Positions 1-64,000 of a stretch of 64,000 nucleotides of DNA are shown here, in pieces. Below the pieces are notes generated by a model. The model saw only the letters and a list, made by a program, of their open reading frames with translations, was not told the origin of the DNA and did not search any database. The translations under genes were made by a program, and so were the position numbers. This stretch comes from Lysobacter enzymogenes (lineage in GTDB: Bacteria; Pseudomonadota; Gammaproteobacteria; Xanthomonadales; Xanthomonadaceae). The first letter of the stretch is position 1; each line of letters begins with the position of its first letter. Location of the stretch: assembly GCF_900106525.1 (NCBI RefSeq), contig NZ_FNOG01000005.1:496001-560000 (forward strand). The letters run 5' to 3'.

Positions 1-3000
1 TGGTTGAGGTAGCTGCCGGCGACGCCGCTGCGGCGGCCGTCGCTGTCGCGCACCTGGCGGTTGCCGACGATGTCGCGGCCGGCGCGCACGCTTAAGTTCC
101 CGGCCGCTTCGGGATTGACCGCGCCGGTGACCGCGACCAGCGGCCCGTTGAGGTTCTGCGGCGAGGCCGCGCCTTCCACCCGCGGCCGCGACGTATCGAC
201 GCCGGTGCCCTCGCCCGGGCGGCCGGCGGTGTAGACGCTGGCCGGCGCGTCGCGGTCGGCGAAGCGCACGTCGCGCGCGGCGACCAGTTCGATCTCGCCG
301 GTGCCGGTGCGCAGCACGTTCGGCAGCAGCAGATCGCTCTGGCCGGGCTTGCGCAAGGTGGTGTGTCCGTCGAAGACGATGTCGGCCGCGCCATCGCCGG
401 CGCGATCGGGCGCGACGCTGGAGAAATCGGCGCCGGCGACGAAGCGGTAGCGGCTGCTGTCGCCGCCGGCCAGTTGCTGCTCCAGCCACGGCGTCGGCCG
501 CTCGACGCTGGCCTGCAGCGTCGGCGTGCGGTCGGCGGCCGGCGGCACCGGGCCGAGCACCGGCAGGCGCGGCGCCCAGGTCATCGGCGGCGATTCGCCG
601 TTGGCGACGCGGTTGGCCAGGTCGATCACGTAGCCGCGGTAACGCTCCAGATAACCGGCGTAGTCGCCCGGGCCGGTCGGCGGCGCGGGTTCGGCGATGC
701 CCGCATCGCCGGTGCCGGCGATGGAGATCAGCAGGTCGATGAAGCCCATCAGCGAAGTGCCGGGGCCGACGATGTTGTCGAGCGCGCTGTCGGGCTTGGT
801 CATCATGCCGAACAGTTCGTCGTACTGGCCGTAGTACTGGCCTGACTCGTCGTTCGGATCATAGGGCTGCGGCGGCGGCAGGAACTGCTCGCTGTCGGGC
901 ATGCTCAGCGGATTGTTCTGCAGCCACGTCATGCGTGCGGCGACCGAGCCGTCGTAGTTGCCGACCGCGCCGCTGCCGGCGGCGTTGTAGTTGTAGAAAC
1001 CGTCGCTGATGCTGGCGTTGACCTGCACGTCGCCGGCCGCGCGCAAGGTCAGCACCGGCGCGGCGCCCTGGTAGCGGAAGTCGGGCGCGTTGCGGTCGCC
1101 GGAGTTGAGGTTCCAGTTGGTCAGCACGCGGATCGCGCCGCCGTCGCGCGTGGCGTCGGGGTTCTGCAACTCGATGCCCGGGCGCGCGCGGAAGTTGCCG
1201 ATGCCGGCGAAGCGCTCGCCGAAGGCGAAGCCCGGGTTCTGCACGAAGCGCATCAGCGTGCCGGCCTGGTGCGCGACGCCGTCGCCGTTGAGATAACCGT
1301 AGAAGCCCTGGTGCGCGGCGTTGGCCGCGTCGGGGGTGAAGTAATGGGTCTTGAGGTACAGCGCGAGCTGCTCCGGCGTCTGCGGCGCGGCCAGTTCGGC
1401 GCCGCTGGCGTCGCGCCACTTGCCGGCGACCAGCTTGCCGTCGCTGCCGTACCAGCCGGCCGGATCGACGATGCCGTCGAAGTGGCGCTCGGGATGGGCC
1501 GGATCGAGCGCATCGCCCGCGCTCCACACCGCATACGCTTCCAGGCCGACTTCGCGCGCGCCGACGATCGCGCCGGGGTTGTCCACCACCACGTTGACGT
1601 CGCCGCCGACCAGCAGCGGCGCGCGCAACTCGACCTTGCCGCCGGACAGGCCGCCGGCGCTGCCGCCGCGCACGTCGATCAGCGCGTCGCGGCCGATGCG
1701 GATCACGCCGGCCGCATCCGCAGCGACGTTCTGGTAGCCGTATTGCTCGTTGAGGCTACCGTCGCTGCGCCCGCTGGTGCCGATGCGCACGGTGCCGCCG
1801 CGCTTGCCGGCGTCGCTGCCGTTGGCGAGCAGGCGGCCTTGCAGCTCCACGCCGTGGCGGCCGTACAGCTCGATGCGCCCGCCGGCGCTGCCGGAGGCGT
1901 CGATGTCGCCGAGGATGCGCACGTTGCCGTTGGCCGCGTCGCGCAGCAGCGCATCGGCGCCGCCGTCGGCGGTCAGGCTGACTTCGTGCGCGCGCAGGGT
2001 GTGCCCGGCGCTGAGTTGCAGATCGCCGCTGCGGCTGCGCACCGCGACGCTGCGGTCGATGCCGCTGCCGGCCAGGCGCTGGGCCAGCGTGTCCAGGTTC
2101 AGCGCCGCGCCGCTGTCGAGTTCGATGCGGCCGCCCTGCCCCTTGGGCGCGGCGCCCTTGAGCGTGCCGTCCAGGCCGATCGCGCCCTGCGGCGCGAGCA
2201 GACGCAGCTCGCCGGCGTCGCCGCCGCCGGCCGCGGCCGAGACGTCGAGGCTGGCGCCGGTCGCCAGGGCGATCGCGCCGCGTTCGGCGCGCAGTTCGAT
2301 GCGGCCGCCGGGCGCGTACACCGGCTGGTCGAAGATCGCCTTCGGCAGCGCCGAGACATCGATGGCGCTGCCCGCGTCCAGGCGCACATCGCCCTGGCTC
2401 GCGACCAGGCTCACGCGGCCGGAATGGGCGCGGATCAGCGCGTTGCCGGCGATGCTGGCGCCGCGCAGTTCCAGCGCGCCGCCTTGCGCGCCGCCGGCAT
2501 CGCTGGCCGCCTCGCCCACGCGCGCCAGGGTGATCGCGCCGCTGCTGCGCAGGCTTTGCTCGGCGCCGCCTTCGGCCTGGATCAGCGGCGCTTGCAGGCG
2601 CAGATCGGCGGCGCCGAAATCGACGCTGCCGCGGCCGCCGGCGGAAATCTGCTGCGCCGCTTCGACCGCCACCTGGCGGAAACCGGCGAACTGCGAATCG
2701 CCGCCGGTGAAGGCGACCGTACCGCCGCGCAACTGCAGCGTGCCGGTGCCCGCCGGCGCGTCGCCGGCCGGGCCGCCCTGCGCGCCGAGTTCGTTGCCCA
2801 CGCTCAGGCGCTGCGCGCTCAAGCGCACATCGCCGCCGTCGCCGCTGAAACGGCGCGCGCTGAGGTTGAGTTCGCGGTCGCTGTCGACTTCGATGTCGCC
2901 GTAGAACGCCATCTCGCCGTAGCTGCGCAGGCTCACCCGCTGGGCCTGGCCGAACTGCGCCAGGGTGTTGCGGCCGACCACGAAGCCGTCGTAGCGCGCG

Positions 3001-6000
3001 TTCGGATCGGCGCTGAACACCACCCGCCCGCTGCTGGCCTGAATGTCGCGCCCGGCCAGCAGCGCGCTGGCGTCGACGCGGGCGTTGCCGGAGGCGTCGA
3101 GCATCAGCGCCGCGCCGCCGTCCAGGCGCGCACCGGCGCCGACTGCGAGCAGCCCGCGCGACTGCGCGAACGCCGGCAGGCCGCGCCGTTGCAGCGTCGC
3201 CGCGCCGGCGTTGGACACGCGCAGCAGCGCGCCGTCGCCGCTGATCGCCGCGCGGTTGGCGGCGCTGTCGGCGTCCTGGCCGATGGTCAGGCGCAGGTCG
3301 CCGGCGCCGGCGAGCGCGCCGCGCGCCTGGATCACGCCGCCGTCTTCGACCCGCACGCCCTGGCTGCCGTCGCCGGCCTTGGCCACCAGCAGGATTTCCG
3401 CGCCCTGCAACGGCGAGGCGGCGTCGTTGGACACCAGCACGTCGCGCGCGCGCACCGAGATCGCGGTGCCGTCGCTGCCGCGCTCGCGCACGCCGCCGAT
3501 CAGCAGGCTGCCGGCGCCGAGTGCGCTGAGCTGGCCGGCGTCGAGCTGCACATAGCCCTCGCGCGCAGTTTGGTTGGCGCCGCGGATCTGGATCGCGTCG
3601 GCGACCAGATCGATCTGCGCCGCGGCGCCGCCATCGGCCGCGGCCACGTCCAGGCGCGCGGCCAGTTCCAGCGCGCGCTGCGCGCTGAGCACCAATTGGC
3701 CGCCGTCGCGCGGCAGCTGCGGTGCGAAGCGGCCGGCCTTGCCGGCCTGATCGGAGAAGAACTTGTTGGCGCGGCTGAGCTGGTACTGCGAGTACTGCCC
3801 CCACACCGCCGCCGACTGCACGTCGAACAGCTGGCTGCGCGCATCGCGCGCGCCGCTGAGCGCATCGACGTAGTAACCGGCGACGCGATGGGTGCCATCG
3901 GGCGCGGTCAGGTTCTGGCTCGCCAGCGCGTCCTGGCCGCCGCTGCGCTGGACCACCCGGAACGCGCCGGGCAAGGTCGCGTAGCGGCCCGGCAGCAAGG
4001 TATAGACGCCGTCGGCCAGCCCCGGCACGCCGGACAGGTACACCGACTTGCCGACCTGGCTGCCGCCCGCGCCCTGGCTCAGCAGCGGATCGCTCGCGGC
4101 CAACGGCGACTGCGCGCCCGGAATGATCGCGTATACCTCGCGCCCGTCCGGATACAGCGACGCGCGGCTGCCGCTGCCGCCGTCGGCGTAACTCACGCCG
4201 ACGCTCGACAACAGGTCGCGGCTGCCGCCGGTGCCGGCGATCCATTCGAAGGCTTGCAGGTCGCCGCCGCCGGACAGGTCGACGCGCGCGCCGTCCTGCA
4301 ACGACAGCTCGGCGCCGTCGAGCGAGATGCGTTTGAGCGGCGGCGCGGTCAGGCGCTGCTCGACCTCGTTGCCGTCCCACTGCAGCGAATCGACGGTCTT
4401 GCCGTACGGCAGCACGCGGCCGTCGAGCGAGACCGAGGTCAGGCTGCCCGGCGCCAGCGTCACCTTGCGCGTCGGCGTCAGCGCCAATTGATTGAACAAC
4501 GCGCGCGTGGCCGGATCCTCGGCATTGGCCGCGCCGAGCACGATCTGACCGGCCGGCGCGCGCAGGGTGCCGGCCTGCTCGATCTCGGTCGCGTCGAGCA
4601 GCAGCTTGCCGCCGGCCGACAGCGGCAGCGGCGCCGCGTTGCCGTTGCCGGCGATGCGGATCGCGGTGTCGGCGCGCCGGCCGCTGGCGTCCTTGGCGCC
4701 GAGCGCGCGCACGATGAAGGTCTCGCCGCTGGCCGGATAGATCTGCGCGGCGCGCAGCGACAGGTTGCCGCCGGTCAGCAGCTCGCCCGGCACCAGCCGC
4801 ACTTCGTTGCCGATGGTCGCGCTCTGGTAGATGCCCGGGGTGTGGAAACGGATGTCGCCGCGGCTGTCGAAGGCCGCGTCGGCGAAGTTGCGCAGCACCA
4901 CGCGGCCGCCGATGTCGATGAAGCCGGCCTCGACGCTGAGCGTGGCCGCGCCGGGCTTGCCCGGCTCCGGCAGCGCCGCAGCCGCGTCGCCGCCGAGCCC
5001 TTGCAGCGACACATAGGCCGAACGCAGGCGCGCCGCGCCGCTGTCGCCGCCGGCCTGGAACGCGCGCGCGTTGATCATCAGCGCGCGCGCCGGCGACAGC
5101 GTCACCTCGCCGTCGAACACCACCGGCACCACGCCGGGGCCGCGGATCAAGCCGTCTTCGCCGATCCCGACCAACAAGGTATCGATGCCGGAGCCGTTAA
5201 GCGTATCGGCCTGGAAATGCAGCGTGCCCGAGGGCTGTTCGCGGCCCGGCTCGATCGCGCCGCCGGCGCGCGCGGACGGATCCAACTGGCTGCCGCTTTG
5301 GTGGAACACGATCTGCGAGGTCGCCAGCGGCGCGCGGCCGCCGGCCACGTCCAGCGGCCGCACGCTCTGCGCGGTCAGCAGCTGCACGCTGCCGCCGCGC
5401 GCCTGCGCGTCGCCGCCGGCGGCCTGGATGCGGCCGTCGAAGAACAGCCCGCCCGCGGCCGCCAGCACCAGCTCGCCGCCGTCGCTCCAGACCGCGCGCG
5501 GCTGCAGCGGCGCCTGGCCGAGCGCGCCGGCGGCGGCCGGCAGGTCGAACACCGCGCGGCTGCCGGACAGGTCCAGGCGCGCGCCCTGCTCGACCACCAC
5601 ATAACCGCCGTCGTTGCTCAGGCGGATGCGGCCGCCGTCGAGCACCTTGCCGTCGCGCGGCGCCGCGCCGCCGTTGGGCAGCGGCGCCTTGAACGGATTG
5701 AACAAGGCGATGCCGGACACGTCGAGCACCGCATTCGAACCCACCCACACCGATTTGTCGGCGCGCCAGTAGTCCACCTGCGACGGGCTGTGCGACGGCG
5801 ACAGCGCATTGGCCGAGGTGTCGCCGGACAGATCGATGCTGCCGCCGTGCGCGGTCACCGAGCCGAGCACGGTGAGCTGGCCGCGCGAGCCCAGCCGCAC
5901 CGCGCCGCCGGCGTCGACCTGCAACTTGGCGTCGCGTTCCAGGGTGAGCGTGTCGCGCACCTGATCGACCCCCGGCACGTTCGGCAGCGTGCGGCCGGTG

Positions 6001-9000
6001 GCGGCGCCGGCTTCGAGGAAGAAGTCGGCGGCGTCGCGGTGGTAATCGTCGAGGCGGCCGAACGCGCCGTAGCGGCCGGCGCCGTCGGCGCCGAGCCCGG
6101 CGTACAGATCGCCGCCGCTGCGCAGTTCGCGCAGCGCCTCGAGGTCGGGCAGGAAATTGCGCTGCGACACGCTGAGCTGGGTGCTGGCGAGGATGCGCGC
6201 GTCGTGGCGCGCGAGCAGATCGTAGGCGCCGAAGTCGCCGTCGCGGAAGAAGCCCGCGTCCAGCTTCAGCGTGCGCGCATCGGCGGCCAGCGCATCGCCC
6301 GCCGCCGCGCCGATCAAAATGTCGCGCGCGTGCAAGGTCAGGGTGCCGCCGCCGGCGAGGCCGCCGCCGCGCAGGTTCTGCGCGGTGAAACGCAGCTCGC
6401 CGGCGCCAGGCTCGGCCGCGAAGTGCGAGGCCGGCAGGAACGGATTCAGCGTCTGGGTGCCTTCGCGCGGTTGGTACAGCTTCAAGGCGATATCGCCGCC
6501 GCGGCCCAGCGGCACGCCGTCCTTGGCCGCGAGCTGGCCGTTGGGCAGGATCCGGCCGCCGCCGGACACGTCCAGCAGCGCGCCCGGATCGAGCAGGATC
6601 GAACCGCTGGCGTCGCGGCCGCCGTCGGCGCCGTCCAGGCGCGGATATTCGGACACGCTCAGGCTGATGCGGCCGCCGTCGATGTGCGCGCCGCCCTGGC
6701 GCTCGTCGGCGACGCGGTCGCGGTCGTTGACCCACTGCCCGCGCGCGAGCAGGCGGCCGCCGTCGCGCACGGTAATGCCGCGGCGCGCGCCGGCTTCGGG
6801 GTTGGGGTCGTTCTCGCTGGTCGCGCTGAGCGCGATCTCGCCCGAATCGGCCTGCAAGGTGCCGGCCACGTCGATGCGCGCGCCGCTCAGGGCGATGCGG
6901 CCGCCGGCGTCGACCTGCAAGTGCGCGTCGCTGGCCACTTCTATCCGCGAGAGCCGGTCGTTGAGCTCGACCGTGCCGAAGCCGGCCTGGTTGAGCGACT
7001 GCGTCGACAAGACGCCACCCTGCCCCTGCGCCAGGCGCTGCTGCAGCGAGAAGTCCGCGGCCACGTCCGCGACCGGACCCGATTGCAGGGTCCACAGGCC
7101 GTAGCCGCCGCCGCTCACGTTCACGCTCAAACGCCCGCCCAGCGCCGGCGTGCCGCGCTCGCGCTGGTCGCGGCCGGACACGGCGTTGGCGCGCAGATCG
7201 CCGGCCAACACCAACCCGGTATCGACCCGGATCGCGTCGGCGCCGCTGTCCTGGCGCAAATTGATGTTGAGCTGGCCGCCGTCGCCGCCTTGCACGTAGT
7301 CGGATTCGTAATAGCGGTCCGAACGCCCGAACGCCGAATAGAAATACTCGTTGACGTTCCAGCGCTGGTGCGCGAGCGAGAACTGCCCGGCGAAACCGCG
7401 GTAGGACTGCGACGGGTCGGCGCCGGCCAGACGATAGGTGCGCCCGTCCGCGCCGATCACCCGCGGCGTCTCGACCATGCCGCCCTGGTAATGCAGGAAG
7501 CCGCCGCTGACGTCGATCACCGAGCCGCCGCGGGCGACGAACTCGCGCGCGCTGACGTTGATGGTGCCGCCGTCGATCAGCATCTGGTCGATGCCGCGCG
7601 GGCGCTGGTCGGCGTAGCCCGAAGCGTTGAACAGCGGGCTGCCGACCCAGGCGCGGCCGTCGTCGGTGACGCCGCGCTCGCGCGCGTCGAGCACGACCTT
7701 CTTGCGGTAGAACGCGCCGCCGCGCAGCAGCGGCGAATCGGCCAGTTCGTTCTCGCCGACGCGTTCGATGGTGATGAAGTTGTCCGACATCGGCCGCAGC
7801 ACGTCGGCCAGGCCGGCGACGTTGATCTGCGCACCGCTGTCGATCTGGATGCGCGCGATCGCCGGCTTGCTGGCGCCGTCGCGCAGCGGGTCCATGCCGA
7901 CCAGGTCGAGCTTGGCGCCGGGCATCAGGATCAGCGAGTTTTCCTGCATGCGCATCTGCGCCGCGGCCAGCACCGCGCTGGGCGGCTGGAAGGCCTTGTC
8001 GGCGGTCGGCGCCGAGGTCGTGGTCTCGCCATCGCGCTCGGGCAGGATCGCGGTGACCGAGCCGCTGCCGAAGCTCAGCGAACCGCCGGTGCTGCCGCTG
8101 AGGTCTTCGGGCCGGTCGATGCCGGCCGAGCGCGCGTGGTTGGCGGCGACGATCGAGATCCGCCCCGGCCGGCTGACCGAGGTGGTGGTGCCGACATAAC
8201 CGTCCTGGTGCAGCTCGTAACCGGTCAGGGTCACCGCGCCGCGCTTGCTGGCGACGATGCCGGTGTTGTCCAGGCGGCCGTAACCGACGACCGCCGCGCT
8301 GGCCTGCGGCGCCACGCCGGCGTAGCGCAGGCTCAGTTCGTTGCTGGCGCCGGACGGCGCCTGGGTCGAGTACGCGCCGACCACCGCGGCCAGCTGCGCA
8401 TGCCCGTCTTCGGCGATCACGCTGCCGGCGTTGTTGACGTTGGGCGCGGCGACCAGGGCGAAACCGCCCGGCGCGGTCTTGAGCTGGGCGCCGGCTTCGA
8501 TGCGCACATCGCCGCTGGCCTGCGGGCGCGGCGCGCCGCCGCCGACGTAGTCGGCCAGCTCCGAGGTCAGCACCGCCAGGTCGGCCTTGGCCCGGCGCAC
8601 GCCTTCGCCGATGAAGATGCGGTTGCTCTGGGCGATGTCGTTGCTGAAGAGATTCAGCGACGAGACCAGCAGCGACCGCGTATTGACCTGGCTGGTGCCG
8701 CCGAAGATCACGCCGTTGCGGTTGAGCAGGTAGACGCTGCCCTCGGCCTTGATCTGGCCGAAGATCTGGCTGGGCCGGCCGCTGGGATCGTCGACCCGGT
8801 TGAGCGCGATCCAGTCGTTGCCGCCGCCGCTTTGGTTGCCGGCGCGCTGGTCGAAATACACCGTGGTGCGGCGGCCGACGTTGAAGCTCTCCCAGCTCAG
8901 GATCGCCTTCTTCTGGGTCTGCTCGATGGTGACCACGACGTTGCCGCCGGCGTCGTTGTTCTGGGTCGGGCCCTTGGCGCCGAGCCACAGCTTGGACTGG

Positions 9001-9419
9001 TTCAGGCGCGGGTCTTCCACCGCGATCGCGCCGGGTTCGAAGCGCACGCCGTTGGCGACCTTGAGCCCGCCTTGGACGAGCCCGTCGGGTACTTGGTTGG
9101 CCGCGGCCGAGGCCGCTGCGGCCGCACGCGCGGCGACCTGCGCCGCGTCGAGCGCGGAGCGCACCCGCGAGGCCTGGGCGAAGGCGGCCAGCGAGCGCTG
9201 CGCCATCTGCTGGGCCTGCGCCGATTGCAGCCCTTGCTGCTGCACCGCGCGCGCGGCCTGCGCGGCCGGGTCCGCCGCGCGGCGCGCGAACGGATTGGGA
9301 TCGGCATGCGCGCCGCCGCCGACCAGGGCCAGCGAGATCGCCGCGCTCAGCGCCAGCAGGCGCAGCCGTGCGGGCGAAAGACGGGCGGAATCGGTGCGGG
9401 CGAGAGGCTTGCGGGTCAT
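1..9419 (-). CDS. Giant filamentous-haemagglutinin-family exoprotein (TpsA), 3' end beyond window
   Basis: Secreted partner of a two-partner secretion system, probably a surface adhesin. The frame is open from an ATG at 9419, preceded by AAGGAAG, to the window edge: at least 3,139 codons with no stop found, so the C-terminus is missing here. A signal peptide with an Ala/Leu-rich core ends near AHA-D at residue 40. An Ala/Gln-rich linker (about 45-110) follows. The TPS haemagglutination domain (about 115-260) contains ILSWESFNVG, NRV, QIFGQIKAEG, LLNRNGVIFG and VNTRSLLVSS, all typical of the family. The rest is long, Gly/Asp/Ala-rich and repetitive, as expected of a beta-helix shaft. It is the last gene of the TpsB-ExbB-ExbD-TonB run. 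The distal region resembles DUF3739-type haemagglutinins by memory only. Confidence 0.9.
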   Translation of the reverse strand, partial: MTRKPLARTDSARLSPARLRLLALSAAISLALVGGGAHADPNPFARRAADPAAQAARAVQQQGLQSAQAQQMAQRSLAAFAQASRVRSALDAAQVAARAAAAASAAANQVPDGLVQGGLKVANGVRFEPGAIAVEDPRLNQSKLWLGAKGPTQNNDAGGNVVVTIEQTQKKAILSWESFNVGRRTTVYFDQRAGNQSGGGNDWIALNRVDDPSGRPSQIFGQIKAEGSVYLLNRNGVIFGGTSQVNTRSLLVSSLNLFSNDIAQSNRIFIGEGVRRAKADLAVLTSELADYVGGGAPRPQASGDVRIEAGAQLKTAPGGFALVAAPNVNNAGSVIAEDGHAQLAAVVGAYSTQAPSGASNELSLRYAGVAPQASAAVVGYGRLDNTGIVASKRGAVTLTGYELHQDGYVGTTTSVSRPGRISIVAANHARSAGIDRPEDLSGSTGGSLSFGSGSVTAILPERDGETTTSAPTADKAFQPPSAVLAAAQMRMQENSLILMPGAKLDLVGMDPLRDGASKPAIARIQIDSGAQINVAGLADVLRPMSDNFITIERVGENELADSPLLRGGAFYRKKVVLDARERGVTDDGRAWVGSPLFNASGYADQRPRGIDQMLIDGGTINVSAREFVARGGSVIDVSGGFLHYQGGMVETPRVIGADGRTYRLAGADPSQSYRGFAGQFSLAHQRWNVNEYFYSAFGRSDRYYESDYVQGGDGGQLNINLRQDSGADAIRVDTGLVLAGDLRANAVSGRDQRERGTPALGGRLSVNVSGGGYGLWTLQSGPVADVAADFSLQQRLAQGQGGVLSTQSLNQAGFGTVELNDRLSRIEVASDAHLQVDAGGRIALSGARIDVAGTLQADSGEIALSATSENDPNPEAGARRGITVRDGGRLLARGQWVNDRDRVADERQGGAHIDGGRISLSVSEYPRLDGADGGRDASGSILLDPGALLDVSGGGRILPNGQLAAKDGVPLGRGGDIALKLYQPREGTQTLNPFLPASHFAAEPGAGELRFTAQNLRGGGLAGGGTLTLHARDILIGAAAGDALAADARTLKLDAGFFRDGDFGAYDLLARHDARILASTQLSVSQRNFLPDLEALRELRSGGDLYAGLGADGAGRYGAFGRLDDYHRDAADFFLEAGAATGRTLPNVPGVDQVRDTLTLERDAKLQVDAGGAVRLGSRGQLTVLGSVTAHGGSIDLSGDTSANALSPSHSPSQVDYWRADKSVWVGSNAVLDVSGIALFNPFKAPLPNGGAAPRDGKVLDGGRIRLSNDGGYVVVEQGARLDLSGSRAVFDLPAAAGALGQAPLQPRAVWSDGGELVLAAAGGLFFDGRIQAAGGDAQARGGSVQLLTAQSVRPLDVAGGRAPLATSQIVFHQSGSQLDPSARAGGAIEPGREQPSGTLHFQADTLNGSGIDTLLVGIGEDGLIRGPGVVPVVFDGEVTLSPARALMINARAFQAGGDSGAARLRSAYVSLQGLGGDAAAALPEPGKPGAATLSVEAGFIDIGGRVVLRNFADAAFDSRGDIRFHTPGIYQSATIGNEVRLVPGELLTGGNLSLRAAQIYPASGETFIVRALGAKDASGRRADTAIRIAGNGNAAPLPLSAGGKLLLDATEIEQAGTLRAPAGQIVLGAANAEDPATRALFNQLALTPTRKVTLAPGSLTSVSLDGRVLPYGKTVDSLQWDGNEVEQRLTAPPLKRISLDGAELSLQDGARVDLSGGGDLQAFEWIAGTGGSRDLLSSVGVSYADGGSGSRASLYPDGREVYAIIPGAQSPLAASDPLLSQGAGGSQVGKSVYLSGVPGLADGVYTLLPGRYATLPGAFRVVQRSGGQDALASQNLTAPDGTHRVAGYYVDALSGARDARSQLFDVQSAAVWGQYSQYQLSRANKFFSDQAGKAGRFAPQLPRDGGQLVLSAQRALELAARLDVAAADGGAAAQIDLVADAIQIRGANQTAREGYVQLDAGQLSALGAGSLLIGGVRERGSDGTAISVRARDVLVSNDAASPLQGAEILLVAKAGDGSQGVRVEDGGVIQARGALAGAGDLRLTIGQDADSAANRAAISGDGALLRVSNAGAATLQRRGLPAFAQSRGLLAVGAGARLDGGAALMLDASGNARVDASALLAGRDIQASSGRVVFSADPNARYDGFVVGRNTLAQFGQAQRVSLRSYGEMAFYGDIEVDSDRELNLSARRFSGDGGDVRLSAQRLSVGNELGAQGGPAGDAPAGTGTLQLRGGTVAFTGGDSQFAGFRQVAVEAAQQISAGGRGSVDFGAADLRLQAPLIQAEGGAEQSLRSSGAITLARVGEAASDAGGAQGGALELRGASIAGNALIRAHSGRVSLVASQGDVRLDAGSAIDVSALPKAIFDQPVYAPGGRIELRAERGAIALATGASLDVSAAAGGGDAGELRLLAPQGAIGLDGTLKGAAPKGQGGRIELDSGAALNLDTLAQRLAGSGIDRSVAVRSRSGDLQLSAGHTLRAHEVSLTADGGADALLRDAANGNVRILGDIDASGSAGGRIELYGRHGVELQGRLLANGSDAGKRGGTVRIGTSGRSDGSLNEQYGYQNVAADAAGVIRIGRDALIDVRGGSAGGLSGGKVELRAPLLVGGDVNVVVDNPGAIVGAREVGLEAYAVWSAGDALDPAHPERHFDGIVDPAGWYGSDGKLVAGKWRDASGAELAAPQTPEQLALYLKTHYFTPDAANAAHQGFYGYLNGDGVAHQAGTLMRFVQNPGFAFGERFAGIGNFRARPGIELQNPDATRDGGAIRVLTNWNLNSGDRNAPDFRYQGAAPVLTLRAAGDVQVNASISDGFYNYNAAGSGAVGNYDGSVAARMTWLQNNPLSMPDSEQFLPPPQPYDPNDESGQYYGQYDELFGMMTKPDSALDNIVGPGTSLMGFIDLLISIAGTGDAGIAEPAPPTGPGDYAGYLERYRGYVIDLANRVANGESPPMTWAPRLPVLGPVPPAADRTPTLQASVERPTPWLEQQLAGGDSSRYRFVAGADFSSVAPDRAGDGAADIVFDGHTTLRKPGQSDLLLPNVLRTGTGEIELVAARDVRFADRDAPASVYTAGRPGEGTGVDTSRPRVEGAASPQNLNGPLVAVTGAVNPEAAGNLSVRAGRDIVGNRQVRDSDGRRSGVAGSYLN

Positions 9420-9679
9420 GACGGCTTCCTTGGCGCGGGTCGCGGCGACGCGGCGGAGGCGGCGCCGGGAACGGCGCCGCGATGGAATGGAAACTGCGCG
9501 GTGGTGGCGGTGTGGCGGGTGCGGGCGGTGCGGGAGGCGGCTGCGACACGACCGCGCGGTGTGGATTGATCGCTAAGCGGACGCGCCGCCGTCAGCGTCG
9601 GAGCGAGCGAACTCGACGCCGCGGCGTCCGGCGCTGTGGCGCTGTCGCAATCACCGTCGGCCGCGGGCGCGCGCATCGC
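9420..9679. other. Intergenic leader before tpsA
   Basis: This 260-base gap separates the small secreted protein gene from tpsA. It is the longest gap inside the TPS locus. It contains a GC-rich hairpin around 9458-9480 and the tpsA ribosome-binding site (AAGGAAG on the minus strand, 9424-9431). A separate tpsA promoter or an RNA-level control is possible, but no clear -35/-10 pair was found. Confidence 0.4.
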
Positions 9680-10117
9680 TCAATGCCCCGGCGGCCGCGA
9701 CAGCGGCGTGGTCGGAAAGTTGCGCTCGGGCCGCTGCGGCACGATGGATTTGCCGTACTGGTTGCCGAGCCGCTGCCGCGTCGCCGCCGGCACCGCCAGG
9801 CCCTGCCCGGTCGGCGCCAGCCGTTCGCCCGGCGAATCGGCGGCGCTGACCGGCGCGACCTTGTCGACCTCGGACTTGATCGCGTCGTTGATGCAATCCC
9901 AGCGTCCGGCTTCGTCGCTGCCGATGCGCACCTGCACGCACGGCGGCGGTGGCGATTTCGACGCCGGCAGGATCCGCCGTTGCGCTTGCGCGGATGTGGC
10001 GGCGAGCAGGCTCAACGCCAGCGCCGCGCAAGCGATGCGAGCCGGCACGCCGGCGCGCGAGCCCACACGCGCCTTCGCGCATGCGGCCATCGCGACAGCG
10101 GCGCGCGGCGCGTCCAT
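9680..10117 (-). CDS. Small secreted protein of the TPS locus, function unknown
   Basis: A 145-residue protein with an N-terminal hydrophobic signal (IACAALALSLLAATSAQA-Q, about residues 28-46). The mature part is short and Pro-rich, with two cysteines (PPPPCVQVR and RWDCIND) that could form a disulfide. I do not recognise a family. The start ATG overlaps the stop of the upstream coiled-coil gene as TGATG, which indicates translational coupling and places it in the TPS operon. Its position directly before tpsA suggests a periplasmic accessory for the exoprotein. That role is inferred from position only. Confidence 0.7.
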   Translation of the reverse strand: MDAPRAAVAMAACAKARVGSRAGVPARIACAALALSLLAATSAQAQRRILPASKSPPPPCVQVRIGSDEAGRWDCINDAIKSEVDKVAPVSAADSPGERLAPTGQGLAVPAATRQRLGNQYGKSIVPQRPERNFPTTPLSRPPGH

Positions 10118-10788
10118 CACCCGTTCGAACCGGTGCCGGCGGTGCGCGCGGCGGCGTCGCCGACGCCGCACTGCGCGGTCTTGGCGCGCTCGTCTTCGAG
10201 CTTGCCCTCCAGCTCGCGCACGCGGTTCTCGCGTTCGACCTGGCCGAAGCCGAGCAGCGTCACACGCCGGCCCTTGGCATAGGCCGGGTCGCGATAGAGC
10301 TTGGCCAGCTCCAGCCCGGCGCGATACAGCGCGTCGCTGCCGGCCGCGCACTGCGCCGCGCGCGTTTGCGCCGCCTGCAATTGCTGGGCCAGTTCGGCGC
10401 GCTCGCGTTCCTTCTGCTGCGCGCCGTGCGCCGCCTGCTCCTGCGCGCTGCGCCACTTCTGCGCTTCGCCGCGCGCCTGTTCGGCCGAGGCCGAGGCCTG
10501 GCCCAGGCGCTGCTGCAACGCCGCCAGCTGCGCGCCGTCGGCGGCCGGCGCGGGCTTGGCCGCGCGGTTCTTGAGTTCGTCGCGCTCGCGTTCGGCCGCG
10601 GCGGTGGCGGCCTGCTGCTGCGCCAGCGCGGCCTCGGCCGTGCGCAGGCGCGAGGCGGTGTCGCGCAGCGCGTCGCGCAGGCGGGTTTCGTTGGCGCTCT
10701 GCGCGTGCGCTGCGGAAGCGGCGAACCACAGCGCCGCCAGCAAAGGCGCGCTGCGCAGGGCGGCGTGGCGGATGGTAGGAAGGCTCAT
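10117..10788 (-). CDS. Periplasmic coiled-coil protein of the TPS locus
   Basis: A 223-residue protein with a signal peptide (residues 1-29, cut after AHA-Q). Residues about 32-150 are an Ala/Gln/Glu/Arg-rich heptad region predicted to form a long coiled coil. A more ordered tail (about 150-195) contains AGLELAKLYRDPAYAK and GFGQVERENRVRELE, and the protein ends with a cysteine-containing Ala/Gly tail. No enzyme motif is visible. It starts 15 bases after the porin stop and overlaps the next gene, so it is part of the operon. A periplasmic spacer or scaffold role is inferred. Confidence 0.8.
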   Translation of the reverse strand: MSLPTIRHAALRSAPLLAALWFAASAAHAQSANETRLRDALRDTASRLRTAEAALAQQQAATAAAERERDELKNRAAKPAPAADGAQLAALQQRLGQASASAEQARGEAQKWRSAQEQAAHGAQQKERERAELAQQLQAAQTRAAQCAAGSDALYRAGLELAKLYRDPAYAKGRRVTLLGFGQVERENRVRELEGKLEDERAKTAQCGVGDAAARTAGTGSNG

Positions 10789-10803
10789 GCGCGCTCTCCG
10801 CGG

Positions 10804-12531
10804 TCAGAACTGGGTGTTGAGGTCGAGCTGGACCACATCGACCGAATACGGCTGGCCGGTGACCTCATTGGCGCTGAGCCAGCGCAGCCCCAGCCAGGTG
10901 TTGCGCGCCAGGCCCAGCGCGCCGCCGACGATGAAGCCGCGCGCGTTGGTGCCGCCGAGGTGGAAGTCCGAGTCGGTGAAGGCATCCGGCACCGCATCGG
11001 ATTCGAGCCGCTTGTAGCCGATGCTGGCGTTCCAGTCCCAGGCCTTCTCGATCTTCGGCTGGCCGACCAACAGATTGATGTAGTAACCCATGTCGCCGCC
11101 GTCGAAGACCCCGGTGGCGGCCGGGTCGAAGGTCGGCTTGAAGTTGTTGAGCGGTCCCAGCGCGCGGATGCGCTTGGCGTCGTACTTGAGGTTCTTGACC
11201 ACGTCGGCTTCGATCACGATCTTGACCGGGTCGAAGCGCGCGATCTCCAGCGCGGCGTGCAGGTTGGCCACGCCGAACTCGCTGGCGTAGCCGAAGTACT
11301 GCAGCTGCGGTCCGTTCGGCGCGCCCTGCGCCGGCACGATGTTGCGGATCGAGAACATGGTGTTGCCGAACTGCTGGAACTGCGGGCGCGACAGGTCGGT
11401 GTCGCACACGTCCTTGGAAGTCGGCGCCAGGCACGGCGAAGAGAACTGGCCGTTGAGCTTGTCGAACAGGAAGTAGCCCAGGCCGGCCTTGAGCGACATG
11501 TCGTCGGCGAAGGCCCAGTCGAAGCCGGCCTGCGCGCCGTACAGCCACTTGTCGCGGCTGCTTTCCTTGTCCAGCTCCTGGGTCGAGCCGAAATCGAAAT
11601 CGGTGTTGAACACCGGGAACGCGCCGACGTTGACGAAGCTCTTGAAGTCCGAGCTGTGCCGGAACGAGGCCTGCGCGGCGACGCCGTCGAAGTTGAGGTC
11701 GTTGTCGAACAGCAGCTCGCTGGTCCAGAACGGATTGGGCGTGCGGCCGATGTCGGCGCTGAGCCAGGCGGTCGGCTTGAGCCGCACGTAGGCGCGGTCG
11801 AGCCACAGCGAGTACTTGGACAGATTGCCGCCGGCGCCCAGAGTCTGGTTGGTCGAGACCGGGCTGCGGTCGCTGCCGCTGGCCAGGCGCAGATCGGCCT
11901 CGACCCAGTCGGAGATCTGCGCGTGCATGCCCAGCCGCGCGCGCAGGCGCATGCGGCCGCGGTTCTTGGTGGTGTTGACGTAGGGCACCGGGTTGGCGAC
12001 CGGGTCGGCGACGTCGTAGCCGCTGCCGGCGTTGAGCGCGGCGAAGTTGGGGAACTCGCGGTAGTTCTCGCCGTCGTTGAGCACGTCCTCGGCGCGCGCG
12101 CGCAGGTCGCCGTAGAAGCTGATGCGCTGGGTCCACTCCGGCAGCGCGTTGGGCGCCGCCCAGCCTTCGCTCTTGGCCTGTTGGACCACTTCGGCGCGCA
12201 GCTCGTCCTTGATCTGCTGGCGCACCACTTCCGGCACGTAGGGCACGACCACCGCGCCGGGCGCAGTCTGGTACGCAGGCTGCGCGGCGACGGCCGGGGC
12301 CGGATGCGCCGCCGCGCTCGCGCTCGCCTCGGCGATCAGATCGTCGGCCTGGCCGCGGGTCAGCACGCCCTTGGCGACCAGCAAGTCGATCAGCTTCAGC
12401 GTCACTTCGGGGCTGATCTTCGCCGCGTCCGCCGGCGTGGCCGCCAGCGCCGGCGCGGCGCAGGCCGACAGCAGCGCCAGGGCCAGCGCGTGCAGACGAA
12501 GACGGCGGAGCGGTTGAGTCGAAGCAGTCAT
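10804..12531 (-). CDS. Putative outer-membrane porin
   Basis: A 575-residue protein with a signal peptide ending near PALAA at residue 30. A short helical segment follows (ISPEVTLKLIDLLVAKGVLTRGQADDLI), then a periplasmic linker and a long beta-rich region with alternating aromatic and charged residues, ending in LDLNTQF with a C-terminal Phe typical of outer-membrane barrels. The layout matches the 'putative porin' family, which often carries such an N-terminal helix. The start at 12531 is chosen by GGAAGG nine bases upstream and by the signal peptide; the frame is open further upstream. It follows the TonB-like gene by 58 bases, so it is a candidate outer-membrane partner of the ExbB/ExbD/TonB set. 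Confidence 0.85.
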   Translation of the reverse strand: MTASTQPLRRLRLHALALALLSACAAPALAATPADAAKISPEVTLKLIDLLVAKGVLTRGQADDLIAEASASAAAHPAPAVAAQPAYQTAPGAVVVPYVPEVVRQQIKDELRAEVVQQAKSEGWAAPNALPEWTQRISFYGDLRARAEDVLNDGENYREFPNFAALNAGSGYDVADPVANPVPYVNTTKNRGRMRLRARLGMHAQISDWVEADLRLASGSDRSPVSTNQTLGAGGNLSKYSLWLDRAYVRLKPTAWLSADIGRTPNPFWTSELLFDNDLNFDGVAAQASFRHSSDFKSFVNVGAFPVFNTDFDFGSTQELDKESSRDKWLYGAQAGFDWAFADDMSLKAGLGYFLFDKLNGQFSSPCLAPTSKDVCDTDLSRPQFQQFGNTMFSIRNIVPAQGAPNGPQLQYFGYASEFGVANLHAALEIARFDPVKIVIEADVVKNLKYDAKRIRALGPLNNFKPTFDPAATGVFDGGDMGYYINLLVGQPKIEKAWDWNASIGYKRLESDAVPDAFTDSDFHLGGTNARGFIVGGALGLARNTWLGLRWLSANEVTGQPYSVDVVQLDLNTQF

Positions 12532-12589
12532 GCGTAACCTTCCTGAGTGAATTCGTATCGAAGCGCGCAAGCCGTATCCCAGCGCGGGC

Positions 12590-13270
12590 TCAGCCCGGCG
12601 ACACCGCGCCGATGCGCAAGTTGATCGGCTGCGGCATCTCCGCCGGCGGCGCCTGCGGCAACGAGCGCCCTTGCAGCGCGGCAAGGATGGCCGCGTCGAG
12701 CTCGGGCTTGCCGGTGCCGGCGATCACCTGCGAGCGCTGGATCGTCCCGTCCGGGTTCAACCACATCGCCACCGTGGCGCTGTAGCGTCCCTTGCGGGTT
12801 TTCTCGCCTTGTTGCAGGTACTGCTGCACGGTCCGCTGCACCATCGCCGCGTAGCCGGCATACGGATTGCCGCCGCCGCCCTTGCCGCCGATGCGGGTGC
12901 CGCCGCCGCCCTCGCCGGCCTGCAGACCGAACTCGTTGTTGCCGGGCCCCGCGTCGGCGGTCAGCGGATCGCCCGGCGGTTCGGCCGAATCCTGTTTGGG
13001 CGGCTCGATCGATTCGAACGGCGTGTTCTCGATCGGCTTGGGTTCTTCGGTGGTCTTTTCCGGTTCCGGCGGAGGCGGCGGTGGCGGCGGCGGCAAGATC
13101 ACCTGGGTGATGCGCGGCGGCTGGCGCTTAGCGGTCGGCCCGGCGCCTTGCATCAGCGACCACACCAACCACGCCATCACCGCGACGACGCCGATCACGC
13201 CGAGCACGCCCATCGCGCGCGAGAACCGGGAACCGCGGCCGTAGGTCTGCGACACGTCCGGGCGCCCCAC
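12590..13270 (-). CDS. TonB-like energy transducer
   Basis: A 226-residue protein with TonB architecture: a cytoplasmic N-terminus, one membrane segment (about 19-41), a Pro-rich periplasmic linker with a run of prolines at 60-68 followed by Pro/Glu stretches, a Gly-rich stretch (about 118-135), and a C-terminal domain (about 140-226) resembling the TonB C-terminus (YSATVAMWLNPDGTIQRSQV, GKPELDAAILAAL). Translation starts at a GTG immediately after the exbD stop. Its own ExbB/ExbD genes precede it, so it is likely dedicated to this locus. Its outer-membrane target may be the porin or TpsB, which is inference. No TonB-dependent receptor gene was seen in the window. Confidence 0.85.
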   Translation of the reverse strand: MGRPDVSQTYGRGSRFSRAMGVLGVIGVVAVMAWLVWSLMQGAGPTAKRQPPRITQVILPPPPPPPPPEPEKTTEEPKPIENTPFESIEPPKQDSAEPPGDPLTADAGPGNNEFGLQAGEGGGGTRIGGKGGGGNPYAGYAAMVQRTVQQYLQQGEKTRKGRYSATVAMWLNPDGTIQRSQVIAGTGKPELDAAILAALQGRSLPQAPPAEMPQPINLRIGAVSPG

Positions 13271-13675
13271 TCAGCCCTGGCCCTGGCGCTGCGAGGCCAG
13301 GCCGATCGAGGAAATGCCGAGCTTGCTGCACAGGTCCAGCACCGCCATGACCTTGTCGTACTGCACCGCGCGGTCGCCGCGCAGGATCACCGGCAACTCG
13401 GCGTCGCTGGCCAGCGCGTTGCGCAGCTGCTGTTCCAGCTCGCTCATGCTGACCGGCACCGCATCGATGCTGACCTGGCCGGCGTTGTCGATGGCGATGA
13501 CCTTGGTCTTGGGCTGCGACAGCGGCTGCGCGGCGCTGGCCTTGGGCAGATCGACCTTGATGCCCTGCACCGCCGCGGTGGTCATGATGATGAAGATCAC
13601 CAGCAGCACGTACGCCAGGTCCAGCATCGGCGTGATGTTGATGTCGTCGTAAGGCTTCTTGCCCTGGACCTTCAC
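13271..13675 (-). CDS. exbD: ExbD-type biopolymer transport protein
   Basis: A 134-residue protein, close to the usual ExbD length. It has a cytoplasmic N-terminus with the conserved INITPMLDLAYVLLVIF segment. Asp19 in this membrane helix corresponds to the proton-pathway Asp of ExbD/TolR. One membrane helix spans about 18-39 and a periplasmic domain (about 45-134) follows. The GTG start overlaps the stop of the upstream proton-channel gene as GTGA, and the stop abuts the TonB-like start, so the three genes are translationally coupled. It forms the stator with the ExbB-like partner and transmits the proton-motive force to TonB. Confidence 0.92.
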   Translation of the reverse strand: MKVQGKKPYDDINITPMLDLAYVLLVIFIIMTTAAVQGIKVDLPKASAAQPLSQPKTKVIAIDNAGQVSIDAVPVSMSELEQQLRNALASDAELPVILRGDRAVQYDKVMAVLDLCSKLGISSIGLASQRQGQG

Positions 13676-15492
13676 GGCAGCGTCTCCGTCGACACGCTGC
13701 GGGCCAGGTGCGCCGGCAGCGGCGCGTCGCCGGCGTAGTCTTCGGCGATGCGCTTTTCCAGCTCGTCGACGAACACCTGCATGTCCGCGCCGATGGCCTC
13801 GGTGCGGCTGAGCAGGTAGTTGTAGCCGAACAACGCCGGGATCGCGACGGCCAGGCCGGCCACCGTGGCCAGCAGCGCCGCGGCGATGCCGGGCGCGATC
13901 GCGTTGATGTTGACGTCGCCCGCCGCGGCCACCGCGGCGAAGGTGATCATCACGCCGACCACGGTGCCGAGCAGGCCCAAGAACGGGCCGCCGGAGATCG
14001 CGATGGTCAGCAGCACCATCAGCTTGTTGAGGCGCTGGCCTTCGCGCACCGCGGCGGCGTCGAGCGCCGAGCGGATCGCGGCGATCGACTGCGGCCGCAC
14101 CACCGAACGCCCGCCGCCGGCGGCGACGCGGTTGCGCAGCTCGTCCAGGCCGATGGCGAGGATGCGGGCGAGATTGGACTTCTCGCCGCTCAGCGGCCCG
14201 CCGCCTTCGGCCGCGCGCACCCAGGACACATCGTGCAGCGGGTACTCGCCGGCCTGCTTGCGGAAAGCCTCGAGGAAGCGCTCGTTGGCCTTGGATACGG
14301 TGTTGACGAACAGGCCCTTGCCGATCATCACCCACCACGAGATCGCGGCCATGAAGCCGAGAATCACGATCACGATCCAGGCGTCAACGGTGAGCGCGCT
14401 GAACAGGATGCCGAAGTAGTTGTGGCCGCCGTCGCCGGAGCGCTGTTCGACCGGCTGGAAGGTCAGCAGCTTGGCGTCCAGGCCCTGGCTGTGCGCGGCG
14501 ACCTGGATCAGGCCGAGCGGCCGCGCGACCTTGGACAGCTGCAGTTCGTCGATCTGGCCGATGAAGTTCGGCCGCGCCGCGCCGTCTTCGCCGCCGATCC
14601 ACAAACCCGCGGCGGCCGCCGCCGGCGCAACCGCGGCTTCGCCGGCCGGCGCGCCGTTGACATAGACCGCGAGCTTGCCGGCGTCGACGCGCACCGCGAG
14701 GTGCGCCCAGCCTTCGCCGACCAGCGGCGCGCCGGCCGAGGTGCGCACGCCGCCGGCTTCGGCGTAGACCACGCCCTGCTCGATCAGCAGCGTCAGCGCG
14801 CCCGGCAAGGACGCGATCACGCCGCTGGCGTTGGCGCCGGCCGGCTTGATCCACGCGCTCAGGGTCAGCGGCTGCGCGGCGGCGAGATTGAGCGAGGCCG
14901 AGGCCGGCACTTTGACCGGCGCCTTGCCGTCGAGCTGCAGGCCCGAACCGATCAGCGCGGTCTCGGCCAGGGTCAGCGGCGCCTGCGCGTTGTTGCCGTA
15001 GGCGGTGGTGTCGGTTCCGGCCGCGCCCTGGTTGGCGAAGTGGAACACCGCGACGTTGTCGGCGTCGTAGCTGCCCTTGGGGTCGCTGCCGGGCGTGGCT
15101 TCGGGATTGCCGAAGTAGACGAACACCGACGCCGCCGCGTTGGCGTCGAGCTTGGGCACGTCGACCCAGGCCAGCGCGACCTGGTCGACCAGCCCGTCGT
15201 ATTTCTCGAAGTGGTACTTCAGCGGCGTGCGGTCGTCGGCGGCGATGAAGCGCACGTCGCTGCCGTCCTCCTTGGCGTCGGCGAAGTTGAAGTTGCCCGA
15301 GTGCAGGCGCACCAGCACCTGCGCGCGGCCGCCCGGCTCGGTCATCGCCGCGCCGGCCGAGGTGGTGTTGAGATCGATCTTGGCCCGGTAGTTCCACTTG
15401 CCGTCCCACCACGAGGCCGCCGCGGCCGGAGCCGACAGCAGCGACAGCAGCAGCAACAGCGAACAGGCCAACAACACGCGCAATTGAGTCAC
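13672..15492 (-). CDS. DUF2341/LamG-like periplasmic domain fused to an ExbB/TolQ/MotA proton channel
   Basis: A 606-residue fusion protein. Residues 1-26 form a signal peptide. Residues about 27-135 resemble DUF2341 (WWDGKWNYRAKIDL near the start, VFVYFGNPEA near the end). Residues about 145-325 look like a LamG/concanavalin-type beta-sandwich (VAVFHF, LTLSAWIKP, GWAHLAVRVDAGKLAVYVNG, IDELQLS). One membrane segment lies at about 369-391. The C-terminal part is an ExbB/TolQ channel with helices at about 491-522 and 531-560 (GGPFLGLLGTVVGVM, INAIAPGIAAALLATVAGL). The start is taken as the GTG at 15492, behind GGGGAAAG and directly before the signal peptide; a frame extending to 15621 is less likely. 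The large extracytoplasmic region may bind a ligand or peptidoglycan and gate the motor; that is inferred. Confidence 0.88.
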   Translation of the reverse strand: MTQLRVLLACSLLLLLSLLSAPAAAASWWDGKWNYRAKIDLNTTSAGAAMTEPGGRAQVLVRLHSGNFNFADAKEDGSDVRFIAADDRTPLKYHFEKYDGLVDQVALAWVDVPKLDANAAASVFVYFGNPEATPGSDPKGSYDADNVAVFHFANQGAAGTDTTAYGNNAQAPLTLAETALIGSGLQLDGKAPVKVPASASLNLAAAQPLTLSAWIKPAGANASGVIASLPGALTLLIEQGVVYAEAGGVRTSAGAPLVGEGWAHLAVRVDAGKLAVYVNGAPAGEAAVAPAAAAAGLWIGGEDGAARPNFIGQIDELQLSKVARPLGLIQVAAHSQGLDAKLLTFQPVEQRSGDGGHNYFGILFSALTVDAWIVIVILGFMAAISWWVMIGKGLFVNTVSKANERFLEAFRKQAGEYPLHDVSWVRAAEGGGPLSGEKSNLARILAIGLDELRNRVAAGGGRSVVRPQSIAAIRSALDAAAVREGQRLNKLMVLLTIAISGGPFLGLLGTVVGVMITFAAVAAAGDVNINAIAPGIAAALLATVAGLAVAIPALFGYNYLLSRTEAIGADMQVFVDELEKRIAEDYAGDAPLPAHLARSVSTETLP

Positions 15493-15535
15493 GACACTTT
15501 CCCCGATAAATGTTCGGTACGGCTTCGAATCGCTC

Positions 15536-15634
15536 GTTGTGGGAGGGCCTCGGATCCGACGCTTTTCGCTCAGGTCCCGGTGCCGGCTGCGGCGTTCGGG
15601 AACAAGAACATCGGGGCTCAAACCTCTCCCACAC
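15536..15634. repeat. Degenerate palindromic repeat, 'tgtgggaggg' family
   Basis: An imperfect inverted repeat lying between tpsB and the ExbB-fusion gene. It begins with ttgtgggagggcctcgg and ends with ctctcccacac. A cleaner copy of the same family lies at 20603-20694. As it sits inside an apparent operon, it could form an mRNA hairpin affecting stability or the TpsB-to-ExbB expression ratio. Confidence 0.65.
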
Positions 15635-15652
15635 TTCAGACTTCAGACTTCG

Positions 15653-17248
15653 TCAGAACTCGCCCCACAGCCGCACGCCCACCTCGACCGAGTCGGGTTT
15701 GCGTTCGCGTCCGTTGGGGCTGGACAACGGATGGGCCACATCGATGGAACCGTTGAAATGGCCGAAGGCCTTGACCGTGGCGCCGATGCCGGCGCTGACC
15801 AAGGTTTCGCTGCGCAGCTGCTCGGGCAGCGGGTCGTTGATGCGGGTGTAGCCGGCGTCGACGAACGCGCGCAGGCGCAGCTCCTGGAACGCATCGCCGA
15901 GCGAGTCGGCGAACGAAGGCGTGCGCGCTTCCAGCGTCGCCGCCCCGCCCAGGTCGCCGAGCGCTTCGGATTCGTAATAGCCGCGCACGCTGTCGAGGCC
16001 GCCGATGCTGAATTGCTCGTTGCTGATCAAAGGCTCGCCGGCGAACTGGGTCTGCAGGCGCAGCATCAGTTGCGCGTCGCTCTTGGACTTCCAGGTGTAG
16101 GAGCCGCCGGCGCGCAGATAGAAGAAGTTGGGCTGGGCCTGGTAGCGCTTGGCGTCGAACGCGGCGCGGCCGTCGCCGACGCCGCGCAGGTTGAACACCG
16201 CCGACAGGGCCAGGTCGGCGACCGAGCGCTCTTTCACCCAATCGGCGTTGTAGTTGACGCTGAGCGGGAAGTACTCGATCGGCACCGCGCCGCGGTCGGC
16301 TCCCTGGATCAGCGACTCGGTGAAGTCCTTGTAGTCCACGCCGAGGCTGAGCGAATGGTAGAAGCCCTCGCCCGCGGCGAAGGAGCGCATCAGGCGCACG
16401 CCGGCCAGGGTGCCGTTGCCGATCACGTTGAGGTCGCCGACCACGGCGATGTCGCTCTTGCTGCGCACCGCATAGCCCAGCAGCGACCACGGCGAGGCGC
16501 CGAAGCGGGCCAGATACGAGGCCGAATACACCTGCGCGTCGGAACTGCGCTGCGGCGCGACCTGCGCCGACAGGCTGAAGCTGTGGCCGCGCTGCCACAG
16601 ATTGTCGTAGCGCACGCTGGCCGACAGGCGCTGGTCGGTGGTGTTGGCGCTGTTGCGGTTGTTGAGCTCCAGCGAGCCGTGCAGCGGCAGCGCGTTCTCG
16701 ACGTTGAGGTCGACATCGACCGTGTTGGGCGTCGCGCCGGCCTTGATTTCCGGGGTGACGCGGCGGTCGGGCAACTGGTTCAGGGCGAGGATGTCGCGCT
16801 GCACGTCCTTGAAGTTCGGCACCGAGCCCGCGGCCAGCGAGGGCGCGGCGCGCTCGATCTCGTCGGGCGAGAAATAATCGGCGCCGTTGACGCGCAGGCG
16901 GCCGACCTTTTGTTCGTTGACTTGCAAGGTAACCAGCCCGGTGGCCACGTCCTGTTCGGGAATGACCACGCTGACGGTGGGATAGCCGCGGCTGTCGTAC
17001 AGCGACTGCAGCGCGGCGCGCGCGTTCTCCACGTCCTGCTCGCCGCGCTGCGGGCCCAGGTGCGGGTAGACGATCTTTTCGATGTCCAGGTTGCTCAACT
17101 TGCTGTTGCCCAACACCTGATAGGCCAGGATGTCGAAGCGCGGCGCGGCCGCCGGCGCGGCGTCGGCGCGGGCCGGATTTTCCTGCGCATGGAGAACCGC
17201 CGGCCCGAACATGGTCAGACCGACGGCTGCGATGAGGCGTAGATGCAT
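15653..17248 (-). CDS. Two-partner secretion outer-membrane transporter (TpsB; ShlB/FhaC/HecB family)
   Basis: A 531-residue Omp85-superfamily transporter expected to export the TpsA encoded at the operon's far end. A signal peptide ends near LHAQ (about residue 21). POTRA-type domains follow (about 35-190: FDILAYQVLGNSKLSNLDIEKIV, GYPTVSVVIPEQ, GLVTLQVNEQKVGRLRVNG). The C-terminal 16-strand barrel includes the conserved strand EQFSIGGLDSVRGYYESE, whose VRGY lies in loop L6, and ends in VGVRLWGEF with a terminal Phe. The ATG at 17248 is chosen because the signal peptide starts there. It is the first gene of the minus-strand run, so the promoter should lie in the 770-base gap upstream. Confidence 0.94.
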   Translation of the reverse strand: MHLRLIAAVGLTMFGPAVLHAQENPARADAAPAAAPRFDILAYQVLGNSKLSNLDIEKIVYPHLGPQRGEQDVENARAALQSLYDSRGYPTVSVVIPEQDVATGLVTLQVNEQKVGRLRVNGADYFSPDEIERAAPSLAAGSVPNFKDVQRDILALNQLPDRRVTPEIKAGATPNTVDVDLNVENALPLHGSLELNNRNSANTTDQRLSASVRYDNLWQRGHSFSLSAQVAPQRSSDAQVYSASYLARFGASPWSLLGYAVRSKSDIAVVGDLNVIGNGTLAGVRLMRSFAAGEGFYHSLSLGVDYKDFTESLIQGADRGAVPIEYFPLSVNYNADWVKERSVADLALSAVFNLRGVGDGRAAFDAKRYQAQPNFFYLRAGGSYTWKSKSDAQLMLRLQTQFAGEPLISNEQFSIGGLDSVRGYYESEALGDLGGAATLEARTPSFADSLGDAFQELRLRAFVDAGYTRINDPLPEQLRSETLVSAGIGATVKAFGHFNGSIDVAHPLSSPNGRERKPDSVEVGVRLWGEF

Positions 17249-18020
17249 CGACCCGGAACCATCCCTGTTGCGCCGCCCCGACGAGAGGGGGACGGCAGAC
17301 CGCGCCAAGGTAGGTTCGCTATGTGACGATGTTTGAACTGCTACATGACAAGGCACGCGGAAGACGTCACGCATGTATCGCGCATGAAATCTCGTCCTCA
17401 CAAGTCTTACGCATGACGGGCGAACGACGTGCGCGCTCGCGCGGCATCTCGGTTTCGCTTGAGCGGTATCACACCCGTGAGAAATGTCGCGCGTTCGGGT
17501 TGCGTCGTTTCGGCCGTATGTGGAGGCGAAGATCGTGTTGCGGCGTCTCGTCGCGTAGCGACACGCTGCTGTTTTCCCGATGCGCGCATCGCTTCGTCGT
17601 CTCGAATGCGATGCATTCGTTCGCGCGGGCCAGCGCCTCTCTCATCGAAGCGAGAACGCAAGCCGAACGCGCGTCGCCGAACCTCCGCGACGATGACAAC
17701 GCGCCACCACACGCGCCGCATTCGCGACCTGCGCTGAGAAGCGGCGCGACGCCTATCGCATTGTCATCGACACGATGTTGTTGCATGGCGGAAACATGGC
17801 GGCGCGATTCCGCCTCGCCAGGATGTGCGCGGCAGCCAAAGCAACTGCCGCGCGCGTCGTCTTTTGCGCACAGGCGCCCGGTCGCGCGCCGCTTCGCGCA
17901 GATCGCCGCACGCTGAGACTCGAAGGCGGCCCCTCGGCCTCGTCCGTCGCAATAAGGAGCGCACGGCCGACGACAGCCGCGCGCCTGGGCGCGCGCGTCG
18001 CCTGCACCACCGTCCCTCGA
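17249..18020. other. Gene-free region upstream of tpsB
   Basis: This 772-base stretch has no ORF with protein-like sequence on either strand. It must carry the promoter of the TPS operon on the minus strand. From about 17400 to 17950 it is dominated by short alternations of cgcg, tcg and gcatcg without codon periodicity, similar to gaps at about 33840-34310 and 44800-45290. No convincing -35/-10 pair or terminator was identified. Confidence 0.5.
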
Positions 18021-18458
18021 TCAGCCCAGTTCCTGCGCCAACCCGATCAGAATCCCTTCGGGCCCGCGGATGTAGCACAACTTGTAAATGTCCTGGTACC
18101 GCACCACGTCGCCGGCAAGCTGCGCACCGTGGGCGCGCAGCCGCTCCAAAGTGTCGTCGATGTCGTCCACGGCGAACATCACCCGCAGATAGCCCAGCGC
18201 GTTGACCGGCGCGTTGCGGTGATCGGCGACCACCGCCGGGGCGAGGAAGCGCGACAGCTCCAGCCGGCTGTGGCCGTCGGGCGTGCGCATCATCGCGATC
18301 TCCACGCGCTGGTCGCCCAGCCCGGTGACGCGGCCGGCCCATTCGCCTTCGACCATGCCCCGCCCTTCCAGCTCCAGGCCCAGTTCGATAAAGAACGCGA
18401 TCGCCGCGTCGAGGTCTTCGACCACGATTCCGACGTTGTCCATCCGCTTGAGCGCCAT
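18021..18458 (-). CDS. VOC-fold (glyoxalase/dioxygenase superfamily) protein
   Basis: A 145-residue protein with two beta-alpha-beta-beta-beta modules of the vicinal oxygen chelate fold: MDNVGIVVEDLDAAIAFFIELGLE at the start and VNALGYLRVMFAVDDIDDTLERLRAHGAQL in the middle, ending with the typical YIRGPEGILIGLAQ. The last part carries the Glu that commonly acts as a metal ligand. Reaction and substrate cannot be assigned from sequence; members include glyoxalase I, bleomycin-resistance proteins and ring-cleaving dioxygenases. A GGAGAT ribosome-binding site precedes the ATG. It appears to be a single-gene unit. Confidence 0.88.
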   Translation of the reverse strand: MALKRMDNVGIVVEDLDAAIAFFIELGLELEGRGMVEGEWAGRVTGLGDQRVEIAMMRTPDGHSRLELSRFLAPAVVADHRNAPVNALGYLRVMFAVDDIDDTLERLRAHGAQLAGDVVRYQDIYKLCYIRGPEGILIGLAQELG

Positions 18459-18492
18459 GTCCGATCTCCGGGTTTGGGTTTGAAGTCAGGGT

Positions 18493-18526
18493 TGGAAAAA
18501 ACGAAGGGCGGCCCGAAGGCCGCCCC
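18493..18526 (-). terminator. Rho-independent terminator after the SapC-like gene
   Basis: The stem agggcggcc/ggccgcccct with a four-base cgaa loop is followed, read on the minus strand, by a T-run (cgttttttcc). It lies 48 bases past the SapC-like stop and just before the VOC gene. Confidence 0.8.
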
Positions 18527-18573
18527 TGACTGTTGCGTTGCTGCGGCCGGCGGTTGCTGCGGCCGACGCGGCT

Positions 18574-19320
18574 TCAGTTGACCGCGCCGCTCGCCGCGCC
18601 CTTGCCTTCTTCCTGCTGGGCCAGCTCCGACAGCCGCTCCAGATTGCGCATCGACAGCAGGTGGGTGTAGATCAGGCCCAGCGCGCCGGTGCGGAACAGG
18701 TCCGGCAGCTGCGCGTCGTCGAGCTGCATGAGCTTTTCTTCCGACACCGCATAGACGCCGTTCAACTCGGCCTGCGGCTGATCGCCGGTGCCGAAGCGGA
18801 TCACCCGCTCTTCCAGCAGGTCCAGCTCCTTGAGCTTGGCGGCGAACGCCGCGGTGCGCTTGAACTCGTTGTGCAGGTCCTGCAGGAAACCCATCGCCCG
18901 GGTCAGGTTTTCGGTGTCGGCGCCGTCGTCGCCGAACAGCGGCTCGCCCTCTTCTTCCGACAGGCCGTCGTAGGCCATGTCCACGCACACCGTCACCGTG
19001 CCGCTGTCGCGGTCCTCGGCCAGCACGAACGGGTACTGGCGCAGGAACGCCGGCACGTAGCCGCGGCGCCAGCGCGCGCTGTCGTCCACGTACAGGTTCT
19101 GCTGGTTGCGCAGGCCCACCAGCACCGCCGGCAGGAAGTCGCCGTTGGCCAGTTTGGCGAACACGATCGCGTACTCGGTGGCGGCGCTGGGGAACTCGAC
19201 CGTGGCCACCGGGACCGAGTTGAGGCTGGCGGCGAAGCGGGCGTTGTGCTGCGAGCTGCGGATGCGCAGGTTGCGATGGGTGTCGCGGTTGAGCGGGACG
19301 ACGCGGTCGTAGATCAGCAT
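18574..19320 (-). CDS. SapC family protein
   Basis: A 248-residue soluble protein matching the SapC family in overall pattern: an N-terminal YDRVVPLNRDTHRNLRI, a central segment (LPAVLVGLRNQQNLYVD, WRRGYVPAFLRQYPFVLAED), acidic GLSEEEGEPLFGDDG, and FLQDLHNEFKRTAAFAAKLKELDLL. The family was named for an S-layer-associated gene; its biochemical role is unknown. It often occurs near cupin or tryptophan-halogenase genes, but none are here. No signal peptide is evident. The start at 19320 is preferred to the longer open frame because upstream residues are Arg/Pro-rich and not protein-like. Its own terminator follows. Confidence 0.85.
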   Translation of the reverse strand: MLIYDRVVPLNRDTHRNLRIRSSQHNARFAASLNSVPVATVEFPSAATEYAIVFAKLANGDFLPAVLVGLRNQQNLYVDDSARWRRGYVPAFLRQYPFVLAEDRDSGTVTVCVDMAYDGLSEEEGEPLFGDDGADTENLTRAMGFLQDLHNEFKRTAAFAAKLKELDLLEERVIRFGTGDQPQAELNGVYAVSEEKLMQLDDAQLPDLFRTGALGLIYTHLLSMRNLERLSELAQQEEGKGAASGAVN

Positions 19321-19607
19321 GGAGTTCCGGTTCCTGGTGGCATCGGCCGGCGGAAACGGCCGGCGTAGGCGGCGAAGATGCGCCATCGGCGTGACAGTTA
19401 CAACGCGCCCGGCCGCCGGGCACTCCGGCGCGCGGCGTTACCGTACTCCGGCCCGGGCACGAACGCCACTTTCGCCTGCACCTATCCCAGTCAAAAATGT
19501 CATCACATGCATTCCCATATCGTGATTACAGGCACATATAAGGCATGACGTGCCCGATCCGGCGCGCACCGCGCGACGGGGCGGGTGCGGGCAGGGGGAA
19601 TGGCGTT

Positions 19608-19904
19608 TTGTTCAAAGTGTCGTTGCGAGAACACGCTCTGCTGAGCGTCCTGGTCGGCCTGCAACGCGGCGTGCAGCCGGAGACCAGCCATATGAAGCAT
19701 GCATTGATCGAGGACGGGCTGGCGCTGAGCGTGGACGGCCGGCTGAGCCTGTCCGACGCCGGCCAGACCTTGTTGCAGGCGCTGCAGCACATGGTCTGGG
19801 CCGAGGTCGAATCGCTGCAGCAGGTGCTGGCCAACAAGTCCGCCCAGCCCAGCGACGAGGTGCTGCGGATGACGCGGCTGCCGACGGCGCCCGGCCCCGA
19901 GTAA
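19608..19904 (+). CDS. Conserved-looking small protein with winged-helix-like pattern, function unknown
   Basis: A 98-residue protein if started at the TTG at 19608, which has AGGGGGAA six to eight bases upstream. An ATG at 19545 in the same frame would add 21 Gly/Arg/Ala-rich residues with only a weak AAGG. The sequence (SLREHALLSVLVGLQRGV, MKHALIEDGLALSVDGRLSLSDAGQTLLQAL) reads as helices followed by a short beta-hairpin 'wing', as in small regulators whose second half says where a residue run ends a rule ('LSLSDAGQTLL' is typical of winged-helix C-termini). DNA binding is possible but unproven. It is transcribed divergently from the SapC-like gene. Confidence 0.65.
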   Translation: MFKVSLREHALLSVLVGLQRGVQPETSHMKHALIEDGLALSVDGRLSLSDAGQTLLQALQHMVWAEVESLQQVLANKSAQPSDEVLRMTRLPTAPGPE

Positions 19905-19979
19905 GCAACCGAGGAGCGGCGCGAGCGGCGACGCGGATGACGCGGCCGCCGGCCGTCCCTTAGTAAGTGGCCGACAGCC

Positions 19980-20080
19980 CCTGTAGGAGCGGCGCGAGCC
20001 GCGACCGCGACAACGCAACCATTGCGCAAGTGTCGGCGTAGTTGGGTTCTCGCGGTCGCGGCTCGCGCCGCTCCTACAGG
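19980..20080. repeat. REP doublet, 'ctgtaggagc' family, convergent arms
   Basis: Two inverted copies of a roughly 30-base unit (ctgtaggagcggcgcgagcc...cgcg) separated by about 40 bases. The tgtagg ends point outward. It lies between the 98-residue gene and crcB. Related doublets occur at 23641, 34948 and 40932. Confidence 0.85.
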
Positions 20081-20093
20081 TAGTAAACCGGAT

Positions 20094-20495
20094 TCAAGCG
20101 CGGGCCGGCCACAGGCCCTGCCCCAGCTTCCAGCCCACCGCGATCGCGGCCAGGCCCAGGCCGACGTGCAGCAACACCGTCAGCGCCAGCCATTCGTAGC
20201 GCGCCGCGCGCAGCATCGCCAACAGGTCCACGCCGAAGGCCGAGAACGTGGTCAGGCCGCCGAGCACGCCGGTCAGCAACACCGCGCGCCAGAAGTCGGC
20301 GTCCTGGCGCTGGCCCAGCCAGACCAGCAGCAGGCCGGCGCAGAAGCAGCCGGCCAGGTTGACGGTCAGCGTCGACAAGGTCGGCCACGGCGCCGGCAGC
20401 CGCGGCAGCAGCAGATTGGCGCCGTGGCGCAACAGCGTACCGAGGGCGCCGCCGAGAGCGACGGCGAGCAGTTGCAGCAGGGCGGCGCGGGTCAT
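20094..20495 (-). CDS. crcB: Fluoride exporter CrcB/Fluc
   Basis: A 133-residue integral membrane protein with four predicted helices, the usual length for Fluc. Recognisable features are GGALGTLLRHGANLLLP in helix 1, the conserved Asn region TLTVNLAGCFCAGLLL in helix 2, and GVLGGLTTFSAFGVDLL in helix 3, which carries the TTFS motif and the Phe residues of the fluoride pore. Fluc works as an antiparallel dimer that lets fluoride leave the cytoplasm. No fluoride-riboswitch-like leader was seen upstream. It lies 262 bases downstream of rarA with palindromic repeats between. Confidence 0.93.
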   Translation of the reverse strand: MTRAALLQLLAVALGGALGTLLRHGANLLLPRLPAPWPTLSTLTVNLAGCFCAGLLLVWLGQRQDADFWRAVLLTGVLGGLTTFSAFGVDLLAMLRAARYEWLALTVLLHVGLGLAAIAVGWKLGQGLWPARA

Positions 20496-20602
20496 GCGGC
20501 GGCTCCAGGGCGGCTGCGTCGGTGCGGGCGGCGGCGTCTGCCGTCGCTGTCGCAGCCGGCGCCGGCTTTTATGCGAGGGACGATTTTCTTGGAAGGGATT
20601 TC

Positions 20603-20694
20603 TTTTGTGGGAGGGACTTCAGTCCCGATGCTTTCCTTTCCGATCGCCGCGATCCGGAACAAAAGCGTCGGGACTGAAGTCCCTCCCACAAAAG
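20603..20694. repeat. Palindromic repeat, 'tttgtgggaggg' family
   Basis: A near-perfect inverted repeat: ttttgtgggagggacttcag at the left and ctgaagtccctcccacaaaa at the right, with a second weaker pairing in the loop. It lies between rarA and crcB. It is a family distinct from the ctgtaggagc REP; a degraded copy is at 15536-15634. Confidence 0.85.
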
Positions 20695-20757
20695 CCGTCG
20701 CTCCCAGCAAAGCACGGGCGCCGGCGCCAAGAACCCGATGCGTCGCCAGTCCAGCGG

Positions 20758-22224
20758 TCATTCCGCCTCCTCGGGCCCTTCGCCCTCGCCTTCGCCCGCC
20801 CCCTCGCCGCGCGCCTGCGCGCGCTGCGCCCGCAAGCGCTGCAGTTTCTCGCCGAGCTTGATCTCCAGCCCGCGCGCCACCGGCTGGTAATACACCCGCT
20901 CGCCCATCGCGTCGGGGAAGCCGGTCTGGTCCAGCGCCACGCCGCCGTCGGCGTCGTGGTCGTACTGATAGCCCTTGGCGTAGCCGAGTTGCTTCATCAG
21001 CTTGGTCGGCGCATTGCGCAGGTGCAGCGGAACATCCTGGGTGCCGTACTCGACCACATCGCGCTTGGCCTGGTTGAACGCGGAGTAGGCGGCGTTGGAC
21101 TTGGCGGTGCTGGCCAGATAGATCACCACCTGGGCCAGGGCCAGATCGCCTTCCGGGCTGCCGAGGCGGTCGTAGGTCTCCCACGCGTCGACCGCCATCT
21201 GCAACGCGCGCGGATCGGCCAGGCCGATGTCCTCCACCGCCATCCGGGTCAGCCGGCGCGCCAGATAATGCGGATCGCAGCCGCCGTCGAGCATGCGCGC
21301 GAACCAGTACAGCGCCGAGTCGGGGTTGGAGCTGCGCACGGATTTGTGCAGCGCCGAGATCTGGTCGTAGAACTGCTCGCCGCCCTTGTCGAAGCGGCGG
21401 GTGCGGTCGGCCAACACCTGGGCCAGGGTCGCGGGAGTGATCTCGCCGCCCTCGTCCTGGGCCAGCTCAGCGGCGATTTCCAGCAGGGTCAGCGCGCGGC
21501 GCACGTCGCCGTCGGCGGCGGTGGAGATCTGCAGCAGCAGTCCGTCGTCGGCGCGCACGTGCTGGGCGCCGAGGCCGCGTTCCTCGTCGTCGAGCGCGCG
21601 GCGCAGGGTCACCCGCACGTCCTCGGGCGAGACCGCCTCCATCACGTGCACGCGGCAGCGCGAGAGCAGCGCCGAGTTGAGTTCGAACGAAGGGTTTTCG
21701 GTGGTGGCGCCGACGAAGATGATGGTGCCGCGCTCGATATGCGGCAGGAACGCGTCCTGCTGGGTCTTGTTGAAGCGGTGCACCTCGTCGACGAACAGCA
21801 CCGTGCGCCGGCCCTGCTCGAAGCGCTGGGCGGCGGCGGCCAGCACCTGGCGCACCTCCGGCAGGCCCGAGAGCACGGCGGAGATGGCGCGGAATTCGGC
21901 GTCGGCGTAATGCGCCAGCAACAGCGCCAGGGTGGTCTTGCCGCAGCCCGGCGGGCCCCACAGGATCATCGAGTGGACCCGCCCGGATTCGACCGCGCGG
22001 CGCAGCGCCGAGCCCGGCGCCAGCAGGCGGCGCTGGCCGACCATCTCGTCGAGGGTGCGCGGGCGCATGCGCTCGGCCAGCGGGCGCAGCGCGGCGACGG
22101 ATTCGCCTGCGGCGGACGCGTCGCCGTCGGCGGCGCTGAGCAGGTCGCGGCCGGGTTCGGCCTGGGGGGCGGTGCGGCGGGCCAAAACGGAAAACGCTCG
22201 CTGGACGGAGGGACACGATAGCAA
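20758..22224 (-). CDS. rarA: Replication-associated recombination protein A (AAA+ ATPase)
   Basis: A 488-residue RarA/MgsA family protein that acts at stalled replication forks, related to clamp-loader subunits. Walker A GPPGCGKTT lies at 90-98, Walker B VLFVDEVHRF near 145, sensor 1 GATTENPSFELN and the arginine finger LLSRC follow, with the tetramerisation region in the C-terminal half (MAVEDIGLADPRAL, YLASTAKSNAAYSA). The extreme C-terminus is a low-complexity Gly/Glu tail (GEGAGEGEGEGPEEAE). The N-terminus is about 30 residues longer than usual from the TTG at 22224; a TTG at 22185 is an alternative. The gene lies near lolA and ftsK, but two unrelated genes separate it from lolA. Confidence 0.93.
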   Translation of the reverse strand: MLSCPSVQRAFSVLARRTAPQAEPGRDLLSAADGDASAAGESVAALRPLAERMRPRTLDEMVGQRRLLAPGSALRRAVESGRVHSMILWGPPGCGKTTLALLLAHYADAEFRAISAVLSGLPEVRQVLAAAAQRFEQGRRTVLFVDEVHRFNKTQQDAFLPHIERGTIIFVGATTENPSFELNSALLSRCRVHVMEAVSPEDVRVTLRRALDDEERGLGAQHVRADDGLLLQISTAADGDVRRALTLLEIAAELAQDEGGEITPATLAQVLADRTRRFDKGGEQFYDQISALHKSVRSSNPDSALYWFARMLDGGCDPHYLARRLTRMAVEDIGLADPRALQMAVDAWETYDRLGSPEGDLALAQVVIYLASTAKSNAAYSAFNQAKRDVVEYGTQDVPLHLRNAPTKLMKQLGYAKGYQYDHDADGGVALDQTGFPDAMGERVYYQPVARGLEIKLGEKLQRLRAQRAQARGEGAGEGEGEGPEEAE

Positions 22225-22537
22225 GATCCGCCGCGGCGCGAGCCCGCCCCGGCCGAGGCTGCGGCGCTGCGGCGGCAGCGGGCAAAGTCGGCGCGGGCAG
22301 GCTGGCGCGGGGCGCTGGCAAGCTCCGCGGGCATGTTTCGGCGTACTGCCCGGTTAACTCGTTAGCCCGCTAATCCGTTAACGCATTAATACGCTAATTG
22401 CCTAGCTCGCTGACACGCGGCCCCGGCGACCGGCGCCGACCCGGCCCGACGCCGGGGAACGACGCGCTTCGTCACAACCGGCGCCGCCGCGGCGTTGGTA
22501 TCGGCGCGGCGCTCCGTCCGCATCGCCCCCGCCGACC
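22225..22537. other. Gene-free divergent spacer with AT-rich 8-base repeats
   Basis: This 313-base gap lies between the divergently transcribed rarA and GH108 genes. It contains the tandem repeat array at 22352-22415. Otherwise it is GC-rich without coding signal. Confidence 0.5.
22352..22415. repeat. Short tandem repeat, 8-base period
   Basis: About eight degenerate units of roughly CGYTAAYN follow each other (cgttaact, cgttagcc, cgctaatc, cgttaacg, cattaata, cgctaatt and weaker ones). The array is unusually AT-rich for this genome and contains GTTAAC palindromes. Confidence 0.7.
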
Positions 22538-23062
22538 ATGGCCGACTTCTCCCTGTACTTCCCGCAGCTGCTGACCTTCGAAGGCGGCTACGTCGACAAC
22601 CCCGCCGATCCCGGCGGCGCCACCAACCGCGGCATCACCCTGGCGGTGTTCCAGGCCAACGCGCGCGCCCTGCTGGGCGTGGCGCCGACGCTGGAGAACC
22701 TTCAGGCCCTGACCGAGCCGCAAGCCGCCGCGCTGTACAAGGCGCTGTACTGGGACCGCATCGACGGCGACGCGATCGCGTCGCAACTGCTGGCCGAGAT
22801 CGTGTTCGACTTCTACGTCAACGCCGGCTTCCACGCGATCACCCTGCTGCAACGCCTGCTCGGCCCGCCGCTGGCCAGCGACGGCCTGTTCGGGCCGGAC
22901 ACGCTCAAGGCGCTGCAGGACGCCGATCAAGCCGCGTTGTACGCGCGCTATCGCCAGGGCCGGATCGACTACTACACCGAGCTGGCGCAAGCGCATCCGA
23001 TCCTGCAGCGCTTCCTCGCCGGATGGCTGCGGCGCGCGACCTGGTTCCCGGCGCAGGCCTGA
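22538..23062 (+). CDS. Glycoside hydrolase family 108 lysozyme-like protein
   Basis: A 174-residue protein matching GH108 N-acetylmuramidases. The N-terminal FEGGYVDNPADPGGATNRGIT holds the predicted catalytic Glu15 and family signature. The middle (YWDRIDGDAIASQLLAEIVFDFYVN) and the C-terminal peptidoglycan-binding-like part (ASDGLFGPDTLKALQDAD, about 110-175) complete the usual length. It cuts the glycan strands of peptidoglycan. No signal peptide is present, as in phage endolysins or enzymes exported with a holin or a secretion system. No other phage gene lies nearby. It sits with a GNAT gene between rarA and lolA, suggesting local insertion. Confidence 0.9.
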   Translation: MADFSLYFPQLLTFEGGYVDNPADPGGATNRGITLAVFQANARALLGVAPTLENLQALTEPQAAALYKALYWDRIDGDAIASQLLAEIVFDFYVNAGFHAITLLQRLLGPPLASDGLFGPDTLKALQDADQAALYARYRQGRIDYYTELAQAHPILQRFLAGWLRRATWFPAQA

Positions 23063-23134
23063 GCGCCACGGCGCCGTTGCCGCCCGCCGGCGCGGCGCCG
23101 ACAATGCGCGCAGTCCCCCGCACCTGCCGAACCG

Positions 23135-23608
23135 ATGTCCGACGCCCCGCTCGTCCGCCCCGCCCTGCCCGGCGACCGCACCGCGGTGCTGGCGCTGCTG
23201 GCGGAAACTTTCGCCGACACCTGGCGCCCGCAACTCACCGCCCAGGCCATCGCCGACTATCACGACAATCGCGTGGCCGAACGCTACGTCGACGCGCAGC
23301 TGACCCAGTTGCTGGTGGCCGAACTCGACGGCGACGTGCTCGGCTTCGCCGGCCGCGACGGCGGCTTCGTCGATTCGCTGCACGTCGGCGCGCGCGGCCG
23401 CCGCCGCGGCATCGCCCGGGCGCTGATGCAGGCGCTGGAGAACGCGATGCGCGCGGAAGGACACAGTCTGGCGAGCCTGGAAACCGACACCTTCAACACC
23501 GGCAGCCAGGCGCTATACCTGGCCCTGGGCTATCGCGAGACCGCGCGTTATCCCGACGAAGAATGGAACAGCGGGCTGACTACGATCCGTTACGAGAAGA
23601 CGCTGTAA
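23135..23608 (+). CDS. GNAT family N-acetyltransferase
   Basis: A 157-residue protein with the GNAT fold. The N-terminal strand (PLVRPALPGDRTAVLALLAETFADTWR) is followed by the acetyl-CoA binding segment HVGARGRRRGIARALMQALENAMR (about 88-110, fitting the R/Q-x-x-G-x-G/A motif) and the C-terminal LETDTFNTGSQALYLALGYRETARY. The substrate cannot be read from sequence. It lies 72 bases after the GH108 gene on the same strand and may be co-transcribed. Confidence 0.9.
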   Translation: MSDAPLVRPALPGDRTAVLALLAETFADTWRPQLTAQAIADYHDNRVAERYVDAQLTQLLVAELDGDVLGFAGRDGGFVDSLHVGARGRRRGIARALMQALENAMRAEGHSLASLETDTFNTGSQALYLALGYRETARYPDEEWNSGLTTIRYEKTL

Positions 23609-23640
23609 CTGGGCCGCTAGCTCCTGTCGCCAGAAAACTA

Positions 23641-23774
23641 CCTGTAGGAGCGACGCAAGTCGCGACCGCGCTCGTTCCGCTCGCGCCGAAAGCCCCCGCA
23701 ACCCGGTAACACAGGCCACCCCGCTTTCGCCGTCACCTCAGTGGCGCGGTCGCGGCTTGCGCCGCTCCTACAGG
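23641..23774. repeat. REP doublet, 'ctgtaggagc' family, convergent arms
   Basis: The left arm begins cctgtaggagcgacgcaagt and the right arm ends gcgccgctcctacagg, with about 70 bases between. It lies between the converging GNAT gene and lolA. Confidence 0.85.
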
Positions 23775-23814
23775 TAGCCCATGTAGTCGCGCGGCCAGCA
23801 TCAGCGCCAAAACG

Positions 23815-23842
23815 AAAAACGCGGGCCGAAGCCCGCGTTTCC
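23815..23842 (-). terminator. Rho-independent terminator after lolA
   Basis: The stem aacgcgggc/gcccgcgtt with a cgaa loop is flanked by an A-run on the plus strand, giving a T-run when read in the direction of lolA. Confidence 0.8.
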
Positions 23843-23867
23843 CCAATCCCATATCGCGACCGCTGGC

Positions 23868-24503
23868 TCAACCTTCGCCGATCACATCCACACCCTTGCC
23901 CGGCGAGTACTTGAACGTGCTCGCCGGAAAGCTGGGATTGCGCTTCCAGCCCGAGAAACTGATCTCGGTCTTCTGTCCCAGCGCATCGACGATCTCCATC
24001 TTGCTCAGCACGCCGCCGCCGAAGCCCAGGCGCGCGCTGCGGAAGCTGGCCTCGCCCTGGCGCTTGGGCGTGAGCAGCAGCCAGTTCAGGCCGCCGTCGC
24101 CGCCGAGCTCCTTGACCGCGAACATCGCGTCGAGCTTGCTCGGGTCGACCAGCGCCGCCAGCGGGCTGTTCTGTTCTTCCACGCCTTGCGGACGCACGCT
24201 GACCTGCTGCAGGTCCGGTTCGTACACCCACACCTTGTTGCCGTCGGCGACGATCAACTGCGGATAGGGCTTGGCGTACTCCCAGCGGAACAGCCGCGGC
24301 GCCGACAGCGCGACCTGGCCGGTCGAGGATTCCTTGAGCTTGCCGTTGGGATCGAACACCTGCTGGGCGAACTGGCCGTCCAGGCCCTTGAGGCCGCGGG
24401 TGAAGGCGTTGAGGTCGTCGCGCGCGCCGGCGCTGGCGGCGCCGGCGAACAGGGTCGCCGACAGCGACAACGCGAGGGCGGCTTGGCGGACGAAACGGTT
24501 CAC
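23868..24503 (-). CDS. lolA: Outer-membrane lipoprotein carrier protein LolA
   Basis: A 211-residue periplasmic chaperone that carries lipoproteins from LolCDE to LolB. A signal peptide ends at ASA-GARDD (about residue 26). The mature protein follows the LolA pattern: LNAFTRGLKGLDGQFAQQVFDPNGKLKESSTGQVALSAPRLFRWEY near the N-terminus, the strand VADGNKVWVYEPDLQQVSVRP, and the terminal KYSPGKGVDVIGEG. Family length is about 200. It lies downstream of ftsK on the same strand, separated by a small plus-strand gene, and carries its own terminator. Confidence 0.94.
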   Translation of the reverse strand: MNRFVRQAALALSLSATLFAGAASAGARDDLNAFTRGLKGLDGQFAQQVFDPNGKLKESSTGQVALSAPRLFRWEYAKPYPQLIVADGNKVWVYEPDLQQVSVRPQGVEEQNSPLAALVDPSKLDAMFAVKELGGDGGLNWLLLTPKRQGEASFRSARLGFGGGVLSKMEIVDALGQKTEISFSGWKRNPSFPASTFKYSPGKGVDVIGEG

Positions 24504-24680
24504 GGGGCGACTCCTGAGTGAGAGGACGGCAGTGTGCTGGGCCGAAACTGAACGGGCTCGCGACAGCCGAATACGGGTTCACGGCACATTTTGCCATGCC
24601 GGCCGCGGCTACCTTCGCACGGCAGCACCCGCAACGACGCGCCCATCCCATCGGAACACCCTTCAGAACAAGGAGTTCGC

Positions 24681-24911
24681 ATGCGCATCAAGAGCGTTCT
24701 GTCCGCCGCCGCGCTGATCGCCGGCCTGTCGATCGCCGGCACCAGCGTCGCCAACGCGCCGCCCTACGGCACCGAGCAGTTCGAAGAATGGTTCGACGCC
24801 GGCGGCAATCTGGTCGGCTACGTCCACTGGACTTGCGACGGCCACCGCGAGACCTGGGGCAGCCGCAACGGCCGGCTCGAAGTCACCCGCCGCGCCTGCC
24901 CGCAGCCCTGA
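24681..24911 (+). CDS. Small secreted protein (DUF6289-like)
   Basis: A 76-residue protein started at the ATG at 24681, which has an ideal AAGGAG seven bases upstream; the longer frame from 24591 has no such site. A signal peptide covers about residues 1-25 (AALIAGLSIAGTSVANA). The mature part has two cysteines (HWTCDGHRETWG and TRRACPQP) and reads EQFEEWFDAGGNLVGYV, which resembles small DUF6289-type proteins, a match made from memory. A perfect terminator hairpin follows 20 bases later, so this is a self-contained transcription unit. Function unknown. Confidence 0.75.
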   Translation: MRIKSVLSAAALIAGLSIAGTSVANAPPYGTEQFEEWFDAGGNLVGYVHWTCDGHRETWGSRNGRLEVTRRACPQP

Positions 24912-24930
24912 GCGGCGGCGCCGATGTTCG

Positions 24931-24973
24931 AACGGGCCGGCCGCGAGCGTTCGCGGCCGGCCCGTTGTTTTTC
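24931..24973 (+). terminator. Strong Rho-independent terminator
   Basis: A perfect 16-base-pair stem (aacgggccggccgcga pairing with tcgcggccggcccgtt, four-base loop) is followed by gtttttt. It terminates the small secreted protein gene. Confidence 0.9.
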
Positions 24974-25074
24974 AGGCTGCGCGCGCGAATCCCGCGGCGC
25001 GTGGCCGACGCCGGGCGATTCCGCGATGCGACTTGCGAGGATCGCTCGAAGCGCGCGCTAACTACGCGCTCTAC

Positions 25075-27456
25075 TCACTTCGGCGGCGGCGGCGCCAGCA
25101 CCGAACGGTCGCCGTTGTGCTCCGGCGGCGTCACCACGCCGGCCGCTTCCATCGCCTCGATCAGGCGCGCGGCGCGGTTGTAGCCGATCTTGAGCCGGCG
25201 CTGCACGCCGGAAATCGACGCGCGGCGGGTCTCGGTGACGATGCGCACGGCCTCGTCGTAAAGCGGATCGGACTCGTCGCCACCCGAGCTGGGCGCTTCC
25301 GGCAGACCGGTCGCGCCGACCACGGTGCCGTCGCCCATGGTCTGGGTCTCGTCGAGCACGCCTTCGATGTAATCCGGGCCGCCACCGATCTGCTTGAGGT
25401 GCTCGACCACGCGATGCACTTCCTCGTCGGACACGAACGCGCCGTGCACGCGCTCGGGCATCGCGGTGCCCGGCGGCAGGTACAGCATGTCGCCATGGCC
25501 CAGCAGCGTCTCCGCGCCGGACTGGTCCAGGATCGTGCGCGAGTCGATCTTGCTCGACACCTGGAAGGCGATGCGGGTCGGGATGTTGGCCTTGATCAGG
25601 CCGGTGATCACGTCCACCGACGGGCGCTGGGTGGCCAGGATCAGATGGATGCCGGCCGCGCGCGCCTTCTGCGCCAGGCGCGCGATCAGCTCTTCGACCT
25701 TCTTGCCGACGATCATCATCATGTCGGCGAATTCGTCGATGAAGATGACGATGAACGGCAGCGTCTCCAGCGCGATCGGCACCTCGCCGAGTTCGGCGTT
25801 GGGCTTGAACAGCGGGTCCATCATCGGCTGGCCCGCGTCCTGCGCGTCCTTGACCTTCTTGTTGAAGCCGGCCAGGTTGCGCACGCCGACCATCGACATC
25901 AGCTTGTAGCGCCGCTCCATCTCGGCCACGCACCAGCGCAGGCCGTTGGCGGCCTCCTTCATGTCGGTGACCACCGGCGCCAGCAGGTGCGGGATGCCCT
26001 CGTAGACCGAGAGTTCCAGCATCTTCGGGTCGATCATCAGCATCCGCAGCTCTTTCGCGGAGGCCTTGTACAGCAGGCTCAGCACCATCGCGTTGACCGC
26101 GACCGACTTGCCCGAGCCGGTGGTGCCGGCGACCAACAGATGCGGCATGCGCGCCAGGTCGGCCACCGTCGGCCGCCCGGCGATGTCCTTGCCCAGCGCC
26201 AGCGTCAGCGGGCTGCCGGACTTGTCGTATTCCTTCGAGCGCAGCAGCTCGGACAGGAAGATCATTTCGCGCGTGGTATTCGGCGTTTCCAGGCCGATCA
26301 CCGACTTGCCCGGGATCACGTCGACCACGCGCACCGACTTGACCGACAGGCCGCGGGCGATGTCCTTGTCCAGCGAGGAGATCTGGCTGACCTTGACGCC
26401 CGGCGCGGGTTCGATTTCGAAGCGGGTGATGACCGGGCCCGGATAGGCGCCGACCACCTGCGCGTCGATGCGGAAATCCTTGAGCTTGAATTCGATCTGC
26501 CGCGACAGGGTTTCCAGCGTCTCTTCGCTGTAGCCCTTGGGCTGCGGCTTGGGATCGTCGAGCAGCGCCAGCGGCGGCACGCCGGAACCGTCGCTGGTGT
26601 GGAACAGCGGGATCTGGGTCTCGCGCTTGGCGCGTTCGCTCTTCTCCACCACCGGCGCCGGCGGCGGCTCGATCTTGACCTTCTCGCGCTTGGCGCGCAG
26701 TTCGGTGTCGGCCTTGCGCGCTTCCTCGCGCTCCTCGCGCATGACCTGGGTCTGGCGCCACTCGGTGGCCTGCTGGCTGCTGCGCCGGAACAGCTTGCTC
26801 AGCAGCGGGCCGGCGGTCAGCACGCGCTTGCCGATCCAGTCCATCACCGCGAACCAAGACACGCTGGTGGCCAAGGTGAAGGAGATCAGCAGCAGCGCGG
26901 CCAGGAACAGATTGCCGCCGACCGGGCCGAAGCCCGAATACAGCGAACGCCCGACCAACTGGCCGAGGATGCCGCCCGCACCGGCCGAGAAGTTCTCGAC
27001 CGTGCCGACGCGCAATTGCAGCAGCCCGGCCAGGGACACCAGCGAGCCGACGATGCCGACCAGGCGCAGCGCCGGGCCGAGATCGGCCTCGCCGTCGCCG
27101 TCGGTGTCCATGCCGAACAGCGCGATCCAGGCGATCGCGCCGAGCATGAAGGGCAGCAGGAAGGCGACATAGCCGCACAGGTACAGCAGCACGTCGGCGA
27201 TCCAGGCGCCGACCCGGCCGCCGAGGTTGTGCAGCGGCGCGGTGATCGAGCCCGAATGCGACCAGCCCGGATCGGTCGGCGAGAACGTGAACAGACTCGC
27301 CAGCAAATACAGCAGCAAGGGCGCGATCACGATCAGCGAGATATCGCGCATCAACCGCTGCCGCTTCGGCGACGGCGGCGCGGACGCAGCCGCGCGCGAC
27401 TCGGCCTCGGCCGGCGCCTTGGCCTTCTTGCGACTGGCTGTGGGTGCGGACGCCAC
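25075..27456 (-). CDS. ftsK: DNA translocase FtsK
   Basis: A 793-residue division-associated DNA pump. Four membrane helices lie in the first 210 residues. A Glu/Lys/Pro-rich linker (about 225-310) is short compared with E. coli FtsK. The motor follows, with Walker A GTTGSGKS at 444-451, then [28 protein letters not shown] (Walker B) and [28 protein letters not shown]. The C-terminal gamma winged helix (about 725-793: [37 protein letters not shown]) recognises KOPS sites and activates XerD. The GTG start at 27456 has AAGG upstream. In many relatives ftsK is directly followed by lolA and rarA. Confidence 0.96.
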
Positions 27457-27617
27457 CGTGATGTGCTGCCTTAGCTAGATTGCGTTAGTCGTTGAATATA
27501 CAGGAAGAGCTGTGGAGTGAGTAACGCGAGGCGAGAAACGGCCGGCAAGCGCCCGGCGGCGCCCCGTTCAGTCGGACCAACCCAAGCCGGGAGCCGCCGT
27601 CCCACCATAAAAGCACA

Positions 27618-27650
27618 AAGGGTCGGACGGAATACTCCGCCCGACCCTTC
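27618..27650 (-). terminator. Terminator-like hairpin after ald
   Basis: The inverted repeat aagggtcgg...ccgaccctt with a partly paired loop is followed on the minus strand by ttgtgctttta. It lies about 75 bases past the ald stop. Confidence 0.65.
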
Positions 27651-27724
27651 GTTGGCTGCGTGAGCGCGTCCCGGGCGCGGAAACAGCGTCCGGATCCCGG
27701 TTTCCCGCTCGCGAATGCCGGCTC

Positions 27725-28795
27725 TTACAGCTTCATGTCCTGCAGCGCCGGATGGACGATCTTGCCGCCCTCGACGTTGATGCCGCGCACCAGCGCCGGG
27801 TTGTTGCGCCAGTCGGCGCCGGCGGCGAGCTTGTTGACCCACGGCAGGATCGCCGCGCAGATCGCCTGCGACGAGGTCTGCGGCACCGCGCCGGGCATGT
27901 TGGTCACGCAGAAGTGGGTGACGCCCTCTTCCACGTAGGTCGGCTCCTTCCAGGTGGTCGGACGCGAGGTCTCGAAGCAGCCGCCCTGGTCGATGGCGAT
28001 GTCGACCACCACGCTGCCGTCTTCCATCTCGCGCAGCATCTCGCGGGTCATCACGTGCGGGGCCTTGGCGCCGGTGATCAGCACCGCGCCGATCACCAGG
28101 TCGGCCGAGGCGACTTCACGCGCGACCACATCGTGGTACGGATACAGCGCGGTGACGTTGTTGCCCAGGCGCATCATCTCGTCCATGCGGTCCTGGCGCA
28201 TTTCGAACACGGTGACGTTGGCGCCGGCCGCGGCGGCCAGCGCGGCCGACGCGCCGCCGGCCTTGCCCGCGCCGAACACCACGACCTTGCCGCGCTCGGT
28301 CGAAGGCAGGCCGCCGAGCAGCTTGCCCTTGCCCGACATCGGCTGGTGCAGCAGGTGGGTGCCGACCTGGACGCCGATCTTGCCGGCGATGACCGACATC
28401 GGCGCCAGCAGCGGCAGGTCGCCGTTGGGCAGCTCGACGGTCTCGAAGGCGACGCCGGTCAGGCCGATGTCGAGCAGGTGCTTGGTCAGCGCCGGCTCGG
28501 CCGCCAGGTGCAGGTAGCAGAACAGCAGATGATCCTTGCGCAGGTGCTGCAGGTCGCCGGCGATCGGCTCCTTGACCTTCACGATCAGCTCGCCCTTCTC
28601 GTACAGGGCCGCCGCGTCCGGCGCGATCTTCACGCCCAGACGGGTGTAGTCGGCATCCTTGAAGCCGCTCTTGACGCCCGCGTCCTGTTCCAGCCAGACC
28701 TCGTGGCCGCGCTTGACCAGGTCGCCCGCCGCGGCGGGGACGAGCGCGACGCGCCCTTCGAGAGTCTTGGTTTCCTTCGGTACGCCGATACGCAT
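27725..28795 (-). CDS. ald: Alanine dehydrogenase
   Basis: A 356-residue NAD-dependent enzyme converting L-alanine to pyruvate and ammonium. The start [10 protein letters not shown] is the family N-terminus. The catalytic Lys75 (KVKEPI) and His96 (FCYLHLAAE) are in place. The Rossmann motif reads [28 protein letters not shown], where the second half of the GxGxxG is GKAGG. The conserved [11 protein letters not shown] and the C-terminal [12 protein letters not shown] are present. Length is slightly under the usual 370. Upstream in-frame sequence to 29080 is rejected because it is Arg-rich and not conserved-looking. Expressed divergently from trxB. Confidence 0.94.
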
Positions 28796-30198
<1,403 letters not shown>

Positions 30199-30227
30199 GC
30201 GCGCCGCACCTCGGCCCTTCCGGCCGC

Positions 30228-30257
30228 CGGCCCGCCGCGACGATCGCGGCGGGCCGT
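30228..30257 (+). terminator. GC-rich hairpin after trxB
   Basis: The inverted repeat cggcccgccgcg/cgcggcgggccg is followed by ttcg only, so it may be a weak or Rho-assisted terminator rather than an intrinsic one. Confidence 0.45.
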
Positions 30258-30290
30258 TCGCGACGCATCCCTGCCGGATCCTCCCGCCCC

Positions 30291-30746
30291 ATGGCCGCCA
30301 CGATGCTGAGCTTCCGCGACGACGCCCTGTCCGATGCCGATTTCGCCGTCGTCCACAGCTTCCTGGCGCAGACCTACTGGGCCGCCGGCATCCCCGCCGC
30401 GACCCTGCGCCGCGCCCTGGACGGCTCGCTGTGCTACCGCGGCTACGTCGACGGCGAACTGGTCGCCTTCGCCCGCGCCGTCACCGACCAAGCCACCTTC
30501 GCTTATCTGGCCGACGTGTTCGTCGCGCCCGAACAGCGCGGCCGCGGCTACGGCCGCGCGGTCGTGGAAGCTTTGATGGCCGACCCGCGCGTGCAAGGCC
30601 TGCGCCGCTGGCTGCTGGTCACCAGCGATATGCAGCCGCTGTACGCCAAGCTCGGCTTCACCGCGCTGGCGCGGCCCGAGCAGCACATGCAGAAGCACGA
30701 TCCCGACGTGTACCTGCGCGTCGCCGAGGCCTCGCCCGCACCGTGA
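30291..30746 (+). CDS. GNAT family N-acetyltransferase
   Basis: A 151-residue protein of the small GNAT type. It has LSFRDDALSDADFAVVHSFLAQTYWAAGIPAATLRRALDGS at the N-terminus, the strand VDGELVAFARAVTDQATFAYLADVFVAPEQRGRGYGRAVVEALM with the acetyl-CoA motif QRGRGYG (about 83-89), and a C-terminal QPLYAKLGFTALARPEQHM. Substrate unknown. Its stop overlaps the next gene's GTG as GTGA, and that gene overlaps aat, so three genes are translationally coupled. Confidence 0.92.
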   Translation: MAATMLSFRDDALSDADFAVVHSFLAQTYWAAGIPAATLRRALDGSLCYRGYVDGELVAFARAVTDQATFAYLADVFVAPEQRGRGYGRAVVEALMADPRVQGLRRWLLVTSDMQPLYAKLGFTALARPEQHMQKHDPDVYLRVAEASPAP

Positions 30747-31966
30747 GCGACGCTGGCGACGCGTTCTCGATCCGCCTGCTCGGCGCGCTCGCCGAGGTTC
30801 CGGCCGCGCACTGGGACGCGCTGCACGACGGCGCCAACCCGTTCGTCGCCCACGCCTTCCTGCACGGCCTGGAAGCCACCGGCTGCCTGCGCGCCGACTG
30901 GGGCTGGACGCCGCACCACCTCACGCTCTGGCGCGACGACGAACTGATCGCGGCGATGCCGGCCTACCTGAAGCAGAACTCGCACGGCGAGTTCGTGTTC
31001 GACCACGCCTGGGCGCACGCCTACGAGCAGCACGGCCTGGACTATTTCCCCAAATGGCTGGCCGCGGTGCCCTACTCGCCGGTGACCGGCCCGCGCCTGC
31101 TCGCGCGCGAGCCCGCGCACCGGCGCCTGCTGCTGCGCGCGATGGCGCAGTTGTGCGCGCGCCAGGAGCTGTCCTCGGCGCACGTCAACTTCCACCTGCA
31201 GGACGAGGACGCCGCGTTCGCGGCCGAAGCCGACGGCGACTGGCTGGCGCGCGTGGACGTGCAATACCACTGGCGCAACGAGCCCGACGCGCACGGCCGG
31301 CGCTGGGGCGATTTCGACCAGTTCCTCGCCGCCTTCGACCACAAGCACCGCAAGAACATCCGCCAGGAGCGGGCCAAGGTCGCGCGCGCCGGCGTGCGTT
31401 TCCGCGTGGTCGAAGGCAGCGACGCCAGCGAGGCCGACCTGGCGACCATGTACGGCTTCTACCGCAGCACCTTCGACCAGTACGGCAACCACGCCGCGCT
31501 GACTCTCGACTTCCTGCGCCACCTCGCCCAAACCATGCCGCGCGCGCTGGTGATGTTCCTGGCCGAATACCAGGGCGTAGCGGTCGCCGGCGCGCTGTGC
31601 CTGCGCGGCGCCGACACGCTCTACGGCCGCTACTGGGGCGCGCGCGCCGAACTGCCGGGGCTGCATTTCGAGACCTGTTATTACCAGGGCATCGAGTACT
31701 GCCTGCGCGAAGGCCTGCGCGCGTTCGAGCCCGGCGCCCAGGGCGAACACAAACTCGCCCGCGGCTTCCTGCCCACCGAAGTGCGCAGCCGCCACTGGAT
31801 CGCCCACCCCTCGTTCCGCGACGCGTTGCGGCCGTGGTGCCGCGAGGAGGCGGCCTCGGTGCGGCGCTACGCCCAGACCCTGCGCGCGCATTCGCCGTTC
31901 AAGGCCGCCGGCGACGACGGCGGTCTCGGCGCGACGACGCCGGATCGGCCATCGTCGCGCGCATGA
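30743..31966 (+). CDS. FemAB-like acyl/peptidyltransferase (DUF482/PF04339 type)
   Basis: A 407-residue protein fitting the FemAB-like family with a GNAT-type fold: residues about 5-75 contain WDALHDGANPFVAHAFLHGLEATGCLRADWGWTPHHL, the centre FDHKHRKNIRQERAKVARAGVRFRVVEG, and the C-terminal half LYGRYWGARAELPGLHFETCYYQGIEYCLREGLRAFEPGAQGEHKLARGF, which is the family signature. Relatives add amino acids to peptidoglycan precursors or are of unknown use. The GTG at 30743 overlaps the upstream GNAT stop; the longer open frame reaching back to 30431 is that gene's shadow. Its stop overlaps the aat ATG. Confidence 0.9.
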   Translation: MSDAGDAFSIRLLGALAEVPAAHWDALHDGANPFVAHAFLHGLEATGCLRADWGWTPHHLTLWRDDELIAAMPAYLKQNSHGEFVFDHAWAHAYEQHGLDYFPKWLAAVPYSPVTGPRLLAREPAHRRLLLRAMAQLCARQELSSAHVNFHLQDEDAAFAAEADGDWLARVDVQYHWRNEPDAHGRRWGDFDQFLAAFDHKHRKNIRQERAKVARAGVRFRVVEGSDASEADLATMYGFYRSTFDQYGNHAALTLDFLRHLAQTMPRALVMFLAEYQGVAVAGALCLRGADTLYGRYWGARAELPGLHFETCYYQGIEYCLREGLRAFEPGAQGEHKLARGFLPTEVRSRHWIAHPSFRDALRPWCREEAASVRRYAQTLRAHSPFKAAGDDGGLGATTPDRPSSRA

Positions 31967-32733
31967 AGCGCCTGCCGTTCCTGTTGCCCAGCGACCCCGA
32001 AGCGCCGTTCCCGCCCGGCGAGCGCGCCCTGGACGAACCCGACGGCCTGCTCGCGGTCGGCGGCGACCTCAGCCCGGCGCGCCTGCTCAATGCCTATCGC
32101 AGCGGCGTGTTCCCGTGGCCGAGCGAGGGCTATCCGCTGCTGTGGTGGTGCCCGGACCCGCGCACGGTGTTCCACACCGATGCGGTGCGCCTGTCCTCCA
32201 AGTTCCGCCGCGGCCTGCGCCACAGCGCCTGGACGGTGCGCGCCGACACCGCCTTCGAGGCCGTCATCGCCGCCTGCGCCGCGGCGCCGCGGCCGGGCCA
32301 GGACGGCACCTGGATCGTCCCGGCGATGATCGAGGCCTATACCCGCATGCACCGGCTCGGCCATGCCCACTCAGTGGAAGTCTTCGACGGCGAGGCCTTG
32401 GTCGGCGGCATCTACGGCATCGCCATCGGCCGCATGTTCTATGGCGAGAGCATGTTCAGCGCGGTCTCCGGCGGCTCCAAGGTCGCACTGGCGGCGCTGG
32501 CGCGGCGCCTGCACGGCTGGGGCTGGCCGCTGCTCGACGCCCAGGTCGAGAACCCGCACCTGCTCAGCCTGGGCGCGCGGTCGCTGCCGCGCGCGCGATT
32601 CCTGGCCCAGGCCGCTGAACTGGCCGCCGCGCCGGGCTTCGCGCACGGCGCGTGGACCGGGCGCTTCGGCGAACTGGCGGTGGCAGAGCTGGCCGATCCG
32701 TTGCCGGCCGGCCTGGAGCTTCCCGCCCCCTGA
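31963..32733 (+). CDS. aat: Leucyl/phenylalanyl-tRNA-protein transferase
   Basis: A 256-residue enzyme of the bacterial N-degron pathway. It moves Leu or Phe from tRNA to proteins starting with Arg or Lys, marking them for ClpS/ClpAP. Family motifs are GLLAVGGDLSPARLLNAYRSGVFPWPSEGYPLLWWCPDPRTVF, HSVEVFDGEALVGGIYGIAIGRMFYGESMFS and WPLLDAQVENPHLLSLGARSLPRARFL. The ATG overlaps the upstream stop as ATGA. clpS and clpA lie about 3-5 kb downstream on the other strand, so the pathway's genes are near one another. Confidence 0.96.
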   Translation: MKRLPFLLPSDPEAPFPPGERALDEPDGLLAVGGDLSPARLLNAYRSGVFPWPSEGYPLLWWCPDPRTVFHTDAVRLSSKFRRGLRHSAWTVRADTAFEAVIAACAAAPRPGQDGTWIVPAMIEAYTRMHRLGHAHSVEVFDGEALVGGIYGIAIGRMFYGESMFSAVSGGSKVALAALARRLHGWGWPLLDAQVENPHLLSLGARSLPRARFLAQAAELAAAPGFAHGAWTGRFGELAVAELADPLPAGLELPAP

Positions 32734-32964
32734 GCCGAGCGCCCCGGAAGCGAGCGTTTCAGCACCGGCCGAGCCGCAATCCGCCGATCCCCACCCGCCC
32801 GTTCGCCCGCCAGACCCAGGCTGAGCGCCCCGGTTCCCAGCGCATTAACGGTTTTTTTGCGCCCGGGCCGCCTTCGTGGCAAAATGCGCGGCTTCGCGGG
32901 CGCGCGACACGCCCAACACCCGACTCCAGGACTCCTCTTGCGAGTCCACCTTCCTGGGAAACAC

Positions 32965-33183
32965 ATGGCAAAAGACGACGTGATCGAATTCGAGGGCACG
33001 GTGGCGGAAACTCTTCCGAACACCATGTTCCGCGTGCGTCTCGAAAACGGGCACGAAATCATTGCCCACATCTCGGGTCGCATGCGCAAGAACTACATCC
33101 GAATCCTGACCGGCGACAAGGTCAAGGTCGAGATGACGCCCTACGACCTGACCAAGGGCCGGATCACTTACCGCATGAAGTAA
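32965..33183 (+). CDS. infA: Translation initiation factor IF-1
   Basis: A 72-residue S1/OB-fold protein, the exact family length. [32 protein letters not shown] and [10 protein letters not shown]-like segment (here [35 protein letters not shown]) are close to universal. It binds the 30S A site during initiation. The ATG at 32965 is set by the family start; the frame opens further upstream. An intrinsic terminator follows 16 bases after the stop. Its neighbour aat is a common partner in Proteobacteria. Confidence 0.98.
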
Positions 33184-33199
33184 TCGCGGTAACTCACTG

Positions 33200-33227
33200 A
33201 AAAAGGCGGCCAATGGCCGCCTTTTTC
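33200..33227 (+). terminator. Rho-independent terminator after infA
   Basis: The stem aaaaaggcggcc/ggccgccttttt with a three-base aat loop ends in a T-run, a strong bidirectional-looking terminator. Confidence 0.9.
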
Positions 33228-33304
33228 GTGTCCGCGCGAAACGCCCGGGCAAGGTTCGCCAAGGCCCGCGGACCTGCGCGGCGGCGCTGCCGCCGCCGCG
33301 CCGC

Positions 33305-33505
33305 TCACTCCAGCGGGCACCCCGCCGCGATCAGGCACTGACTGAACGGCGTTTCGCAATCGCGGGTGCCGGCTTCGCCGCCGTTGGCCTGGCAGATCTG
33401 GTACTCGGTACGGCATTGCTTGCAGCCGCCGCCCGGGCCGGCGACCGCCGCGGCCGAGAACACGAACGCGGCCAGCGCCGCGAGCAGCATGTGGCGAGTT
33501 TTCAT
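33305..33505 (-). CDS. Small secreted six-cysteine protein, paralogue A
   Basis: A 66-residue protein with a signal peptide (about 1-22, ending AVAG). The mature part has six cysteines: CKQC, then a Cys six residues on, then DCETPFSQC and AAGCP. The spacing CxxC-x6-C ... C-x6-C-x5-CP is shared with the neighbouring gene at 33575-33775, so the two are tandem duplicates. Six even cysteines suggest disulfides in the periplasm or outside the cell; a metal-binding CxxC is also possible. I do not recognise a family. Confidence 0.75.
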   Translation of the reverse strand: MKTRHMLLAALAAFVFSAAAVAGPGGGCKQCRTEYQICQANGGEAGTRDCETPFSQCLIAAGCPLE

Positions 33506-33574
33506 GGACGCTCCTTTATTCGCTCATCGGCGCCGCGCCGCCCCGCTCGCGCGGGACGCGCGCGGCTACGGCGC

Positions 33575-33775
33575 TCACCACGGCGGGTTCGGGCAGCCGT
33601 TGTTCTTCAGGCACATCTCGACCTGGTACTCGCAGGTCTGCACGTCCATGACCGCCACGCACTTGTTGTAGCGCGTCCAGCAGGTCTGGCAGGCATCGCC
33701 GGCGGCGGTGGCGGTGGTGATCACCGCGCAACCGAACACGAATGCGGCCAAGGCCGCGAGAGAACGTTTCTTCAT
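33575..33775 (-). CDS. Small secreted six-cysteine protein, paralogue B
   Basis: A 66-residue protein started at the ATG at 33775, where a signal peptide begins (MKKRSLAALAAFVFGCAVITTATAA). The mature part carries CQTC, a Cys six residues on (NKC), then TCEYQVEMC and NNGCP: the same six-cysteine spacing as paralogue A. Both share AALAAFVFG/S in the signal region and CL-x3-GCP at the end, while the intervening residues diverge. It lies 69 bases upstream of paralogue A on the same strand and is likely co-transcribed. Function unknown. Confidence 0.75.
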   Translation of the reverse strand: MKKRSLAALAAFVFGCAVITTATAAGDACQTCWTRYNKCVAVMDVQTCEYQVEMCLKNNGCPNPPW

Positions 33776-34413
33776 CGCATCGGACTCCTGTTCCCGGTTA
33801 AGACGGCCGCAGCGGCCGCCGCCCGCGATCTGCGGGCGTGCGGACGCTAGCACCGGGCCGCGCGCGCCCCCGGCGCGCACTGGCAAAACCGACAGGGCTC
33901 ACGCGGGTTCGCGCATCGCGCCTGCGACGCAGGGCGCGTTTCGCGCGGGCTGGGCGCTGCAACGCAGCACGCGCGAGTGATGGCGCTCGCGCGTCGAACT
34001 TCGCCTTGCAACGATGCAGCGGGTTCGCGCGAGTCGCGCATGGGCGCGAGGCTTGCGCGTTCGGCGCAGACTGCGCCGCGCCGCATCGCCTCATCGCAGC
34101 GACCCGCACGCACCGCGTTGTCGTCGCTCCACTGCATCGCATCGAACTCGCATCGCGCGGTGCGCACCGTGCGCATGCGCAGGCGACGAGCGCGCAACGC
34201 GCTGCAACCATTCGACGCGCACATGCATCTACGCATCCAGCCAGACACGAAACGCCGCGCAGCAACGCGGCGATGGCGAAGCGCTGCCGCGCGTCTAGGC
34301 CGGAGGTCATGGCATGACGAAGGTCACCGCGACTTCCTCCAGATTCGGTCGCGCCGCGCACTCAATAGATTGATCCGCAAGCCCCGCCCTCTACCCACGC
34401 CAAGGATGCACGC
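33776..34413. other. Gene-free region with atypical composition
   Basis: This 638-base gap lies between the divergent cysteine-rich and DUF6491-like genes. From about 33840 to 34310 it alternates cgcg, gcgca, gcatcg and tgcg tracts on both strands, without codon periodicity. Open frames inside are Arg/Ala/Cys-rich and look spurious. It presumably contains two promoters, which I could not locate. Confidence 0.5.
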
Positions 34414-34764
34414 ATGAAGCTGTTGTCTGCCCTCACTCTCGCCGCCGCGCTTACCGTTATCGCCGCGCCCGCCTTCGCCGCCGATCCGCTGTCGGAATGC
34501 GTCGACCTGGGCGCCACGCACGTCGTGCGCCGCGCCGGCGACAGCGCCGTGGCGATCCAGGACGGCGCGCAGTACTACCGCGCCGAAATGCGCTACGGCT
34601 GCAACGACCTGGGCTATTCGGCCAAGCTCAAGATCTCCACCGACAAGCAGGAAGGCCGCTTGTGCCCGCAGGGCTCCAAGCTGGCCACGCAACGCGATCT
34701 GTGTTCGATTTCGCGTGTGGAAAAGATCGACGAACAAGCCTTCAAGCGCTACATCAAGCGCTGA
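34414..34764 (+). CDS. Secreted protein resembling DUF6491
   Basis: A 116-residue protein with a clear signal peptide (residues 1-22, PAFAA). The mature sequence has four cysteines: SECVDLG, YGCNDLGY, GRLCPQG and RDLCSISRVEKID. The pattern of a basic 'I-x-DGAQYYRAEMRYGC' strand followed by 'LCPQG' and 'CSISRVEKID' is like DUF6491 proteins of Xanthomonadaceae, recognised from memory. The ATG has AAGGAT seven bases upstream. Its function is unknown; a periplasmic location is expected. Confidence 0.8.
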   Translation: MKLLSALTLAAALTVIAAPAFAADPLSECVDLGATHVVRRAGDSAVAIQDGAQYYRAEMRYGCNDLGYSAKLKISTDKQEGRLCPQGSKLATQRDLCSISRVEKIDEQAFKRYIKR

Positions 34765-34947
34765 GCCGTCGATCGCGGCGCTGTTCGCTCGCAGCGTCCG
34801 CCTTGAGCGGATCCGGCCCGCCGCGCGCGTCCCCGCGCGCGCGGCGACGCCGATGCCGCCGCGCCGCATGCGGAAGGTTTCGCATGCGGGTTTCTCGTGG
34901 CGGTCGCAGCGACGATGCGAAACGACGATTGCGGCGCAGTCGGGGTA

Positions 34948-35031
34948 GCGCGGTCGCGGCTTGCGCCGCTCCTACAGTCGGACACGTAACTTGCCGAAGT
35001 CCCTGTAGGAGCGGCGCAAGCCGCGACCGCG
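34948..35031. repeat. REP doublet, 'ctgtaggagc' family, divergent arms
   Basis: Two inverted units with the tgtagg ends pointing inward (left arm ends gctcctacag, right arm begins ctgtaggagc) separated by about 25 bases. This orientation is opposite to the doublets at 19980 and 23641. Confidence 0.85.
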
Positions 35032-35069
35032 ACACCGCGCTTACCGCGCAACCCGCGATGCCGGACAAG

Positions 35070-35098
35070 AAAAAAGGCGACCCGAAGGCCGCCTTTTC
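35070..35098 (-). terminator. Rho-independent terminator after clpA
   Basis: The stem aaaaggcgacc/ggccgcctttt (one mismatch) with a cgaa loop is flanked by an A-run on the plus strand, giving a T-run in the clpA direction. Confidence 0.8.
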
Positions 35099-35124
35099 TT
35101 ATGCCGCAACCGCGGCCGAAACAC

Positions 35125-37404
<2,280 letters not shown>

Positions 37405-37494
37405 GGGGCGGAGCCTCCAGGACGTATGCTCGCTACGTGGGGGCGCTCGCCGGCTTTTCCATGCCCCGCCCCGGGGGGATGCTTCAGCTCCCTT

Positions 37495-37815
37495 TTAGGC
37501 CTTTTCCATCGTGCACAGCAAGGGGTGCTGATGCATCCTTGAAAATTCGTTCACTTGCGCTACCTTCGATTCGGCAACTTCGCGCGTGAAGACGCCGCAT
37601 ACGCCGCGGCCGCGGGTGTGGACGTGCAGCATGATCTGGGTGGCTTTTTCGACGTTCATCGGGAAAAAGCGCATCAACACCTCGATCACGAAGTCCATCG
37701 GGGTGTAGTCGTCGTTGAGCAGCAGGACGGAATAAAGCGGGGGGCGCGCCAGTTCGGGCTTGCCGGCTTCCACCAGCACCCCGTGGCTGTGTTCGTGATC
37801 GGTCTGTTTGGCCAT
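37495..37815 (-). CDS. clpS: ATP-dependent Clp protease adaptor ClpS
   Basis: A 106-residue adaptor that delivers N-degron substrates to ClpA. The core has the family signature [24 protein letters not shown], in which the Asn-Asp-Asp segment binds the substrate's alpha-amino group, then [28 protein letters not shown], ending TMEKA. The His-rich N-terminal tail ([10 protein letters not shown]) is the flexible arm. The ATG at 37815 is the family start; a longer frame to 38073 is rejected. It is 90 bases upstream of clpA. Confidence 0.96.
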
Positions 37816-38000
37816 GCGTGGATTATAGACGCCGCCCTGTTCGGCGCGGCCGGTGCGAGGTGGGCCCTTGGCGGGACGAGGAGCGGCGGCGACGCGGCGT
37901 GGACGCGTGCACGGCCGCATTGCAAAATGCCGCAGCGCCGCCATTTGTAGCGGAGCCGTCGGTGCAGATTGCGCCGCCGTCGCAGAATTCAAGGACCCGC

Positions 38001-38633
38001 ATGCGCCCGACTCCCGGCCTTCCGCCCGGCCCCACGTCCCGACTCGCCCGCGCCGCGCTGCTGTTGGGCGCACTCGCCGCCGCGCCCGCGTGGGCGTCCG
38101 TCGCCGCGCCGGCGGCGACGCCGGTGCTGCCGGCCGCCGAGGTCAAGCCCGCCGCCGGCCAGGCCAAGGCCCGCCAGACCGAGCCGCCCGGCGGCGACGG
38201 CGCGCGCGCCGTCTCCAAGGACGGCGATCCGCAGGTCCGCGCCCAGCTCGACGCGCTGGGCTACAAGTACCAGCTCGACGGCGACGGCGATTTCATCCTC
38301 ACCTTCAGCCTCGACGACGACAAGCGCAGCCAGATGGCCTACGTGCTTTCGCGCACCCAGCGCTTCGGTTCGCTCAAGGTGCGCGAGATCTGGTCGCCGG
38401 CCTATCGCACCGGCGACGGCGGCGCGCTGCCGGCGGCGATCGCCAACCGCCTGCTCGAAGACGGCCAGCTGAGCAAGCTCGGCGGCTGGGTCAGCCAGGA
38501 CGGGGTGGCGGTGTTCGTGGTCAAGATCGACGCCGACGCGTCGCAGCAGACCCTGGACGACGCCATCGACTACGCGGTGCGCGCCGCCGACCAGATGGAA
38601 GCCGAACTCACCCCCGGGCAGGACGAATTCTGA
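38001..38633 (+). CDS. Secreted protein resembling the YbjN family
   Basis: A 210-residue protein with an Ala-rich signal peptide (about 1-33, PAWAS). A Pro/Ala-rich spacer (about 34-70) follows. The C-terminal region (about 75-205) contains [40 protein letters not shown] and [40 protein letters not shown], which resembles YbjN-type folds (a type-III-chaperone-like domain). AAGGACC precedes the ATG at 38001. It is transcribed divergently from clpS, and the nudix gene starts two bases after its stop. Function unknown. Confidence 0.8.
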
Positions 38634-38634
38634 C

Positions 38635-39132
38635 GTGAGCTATCGCGAAGGCCGCTTCTGGCAACCCGATGTGACCGTGGCCACCGTGGTGGTCGACGGC
38701 GGCCGCCTGCTGATGGTCGAGGAGACCGTCGGCGGGCGCCTGGTGCTCAACCAGCCGGCCGGCCACCTGGAACCCGACGAGAGCCTGGTCGAGGCCGCGT
38801 TGCGCGAGACCCTTGAGGAAACCGGCTGGCAGGTGCGCCTGACCGCCTTCGTCGGCGCCTACCAGTGGAAGGCGCCGGCGGCCGACGACGGCAGCGGCGG
38901 GCGCCATTACCTGCGCTTCGCCTTCGCTGCGGAGCCGCTGAGCTTCGATCCCGCGCGGCCGCTCGACGAGGGCATCGTCCAGGCCATCTGGATGACCCCG
39001 GCCGAGCTGCAGGCGCGCGCGCCGCAGCACCGCAGCCCGCTGGTGTGGCAGGTCGCCGCCGACTACCTCGGCGGGCGCCGCCATTCGCTCGACCTGCTCC
39101 AGCACTTCGCGGACGCCAGCGCGTCGACGTGA
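38635..39132 (+). CDS. nudJ: Nudix hydrolase (NudJ-like)
   Basis: A 165-residue Nudix enzyme with the catalytic box [23 protein letters not shown] (about 43-65), matching G-x5-E-x7-RE-x2-EE-x-G. NudJ removes phosphate from thiamin, HMP and nucleoside diphosphates. Supported by the neighbour order nudJ-mnmA-hflD, the same as in E. coli. Start GTG at 38635, two bases after the upstream stop. The stop overlaps the mnmA GTG as GTGA. The assignment to NudJ rather than another Nudix rests on this context. Confidence 0.88.
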
Positions 39133-40274
39133 CGGTCATGACTCGGTCGGCGGACACCATCGTAGGCATGTCGGGCGGGGTCGATTCCTCGGTCGCCGCG
39201 CTGCTGCTGCGCGATTCCGGGCAGGCCCTGTCGGGATTGTTCATGCAGAACTGGGCCGACGACGGCAGCAGCGACTGCCGCGCCGAGGACGACCGCCGCG
39301 ACGCGGTGGCGGTGTCCGGCCGGCTCGGCCTGCCGATCCACTTCCGCGATTTCTCCGGCGAGTACTGGGCCGGAGTGTTCGAGCACTTCGTCGCCGAATA
39401 CGCGGCCGGGCGCACGCCCAATCCCGACGTGCTGTGCAACCGCGAGATCAAGTTCAAGCATTTTCTCGACGCCGCGCGCGAACTGGGCGCCGACTACATC
39501 GCCACCGGCCACTACGCCCGGGTCGATGCGGCCGACGGCCGCTTCCGCCTGCTCAAGGCGCTGGACCGCAGCAAGGACCAGAGCTACTTCCTGCACCAGC
39601 TCGGCCAGGCCCAGCTCGGCGCGACCCGCTTCCCGCTGGGCGAACTGCTCAAGCGCGACGTGCGCGAGATGGCCCGCGCCGCGCAGTTGCCGACCGCGGC
39701 CAAGAAGGACTCCACCGGCATCTGCTTCATCGGCGAGCGCGATTTCCGCGAGTTCCTGTCGCGCTACCTGCCGGCGCGCGAAGGCGAGATCCGCACCCCG
39801 GACGGGCGCGCCATCGGCCGCCATCCGGGCGTGTTCTATTTCACCCTGGGCCAGCGCGAAGGCCTCAACATCGGCGGCGTGCGCGGGTTCGAACAGGCGC
39901 CGTGGTATGTGATCGGCAAGGATGTCGCCGGCAACGTGCTGTACGTGGATCAGGGCAGCGACACGCCGTGGCTGCGCTCGCACACGCTGACCACCGAGGC
40001 CGCGCACTGGATCGCCGGCGCGCCGCCCGCGCGCCGCTTCGCCTGCGCCGCGCAAACCCGTTACCGCCAGCCCGACCAATCGTGCGAGGTCGAGGTCGGC
40101 GATGACGGTACCCTGTCGCTGCGCTTCGCGCAGCCGCAACGCGCGGTGACCCCGGGCCAGTCGCTGGTGCTGTACGCCGGCGACGAGTGCCTCGGCGGCG
40201 CGGTGATCGCCGCCACCGACGCGCCGGTGCCGGGCCTTGGCAAGACTTCTCTTTCTTCGACGACGACTCAGTAA
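39129..40274 (+). CDS. mnmA: tRNA-specific 2-thiouridylase MnmA
   Basis: A 381-residue enzyme making the 2-thio group of uridine 34 in Lys, Glu and Gln tRNAs. The PP-loop [10 protein letters not shown] is at residues 12-21. Catalytic Cys103 ([12 protein letters not shown]) and the second Cys199 ([12 protein letters not shown]) form the disulfide-exchange pair. Also seen are YIATGHYA and DQSYFLHQL. The GTG at 39129 overlaps the nudJ stop; an ATG at 39138 is equally plausible and neither has a clear Shine-Dalgarno site. It overlaps hflD by one base (TAATG). Confidence 0.96.
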
Positions 40275-40882
40275 TGGCCGAACTTTCCGAACGCACCCTC
40301 GCCCTCGCCGGCCTCGCCCAGGCCCTGGCCCAGGTGCGGCGCATCGCCGACACCGGCCAGGCCAACGCGAGCGTGCTGCAGACCGCGCTGGACTCGGTGT
40401 TCCGCATCGACGCCTCCTCGCCCTCGGCGGTCTACGGCGGCATCGCCCAGCTGCGCCCGGGCCTGATGCTGGCGCAGGACTACTTCAGCAGCCGGGTCAA
40501 GGACGAACACCTGCCGCGCCTGGGCCTGGCCGTGCTGCAGTTGGAGCGCCGCTTCGTCCAGGACGGCGCGATGACCGAAAAAGTGCTCAGCGGCATCCGC
40601 GCGCAGGCCGACAACGCCCAGCGCCTGGGCAGCGCCCATCCGGACGTGATCGCCGCGCTCGGCACGCTCTACGCCGACACCCTCAGCCACCTGCGCCCGC
40701 GCGTGCTGGTGCAGGGCAATCCGCATTACCTCGGCCAGCCCGGCGTGGTCGCCGAGGTGCGCGCGGTGCTGCTGGCGGCGGTGCGCTCGGCGGTGCTGTG
40801 GCGCCAGCTCGGCGGCAGCTACTGGGATTTCGTCCTGCGCAAGCGGGCGATGGTGGATTCGATCGACGCGCGCTTGGATTGA
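40274..40882 (+). CDS. hflD: High-frequency lysogenization protein HflD
   Basis: A 202-residue mostly alpha-helical membrane-associated protein, usual length about 210. The sequence [48 protein letters not shown] and [20 protein letters not shown] fits HflD. In E. coli it binds lambda CII; its wider role is uncertain. It follows mnmA with a one-base overlap. purB, the usual next gene, is absent here: a REP doublet and acnB follow instead. Confidence 0.92.
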
Positions 40883-40931
40883 GGCGGGTCGCAGTCGCGG
40901 GCGCTTCGCGCTGGCGCGGGAGCATGGAGTT

Positions 40932-41025
40932 GCGCGGTCGCGGCTTGCGCCGCTCCTACAGGCGGCGGCCGTCGCCACGCAGCGGCATGGAGTTCCTGTA
41001 GGAGCGGCGCGAGCCGCGACCGCGC
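40932..41025. repeat. REP doublet, 'ctgtaggagc' family, divergent arms
   Basis: The left arm ends gctcctacagg and the right arm begins cctgtaggagc, separated by about 32 bases. It lies between convergent hflD and acnB. Confidence 0.85.
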
Positions 41026-41086
41026 CAATCGACCGACCGCGCCAGCTCAGCCTCAGGCGATCCAATAAGCCAAGCGCAGACGCCCA

Positions 41087-41117
41087 CAAAAAACCCCGGC
41101 CGAAGCCGGGGTTTTTC
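41087..41117 (-). terminator. Rho-independent terminator after acnB
   Basis: The stem aaaaaccccggc/gccggggttttt with a cgaa loop is followed by T on either strand, so it can stop transcription from both acnB and hflD. Confidence 0.9.
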
Positions 41118-41137
41118 GTTTCAACCGACCTGAAGAA

Positions 41138-43735
41138 TCAGGCCGCGACGGTGTCGGCGACCTGCTTGTAGTCGGCGATCTGGTCGAAGTTCATGTAGCG
41201 GTAGATCTTGTCGCCGTTGGCGTTGATCACGCCGATGTCGGCCATGTATTCCTCGCGGGTCGGGATCCGGCCCAGGCGCGAGCAGATCGCCGCGAGTTCG
41301 GCCGAACCCAGGTACACGTTGGTGTTGCGGCCCAGGCGGTTGGGGAAGTTGCGGGTGCTGGTGGAGAACACCGTCGCGCCCTCGCGCGCCTGCGCCTGAT
41401 TGCCCATGCACAGCGAGCAGCCCGGCATTTCCATGCGCGCGCCGGCGGTGCCGAAGGTGCCGTAGTGGCCTTCCTTGGTGAGCTCGGACGCGTCCATCTT
41501 GGTCGGCGGCGCGACCCACAGACGGGTCGGGATGTCGCGCTTGCCTTCCAGCAGCTTCGCCGCGGCGCGGAAGTGGCCGATGTTGGTCATGCACGAACCG
41601 ATGAACACTTCGTCGATCTTGGCGCCGGCCACGTCCGACAGGGTCTTCACGTCGTCCGGGTCGTTCGGGCAAGCGACGATCGGCTCGACGATCTCGTTGA
41701 GGTCGATCTCGATCACCGCGGCGTACTCGGCGTCGGCATCGCCTTCCAGCAACTGCGGGTTGGCCAGCCACGCTTCCATCGCCTTGATCCGGCGCGACAG
41801 CGAACGCGGGTCGGCATAGCCTTCGGCGATCATCCACTTCAGCAGCGTGATGTTGCTGTTGAGGTATTCGATGATCGGTTCCTTGTCGAGCTTGACCGTG
41901 CAGCCGGCGGCCGAACGTTCGGCCGAAGCGTCGGACAGTTCGAACGCCTGCTCGACCTTGAGCTGCGGCAGGCCTTCGATTTCGAGGATGCGGCCGGAGA
42001 AGATGTTCTTCTTGCCCTGCTTGGCGACGGTGAGCTCGCCGGACTTGATCGCGGCCAGCGGGATCGCGTTGACCAGATCGCGCAGGGTCACGCCCGGCTG
42101 CAGCTCGCCCTTGAAGCGCACCAGCACCGACTCGGGCATGTCCAGCGGCATCACGCCGGTGGCCGCGGCGAACGCGACCAGGCCGGAGCCGGCCGGGAAC
42201 GAGATGCCGACCGGGAAGCGGGTGTGCGAGTCGCCGCCGGTGCCGACGGTGTCGGGCAGCAGCATGCGGTTGAGCCAGGAGTGGATGACGCCGTCGCCCG
42301 GACGCAGGGCGATGCCGCCGCGATTGCTGATGAAGGCCGGCAGCTCGTGGTGGGTCTTGACGTCGACCGGCTTCGGATAGGCCGCGGTGTGGCAGAACGA
42401 CTGCATCACCAGATCGGCCGAGAAGCCCAGGCAGGCCAGGTCCTTGAGCTCGTCGCGGGTCATCGGGCCGGTGGTGTCCTGCGAGCCCACCGAGGTCATC
42501 TTCGGTTCGCAGTAGGTGCCCGGACGGATGCCCGGCTGCACGCCATCGACTTCGGGCAGGCCGCAGGCGCGGCCGACCATCTTCTGCGCCAGCGAATAGC
42601 CCTTGCCGCTGTCGGCCGGGTTCTGCGGCAAGCGGAACAGGGTCGACGGCGCCAGGCCCAGCGCTTCGCGCGCCTTGGCGGTGAGGCCGCGGCCGACGAT
42701 CAGCGGGATGCGGCCGCCGGCGCGGACTTCGTCCAGCAGCACGTCGGACTTGAGCGCGAATTCGGCGATCAGCTCGCCGTTCTTGAACGCCTTGCCCTCG
42801 TACGGACGCAGCTCGACCACGTCGCCCATGTCCATCTGCGACACGTCCAGTTCGATCGGCAAGGCGCCGGCGTCTTCCATGGTGTTGTAGAAGATCGGCG
42901 CGATCTTCGAACCCAGGCACACGCCGCCGAAGCGCTTGTTCGGGATGAAGGGGATGTCTTCGCCGGTGAACCACAGCACCGAGTTGGTCGCCGACTTGCG
43001 GCTGGAGCCGGTGCCGACCACGTCGCCGACGTAGGCGACCAGGTGGCCCTTGTCCTTCAGCGATTCGATGAAGGCGATCGGGCCGCGCTTGCCGTCTTCT
43101 TCCGGCTCGATGCCATCGCGCTTGTTCTTGAGCATCGCCAGCGCGTGCAGCGGGATGTCCGGGCGGGTGGTCGCGTCCGGGGCCGGCGACAGGTCGTCGG
43201 TGTTGGTCTCGCCGGTCACCTTGAACACGGTGACGGTCAGCGACTGCGGCACTTCCGGCTTGCTGGTGAACCACTCGGCGTCGGCCCAGCTGTGCAGCAC
43301 GGCCTTGGCGTTGGCGTTGCCCTTCTCGGCCTTGTCCTGCACGTCGTGGAAGGCGTCGAACATCAGCAGGGTGTGCTTGAGCGCTTCGGCGGCGACGGTG
43401 CCGACTTCGGCGTCGTCGAGCAGTTCGATCAGCGGATGGATGTTGTAGCCGCCGAGCATGGTGCCCAGCAGTTCGGTGGCGCGGGCGCGCGGGATCAGCG
43501 CGTTGCTCTCCGTGCCGAAGGCGACCGCGGCCAGGTACGAGGCCTTGACCTTGGCCGCGTCGTCGACGCCGGCCGGGACACGGTTGGTGATGAGATCCAG
43601 CAGAAAATCCCCCTCGCCCGCCGGCGGCGCCTTCAGCAGTTCGATGACCTCGGCGGTCTGCTGGGCGGTCAGGGGCAGCGGCGGAATGCCCAGCGCAGCG
43701 CGCTCGGCAACGTGGTGGCGATAGGCTTCCAACAT
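41138..43735 (-). CDS. acnB: Aconitate hydratase B (bifunctional, TCA cycle)
   Basis: An 865-residue aconitase/2-methylisocitrate dehydratase, the same length as E. coli AcnB, interconverting citrate and isocitrate. The N-terminal HEAT-like domain ([26 protein letters not shown], about 1-160) is followed by the swivelling domain and the iron-sulfur domains. The 4Fe-4S ligands are in GSCMTNIGH and [10 protein letters not shown] (two Cys). The conserved active-site segment [28 protein letters not shown] is present. The ATG at 43735 begins the family sequence. In Xanthomonas an aconitase is the rpfA gene product, and the rpf cluster lies in this window. Confidence 0.97.
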
Positions 43736-43856
43736 AAACAATTCTCCGCGTGAATCTGGGTGGAAAAAATCTGGGTGGAACCGGCCGAATCGAACGGGGT
43801 GGGCAACGGGCTCGGTCGGAGCGCCAGCCATCGAAGCGACCGGGTGTCACATGGGC

Positions 43857-44255
43857 TCAGGCTTGCGGCACGATCAGCTTCAGGCCCTTGAAGTAGTCGC
43901 GGTAAAACGTGTCGTTCCAGGTGATCAGGCCGTCGCATTGCAGCAGCGCGTGGGCGCCGATCAAAAACCCGCCGAAGCCGCGCGAACCGTCGCCGCGCTG
44001 GCGATGGCGGCGGTGCATCTCGCCGGCGCGCAACGCCGACTTGGCTTCCAGCGCGCTGAAGTGGATGCCCATTTCTTCCAGCGCTTCCTGCGCTTGCGCG
44101 CCGCCGCGCAGCGCCGCGCAGATCTCGGCCAGGCTGACATCGCAGATCACCACCCGGCCGCCGACCAGGCTCTGGCGCAGGCAGGACTCGACTGCGTCGG
44201 CCTGCGGGCCGTCGCTCAACAGTTCGATCAGGACCGGCGAGTCGACCGCGATCAC
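43857..44255 (-). CDS. PIN-domain VapC-like protein, third catalytic Asp replaced
   Basis: A 132-residue protein of the PIN ribonuclease family. It begins MIAVDSPVLIELL, with the first acidic residue (Asp5), and has a second candidate in VSLAEICAAL. The position that reads 'DFLIGAHA' in active relatives is GGFLIGAHA here, so the conserved Asp is missing; Asp/Asn at the end (ITWNDTFY) might compensate. It starts at a GTG four bases after the antitoxin-like gene's stop, with GAGGA seven bases upstream. A VapBC-type pair is inferred from the arrangement. It may be a degenerate toxin. Confidence 0.82.
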   Translation of the reverse strand: MIAVDSPVLIELLSDGPQADAVESCLRQSLVGGRVVICDVSLAEICAALRGGAQAQEALEEMGIHFSALEAKSALRAGEMHRRHRQRGDGSRGFGGFLIGAHALLQCDGLITWNDTFYRDYFKGLKLIVPQA

Positions 44256-44259
44256 CGGC

Positions 44260-44484
44260 TCATTCCTCGTCGCGCATCGCGCGTGCGGCGTCTTCGCCGG
44301 AATCGAAGCCGTCCAGGGCGAACTTGCCGCGCGCCTTGGAGATCGCGTCGTCCACGCTCTTGCGCAGGATGATGCGGCTGCCGTCCAGCTCGACCTTGAG
44401 CAGCGTGCCCTTGGTCAGGCCGAGCGCGTCGCGCACCGCCTTGGGCAGGGTGATCTGGCCTCGCTCGGCGACGGTCGCTTCCAT
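44260..44484 (-). CDS. AbrB/MazE-type antitoxin
   Basis: A 74-residue protein with an N-terminal swapped-hairpin DNA-binding domain (MEATVAERGQITLPKAVRDALGLTKGTLLKVELDGSRIIL) and a short acidic C-terminal tail (GEDAARAMRDEE) expected to wrap the toxin. GGAG lies seven bases before the ATG. A TATAAT box within a GTATG...CATAC inverted repeat lies just upstream, suggesting autoregulation. It is the first gene of the pair with the PIN-domain protein, located between acnB and acnA. Confidence 0.88.
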   Translation of the reverse strand: MEATVAERGQITLPKAVRDALGLTKGTLLKVELDGSRIILRKSVDDAISKARGKFALDGFDSGEDAARAMRDEE

Positions 44485-45390
44485 GAGTACGCTCCAGAAA
44501 GTATGCGCAGATTATACATACCTGGGGCGGTGGCGGGCTAAGGGCGGTGGCTGGGCTGGCTGGCTTGGGGCCCGGCGAGACGGTCGGACTCACAGATTAA
44601 AATCAATATTATTCAGTGAGTTACTGGGAATCTGGCGCCGACTGAGCCGCTGCCGACGCGGCTCACCCGAAATCGCCTGCCCCCGGCGTTCAGCTGGCGC
44701 TGGTATCGGCGGGCGGGTGCGCTGCCGGTAGTCCGCAACGGCGTCTGGCGGAACCAAGGCCCGGCCACGGACACCTGCACCGGGAACTCTCCACCACGCC
44801 TGTGACATACAAACGCGGGGCCAGCTTGAGACGCGCGCCGCCGCGAAGAGCGTCGCCACGTGCCCGACCGCCGGTAAAGCGACCCGCGCCCGCTCGCGAC
44901 GCCGACAAAAAGTCAGCGCGAAGCGCCCGCCCCTACGCCGGCTCGACCGAGCCGGCGACCGTCCCGCAACAAAACCGCGGCACCATCGTCCGCGGCGAAA
45001 CGTCGCGCGAACGAGCATCGACGCAACGTTCGCGAAGCAGCGGCGCGCCTAGCGGTTCGACCGAGCCGCGCGCACGCTCGAACCCGCCGGCCGCGCCGCC
45101 GCCATCGCGCGGCTTTACGCAACGCTGTGTTGTGTCCCGCGCCGGACCGCGCTCCCGAAAAAACTACGCGCCATCGAAACAGCCGAAAAACCCCGACCAC
45201 CGACGCGCACCGCACCGCCGCACCCCGCGCACCGGCCGAACCACCTCGACACCACGTGCACATCCGGCCCTGCGCAACTGGTGGATAATCGGCCGACAGA
45301 CCCCGCCACGCACTGCGCCGCCCGGTCCACCGCAAGCAGATCCTCGCCCGGCGCGAGGCGCGAGCCAGCACCTCCACAGGAGTTCAACGC
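44485..45390. other. Gene-free region upstream of acnA
   Basis: This 906-base gap lies between the antitoxin-like gene and acnA. It holds a 40-base AT-rich patch at about 44590-44630 (including aaaatcaatattattcagtg) and a tract from about 44800 to 45290 of dense cgcg/ccgcc/gcgac sequence without codon structure. Open frames inside are Arg/Pro/Ala-rich. No gene is supported. The acnA promoter should lie near its right end. Confidence 0.5.
44501..44521 (-). promoter_or_regulatory. Candidate promoter and operator of the toxin-antitoxin pair
   Basis: On the minus strand a TATAAT -10 box (44511-44516) lies inside a 21-base interrupted palindrome (gtatg ... catac). It is 17 bases upstream of the AbrB-like ATG. 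No strong -35 is visible. An AbrB-type antitoxin binding such a palindrome over the -10 would repress the operon; this is inference. Confidence 0.6.
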
Positions 45391-48159
<2,769 letters not shown>

Positions 48160-48176
48160 GCCGGTTCGGCCGCACG

Positions 48177-48208
48177 AAAGGCCCGGGGCTTCGGCTCCGG
48201 GCCTTTTG
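48177..48208 (+). terminator. Rho-independent terminator after acnA
   Basis: The stem aaaggcccggggc/gctccgggcctttt with a ttcg loop ends in T-rich sequence, about 18 bases after the acnA stop. Confidence 0.85.
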
Positions 48209-48234
48209 CGTTTTTCGGCCTCGTGGCGGCGCCC

Positions 48235-48340
48235 GCTACGTCGCCGTTTCGGCGCAGGCGCGAATCCGCCCTGCCGTCATTCCAGCGCAGGCCCGAATCC
48301 ACCCTGCCGTCATTCCGGCGCAAGCCGGAATCCATGTCGC
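48235..48340. repeat. Three degenerate 33-base tandem repeats
   Basis: Units with the core ctgccgtcattcc...gcgcaggc(c)cgaatcc recur with a 33-base period (the ctgccgtcattcc motif at 48271 and 48304). The last unit is the outer arm of the large palindrome. Confidence 0.75.
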
Positions 48341-49220
48341 TGTTGCTGTTGCTCTTCGCTCCCCCCGCCGCCCCGAACTCGCCACAGGCAACCGTAGACC
48401 CGAAGGGCGGCGCGCAGGACGCGCGCCGTGCGCCACCCAGGCCATGGATGGCCTGTGTGGCGCATCCCCGCGCCCGCTCCGAACCTTAGTGGCTCTTGAT
48501 TCGAAAACAGGAAAAAGCACTTTCTTTGGTTACTTTCTTTGTTGCTTTGGACAAAGAAAGTGACCCGGCCGCTTGCGGACGGAAGCCTTTGATCTTCGCG
48601 GGTCGTCACTCGTTGTTACGAGAGAGGCAGAAGCAACAGCAACGTCAAAATGGGTTCCGGCTTTCGCCGGAATGACGGGCTGGAGGGTTTGGGGCTTCGG
48701 GTGGTTGTGGCGGGGCTGCGTTGCTTCGGTTGGTCGCGACTTGCGTCGCTCCTACAGGGGCTTCGGCGAGTTTCGTATCCGACTGTAGGAGCGGCGCGAG
48801 CCGGGACCAACCGCAGCGACGCAGCTCCGCCGCAACCTCCCGAAGCCCGCAACCACATGCCGTCATTCCGGCGAAAGCCGGAATCCATTTTGATGTTGTT
48901 TGTGCTTTTCTCGTAGCAACGAGCGACGACCAGCCAACATCAACAGCTTCCGTCCGCAAGCGGCCGGGTCACTTTCTTTGTCTTGCCAAAGAAAGTAACC
49001 AAAGAAAGGCGCTTTCCTTGTTTTCGGATCAAGAGCCACTAGCGGGCGGCGCGTGCGCGGGGATGCGCCACACAGGCCATCCCTGGCCTGGGTGGCGCAC
49101 GGCGCGCGTCCTGCGCGCCGCCCTTCGGGTCTACGGTTGCCTGTGGCGAGTTCGCAGCGGCGGGGGGAGCGAAGAGCAAGGGCAACGGCGACATGGATTC
49201 CGGCTTTCGCCGGAATGACG
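48308..49220. repeat. Large imperfect palindrome, about 913 bases
   Basis: The right half is an imperfect reverse complement of the left half, centred near 48770. Matching modules, outside in: the 'cattccggcg...gccggaatcc' REP (48311 and 49197); a gccgcc...cgaagggcggcgcgcaggacgcg block (48367-48440 and 49096-49165); the actttctttggttactttctttg segment (48519-48565 and 48968-49012); the cttgcggacgg block (48573 and 48948); another gccggaatgac REP (48655-48675 and 48862-48885); and a ctgtaggagc unit at the centre (48744-48797). Spacer at about 48758-48782. No gene of any length is supported inside. Confidence 0.85.
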
Positions 49221-49261
49221 TGGAGGTCGCTCAGCTACGTACAACAAGCGCAAACCGCGCC

Positions 49262-50482
49262 CTACCCCTCCGCCCGCGTCGGTACCAACCCGTTCACCGC
49301 CGCCCACTGATTGACATCGTCGCGGCGGATCGCGGCGGCCATCAGGCCCGGGAACGCATCGGGCGTGCAGGCGAACGAGGGCACGCCCAGCGCGGCCAGT
49401 TTCGCCGCCAGCGATTGGTCGTAGGCCGGCCGGCCTTCGTCGCTCAGCGCCAGCAGCACGATGAACTGCACGCCGGCCTCGACCAGCTCCTGCGCGCGCA
49501 CCAGCAGCTTGGCTTCCACTCCGCCTTCGTACAGATCCGAGATCAGCACCAGGATGCTGTTGCGCGGCTCGCGGATCAGGCCCTGGCAATAGGCCACCGC
49601 GCCGTGGATGTCGGTGCCGCCGCCGAGTTGCACGCCGAACAGCAGGTCGACCGGGTCGTCGAGCTGTTCGGTCATGTCGACCACCGCGGTGTCGAACACC
49701 ACCAGCCGCGTCGCCACCGCCGGCAGCGAGGCCATCACCGCGCCGAAGATGCTCGAGTACACCACCGAGGCGGCCATCGAGCCGCTCTGGTCGATGCACA
49801 AGGTGATCTCGCGCTGCGGCCGCCGCGATTTGCGGCCGTAGCCGATCAACTGCTGCGGAATGATGGTGTTGTATTCGGGCTGCCAGTGCTTGAGGTTGGC
49901 GCGGATGGTGCGGTTCCAGTCGATCTCGGCATGGCGCGGACGGCGCGTGCGGCGGGCGCGGTCGAGCGCGCCGGTCACCGCCGAGCGCATCGGCTCTTCG
50001 AGCTTGCGCATCAGTTCCTCGACCACGCGCCGCACCACCAGCCGCGCGGTTTCCTTGGTCTCGGCCGGGATCACGCCCGACAGCGAGACCAGGTTGGCGA
50101 CCATGTGCACGTCGGGCTGGATGCCTTCGAGCATCTCCTTTTCCAGCAGCATCTGGCGCAGGTCCAGGCGTTGCAGGGCGTCGCGCTGCATGACCTGGAC
50201 CACGCTGGCCGGGAAGTACTTGCGGATATCGCCGAGCCAGCGCGCCACGTTCGGCGCCGAGCCGCCGCGGCCCCCGCGTCGCGACAGGCAGCCCGGGCCG
50301 GTGGGTTCGTACAGCGCGGCCAGGGCCGCGTCCAGCGGCGACAGGCCGGCGCCGAGCGCGCCGCAACTGTCCTGGGCTTCGCTGCCCAGGACCATGCGCC
50401 AGCGCTGCTCGCGCGTGCTCGGCGTCGCCGCGTCGGCGGCGTCGGCGGCCGCAATCGCGTCGGCGTTCGTTTCAGCGCTCAT
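49262..50482 (-). CDS. VWA domain-containing protein of the MoxR/SWIM operon
   Basis: A 406-residue protein. The C-terminal half (about 225-400) is a von Willebrand A domain with a complete MIDAS: Asp231-x-Ser233-x-Ser235 in CIDQSGSMA, the Thr in GGGTDI, and the Asp in LISDLYEGG. The N-terminal half (about 20-200) is helical, with a Gly/Arg-rich loop (LSRRGGRGGSAP) and a family-specific NRTIRANLKHWQPEYNTIIPQQLIGYG. VWA proteins of this kind bind Mg2+ and work with MoxR-type ATPases. It is the last gene of the five-gene operon and overlaps the DUF5682 gene by eleven bases. It resembles YehP in composition. Confidence 0.9.
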   Translation of the reverse strand: MSAETNADAIAAADAADAATPSTREQRWRMVLGSEAQDSCGALGAGLSPLDAALAALYEPTGPGCLSRRGGRGGSAPNVARWLGDIRKYFPASVVQVMQRDALQRLDLRQMLLEKEMLEGIQPDVHMVANLVSLSGVIPAETKETARLVVRRVVEELMRKLEEPMRSAVTGALDRARRTRRPRHAEIDWNRTIRANLKHWQPEYNTIIPQQLIGYGRKSRRPQREITLCIDQSGSMAASVVYSSIFGAVMASLPAVATRLVVFDTAVVDMTEQLDDPVDLLFGVQLGGGTDIHGAVAYCQGLIREPRNSILVLISDLYEGGVEAKLLVRAQELVEAGVQFIVLLALSDEGRPAYDQSLAAKLAALGVPSFACTPDAFPGLMAAAIRRDDVNQWAAVNGLVPTRAEG

Positions 50483-52844
50483 GCGCGTCTCCCATGGCGC
50501 TCAGGCCGAACAGTTCGCGCAGCAGCGGCAACGCGCGCGCCGCACGCGCGGCGTCCCAAGTCGATTGCGCCGCCACAGCCGGCGCCGCGCCGAGCGGGCG
50601 CTTGACCCGCGCGCCAAGGTCGCGCCGGTCGGCGGCCTCGAACTCGGCGAAGCTGCGCCGCAGCAGCGGCACCACACGCAGGAAATGCTCGTGGCCCAGG
50701 TTCGAGATCCAGCCGTCGATCAGCGCCCACACCGCGTCGTCGTGCAGCAGCACGGCGGCGTTGCGGTTGAGGAAGCCGTCCAGCCACTGCGCCGCTTGCA
50801 GCGGCTCGGCGCCCTGCGACAGGTTCAGGCTGAGCTCGCGCGCCACCGCTTCGCCGTCGAACGCGCCGGTGTCGAACAGCAGCCGGGTGGCGAGGCCGCG
50901 CAGCAGCGGCGTGGCGCTCGCGGACAGCGCCAGCTGGCGCAGCGCGCCGCGCCAGGTCGCGACCTGGGTTTCGTCGTCGCGTAGTTCCACCGCGCGGTCG
51001 GCGCCGAGCAAGGTTTCGCGCGCATCGCCAGCGGCCTCTTCGTCGAGGCCGCCCAGCGCCAGGGTCAGGCCGATGCAGGCGCGCGCGAGCATGCCGTCGA
51101 ACAGATGCCGCACCTGCGCCGCGTCGGTGTTGCGCACGTTGCCGTAGCGCTGCACGTTGGCCAGCGCCGGCAGCGCGGCCAGCAGCGACAGCGGATCGGC
51201 GTCGACCGCCGCGCGCGCTTGCAACTCGGCCACGACCGCTTCGACCGCACCGGGCAGGTTCGCCAGCAGCACGCGGTCGATCAGGCGCGACAGGACGGGC
51301 AGGCGCTCGGCCTGGCGCGCGTGCTCGATCGAGCGCGCGGTCGCAGCCTGTTCCACGCTCTGGCCGTAACGGCTGGCGACGATCAGCTCGATCTCGAACG
51401 CCGGCTGCCAGGCCAGTTCCCACACCTCGCGGAAACTGCCGCGCGAGCGCCCGGCGCCGCCGAGTCGGCCCCAACCGATGTCGAGCAGCAGCAGCCGGTG
51501 CAGCAGTTCGCTGCGCTGCAGGTCGGTGTCGTTGCGAAGGTCCAGCTCCAGCGGCTTGCTCAGCGCTTCGGGCTTAAGCCGCAGGCGCTTGCGCTGAGCT
51601 TCCAGATCGCGCTGCAACGGCACGGTCGGCACCGACTCGGGCACCGAGCCGATCCGTTCGCCAATCATCAGCGCCTGCTCGATCAGCCGCATCGGCGTGG
51701 CGTCGCCGTTGCACAGGATGCTCAGGGTGGCTTCGTTGAGCTCGTCCAGGCTCGGCGCCGGGCGCTCGCGCAGCGCGGCCAGCGTATCGGCCAGGCGCGC
51801 GGCTTCGATCAGGTGCGCGGACGAGCAGTCCAGCGCGTGCTCGCGCAACACCCGCGCGACCCGCGCGAACCAGCCGACCGTGCGCGCATCGCCGCCGCCG
51901 TTGCGCCACAGGTGTTCGTACCAGCCCGGCGAATCGATGCCGGCGCCGTAGCCGCTGGCGCTGCTGAGGTGGCGATAGGTCCACGGCACCCAGGTGGCGG
52001 CGGACTTGAGCTTGGGCAGGTCCTTGAGCAAGGCCTTGTCGGCCGCGGCGGTGGCCTTGCCGGTCAACGCCGGCACGTGCCACGCGCCGCAGACCACGGC
52101 GATGCGTTCGAAGCCCTGCTTGGCCGCTTCGCGGATGCCGCTGCGCATGTGCGCCTCGCGCAAGGCTTCCTCGTGCGGGTCCAGTCCATTGCGCAGTTCG
52201 GCGTTCTCGCGCAGCTCGCCCATCGCCGCGGCGATGGCTTCGAACAGGCCTTCGCCGTCGCCGCGCTCTTCGACCATGTGGTTCCACCAGCTCTCGCCGT
52301 CGGCGTAACCGGCGGCGTGGGCGAGCCAGTCGAGCGGGTCCTGGTGCGGTTCGCGGCGCTCGGCGGCGGCCGGCTCGGTCGTTTCTATAGCCTCGCGTTC
52401 GTCCGTCGCCGATTGCGCAGCCGCCGCGTCGTCGGCCAGCTCCTGCGGCGCCGCCTCGCCCTCGCCCGCCGTCGGCGCGGGTTCGCCGCCGCCCAGTCGC
52501 TCGTGCCGCGCGCGCTGCCAGGCCAGGCTGGCGCCGGCCGGCACGTCGATGAAACGCAGCGCCGCGCCCTGCTCCGCCGCCCAGCGCATCGCCTGCCATT
52601 CCGGCGAGAACTCGGCGTACGGATGGAACACGGCCAGTTGCGGATCGTCGGCGCCGTAGGACAGCAGCGCCACCGGCGGCTGCAGACCCGCATCGCGCAG
52701 ATGCTCGACCGCCAGCGCTTCGGCGCCGGCCGGGCCTTCGATCAGCACGCAATCCGGCCGCAACGCGTCCAGGGCCTTGCGCAGGCTGCGCGCGCAGCCC
52801 GGGCCGTGGTGGCGGATGCCGAAGTAATGCAGCGTGGCGCTCAT
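50472..52844 (-). CDS. DUF5682 family protein
   Basis: A 790-residue cytoplasmic protein. The first 260 residues form a recognisable module: FGIRHHGPGCARSL at 8-20, CVLIEGPAGAEAL with Glu36, and REAHMRSGIREAA...GFERIAVVCGAWHVPALTG with His256. A low-complexity Ala/Glu segment lies at about 115-165. The remainder (about 300-790) is helical and repetitive. Motif arrangement suggests an enzyme-like N-terminal domain (see findings). It is encoded between the MoxR ATPase and VWA genes, with an eight-base gap before it and an overlap after. Function unknown. Confidence 0.9.
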   Translation of the reverse strand: MSATLHYFGIRHHGPGCARSLRKALDALRPDCVLIEGPAGAEALAVEHLRDAGLQPPVALLSYGADDPQLAVFHPYAEFSPEWQAMRWAAEQGAALRFIDVPAGASLAWQRARHERLGGGEPAPTAGEGEAAPQELADDAAAAQSATDEREAIETTEPAAAERREPHQDPLDWLAHAAGYADGESWWNHMVEERGDGEGLFEAIAAAMGELRENAELRNGLDPHEEALREAHMRSGIREAAKQGFERIAVVCGAWHVPALTGKATAAADKALLKDLPKLKSAATWVPWTYRHLSSASGYGAGIDSPGWYEHLWRNGGGDARTVGWFARVARVLREHALDCSSAHLIEAARLADTLAALRERPAPSLDELNEATLSILCNGDATPMRLIEQALMIGERIGSVPESVPTVPLQRDLEAQRKRLRLKPEALSKPLELDLRNDTDLQRSELLHRLLLLDIGWGRLGGAGRSRGSFREVWELAWQPAFEIELIVASRYGQSVEQAATARSIEHARQAERLPVLSRLIDRVLLANLPGAVEAVVAELQARAAVDADPLSLLAALPALANVQRYGNVRNTDAAQVRHLFDGMLARACIGLTLALGGLDEEAAGDARETLLGADRAVELRDDETQVATWRGALRQLALSASATPLLRGLATRLLFDTGAFDGEAVARELSLNLSQGAEPLQAAQWLDGFLNRNAAVLLHDDAVWALIDGWISNLGHEHFLRVVPLLRRSFAEFEAADRRDLGARVKRPLGAAPAVAAQSTWDAARAARALPLLRELFGLSAMGDAHER

Positions 52845-52851
52845 GCGCGGA

Positions 52852-53931
52852 TCACAGCTGCTCGCGGAAGGCGCGGTAGAGATCCTTCCACTCGGCGCGT
52901 TCCTTGACCACGGTTTCCAGATACTCCGTCCACACCACCTGGTCCTGCACCGGATCCTTGACCACCGCGCCGATCATGCCCGCAGCCATGTCGGCCGGAC
53001 GCAGCACGCCGTCGCCGAAGTGGCCGGCCAGGGCCATGCCGTTGTTGATCACCGAGATCGCCTCGGCGGTGGAGAGCGTCGAGCTCGGACTCTTGAGCTT
53101 GGACTTGCCGTCCTCGGTCTGGCCGTTGCGCAACTCGCGGAAGATGCGCACGATCCGCGCCACTTCCTTCAGCGCCGGCGGCTCGGCCGGCAGCTCCAGG
53201 GCGCGGCCGAGTTCGTGCACGCGCTTGACCACGATCGAGACTTCCTCTTCCTCGCTCGACGGCACCGGCAGGATCACCGTGTTGAAGCGGCGCTTGAGCG
53301 CGCTGGACAGTTCGTTGACGCCCTTGTCGCGGTTGTTGGCGGTGGCGATGACGCTGAAGCCGCGCGCGGCCTGCACTTCGCTCCCCAATTCCGGCACCGG
53401 CAGGGTCTTCTCCGACAGCACGGTGATGAGCGTGTCCTGCACGTCGGCGGGGATACGAGTAAGTTCCTCGACCCGGGCGATCTTGCCGAGCTTCATCGCG
53501 TTCATCATCGGGCTGGGCACCAGCGCGTTCTCGCTCGGGCCGTGCGCCAGCAACTGCGCGTAGTTCCAGCCGTAGCGGATCTGTTCCTCGCTGGTGCCGG
53601 CGGTGCCCTGGATCAGCATGGTCGAATCGCCGCTGATCGCCGCGCTGAGGTGTTCGGACACCCACGACTTGGCCGTGCCCGGCACGCCGAACAGCAGCAG
53701 CGCGCGGTCGGTGGCGATGGTCGCCACCGCGATCTCCATCAGCCGGCGGTTGCCGATGTACTTGGCGCTGATCTCGAAGCCGTTGTCGAGCTTGCCGCCG
53801 ATCAGATAGGTCACCACCGCCCACGGCGACAGCTTCCAGTTGGCGGGACGCTGGCGGTCGTCGGCCTTGGCCAGTTGTTCGAGCTCTTCGGCGAACTGGA
53901 TTTCGGCGTGTTGGCGCAGGACGGCGGTCAT
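52852..53931 (-). CDS. MoxR-type AAA+ ATPase
   Basis: A 359-residue ATPase. Walker A is GVPGTAKS at 82-89, with Ala in place of the more common Gly; Walker B and sensor 1 are IARVEELTRIP (Glu-Glu rather than Asp-Glu) and VIATANNRDKGVNELSSALKRRF, the latter including the arginine finger. MoxR ATPases act as chaperones for protein or metal-cofactor assembly with VWA partners. The start at 53931 has GGAG eight bases upstream; the frame is open further upstream through the DUF5691-like gene's shadow. It is 40 bases after the preceding gene. Resembles YehL. Confidence 0.9.
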   Translation of the reverse strand: MTAVLRQHAEIQFAEELEQLAKADDRQRPANWKLSPWAVVTYLIGGKLDNGFEISAKYIGNRRLMEIAVATIATDRALLLFGVPGTAKSWVSEHLSAAISGDSTMLIQGTAGTSEEQIRYGWNYAQLLAHGPSENALVPSPMMNAMKLGKIARVEELTRIPADVQDTLITVLSEKTLPVPELGSEVQAARGFSVIATANNRDKGVNELSSALKRRFNTVILPVPSSEEEEVSIVVKRVHELGRALELPAEPPALKEVARIVRIFRELRNGQTEDGKSKLKSPSSTLSTAEAISVINNGMALAGHFGDGVLRPADMAAGMIGAVVKDPVQDQVVWTEYLETVVKERAEWKDLYRAFREQL

Positions 53932-53971
53932 CGGAACTCCATGTAAACAGGTGTGATTCGAAAGAAGCGGC

Positions 53972-55510
53972 TCAGGCGTGCAGCAGGCCGCGCACGTGCG
54001 CGGTGCGCTCCAGGCCGGCCAGGCAATCGGCCAGGGCCGAGGTGTCGTCGGGCCCGCGCGGCGGCGCGCGCCAGCCGCGCAGCGCCTGCGGGTGCAGCAC
54101 TTCCAGCAGCGATTGCGCGTTCTGGCGCAGGCTCCAGTCCTGGCGCAGGGCCTCGCCGGCCTGCTCCAGGCCGGCGCCGACCAAGCGCGAATACTCCAGC
54201 GGCAACCACTGGCCCGGCGCGCAGGAGCCGACCACTTCGTCGAAGCGGCCGCTGCGGCACAGCAGTTCGAAGCTGCTCGGCCAATGGCGCACGCGCTGCG
54301 CCGGCGGCAGCAGGCCCAGCAAGCCGGCGTGATGGCCGTGGAAGGCGCGGCCGGGCGCGTCGAGCATGGCCGCGGCCCAGTCGCCGTCGTCGCGGTGGAT
54401 GCGCTCGAGCCAGCCGCGATGCAGCGCTTCCTTCCAGTCGCTCTTGGCCGCCCAGGCCAGCAGCGCGGCCGCGTCCATGCCGGTGTGTTCGCACCACCAG
54501 CGCAGCGGCACCTGCCGCACCAGTTGATACAGCCACCACGCGCGTTCGCCGAGCGCATCGTTCTGCGGCCGGGCGACGTCGATGGCGGCGGATGCCCACT
54601 CGGGGTCGGCGGCCTGCGGCGCGTCGACCACCCAGCGCTTGACCAGCAAGGCGCGCTCCTGGCTCACCCGCGGCGCCAGCCACGCGCGCAGGCGCTGCGC
54701 GTGCGCCGACTGCGGCAGGCGCGCCAGCAGCGCGGCGGCGAAGCGGCGCACCTCGCGGCCGCGGTCCTTGAGCAGGCCGGCCAGCAGCGGTTCGTCGTCG
54801 AGGCTCAAGCCGGCGTCCAGTTCGGCGACGAACGCGGCGCGCTCTTTCGCCGGCAGTTCGCCGAGTTGCGCCTGCAACAGCGCGCGCGCCCGCGCCGGAT
54901 CGGCCGCGCGCAACTGCGCGAACAGCGCCTGGCGTTGCTCGAAGCTGCCTTCCTGCCAGACCTGTTCGGCCTGCGCGAACGGATCGGCCGATTCCTCCAC
55001 GGCCGCGCCGCCGCGATCGGCGTAGCGCCAGTCGGGATTGAGCCGGGCCAGCCACAGGCCGCGCTCGCCCAGCACCGGCAGCAGCGCCGTGCGCAGGCGC
55101 GCGCGTTGCCGACCGGCGTCCAGCGCCGACGCCAACGCGCCGGCCGGCAGCGCGCGGCCGAGTTCGGCCAGACGCTGGCAGGCTTCGTGGTGCAAGCGCT
55201 CGCTGTCGCTGCGGAAAATCGTGCGCAGCGCCGCCGCCAACGGTTCGCCTTCGCCGAGCATGCGCGCGTCCTCGGGCGCGGCCGGCGGCGGCTCGTCAGC
55301 GGCCGGCGCCAGCTCCACCGCGGCCAGACGGCAGGCGGCCATCGCCGCGGCGCCGCGGGCGTAGCGCGCCAGCGCGTCGTCGTCGCCGGCTTCGTCCAGC
55401 AACGCGGCGACCGGCGCCGGAAACGCCGGCGAGCGCGCTGCGTCGACGCCGACCAGGGCCGGCTTGATCCACTCGGCGGCGGCGCCGCTGTCCGTGCCCG
55501 CGCCGCTCAT
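53972..55510 (-). CDS. DUF5691-like protein of the MoxR/SWIM operon
   Basis: A 512-residue helical protein of the DUF5691 type. The sequence is Ala/Leu/Arg-rich with HEAT-like stretches (ALLARLPQSAHAQRLRAWL, LAAALRTIFRSDSERLHHEACQRLAELG) and Trp-containing segments (GLWLARLNPDWRYA, VPLRWWCEHTGMDAAALLAWAAKSDWKEALHRGW). No catalytic motif is visible. Its ATG overlaps the SWIM gene stop (ATGA), and MoxR follows by 40 bases. The longer open frame to 56623 is only the shadow of the SWIM gene. Recognised by gene order as much as by sequence. Confidence 0.85.
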   Translation of the reverse strand: MSGAGTDSGAAAEWIKPALVGVDAARSPAFPAPVAALLDEAGDDDALARYARGAAAMAACRLAAVELAPAADEPPPAAPEDARMLGEGEPLAAALRTIFRSDSERLHHEACQRLAELGRALPAGALASALDAGRQRARLRTALLPVLGERGLWLARLNPDWRYADRGGAAVEESADPFAQAEQVWQEGSFEQRQALFAQLRAADPARARALLQAQLGELPAKERAAFVAELDAGLSLDDEPLLAGLLKDRGREVRRFAAALLARLPQSAHAQRLRAWLAPRVSQERALLVKRWVVDAPQAADPEWASAAIDVARPQNDALGERAWWLYQLVRQVPLRWWCEHTGMDAAALLAWAAKSDWKEALHRGWLERIHRDDGDWAAAMLDAPGRAFHGHHAGLLGLLPPAQRVRHWPSSFELLCRSGRFDEVVGSCAPGQWLPLEYSRLVGAGLEQAGEALRQDWSLRQNAQSLLEVLHPQALRGWRAPPRGPDDTSALADCLAGLERTAHVRGLLHA

Positions 55511-56847
55511 GCCGCCAGACTCCAGTTCTGCGCGGTGTCTTCGCCGCACCAAGCGCTCAGCGGCCGCAGACTGCGCCCGTCCCATTCGCCCATCACCTGC
55601 AAGGCCTGCCCGCCGCTGTGCGCGAGCAGGTTCCAGCCGGCCGCCTCGCCCAGCGCCAGCGGCAGGCGCCCGGCCGCGGTGTGCAGCCACCAGCGTTCGC
55701 GCTCGCGCACCGGCACCGCGTCGGCCAGGCTCAGCGGCCACCACGGCAACCACGGATTGGCGGCGAAGGCCAGCGAGGCGCGTTCGATCGCTTCCACCGC
55801 CGGCTGCGACCAGCGCGGCGCCGGCTGCGCCGCGCCCTGCTCCAGCGCCAGCGCGCGCAGCGGCGCGCTGCCGGGGAAGAAGCGCAGGTTCGCCTCGACG
55901 CTGCGCCCGTCCAGCCACTGCTGTTCCCAGCCGCGGCCGCCGTAGGCGTAGTCGTGCAGCAGCGCGTCGCGGCCGCTGGCCTGTCCGCGCAGCCATACCC
56001 GGCGCTCGAACAGGCGGTCGTCGCGTTCGTCGATGCGCTGGCCCTGGACGATCCAGCGATCGCTCACGCTCTCGCCGAGCGTGGCCAGATCGTCCTTGTC
56101 GTAGACCCAGCCCAGCGCGGTACGCACGTCGGCCAGGCGCGACGGCGACAGCGTCTCGCGCCGGGCCACCGCTTCGCGCAGCAGCCAGATCAGGCCGAAG
56201 CGCTCCAGCACCGCCGGCGCGCCGGCCACGCCGCTCGCCATCGCATCGGCCGCGGCCAGGACCTGCGTCGACAGCGCCGGCGCCTGCGCGTCGACCATGC
56301 GCGCGGCCATCGCCGTCCACTCGGCGCGCTGCTGCGGGCCGAACGAGGCCAGGCCGCGACGCAATTGGTCGCCGATCCAGCGCTGCAGTTCGGCCGTGCC
56401 CTGGTCGATGCGCTTCCAGCGTGCGGCCTCGCGCTTGGCCGCGCCGGCCGCGGCGGCGTCGGGGTCGGCCGCCTGCGCGGCGGCGGCTTTGACCGCGGCC
56501 TGTTCCTTCTTTTCGGCGCGGTCGCGGCGCGAGTTCAGCCACTCCTCCACCCACGCCGGCCGCGGCGCCGCGGCGATGCCGCCGCGCGCGTGCATCAGCA
56601 GCAGCGCCAGCGCGTGCTTGCACGGAAATTTACGGCTGGGGCAGGAACAGCGGGTGACCAGCGCGGCCAGATCGACCTGCGCCTGGTAAGGCTTGGCGCC
56701 GCTGCCTTTGCATTCGCCCCACAGGGCCTCGGCGTCGCCGCCGAGCGCGACCCAGTGGCGGTCGGAGGCCAGGCCGGTCGCGGCCTTGGCCGAAGCGCCA
56801 TCGGGCGCCAGCGCGAGCGCCTGTTCGGCGGTCAGTGCAGAATCCAT
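55507..56847 (-). CDS. SWIM zinc-finger protein
   Basis: A 446-residue protein with a SWIM zinc finger near the N-terminus: Cys67-Ser-Cys69 ... Cys76-Lys-His78, i.e. CxC-x6-CxH, in VTRCSCPSRKFPCKHALALLL. SWIM motifs bind DNA or protein. A Lys/Ala-rich coiled segment (about 105-140) follows and the rest is a family-specific alpha/beta region (VDAQAPALSTQVLAAADAMASG, WVYDKDDLATLGESVSDRWIVQG). It is the first gene of the operon. Its ATG is at 56847 with a weak upstream site. Similar in composition to the SWIM protein YehQ. Confidence 0.9.
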   Translation of the reverse strand: MDSALTAEQALALAPDGASAKAATGLASDRHWVALGGDAEALWGECKGSGAKPYQAQVDLAALVTRCSCPSRKFPCKHALALLLMHARGGIAAAPRPAWVEEWLNSRRDRAEKKEQAAVKAAAAQAADPDAAAAGAAKREAARWKRIDQGTAELQRWIGDQLRRGLASFGPQQRAEWTAMAARMVDAQAPALSTQVLAAADAMASGVAGAPAVLERFGLIWLLREAVARRETLSPSRLADVRTALGWVYDKDDLATLGESVSDRWIVQGQRIDERDDRLFERRVWLRGQASGRDALLHDYAYGGRGWEQQWLDGRSVEANLRFFPGSAPLRALALEQGAAQPAPRWSQPAVEAIERASLAFAANPWLPWWPLSLADAVPVRERERWWLHTAAGRLPLALGEAAGWNLLAHSGGQALQVMGEWDGRSLRPLSAWCGEDTAQNWSLAA

Positions 56848-56904
56848 TGCGAACCGGTCCCCGCCGGCGTCGTCCTTGCGTTGCTCGTAAGCATAGCGTA
56901 ACGA

Positions 56905-56996
56905 CCTAGGAGATAGCGGTCAGGAGTTAGGAGATAGCTAGAGCAGGCGGCGAATCGCTGTTGCTATCTCCTAACTACTGACCACTACCTCCTAGC
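56905..56996. repeat. Inverted repeat of 8-base motifs between SWIM and NTF2-like genes
   Basis: Two 34-base arms pair imperfectly: cctaggagatagcggtcagg... at 56905-56939 and its reverse complement at 56962-56996 (...actaccacctcctagc on the plus strand reads tgaccactacctcctagc). Within each arm the unit taggaga/tagc recurs at short period. Both arms lie in the intergenic space and end at the NTF2-like stop. Confidence 0.75.
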
Positions 56997-56997
56997 T

Positions 56998-57519
56998 TCA
57001 AAGCCGTGGCTTCCACTCCGCCGAAATCATCCGCCACTCGCCGTCGCGTTCGCGCCAGCCGGTGCGCACCTCGTAGAGTTGCGCCGCGTCCGGCAGCGCC
57101 GCGCCCGAGCCGCCGCCGAGCGCGGCTTCGAACACGACCGTCGCGCGCTCGCCCTGCACCTCATAGCGCACCGCGGCGATCTGCAGCCACACATCGCGGT
57201 AGCGCAGGAAGCTCGCCGCCGCCAGCCGCCGCGCACCGTCGCGGTCCAGGTTTTCCGGGCCGACGAAGTCGTCGGCCAGCCGCGCCTGCACCGCCTTGGC
57301 GTCGCGCGCCTGGATCGCGGTCTGCAACTCGTCCATCGAAGCGCGCAGGCGCTGCTCCGGCGTGCCGCCGCCGCACGCGGCCAACAGCAACAGCGCCGCC
57401 GCCCAGCACGCGAACGCCGGCAGCCGGGCCGCGACCGCAGCGGCCGGGCGCCGCATTCGCACAAGCGCGGGCATGTCGCCGGCCTGCCCCGTCCATCCGC
57501 CGAACATCGCTGCAAACAT
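56998..57519 (-). CDS. Putative lipoprotein with an NTF2-like domain
   Basis: A 173-residue protein with a lipobox LLLLAACGG (Cys near residue 49), so it is probably a membrane-anchored lipoprotein. The rest resembles NTF2/SnoaL-type small folds: MDELQTAIQARDAKAVQARLADDFVGPENLDRDGARRLAA and a C-terminal VRTGWRERDGEWRMISAEWKPRL typical of this fold. The start at 57519 has GAGGGGAAG six bases upstream; 57474 is an alternative that would place the lipobox at the usual distance. Function unknown. Confidence 0.75.
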   Translation of the reverse strand: MFAAMFGGWTGQAGDMPALVRMRRPAAAVAARLPAFACWAAALLLLAACGGGTPEQRLRASMDELQTAIQARDAKAVQARLADDFVGPENLDRDGARRLAAASFLRYRDVWLQIAAVRYEVQGERATVVFEAALGGGSGAALPDAAQLYEVRTGWRERDGEWRMISAEWKPRL

Positions 57520-57778
57520 CGTCGCTTCCCCTCGGATTCATGCTCGGATTTCGCCCCGGGTTTGGGCTCGAAACCGGCGCCGGGCAAGATTCGCACGACC
57601 GTTCGCCCCGGCCCGCGCGCACTCGATCCTGACAGGTCGGCCGCACCCGCGGCAACGTCGCCGGGCACCGCCTTGCCACCCGCTAGAGCCTATGCTCCAA
57701 TCGAGAAAACACACCGTACGCCGGCGCACTTGCGCGGCTAGCGGACAGAATCGACGAGCGATTAAAGAGGGGATCGCG

Positions 57779-59458
57779 ATGAGTTTGAACCGTCCGTGGC
57801 TTGCCCACTATCCGCAAGGCGTGCCCGCACAGATCGACGTGGAGGAATTTCCTTCCGTGGTTTCGGTGCTGGAAAACGCGATCGAGAAATTCCGCGATCG
57901 CCCCGCCTTCCGCAACTTCGGCAAGACACTGACCTACGGCGACATCGACCGGCTCAGCGCCCAGTTCGCCGCTTATCTGCTCGGCGAACTCAAGCTCAAG
58001 AAGGGCGATCGCGTCGCGATCATGATGCCCAACTGCCTGCAGTATCCGATCGCGACCTTCGGCGTGCTGCGCGCCGGCCTGACCGTGGTCAACACCAATC
58101 CGATGTACACCCCGCGCGAACTCAAGCACCAGCTCGAGGATTCCGGCGCGAAGGTGGTGTTCGTGCTCGACAACTTCGGCAAGACCGTGCAGGAGGTCGT
58201 CGCCGGCACCCAGGTGCAGCAGGTCGTCACCACCGGCCTGGGCGACATGGTCGGCGGGCTCAAGGGCCCGATCATGAACTTCGCGCTGAAGTACGTGAAG
58301 AAGATGGTGCCCGACTACGACATCCCGGGCGCAGTGCGCTTCCGCGATGCGCTCACCCTGGGGCAGATGCACCAACTGCCGCAGATCGACATCGCGCCGG
58401 GCGACATCGCGTTCCTGCAATACACCGGCGGCACCACCGGCGTGGCCAAGGGCGCGATGCTCACCCACCGCAACCTGGTCGCCAACATGCAGCAGGCCGC
58501 GGCGTGGATCGGCACCAACGCGCGCATGGGCGAAGAAATCATCATCACCGCGCTGCCGCTGTACCACATCTTCGCGCTTACCGCGAACGGTTTGGTGTTC
58601 ATGAAGTTCGGCGGCCTCAACCACATGATCACCAACCCGCGCGACATGCCGGCGTTCGTGAAGGAACTGCAGAACAACCGCTTCACCGCGATCACCGGCG
58701 TCAACACGCTGTTCAACGGCCTGCTCAACACGCCCGGCTTCGACAAGGTCGATTTCTCCCACCTGCACCTCACCCTCGGCGGCGGCATGGCGGTGCAGCG
58801 CTCGGTCGCCGAGCGTTGGAAGCAGGTCACCGGCGTGACCTTGGTGGAAGCCTATGGCCTCACCGAAACCTCGCCGGCGGCGTGCATCAATCCGATGGAC
58901 CTGGCCGAGTACAACGGCTCGATCGGCTTTCCGATCTCCTCCACCGACGCCTGCGTCAAGGACGAGGAAGGCAAGATCCTGCCGATGGGCGAAGTCGGCG
59001 AACTGTGCATCATGGGCCCGCAGGTGATGAAGGGCTATTGGCAGAAGCCCGAGGAAACCGCCAAGGTCATCGACGACGACGGTTGGCTGCACACCGGCGA
59101 CATGGCCAAGATGGACGAACAAGGCTTCTTCTATATCGTCGATCGCAAGAAGGACATGATCCTGGTGTCGGGTTTCAACGTGTACCCGAACGAAATCGAA
59201 GACGTGATCGCGCTGATGCCCGGCGTGCTGGAAGTGGCCGCGGTCGGCGTTCCGGACGAAAAATCCGGCGAGGCGGTGAAGGTGGTGATCGTCAAGAAGG
59301 ATCCGGCGCTGACCGCCGAGGACGTCAAGGCCCACGCCCGCGCCAACCTCACCGGCTACAAGCATCCCAAGCTGGTCGAATTCCGCAAGGAACTGCCCAA
59401 GACCAACGTGGGCAAGATCCTGCGCCGCGAGCTGCGCGACCCGCCGCCGGCGGGGTGA
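57779..59458 (+). CDS. rpfB: Long-chain fatty acyl-CoA ligase RpfB
   Basis: A 559-residue ANL-superfamily ligase of FadD/RpfB type. AMP-binding motifs are YTGGTTGVAKGAMLTHRNL (P-loop, about 216-234), YGLTETSP (about 366) and WLHTGDMAKMDEQGFFYIVDRKKDMILVSGFNVYPNEIEDV; the catalytic Lys is near the C-terminus in KTNVGKILRRELR. In Xanthomonas RpfB turns over DSF and free fatty acids. The ATG at 57779 has AGAGGGG upstream. It is followed by a terminator before rpfF. Assigned as RpfB rather than plain FadD because rpfF lies next. Confidence 0.95.
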   Translation: MSLNRPWLAHYPQGVPAQIDVEEFPSVVSVLENAIEKFRDRPAFRNFGKTLTYGDIDRLSAQFAAYLLGELKLKKGDRVAIMMPNCLQYPIATFGVLRAGLTVVNTNPMYTPRELKHQLEDSGAKVVFVLDNFGKTVQEVVAGTQVQQVVTTGLGDMVGGLKGPIMNFALKYVKKMVPDYDIPGAVRFRDALTLGQMHQLPQIDIAPGDIAFLQYTGGTTGVAKGAMLTHRNLVANMQQAAAWIGTNARMGEEIIITALPLYHIFALTANGLVFMKFGGLNHMITNPRDMPAFVKELQNNRFTAITGVNTLFNGLLNTPGFDKVDFSHLHLTLGGGMAVQRSVAERWKQVTGVTLVEAYGLTETSPAACINPMDLAEYNGSIGFPISSTDACVKDEEGKILPMGEVGELCIMGPQVMKGYWQKPEETAKVIDDDGWLHTGDMAKMDEQGFFYIVDRKKDMILVSGFNVYPNEIEDVIALMPGVLEVAAVGVPDEKSGEAVKVVIVKKDPALTAEDVKAHARANLTGYKHPKLVEFRKELPKTNVGKILRRELRDPPPAG

Positions 59459-59524
59459 AGACGCGTGAGCATGCGTAGGGCCGTGGGCGGGTAAAATACC
59501 CGCCGCGACGCACCCGATCCCGTG

Positions 59525-59556
59525 CAAGCCCCTCTCCGGAGGGGCTTTTATTTTTG
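59525..59556 (+). terminator. Rho-independent terminator between rpfB and rpfF
   Basis: The stem agcccctc/gaggggct with a tccg loop is followed by ttttatttttg. It suggests that rpfF has its own promoter as well. Confidence 0.85.
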
Positions 59557-59658
59557 CTGCGGGAACGGGGTGTAGCATCGATGCGTGGGCTCCCAAAATC
59601 GCCGCTCGCGGCCCACCGCATCCAGCCTTGCGGGCGGCCATCGCCGAGGACCGCATCC

Positions 59659-60522
59659 ATGAGCTCTATCGAAAAACTGCACCGCGTACGCGCCTACCCC
59701 ACCCTGCGCCTGGAATCCTCCGCGGACGGCCTGGCGCATTGGCTGTACATGCACGAGGACATCGGCCTCGGCGTGCGGCCGTGCTTCCGCACCGAATTGA
59801 TGGAAGACATGTGGGCGTTCCTGTCCTCGATCAGCTTGCCCGAAGAACAGCGCGAGAGCGGGCGGCTGCGCCATGTCGTGCTGGCCTCGTCGGCGCCGGC
59901 GTTCAACCTGGGCGGCGACCTGGAGCTGTTCTCGCAGTTGATCCGCAACCAGGATCGCGACCGGCTGCTGGCTTACGCGCGCCGCTGCGTCGACGGCGTG
60001 CACCACATCCACGACGGATTGGGCGGCGACGTGCACACCATCGCGCTGATCCAGGGCGACGCGCTCGGCGGCGGGCTGGAGCTGGCGCTGTCGTGCCACA
60101 CCATCGTGGCCGAGGAAGGCGTCGACATGGGGCTGCCGGAAGTGGTGTTCGATCTGTTCCCGGGCATGGGCGCGTACTCGTTCCTGTGCAAGCGGGTCAG
60201 CCCGCGCGTGGCCGAGCGGCTCATCATGGAAGGGGCCTTGCTGAGCAGCGAGGAAATGCACCAACTCGGCGTGGTCGACGTGCTGGTGCCGCGCGGCCAG
60301 GGCGAAGCGGCGGTGGCCGACCTGATCCGTCGCCAGCAGCGCTCGCCGCACTCGCAGCTGGCGATGAACAAGATGCGCCAGATCGCCCAGCCGACCAGCT
60401 ACCAGGAACTGATGGCGATCACCGAGCTGTGGGTGGACACCGCGCTGGCGCTGCCCGACAAGGCGCTGCGGACGATGGACCGGATCGTGCGGGCGCAGGA
60501 GCGTCGTACCGTGGCCGCGTAA
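59659..60522 (+). CDS. rpfF: DSF synthase RpfF (enoyl-CoA hydratase family)
   Basis: A 287-residue crotonase-fold enzyme making the diffusible signal factor (a cis-2-unsaturated fatty acid) from acyl-ACP. The two catalytic glutamates of Xanthomonas RpfF fall exactly at Glu141 (GGGLELALS) and Glu161 (MGLPEVVFDLFPGMGAYS). The oxyanion-hole region is FNLGGDLELF (about 82-91). Length matches Xanthomonas RpfF (289). It follows rpfB and is convergent with rpfC, whose stop lies 25 bases away. RpfC in the resting state is known to bind and inhibit RpfF. Confidence 0.96.
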   Translation: MSSIEKLHRVRAYPTLRLESSADGLAHWLYMHEDIGLGVRPCFRTELMEDMWAFLSSISLPEEQRESGRLRHVVLASSAPAFNLGGDLELFSQLIRNQDRDRLLAYARRCVDGVHHIHDGLGGDVHTIALIQGDALGGGLELALSCHTIVAEEGVDMGLPEVVFDLFPGMGAYSFLCKRVSPRVAERLIMEGALLSSEEMHQLGVVDVLVPRGQGEAAVADLIRRQQRSPHSQLAMNKMRQIAQPTSYQELMAITELWVDTALALPDKALRTMDRIVRAQERRTVAA

Positions 60523-60547
60523 CCGCCATGCCCCCCTCGACGGCGTT

Positions 60548-62743
60548 TCAGGGGGAGCGCTCGTCGCCTTCGCGCGCGTGGCATTGCCGCTCGCGTGCAT
60601 CGAGCGCTTCCCTGCCCTGGGCCAGCCGCTCGTTCAACGCACCCTGCCGGGTCCGCCACTCGGCGGCGACCTGCCAGTCCGGCAGCTGCATCAGCTCGCC
60701 GGCCACGGTCGCCAATTTGACCAACCCCAGGTTGCTCGCCACGCCCTTGAGTGCGTGGGCGTGCTCGCGCACGCGTTCCCATTGGCCGCGCTCGCCCGCG
60801 TCGGCCAAGGCGACGATGCAGCCGCTGGCGTCGCGCAAACATTGGGCGATGAATTCGCGCTCGAAGCCCTCGCCCATGCCGAGGCTGCCGAGCTCGTCGA
60901 GCACCGAAGGATCGAACGCGCTGTCCGCGCCCGCGCTTCCCGCCGCCGGATCCGGCCGCTGCAGCACCACAGGAACCGTGGCGATGCGCGCATTGGCGGC
61001 GATGTCCGCCAAGATGTCGAGCAAGCGCACGGTCGACACCGGTTTGGCCAGGAACGCGCGCGCACCGGCCTGCTGGCAGGCCTGAATCGAATCGGGCGTG
61101 ACATCGGCGCTGAGCACCACCACCGGCGTGCGCCGGCCGGCCCCGGCTTCCATCACCCGCAGCTCCCTCAGCAAGTCCAGGCCGCTGATGTCGGGCATGT
61201 GCAGGTCGGCGATCACCGCGTCGTAATCGCTCACCGCCAGCGCGTTGAGCACTTCCTCGCCGCCTTCCACGCAGACCGCGCGATGGCCGGCTTTCTGCAA
61301 CAGCCGCTGCAACACCATGCGGTTGGCGGAGTGGTCGTCGGCGACCAGCACCTGCAGGCTGCGCACCCGCGCGCGATGGCGCAGGAACGGGTCGGAAAAG
61401 GCGATGACGTTTTCCGGATCGTTGCGCGGCGTGGCCTCGACCGCGTCGGCCTCGGCCAACGCCGGTTCCGGCAGCACGGCGACGCGCTGGAACGGCAGCT
61501 CCACCCAGAATCGGCTGCCGCGCTGCTCGGTGCTTTCGAACCCGATGCTGCCGCCCATCGCCTCGGTCAGGCCCTTGGCGATGGTGGTGCCCAGGCCGGT
61601 GCCGCCGTAACGGCGCGCCAGGCTCACGTCGGCCTGCTCGAAGGCTTCGAACAGGCGCTGGCGCATCGCCATCGGAATGCCGATGCCGGTGTCGGTCACA
61701 GTGAAGCGCAGCCGCACCCCGCCGTCGGCCTGCCCGGCCACGCCCAGTTCCAGGCGCACGCTGCCGTGGTCGGTGAACTTGACCGCGTTGCCGGTGAGGT
61801 TGAGCAAGACCTGGCGCAGATGGCCGACATCGCCGCGCAGCAACGCCGGCACGTCGGCGGACACGCTGGATTCGTAGCGCAACTGCTTGGCCCGGGCCTG
61901 CGGCTGCAGGATCAGGCCGATGCCGTCGATCAGTTCGCGCGGAGAGAACTCGGCCAGATTCAGCTTGAGCTTGCCGGCTTCGATCGCGGAGATGTCGAGC
62001 ACGTCCTCCACCAGCGCCAGCAGGCTGCGGGTGGAGGCCTGGATGGTGTTGACGCATTCGCGCTGCTCGGCATCCAGGCGCGTGGTCGCCAGCAGTTCGG
62101 ACATGCCGGCCAGGCCGTTGAGCGGGGTGCGGAACTCGTGGCTCATGTTGGCCAGGAACCGGCTCTTGGCCTCGTTGGCGCGCTTGGCTTCGTCGGTGGC
62201 GCGGGTGAGCGCGCGCAGCAGGCCGGTCAGATACAGCGGAATCGCCGCCAGCCCCAGCGCCAGGCCGATGCCCAGCACCGGGTTGGCGCGCCAGTAGTCG
62301 TTGAACACGATCACCGAGCCGAAGCTGACCAAGGCCATCGCGACCGCGCCGAACAGATAGCCGGTGCCGAAACGCAGGCCGTTGCCGATGGTCACCCACA
62401 TCAGGATCACATAGACCCAGGCCAGCGGCTCGCCGATGTGGATCATCGCTGCGGCCATCAGGCCGTAGTCCGAGCACATGCCAATGATCCGGCGCAGGTG
62501 CGAGCGGCCCGGCGCCAGCAGGATCCAGCCGATCAACGCCAACCCGACCGAGAAGCCGGTGACCACCATCAGCAGCACGTTGTTGTACTGATAGACCGGC
62601 ATGCTGCTGCCGCTGCCGCTGCCGCGCGCGAGCATGTAGGCCAGCACCACGAACAGCACGGCGATGCGGACGAAGGCCTGGCCGTGCTCGCTGTCGCCGC
62701 GTTGCGACAACCTCGACCGGAACCAGTTCAGCAGGCGGATCAT
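60548..62743 (-). CDS. rpfC: DSF sensor hybrid histidine kinase RpfC
   Basis: A 731-residue hybrid sensor. Five membrane helices lie within the first 175 residues. HisKA follows with the phosphorylated His202 ([12 protein letters not shown]). The HATPase has [18 protein letters not shown] and [13 protein letters not shown]. The REC domain carries phosphoacceptor Asp513 ([12 protein letters not shown]), and the Hpt domain His663 ([13 protein letters not shown]). These match H198, D512 and H657 of X. campestris RpfC. It lies seven bases downstream of rpfG with GGAG ten bases before its ATG; there is no rpfH. It converges on rpfF. Confidence 0.96.
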
Positions 62744-62750
62744 GGGGGAT

Positions 62751-63809
62751 TTACTCCAGGCCGGGCCTGTTCGGTATCGTGGAATACCGGGTGCACAACT
62801 CGTCCAGGCGGGTGCGGCTGCGGATCAGCGCGTCCACGCAGCGCGGGTCGAACAGACGGCCGCGCTGGGCGTACAGATAGCCCAGGGCCGCGTCCACGTC
62901 CCACGCCTTCTTGTACGGCCGCGGCGAGATCAGCGCGTCGAACACGTCGGCTACCGCCACGATACGCGCTTCCAGCGGGATTTCCTCGCCGACCAGCCCG
63001 TCGGGATAGCCCGAGCCGTCGTAGCGCTCGTGATGGCGCAGGGCGATCAGGGCGCCGGCCTGAATGAAGCGGTTCTGGCTGCCGCTGAGCAGTTCGTAGC
63101 CGATCTTGGGGTGGCGGCGCATGATCGCGGTCTCCTCCTCGGTCAGCGGGCCGGGCTTCATCAGCACCGCGTCGGGGATGGCGATCTTGCCGATATCGTG
63201 CAGCGGCGCGGCCATCTCGATGACCCGGATCTCGTCCTCGAACATGCCCAGCTGCTCGGCGATCAGGCCGGCGATGTGGGCCATGCGCTCCAGGTAGGCG
63301 CTGGTGCCGGCGTCGCGGAACTCGATCGCCCGGGCCAGCCGCGACAGCGTTTCGCGCTCGCGTTCCTCGACCTCGTGCATGCTCGACAGCAGCCGCTGCT
63401 CCAGCGACAGCGCGCGCTGCTTGACGTTCTCGGACTGCTGGCGCAGCGCCAGCAGGTTGCGGCAACGCGCGCGCAGCTCGCGCGGGCGCACCGGCTTGAC
63501 CAGGAAATCGATCACCCCGGCCTCCAACGCGGCCTGGCGGACCGGTTCGTCGCCGACCACGGTCACCAGGATGATCGGAATGTCGCGGTGCATCGGCAGG
63601 CGGCGGAAACGGCGGGCGAACTCCAGGCCGTCGATGCCGGGCATGCGGTAATCGAGCAGCAGCAAGTCAGGCTGATGGCTCTCGCACCAAGCCAGCGCCG
63701 CCTCGGGCTCGCCGAAATCGTGCACCTGCAACTCGGACGCAATGTCCTCGATGATGTGGCGCAACATCGTCCTTGCGGACGCTTGGTCATCGACGATAAC
63801 GACGTTCAC
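62751..63809 (-). CDS. rpfG: Response regulator RpfG (REC-HD-GYP c-di-GMP phosphodiesterase)
   Basis: A 352-residue regulator. The REC domain (1-120) has the acidic pocket DD at 7-8 and phosphoacceptor Asp53 ([12 protein letters not shown]). The HD-GYP domain has His204-Asp205 in [12 protein letters not shown] and the [11 protein letters not shown] signature at 259-269. Phosphorylated by RpfC, it degrades c-di-GMP. It is shorter than X. campestris RpfG (378) because of the N-terminus. It is the first gene of the rpfG-rpfC operon; its promoter should lie in 63810-64000, where no gene is seen. Confidence 0.95.
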
Positions 63810-64000
63810 TCAAGCGGTATCCGTAGAGAGGCCGCCCCCTGCGGCTGCCGACCTGCGAGCATACTCTGCTGCGTCGCGCCGGGGCAGCCGCCGAAAGTCC
63901 CGGCACGCCCGAGGCGGCCGGCATTCACGTAAAGCGCGCGCGCAATGCGCGGCGTTCATCACGTTTTGTACGTAACCTGCATGAACCAACGGCCAGCGCA
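63810..64000. other. Region upstream of rpfG, to window end
   Basis: No ORF with protein-like sequence was found. It should contain the rpfG-rpfC promoter on the minus strand. No promoter motif is clear. Confidence 0.4.

What the first reader, a model, noticed from the sequence alone, without database searches (positions are those of the whole stretch)
1..17248. A two-partner secretion operon with its own ExbB/ExbD/TonB set
Eight same-strand genes appear to form one unit: TpsB, ExbB-fusion, ExbD, TonB, porin, coiled-coil, small secreted protein, TpsA. Several gene pairs overlap or abut (GTGA at 13672, adjacent stop/start at 13270, TGATG at 10117). Classical two-partner secretion is held not to need TonB energy. 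A similar neighbourhood is known, from memory, for P. aeruginosa pdtA/pdtB next to exbB2-exbD2-tonB4 homologues, but this locus adds a fused ExbB, a porin and two periplasmic proteins. It could be energised export, retention or surface remodelling.
Basis: partly seen in the sequence, partly recalled or inferred. Interest (0 to 1): 0.82.

Follow-up and report, generated by a model that had tools for sequence, protein, structure and literature searches.

The report
Motor-coupled two-partner secretion operon
A bacterial operon pairs a giant surface protein and its exporter with a private energy-transducing motor, a porin and a periplasmic protein; relatives keep the set together, and the giant protein ends in a short tail that looks like a handle for the motor.

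Summary
The eight-gene unit is real; TpsA runs 2.6 kb past the window edge (3,991 aa). It is not a local oddity. A TPS gene lies in the same stretch in 77 of 80 named relatives chosen by the fused ExbB; ExbB*-ExbD-TonB-porin-coil follow in that order in 66 of 80. In one draw of 200 Pseudomonadota genomes, full-length fused ExbB and DUF3739-TpsA occur in the same 5, Porin_5 in these plus one marginal hit, ordinary TpsB in 83. New here: these TpsBs form one clade, with a shorter stretch before POTRA1 (median 20 vs 53 aa), and the TpsAs end in a tail, unstructured in the model, with a conserved strand motif resembling a TonB box (26 of 33 leave-one-out; 18 of 20 further tails, many close relatives). 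The porin has a second candidate. Best reading: a TPS subclass with its own proton-driven motor whose TonB grips the TpsA tail and/or the porin. The motor-TPS link is strong; what is pulled is inferred.

The parts
15653..17248 (-). tpsB: outer-membrane TPS transporter (POTRA_2, ShlB barrel) with a short Ala/Pro-rich N-terminus
   Evidence: Pfam POTRA_2 3.2e-16, ShlB 5e-24; system median 20 vs 53 aa before POTRA1; clade of 60 system TpsBs, support 1.0
13672..15492 (-). exbB-fusion (ExbB*): signal-peptide-like start, DUF2341, LamG-like domain, then ExbB/TolQ/MotA channel
   Evidence: Pfam; 80 named relatives
15070..15267 (-). DUF2341 part of ExbB*
   Evidence: PF10102 2.5e-12
14521..14925 (-). 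LamG/concanavalin-like part of ExbB*
   Evidence: PF13385 2.2e-16
13777..14133 (-). proton-channel part of ExbB*
   Evidence: PF01618 1.6e-26; nearest solved by sequence: TolQ, then ExbB
13271..13675 (-). exbD
   Evidence: PF02472 3e-28; hit 3' of exbB* in 86 of 86 stretches
12590..13270 (-). tonB (hydrophobic N-terminal segment, Pro-rich spacer, TonB/TolA-type C-terminal domain)
   Evidence: TonB_2 2.3e-10; hit 3' of exbB* in 82 of 86 stretches
10804..12531 (-). Porin_5 outer-membrane porin with periplasmic N-terminus
   Evidence: PF16930 1.4e-194; 79 of 86 stretches; model pLDDT 85, best fold match OmpM1 attachment porin
12229..12252 (-). porin N-terminal motif VVVPYVPE, candidate TonB-binding strand
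   Evidence: regex match in 73 of 79 porins; no secondary structure in the model
10117..10788 (-). periplasmic coiled-coil protein, PA0697 position
   Evidence: no Pfam; 71 of 86 stretches
9680..10117 (-). small secreted protein with a Cys pair and conserved C-terminal Gly/Pro motif
   Evidence: family hit in 28 of 86 stretches
1..9419 (-). tpsA, N-terminal 3,139 codons; continues to window -2556; TPS domain near the N-terminus; DUF3739 and TonB-box-like tail lie outside the window (motif at genome C8:493486-493518)

Best explanation
This is a motor-coupled subclass of two-partner secretion. TpsB exports the giant TpsA N-terminus first (standard TPS). The last ~60 residues of TpsA are a disordered tail bearing a beta-strand-like motif (here AVISVQVIGFG) that arrives last and can stay in the periplasm. 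The operon's TonB, energised by the ExbB*-ExbD proton channel, binds that tail by strand addition, as TonB binds a TonB box, and uses the proton motive force to hold, tension or release the surface fibre. The porin, with its own exposed N-terminal motif and an attachment-porin-like fold, is a second TonB partner or outer-membrane anchor. The LamG/DUF2341 head of ExbB* would sit in the periplasm as a ligand- or glycan-responsive regulator or tether. Shown: gene content, conserved linkage, co-occurrence, tail motif and its predicted disorder. Inferred: that the motor acts on the TPS at all (about 0.85), that TonB binds the TpsA tail (about 0.45), and the outcome of pulling.
For: Linkage: TPS gene in 83 of 86 stretches (77 of 80 named); TpsB directly 5' of exbB* in 58, TpsA C-terminus in 18; ExbB*-ExbD-TonB-porin-coil in order in 70 of 86, and in 65 of the 72 with enough 3' sequence. 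Co-occurrence: fused ExbB and DUF3739 in the same 5 of 200 and 5 of 119, and 12 of 149 genomes plus one DUF3739-only; Porin_5 in the same 5 of 200 plus one marginal; ShlB in 83 of 200. Control: 0 of 20 chosen ordinary TPS loci have an ExbB, ExbD, TonB or porin profile hit within ~10 kb. TpsB clade support 1.0, 60 vs 25. Tree-distance correlations 0.65-0.91. Tail motif: 26 of 33 score >=20 leave-one-out, against at most 14.9 for C-termini of other long ORFs and 15.3 for shuffles; 18 of 20 further tails; at most 0.4 in 8 complete giants beside ordinary TpsBs. Model: tail from residue ~269 unstructured. 10 of 33 tails, the own one included, have a Cys pair after the motif, which recalls the C-terminal Cys hooks of retained exoproteins such as CdrA and HMW1 (recalled).
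Against: No binding or energisation was tested. [quoted passage not shown] In PAO1, insertion mutants in tpsA, tpsB, the tonB homologue and PA0696 were as virulent as wild type in the VreI-induced zebrafish assay, so I know of no phenotype for the motor. 7 of 33 tails score low leave-one-out and both G155 tails diverge; L038 and L104 appear to be one contig, and many of the 20 further tails are close relatives of training tails (L188 of L119, L178 and L181 of L104, L171, L172 and L176 of the own). Resemblance to a TonB box rests on recalled examples. A porin motif competes as TonB partner. 5 of 29 ordinary TpsBs also have 20 or fewer residues before POTRA1, and 13 of 61 system ones have 40 or more. 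G240 has DUF3739 without the fused ExbB, in a truncated frame near a contig start. The genome draws overlap (G000, G094, G130 recur) and are not phylogenetically independent.
Confidence: 0.5

Rival explanations
1. Uptake system: the motor's TonB gates the porin, and the TpsA fibre captures or binds a substrate at the surface, as HxuA does for HxuC. TPS and motor are functionally but not mechanically coupled.
For: Porin N-terminal motif conserved (73 of 79 by regex; two misses truncated, three near-misses) in a variable linker and without structure in the model. In P. aeruginosa the locus is under phosphate-starvation and VreI control beside secreted phosphatases (passages). The HxuB/HxuA TPS with the haem receptor HxuC is a precedent (abstract in listing).
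Against: Porin_5 folds like general or attachment porins, with no TonB-dependent receptor among the 50 matches listed. The TpsA tails carry a motif that looks closer to a TonB box (recalled).
Confidence: 0.25
2. Energised translocation: TonB acts on TpsB itself (POTRAs or barrel) to open or drive the pore for a ~4,000-residue substrate, in place of a plug helix.
For: TpsB is adjacent to exbB* in 58 of 86 stretches; shorter stretch before POTRA1 (median 20 vs 53 aa); TpsB-ExbB* tree distances correlate 0.89.
Against: No conserved short motif before POTRA1 in the consensus of 61 TpsBs; long ORFs of ~2,000-3,300 codons lie beside ordinary TpsBs with no motor gene within ~10 kb; type V translocation into liposomes needs no added energy (review passage).
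Confidence: 0.15
3. The module is a co-regulated cassette: Exb-TonB-porin act as a Tol-Pal-like envelope brace during the stress in which TpsA is made, without contact to TpsA or TpsB.
For: TonB has a TonB_2/TolA-type C-terminal domain and ExbB* is closest to solved TolQ; the porin's best fold match is the Veillonella attachment porin OmpM1.
Against: Association with one TpsA type (DUF3739) and one TpsB clade rather than with TPS in general.
Confidence: 0.1

Closest known systems
P. aeruginosa Pdt/PUMA3 locus (phdA-pdtB-exbB2-exbD2-tonB4-PA0696-PA0697..., with pdtA)
   Same: Same order TpsB-ExbB-ExbD-TonB-porin-coil. Nine named Pseudomonas loci with the PAO1-like neighbours encode the fused ExbB; two of them (L119, L124) show the DUF3739 TpsA end with the tail motif.
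   Different: Here the small Cys-pair gene and tpsA follow the coil gene directly, and the own locus is absent from the FecI, FecR, YbjN, PpiC, LysR and Phd clusters and has no further TonB-domain hit. PAO1's own proteins were not examined here.
Classical two-partner secretion (FhaB/FhaC, ShlA/ShlB)
   Same: TPS-domain exoprotein plus POTRA-barrel transporter.
   Different: Separate TpsB clade, shorter pre-POTRA stretch, dedicated ExbB/ExbD/TonB and porin, DUF3739 plus TonB-box-like tail.
TonB-ExbB-ExbD and TolA-TolQ-TolR motors
   Same: Same three protein families.
   Different: ExbB carries DUF2341 and LamG domains; a 2025 MotAB paper lists DUF2341 on such channels as of unknown function (passages).
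HxuA/HxuB/HxuC haem system
   Same: TPS exoprotein working with a TonB-powered outer-membrane protein (abstract in listing; TonB dependence recalled).
   Different: HxuC is a dedicated haem receptor; here the outer-membrane partner is a Porin_5 porin and the TonB set is private.

Membership tests
Two-partner secretion (type Vb) | TpsB with ShlB-type POTRA and barrel | tested here: met
   POTRA_2, ShlB
Two-partner secretion (type Vb) | Large exoprotein with N-terminal TPS domain encoded nearby | tested here: met
   PF05860 6.5e-21 at residues 155-370 of 3,991
Two-partner secretion (type Vb) | Export without an external energy source | not testable with these tools
   Review statement only
Pdt/PUMA3-type locus | Order TpsB-ExbB-ExbD-TonB-porin-coil | tested here: met
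Pdt/PUMA3-type locus | VreA/VreI/VreR-type genes and Phd, YbjN, PpiC, LysR neighbours | tested here: not met
   Own stretch (C8:491001-523000) is in none of those clusters and has no extra TonB-domain hit; flanking genes scanned include glyoxalase, SapC, MgsA-type ATPase, CrcB, FtsK. Filed as a relative, not as a PUMA3 locus.
Motor-coupled DUF3739 TPS subclass (defined here) | DUF3739 TpsA, fused ExbB, Porin_5 and TpsB of one clade | tested here: met
TonB-dependent partner | TonB-box-like strand in TpsA tail or porin N-terminus that binds TonB | tested here: inconclusive
   Motifs conserved and unstructured in models; similarity to known boxes is recalled, binding untested
Contact-dependent inhibition (CdiBAI) | C-terminal toxin domain and immunity gene | tested here: not met
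   TpsA C-terminus is DUF3739 and TpsA has no Pfam hit other than TPS and DUF3739 at E<=1e-3; an immunity gene was not searched for

The most novel reading that the evidence does not exclude
A class of two-partner secretion substrates carries its own C-terminal TonB box: a proton-driven TonB motor with a ligand-sensing ExbB grips the periplasmic end of a giant surface fibre and mechanically retains, tensions or releases it, and soluble STN/TonB-domain proteins (VreA type) in some relatives read the same tail as decoys to control its gene.
Probability: 0.3. Interest if true: 0.88.

Novelty: new variant of a known kind. Interest (0 to 1): 0.7.

Why it matters
Type V secretion is held to run without an energy source. 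A TPS subclass that, in the genomes sampled here, almost always comes with its own proton channel and TonB, and whose named relatives span Proteobacteria and Verrucomicrobia, makes it directly testable whether some giant adhesins are under energised control from the inner membrane. It also gives the uncharacterised exbB2-exbD2-tonB4 genes of Pseudomonas candidate partners: a defined 11-residue tail motif and a porin segment.

Tried and rejected
A TonB box on TpsB: no conserved motif before POTRA1. A C-terminal Cys hook as the general anchor: 21 of 32 tails have no Cys in the last 330 residues, though 10 of 33 have a Cys pair after the motif, so it may add to retention in a subset. A DUF3739 domain that folds the motif back onto itself: the model leaves it free. 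A solved fold for the TpsA end: no match at E<=0.001; the best are weak beta-helix hits (pectate lyase, E 0.18), so I call it solenoid-like only by its strands. Solved relatives of the porin by sequence: none at E<=1. My first porin-motif regex was too strict (44 of 79) and was relaxed (73 of 79). Short TonB-like proteins of L060 and L183 have no Pfam hit; L060's rests on my own profile, L183's on likeness by eye. Literature: DUF3739 with secretion, 0 papers; two-partner secretion with TonB box, 4 papers, of which only the PUMA3 paper looked relevant by title; two-partner secretion with proton motive force and ExbB, 7 papers, none on a motor-coupled TPS by title. Subscription papers such as Faure 2014 were not read.
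Full report
Check of the observation. The window is part of contig C8 (496001-560000) of a 6.26 Mb genome, 69.6% G+C in the window; the nearest named relative of its ExbB is Lysobacter sp. yr284 at 93% (best segment), so I take it as a Lysobacter. All eight genes are there on the minus strand with the stated junctions.

Conserved neighbourhood. L038 and L104 appear to be one contig (same length), so one is counted twice. Profiles started from the own proteins hit ExbB 86, ExbD 86, TonB 83, porin 80, coil 71, TpsB 61, small protein 28 stretches; counted only on the same strand and within 5.2 kb 3' of exbB*, TonB is in 82, porin in 79, coil in 71, and ExbB*-ExbD-TonB-porin-coil lie in order in 70 of 86 (65 of the 72 with more than 5.2 kb of 3' sequence; exceptions L055, L057, L097, L104, L106, L038, L039, most of them lacking only a coil hit). 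TpsB lies directly 5' of exbB* in 58; in 18 a TpsA C-terminus does; of the other 10, seven hold a TPS gene elsewhere in the stretch and three (L091, L106, L107; 14.9, 18.6 and 4.2 kb) hold none. This set was chosen for likeness to the fusion, so it tests linkage to TPS, not how often ExbB is fused.

Co-occurrence. In one draw of 200 Pseudomonadota genomes, 44 matched the fusion at E<=1e-20, but only 5 over its length; the others matched from about residue 340 on, the plain channel part. DUF3739 was found in exactly those 5, Porin_5 in those 5 plus one marginal hit (G154, 7e-4), and ShlB in 83. Five identical genomes out of 200 by chance is about 4e-10 (1/C(200,5), my arithmetic, ignoring relatedness). 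Two further draws overlap the first in part. Family of G130, which I take as Pseudomonadaceae: 5 and 5 of 119, identical; in G378 the fusion comes in two frames. Own family: 12 of 149 with the fusion (G214's is cut at a contig start) and 13 of 149 with DUF3739, the extra being G240, whose frame is truncated near a contig start. In 20 stretches that I chose around ordinary TpsBs, mostly high-scoring ones, there was no ExbB, ExbD, TonB or porin profile hit; there was one coil hit.

One lineage. Sixty system TpsBs form one clade against 25 ordinary ones with support 1.0. Tree distances of six module families correlate at 0.65-0.91, above 500 permutations in every pair; shared organism history contributes. 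By a heuristic signal-peptide rule, system TpsBs have a median of 20 residues before POTRA1 (34 of 61 at 20 or fewer, 13 at 40 or more), mostly Ala/Pro-rich among those printed, against 53 in 29 of 30 ordinary TpsBs (5 at 20 or fewer), many of them Gln/Arg-rich and helix-like. The ordinary set is the best-scoring ShlB matches. I read the difference as loss of the plug helix known from FhaC (recalled).

TpsA tail. After DUF3739 and a linker often rich in Ala and Ser come 11 conserved residues that start 12-69 residues from the C-terminus. Of 33 tails (L038 and L104 identical), 26 score at least 20 in leave-one-out; seven (L097, L127, L103, L112, L109, L110, L129) score 1.8-12.6, although several are recognisable by eye. 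Controls: among C-termini of 876 long ORFs, real or not, one value of 29.8 equals the score of the own TpsA, which lies in that set under its N-terminal label; the rest reach at most 14.9. Shuffled tails (3,300) reach at most 15.3. Of 20 further DUF3739 C-termini, 17 score at least 20 (the frame with the best motif score was taken in each stretch), one (L183) was missed by my frame filter and carries the motif by eye, and two from G155 (L189, L190) diverge at 11.2 and 4.2. Many of the 20 are close relatives of training tails, so this is a weak hold-out. Eight complete long frames beside ordinary TpsBs (four with a TPS-domain hit in my profile, four taken as TpsA by size and position) score at most 0.4. 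Ten of 33 tails, the own included, have a Cys pair after the motif. In the AlphaFold model of the last 330 residues (37 sequences, pLDDT 77) the beta-rich body is confident to about residue 265 and the tail, motif included, is low-confidence and unpaired; a fold search gave no match at E<=0.001 and only weak beta-helix hits at the top. The motif resembles TonB boxes of the DTITVTA kind (recalled, not searched).

Porin. Its N-terminus has one conserved short stretch (G-x-V-R-V-x-Y-V-P-E) in a variable linker: 73 of 79 by regex; of the six misses two are truncated, three are near-misses (VPYLSE, VQFVPE, VQFVPV) and in one (L105) it lay beyond the stretch shown, being visible in the earlier print. 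The 575-residue model (pLDDT 85) leaves it without secondary structure just before a helix and the barrel. The best solved matches are the OmpM1 attachment porin, Campylobacter MOMP and DcaP.

Signalling proteins. One search lists further TonB-profile hits in 21 stretches; in L038 and L104 they overlap the operon TonB itself, which leaves 19. Two of three tested by Pfam are STN plus TonB_2 proteins, the VreA layout, and one short one (L060) has no Pfam hit; a short protein right after tpsA in L183 looks alike by eye and has no Pfam hit. The PUMA3 paper already modelled VreA as STN plus TolA/TonB and suggested outer-membrane partners (passages). That VreA-type domains and the operon TonB share a ligand is my speculation; the profile that found them was built iteratively and includes them. 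The own locus has none.

Pseudomonas. Nine named Pseudomonas loci plus L041 carry, around the module, a transposase/Phd-like gene, YbjN-, PpiC- and LysR-type genes (clusters; one member of each scanned with Pfam: DUF772 with a sub-threshold Phd hit, YbjN, Rotamase, LysR), as PAO1 does at PA0691 and PA0698-PA0701. Pfam finds DUF2341, Laminin_G_3 and MotA_ExbB in all nine named ExbBs.

Literature. Llamas 2009 (PMC2729926, passages) reports the association of TPS, ExbBD and PA0696 homologues with PUMA3 in several genera, that three of four PUMA3 clusters in R. palustris and Janthinobacterium are followed by tpsA and the fourth by tpsB with exbBD and PA0696 homologues, and no zebrafish phenotype for tpsA, tpsB, tonB-homologue or PA0696 insertions. 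PMC7035377 (passages) calls exbB2-exbD2-tonB4 still uncharacterised and PA0696 a putative porin. PMC9769906 (passages) lists PdtA, PA0696 and PA0698 among the proteins most raised in phosphate limitation. PMC5422565 (passages) states the no-energy view. PMC12505986 (passages) mentions DUF2341 heads as unknown. So the arrangement is known in one organism group and noted in a few others; its status as a distinct, phylum-crossing TPS subclass and the TpsA tail motif did not come up in my searches.

Judgement. That the motor serves this TPS subclass is well supported by association. That TonB engages the TpsA tail is the most specific reading of the motif, its position and its absence from the ordinary giants tested, but is an inference; the porin is a serious alternative or additional partner. 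The recount after the one-time check changed counts, not odds.

Noticed in passing
L075, L091, L097, L103, L109, L112, L131, L132, L133: exbD is duplicated in tandem between exbB* and tonB.
   Followed up: no
L183 (G344 C3:92250-93550): A short protein with a signal-peptide-like start, TonB/TolA-like by eye but without a Pfam hit, is encoded right after tpsA. Other short TonB-profile hits occur in L056, L058, L060, L065 and L069.
   Followed up: partly
window 9680-10117; 28 stretches: Small secreted family with a Cys pair in most members and a conserved C-terminal G-x-S-x-x-P-x-R/P motif, near tpsA or on the opposite strand.
   Followed up: partly
TpsA tails, e.g. L119, L056, L173: Longer tails hold a second, similar V-x-V-x-G-x-G stretch followed by a charged, helix-like end.
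   Followed up: no
G378:C155:1130-2895: The fused ExbB matches in two adjacent frames, so the gene is broken or the assembly is in error.
   Followed up: no
G000:C15:783057-783932: A second ShlB-type TpsB in the own genome with no ExbB, ExbD, TonB or porin profile hit within ~10 kb.
   Followed up: partly
window 22538-23062: Glycosyl hydrolase 108 plus peptidoglycan-binding domain, an endolysin-like gene.
   Followed up: no
L054-L133 and added stretches: Gene clusters near the module: FecI-like in 21, FecR-like in 22, PpiC-like in 31 and YbjN-like in 26 of 86 stretches; one member of each was checked with Pfam.
   Followed up: partly
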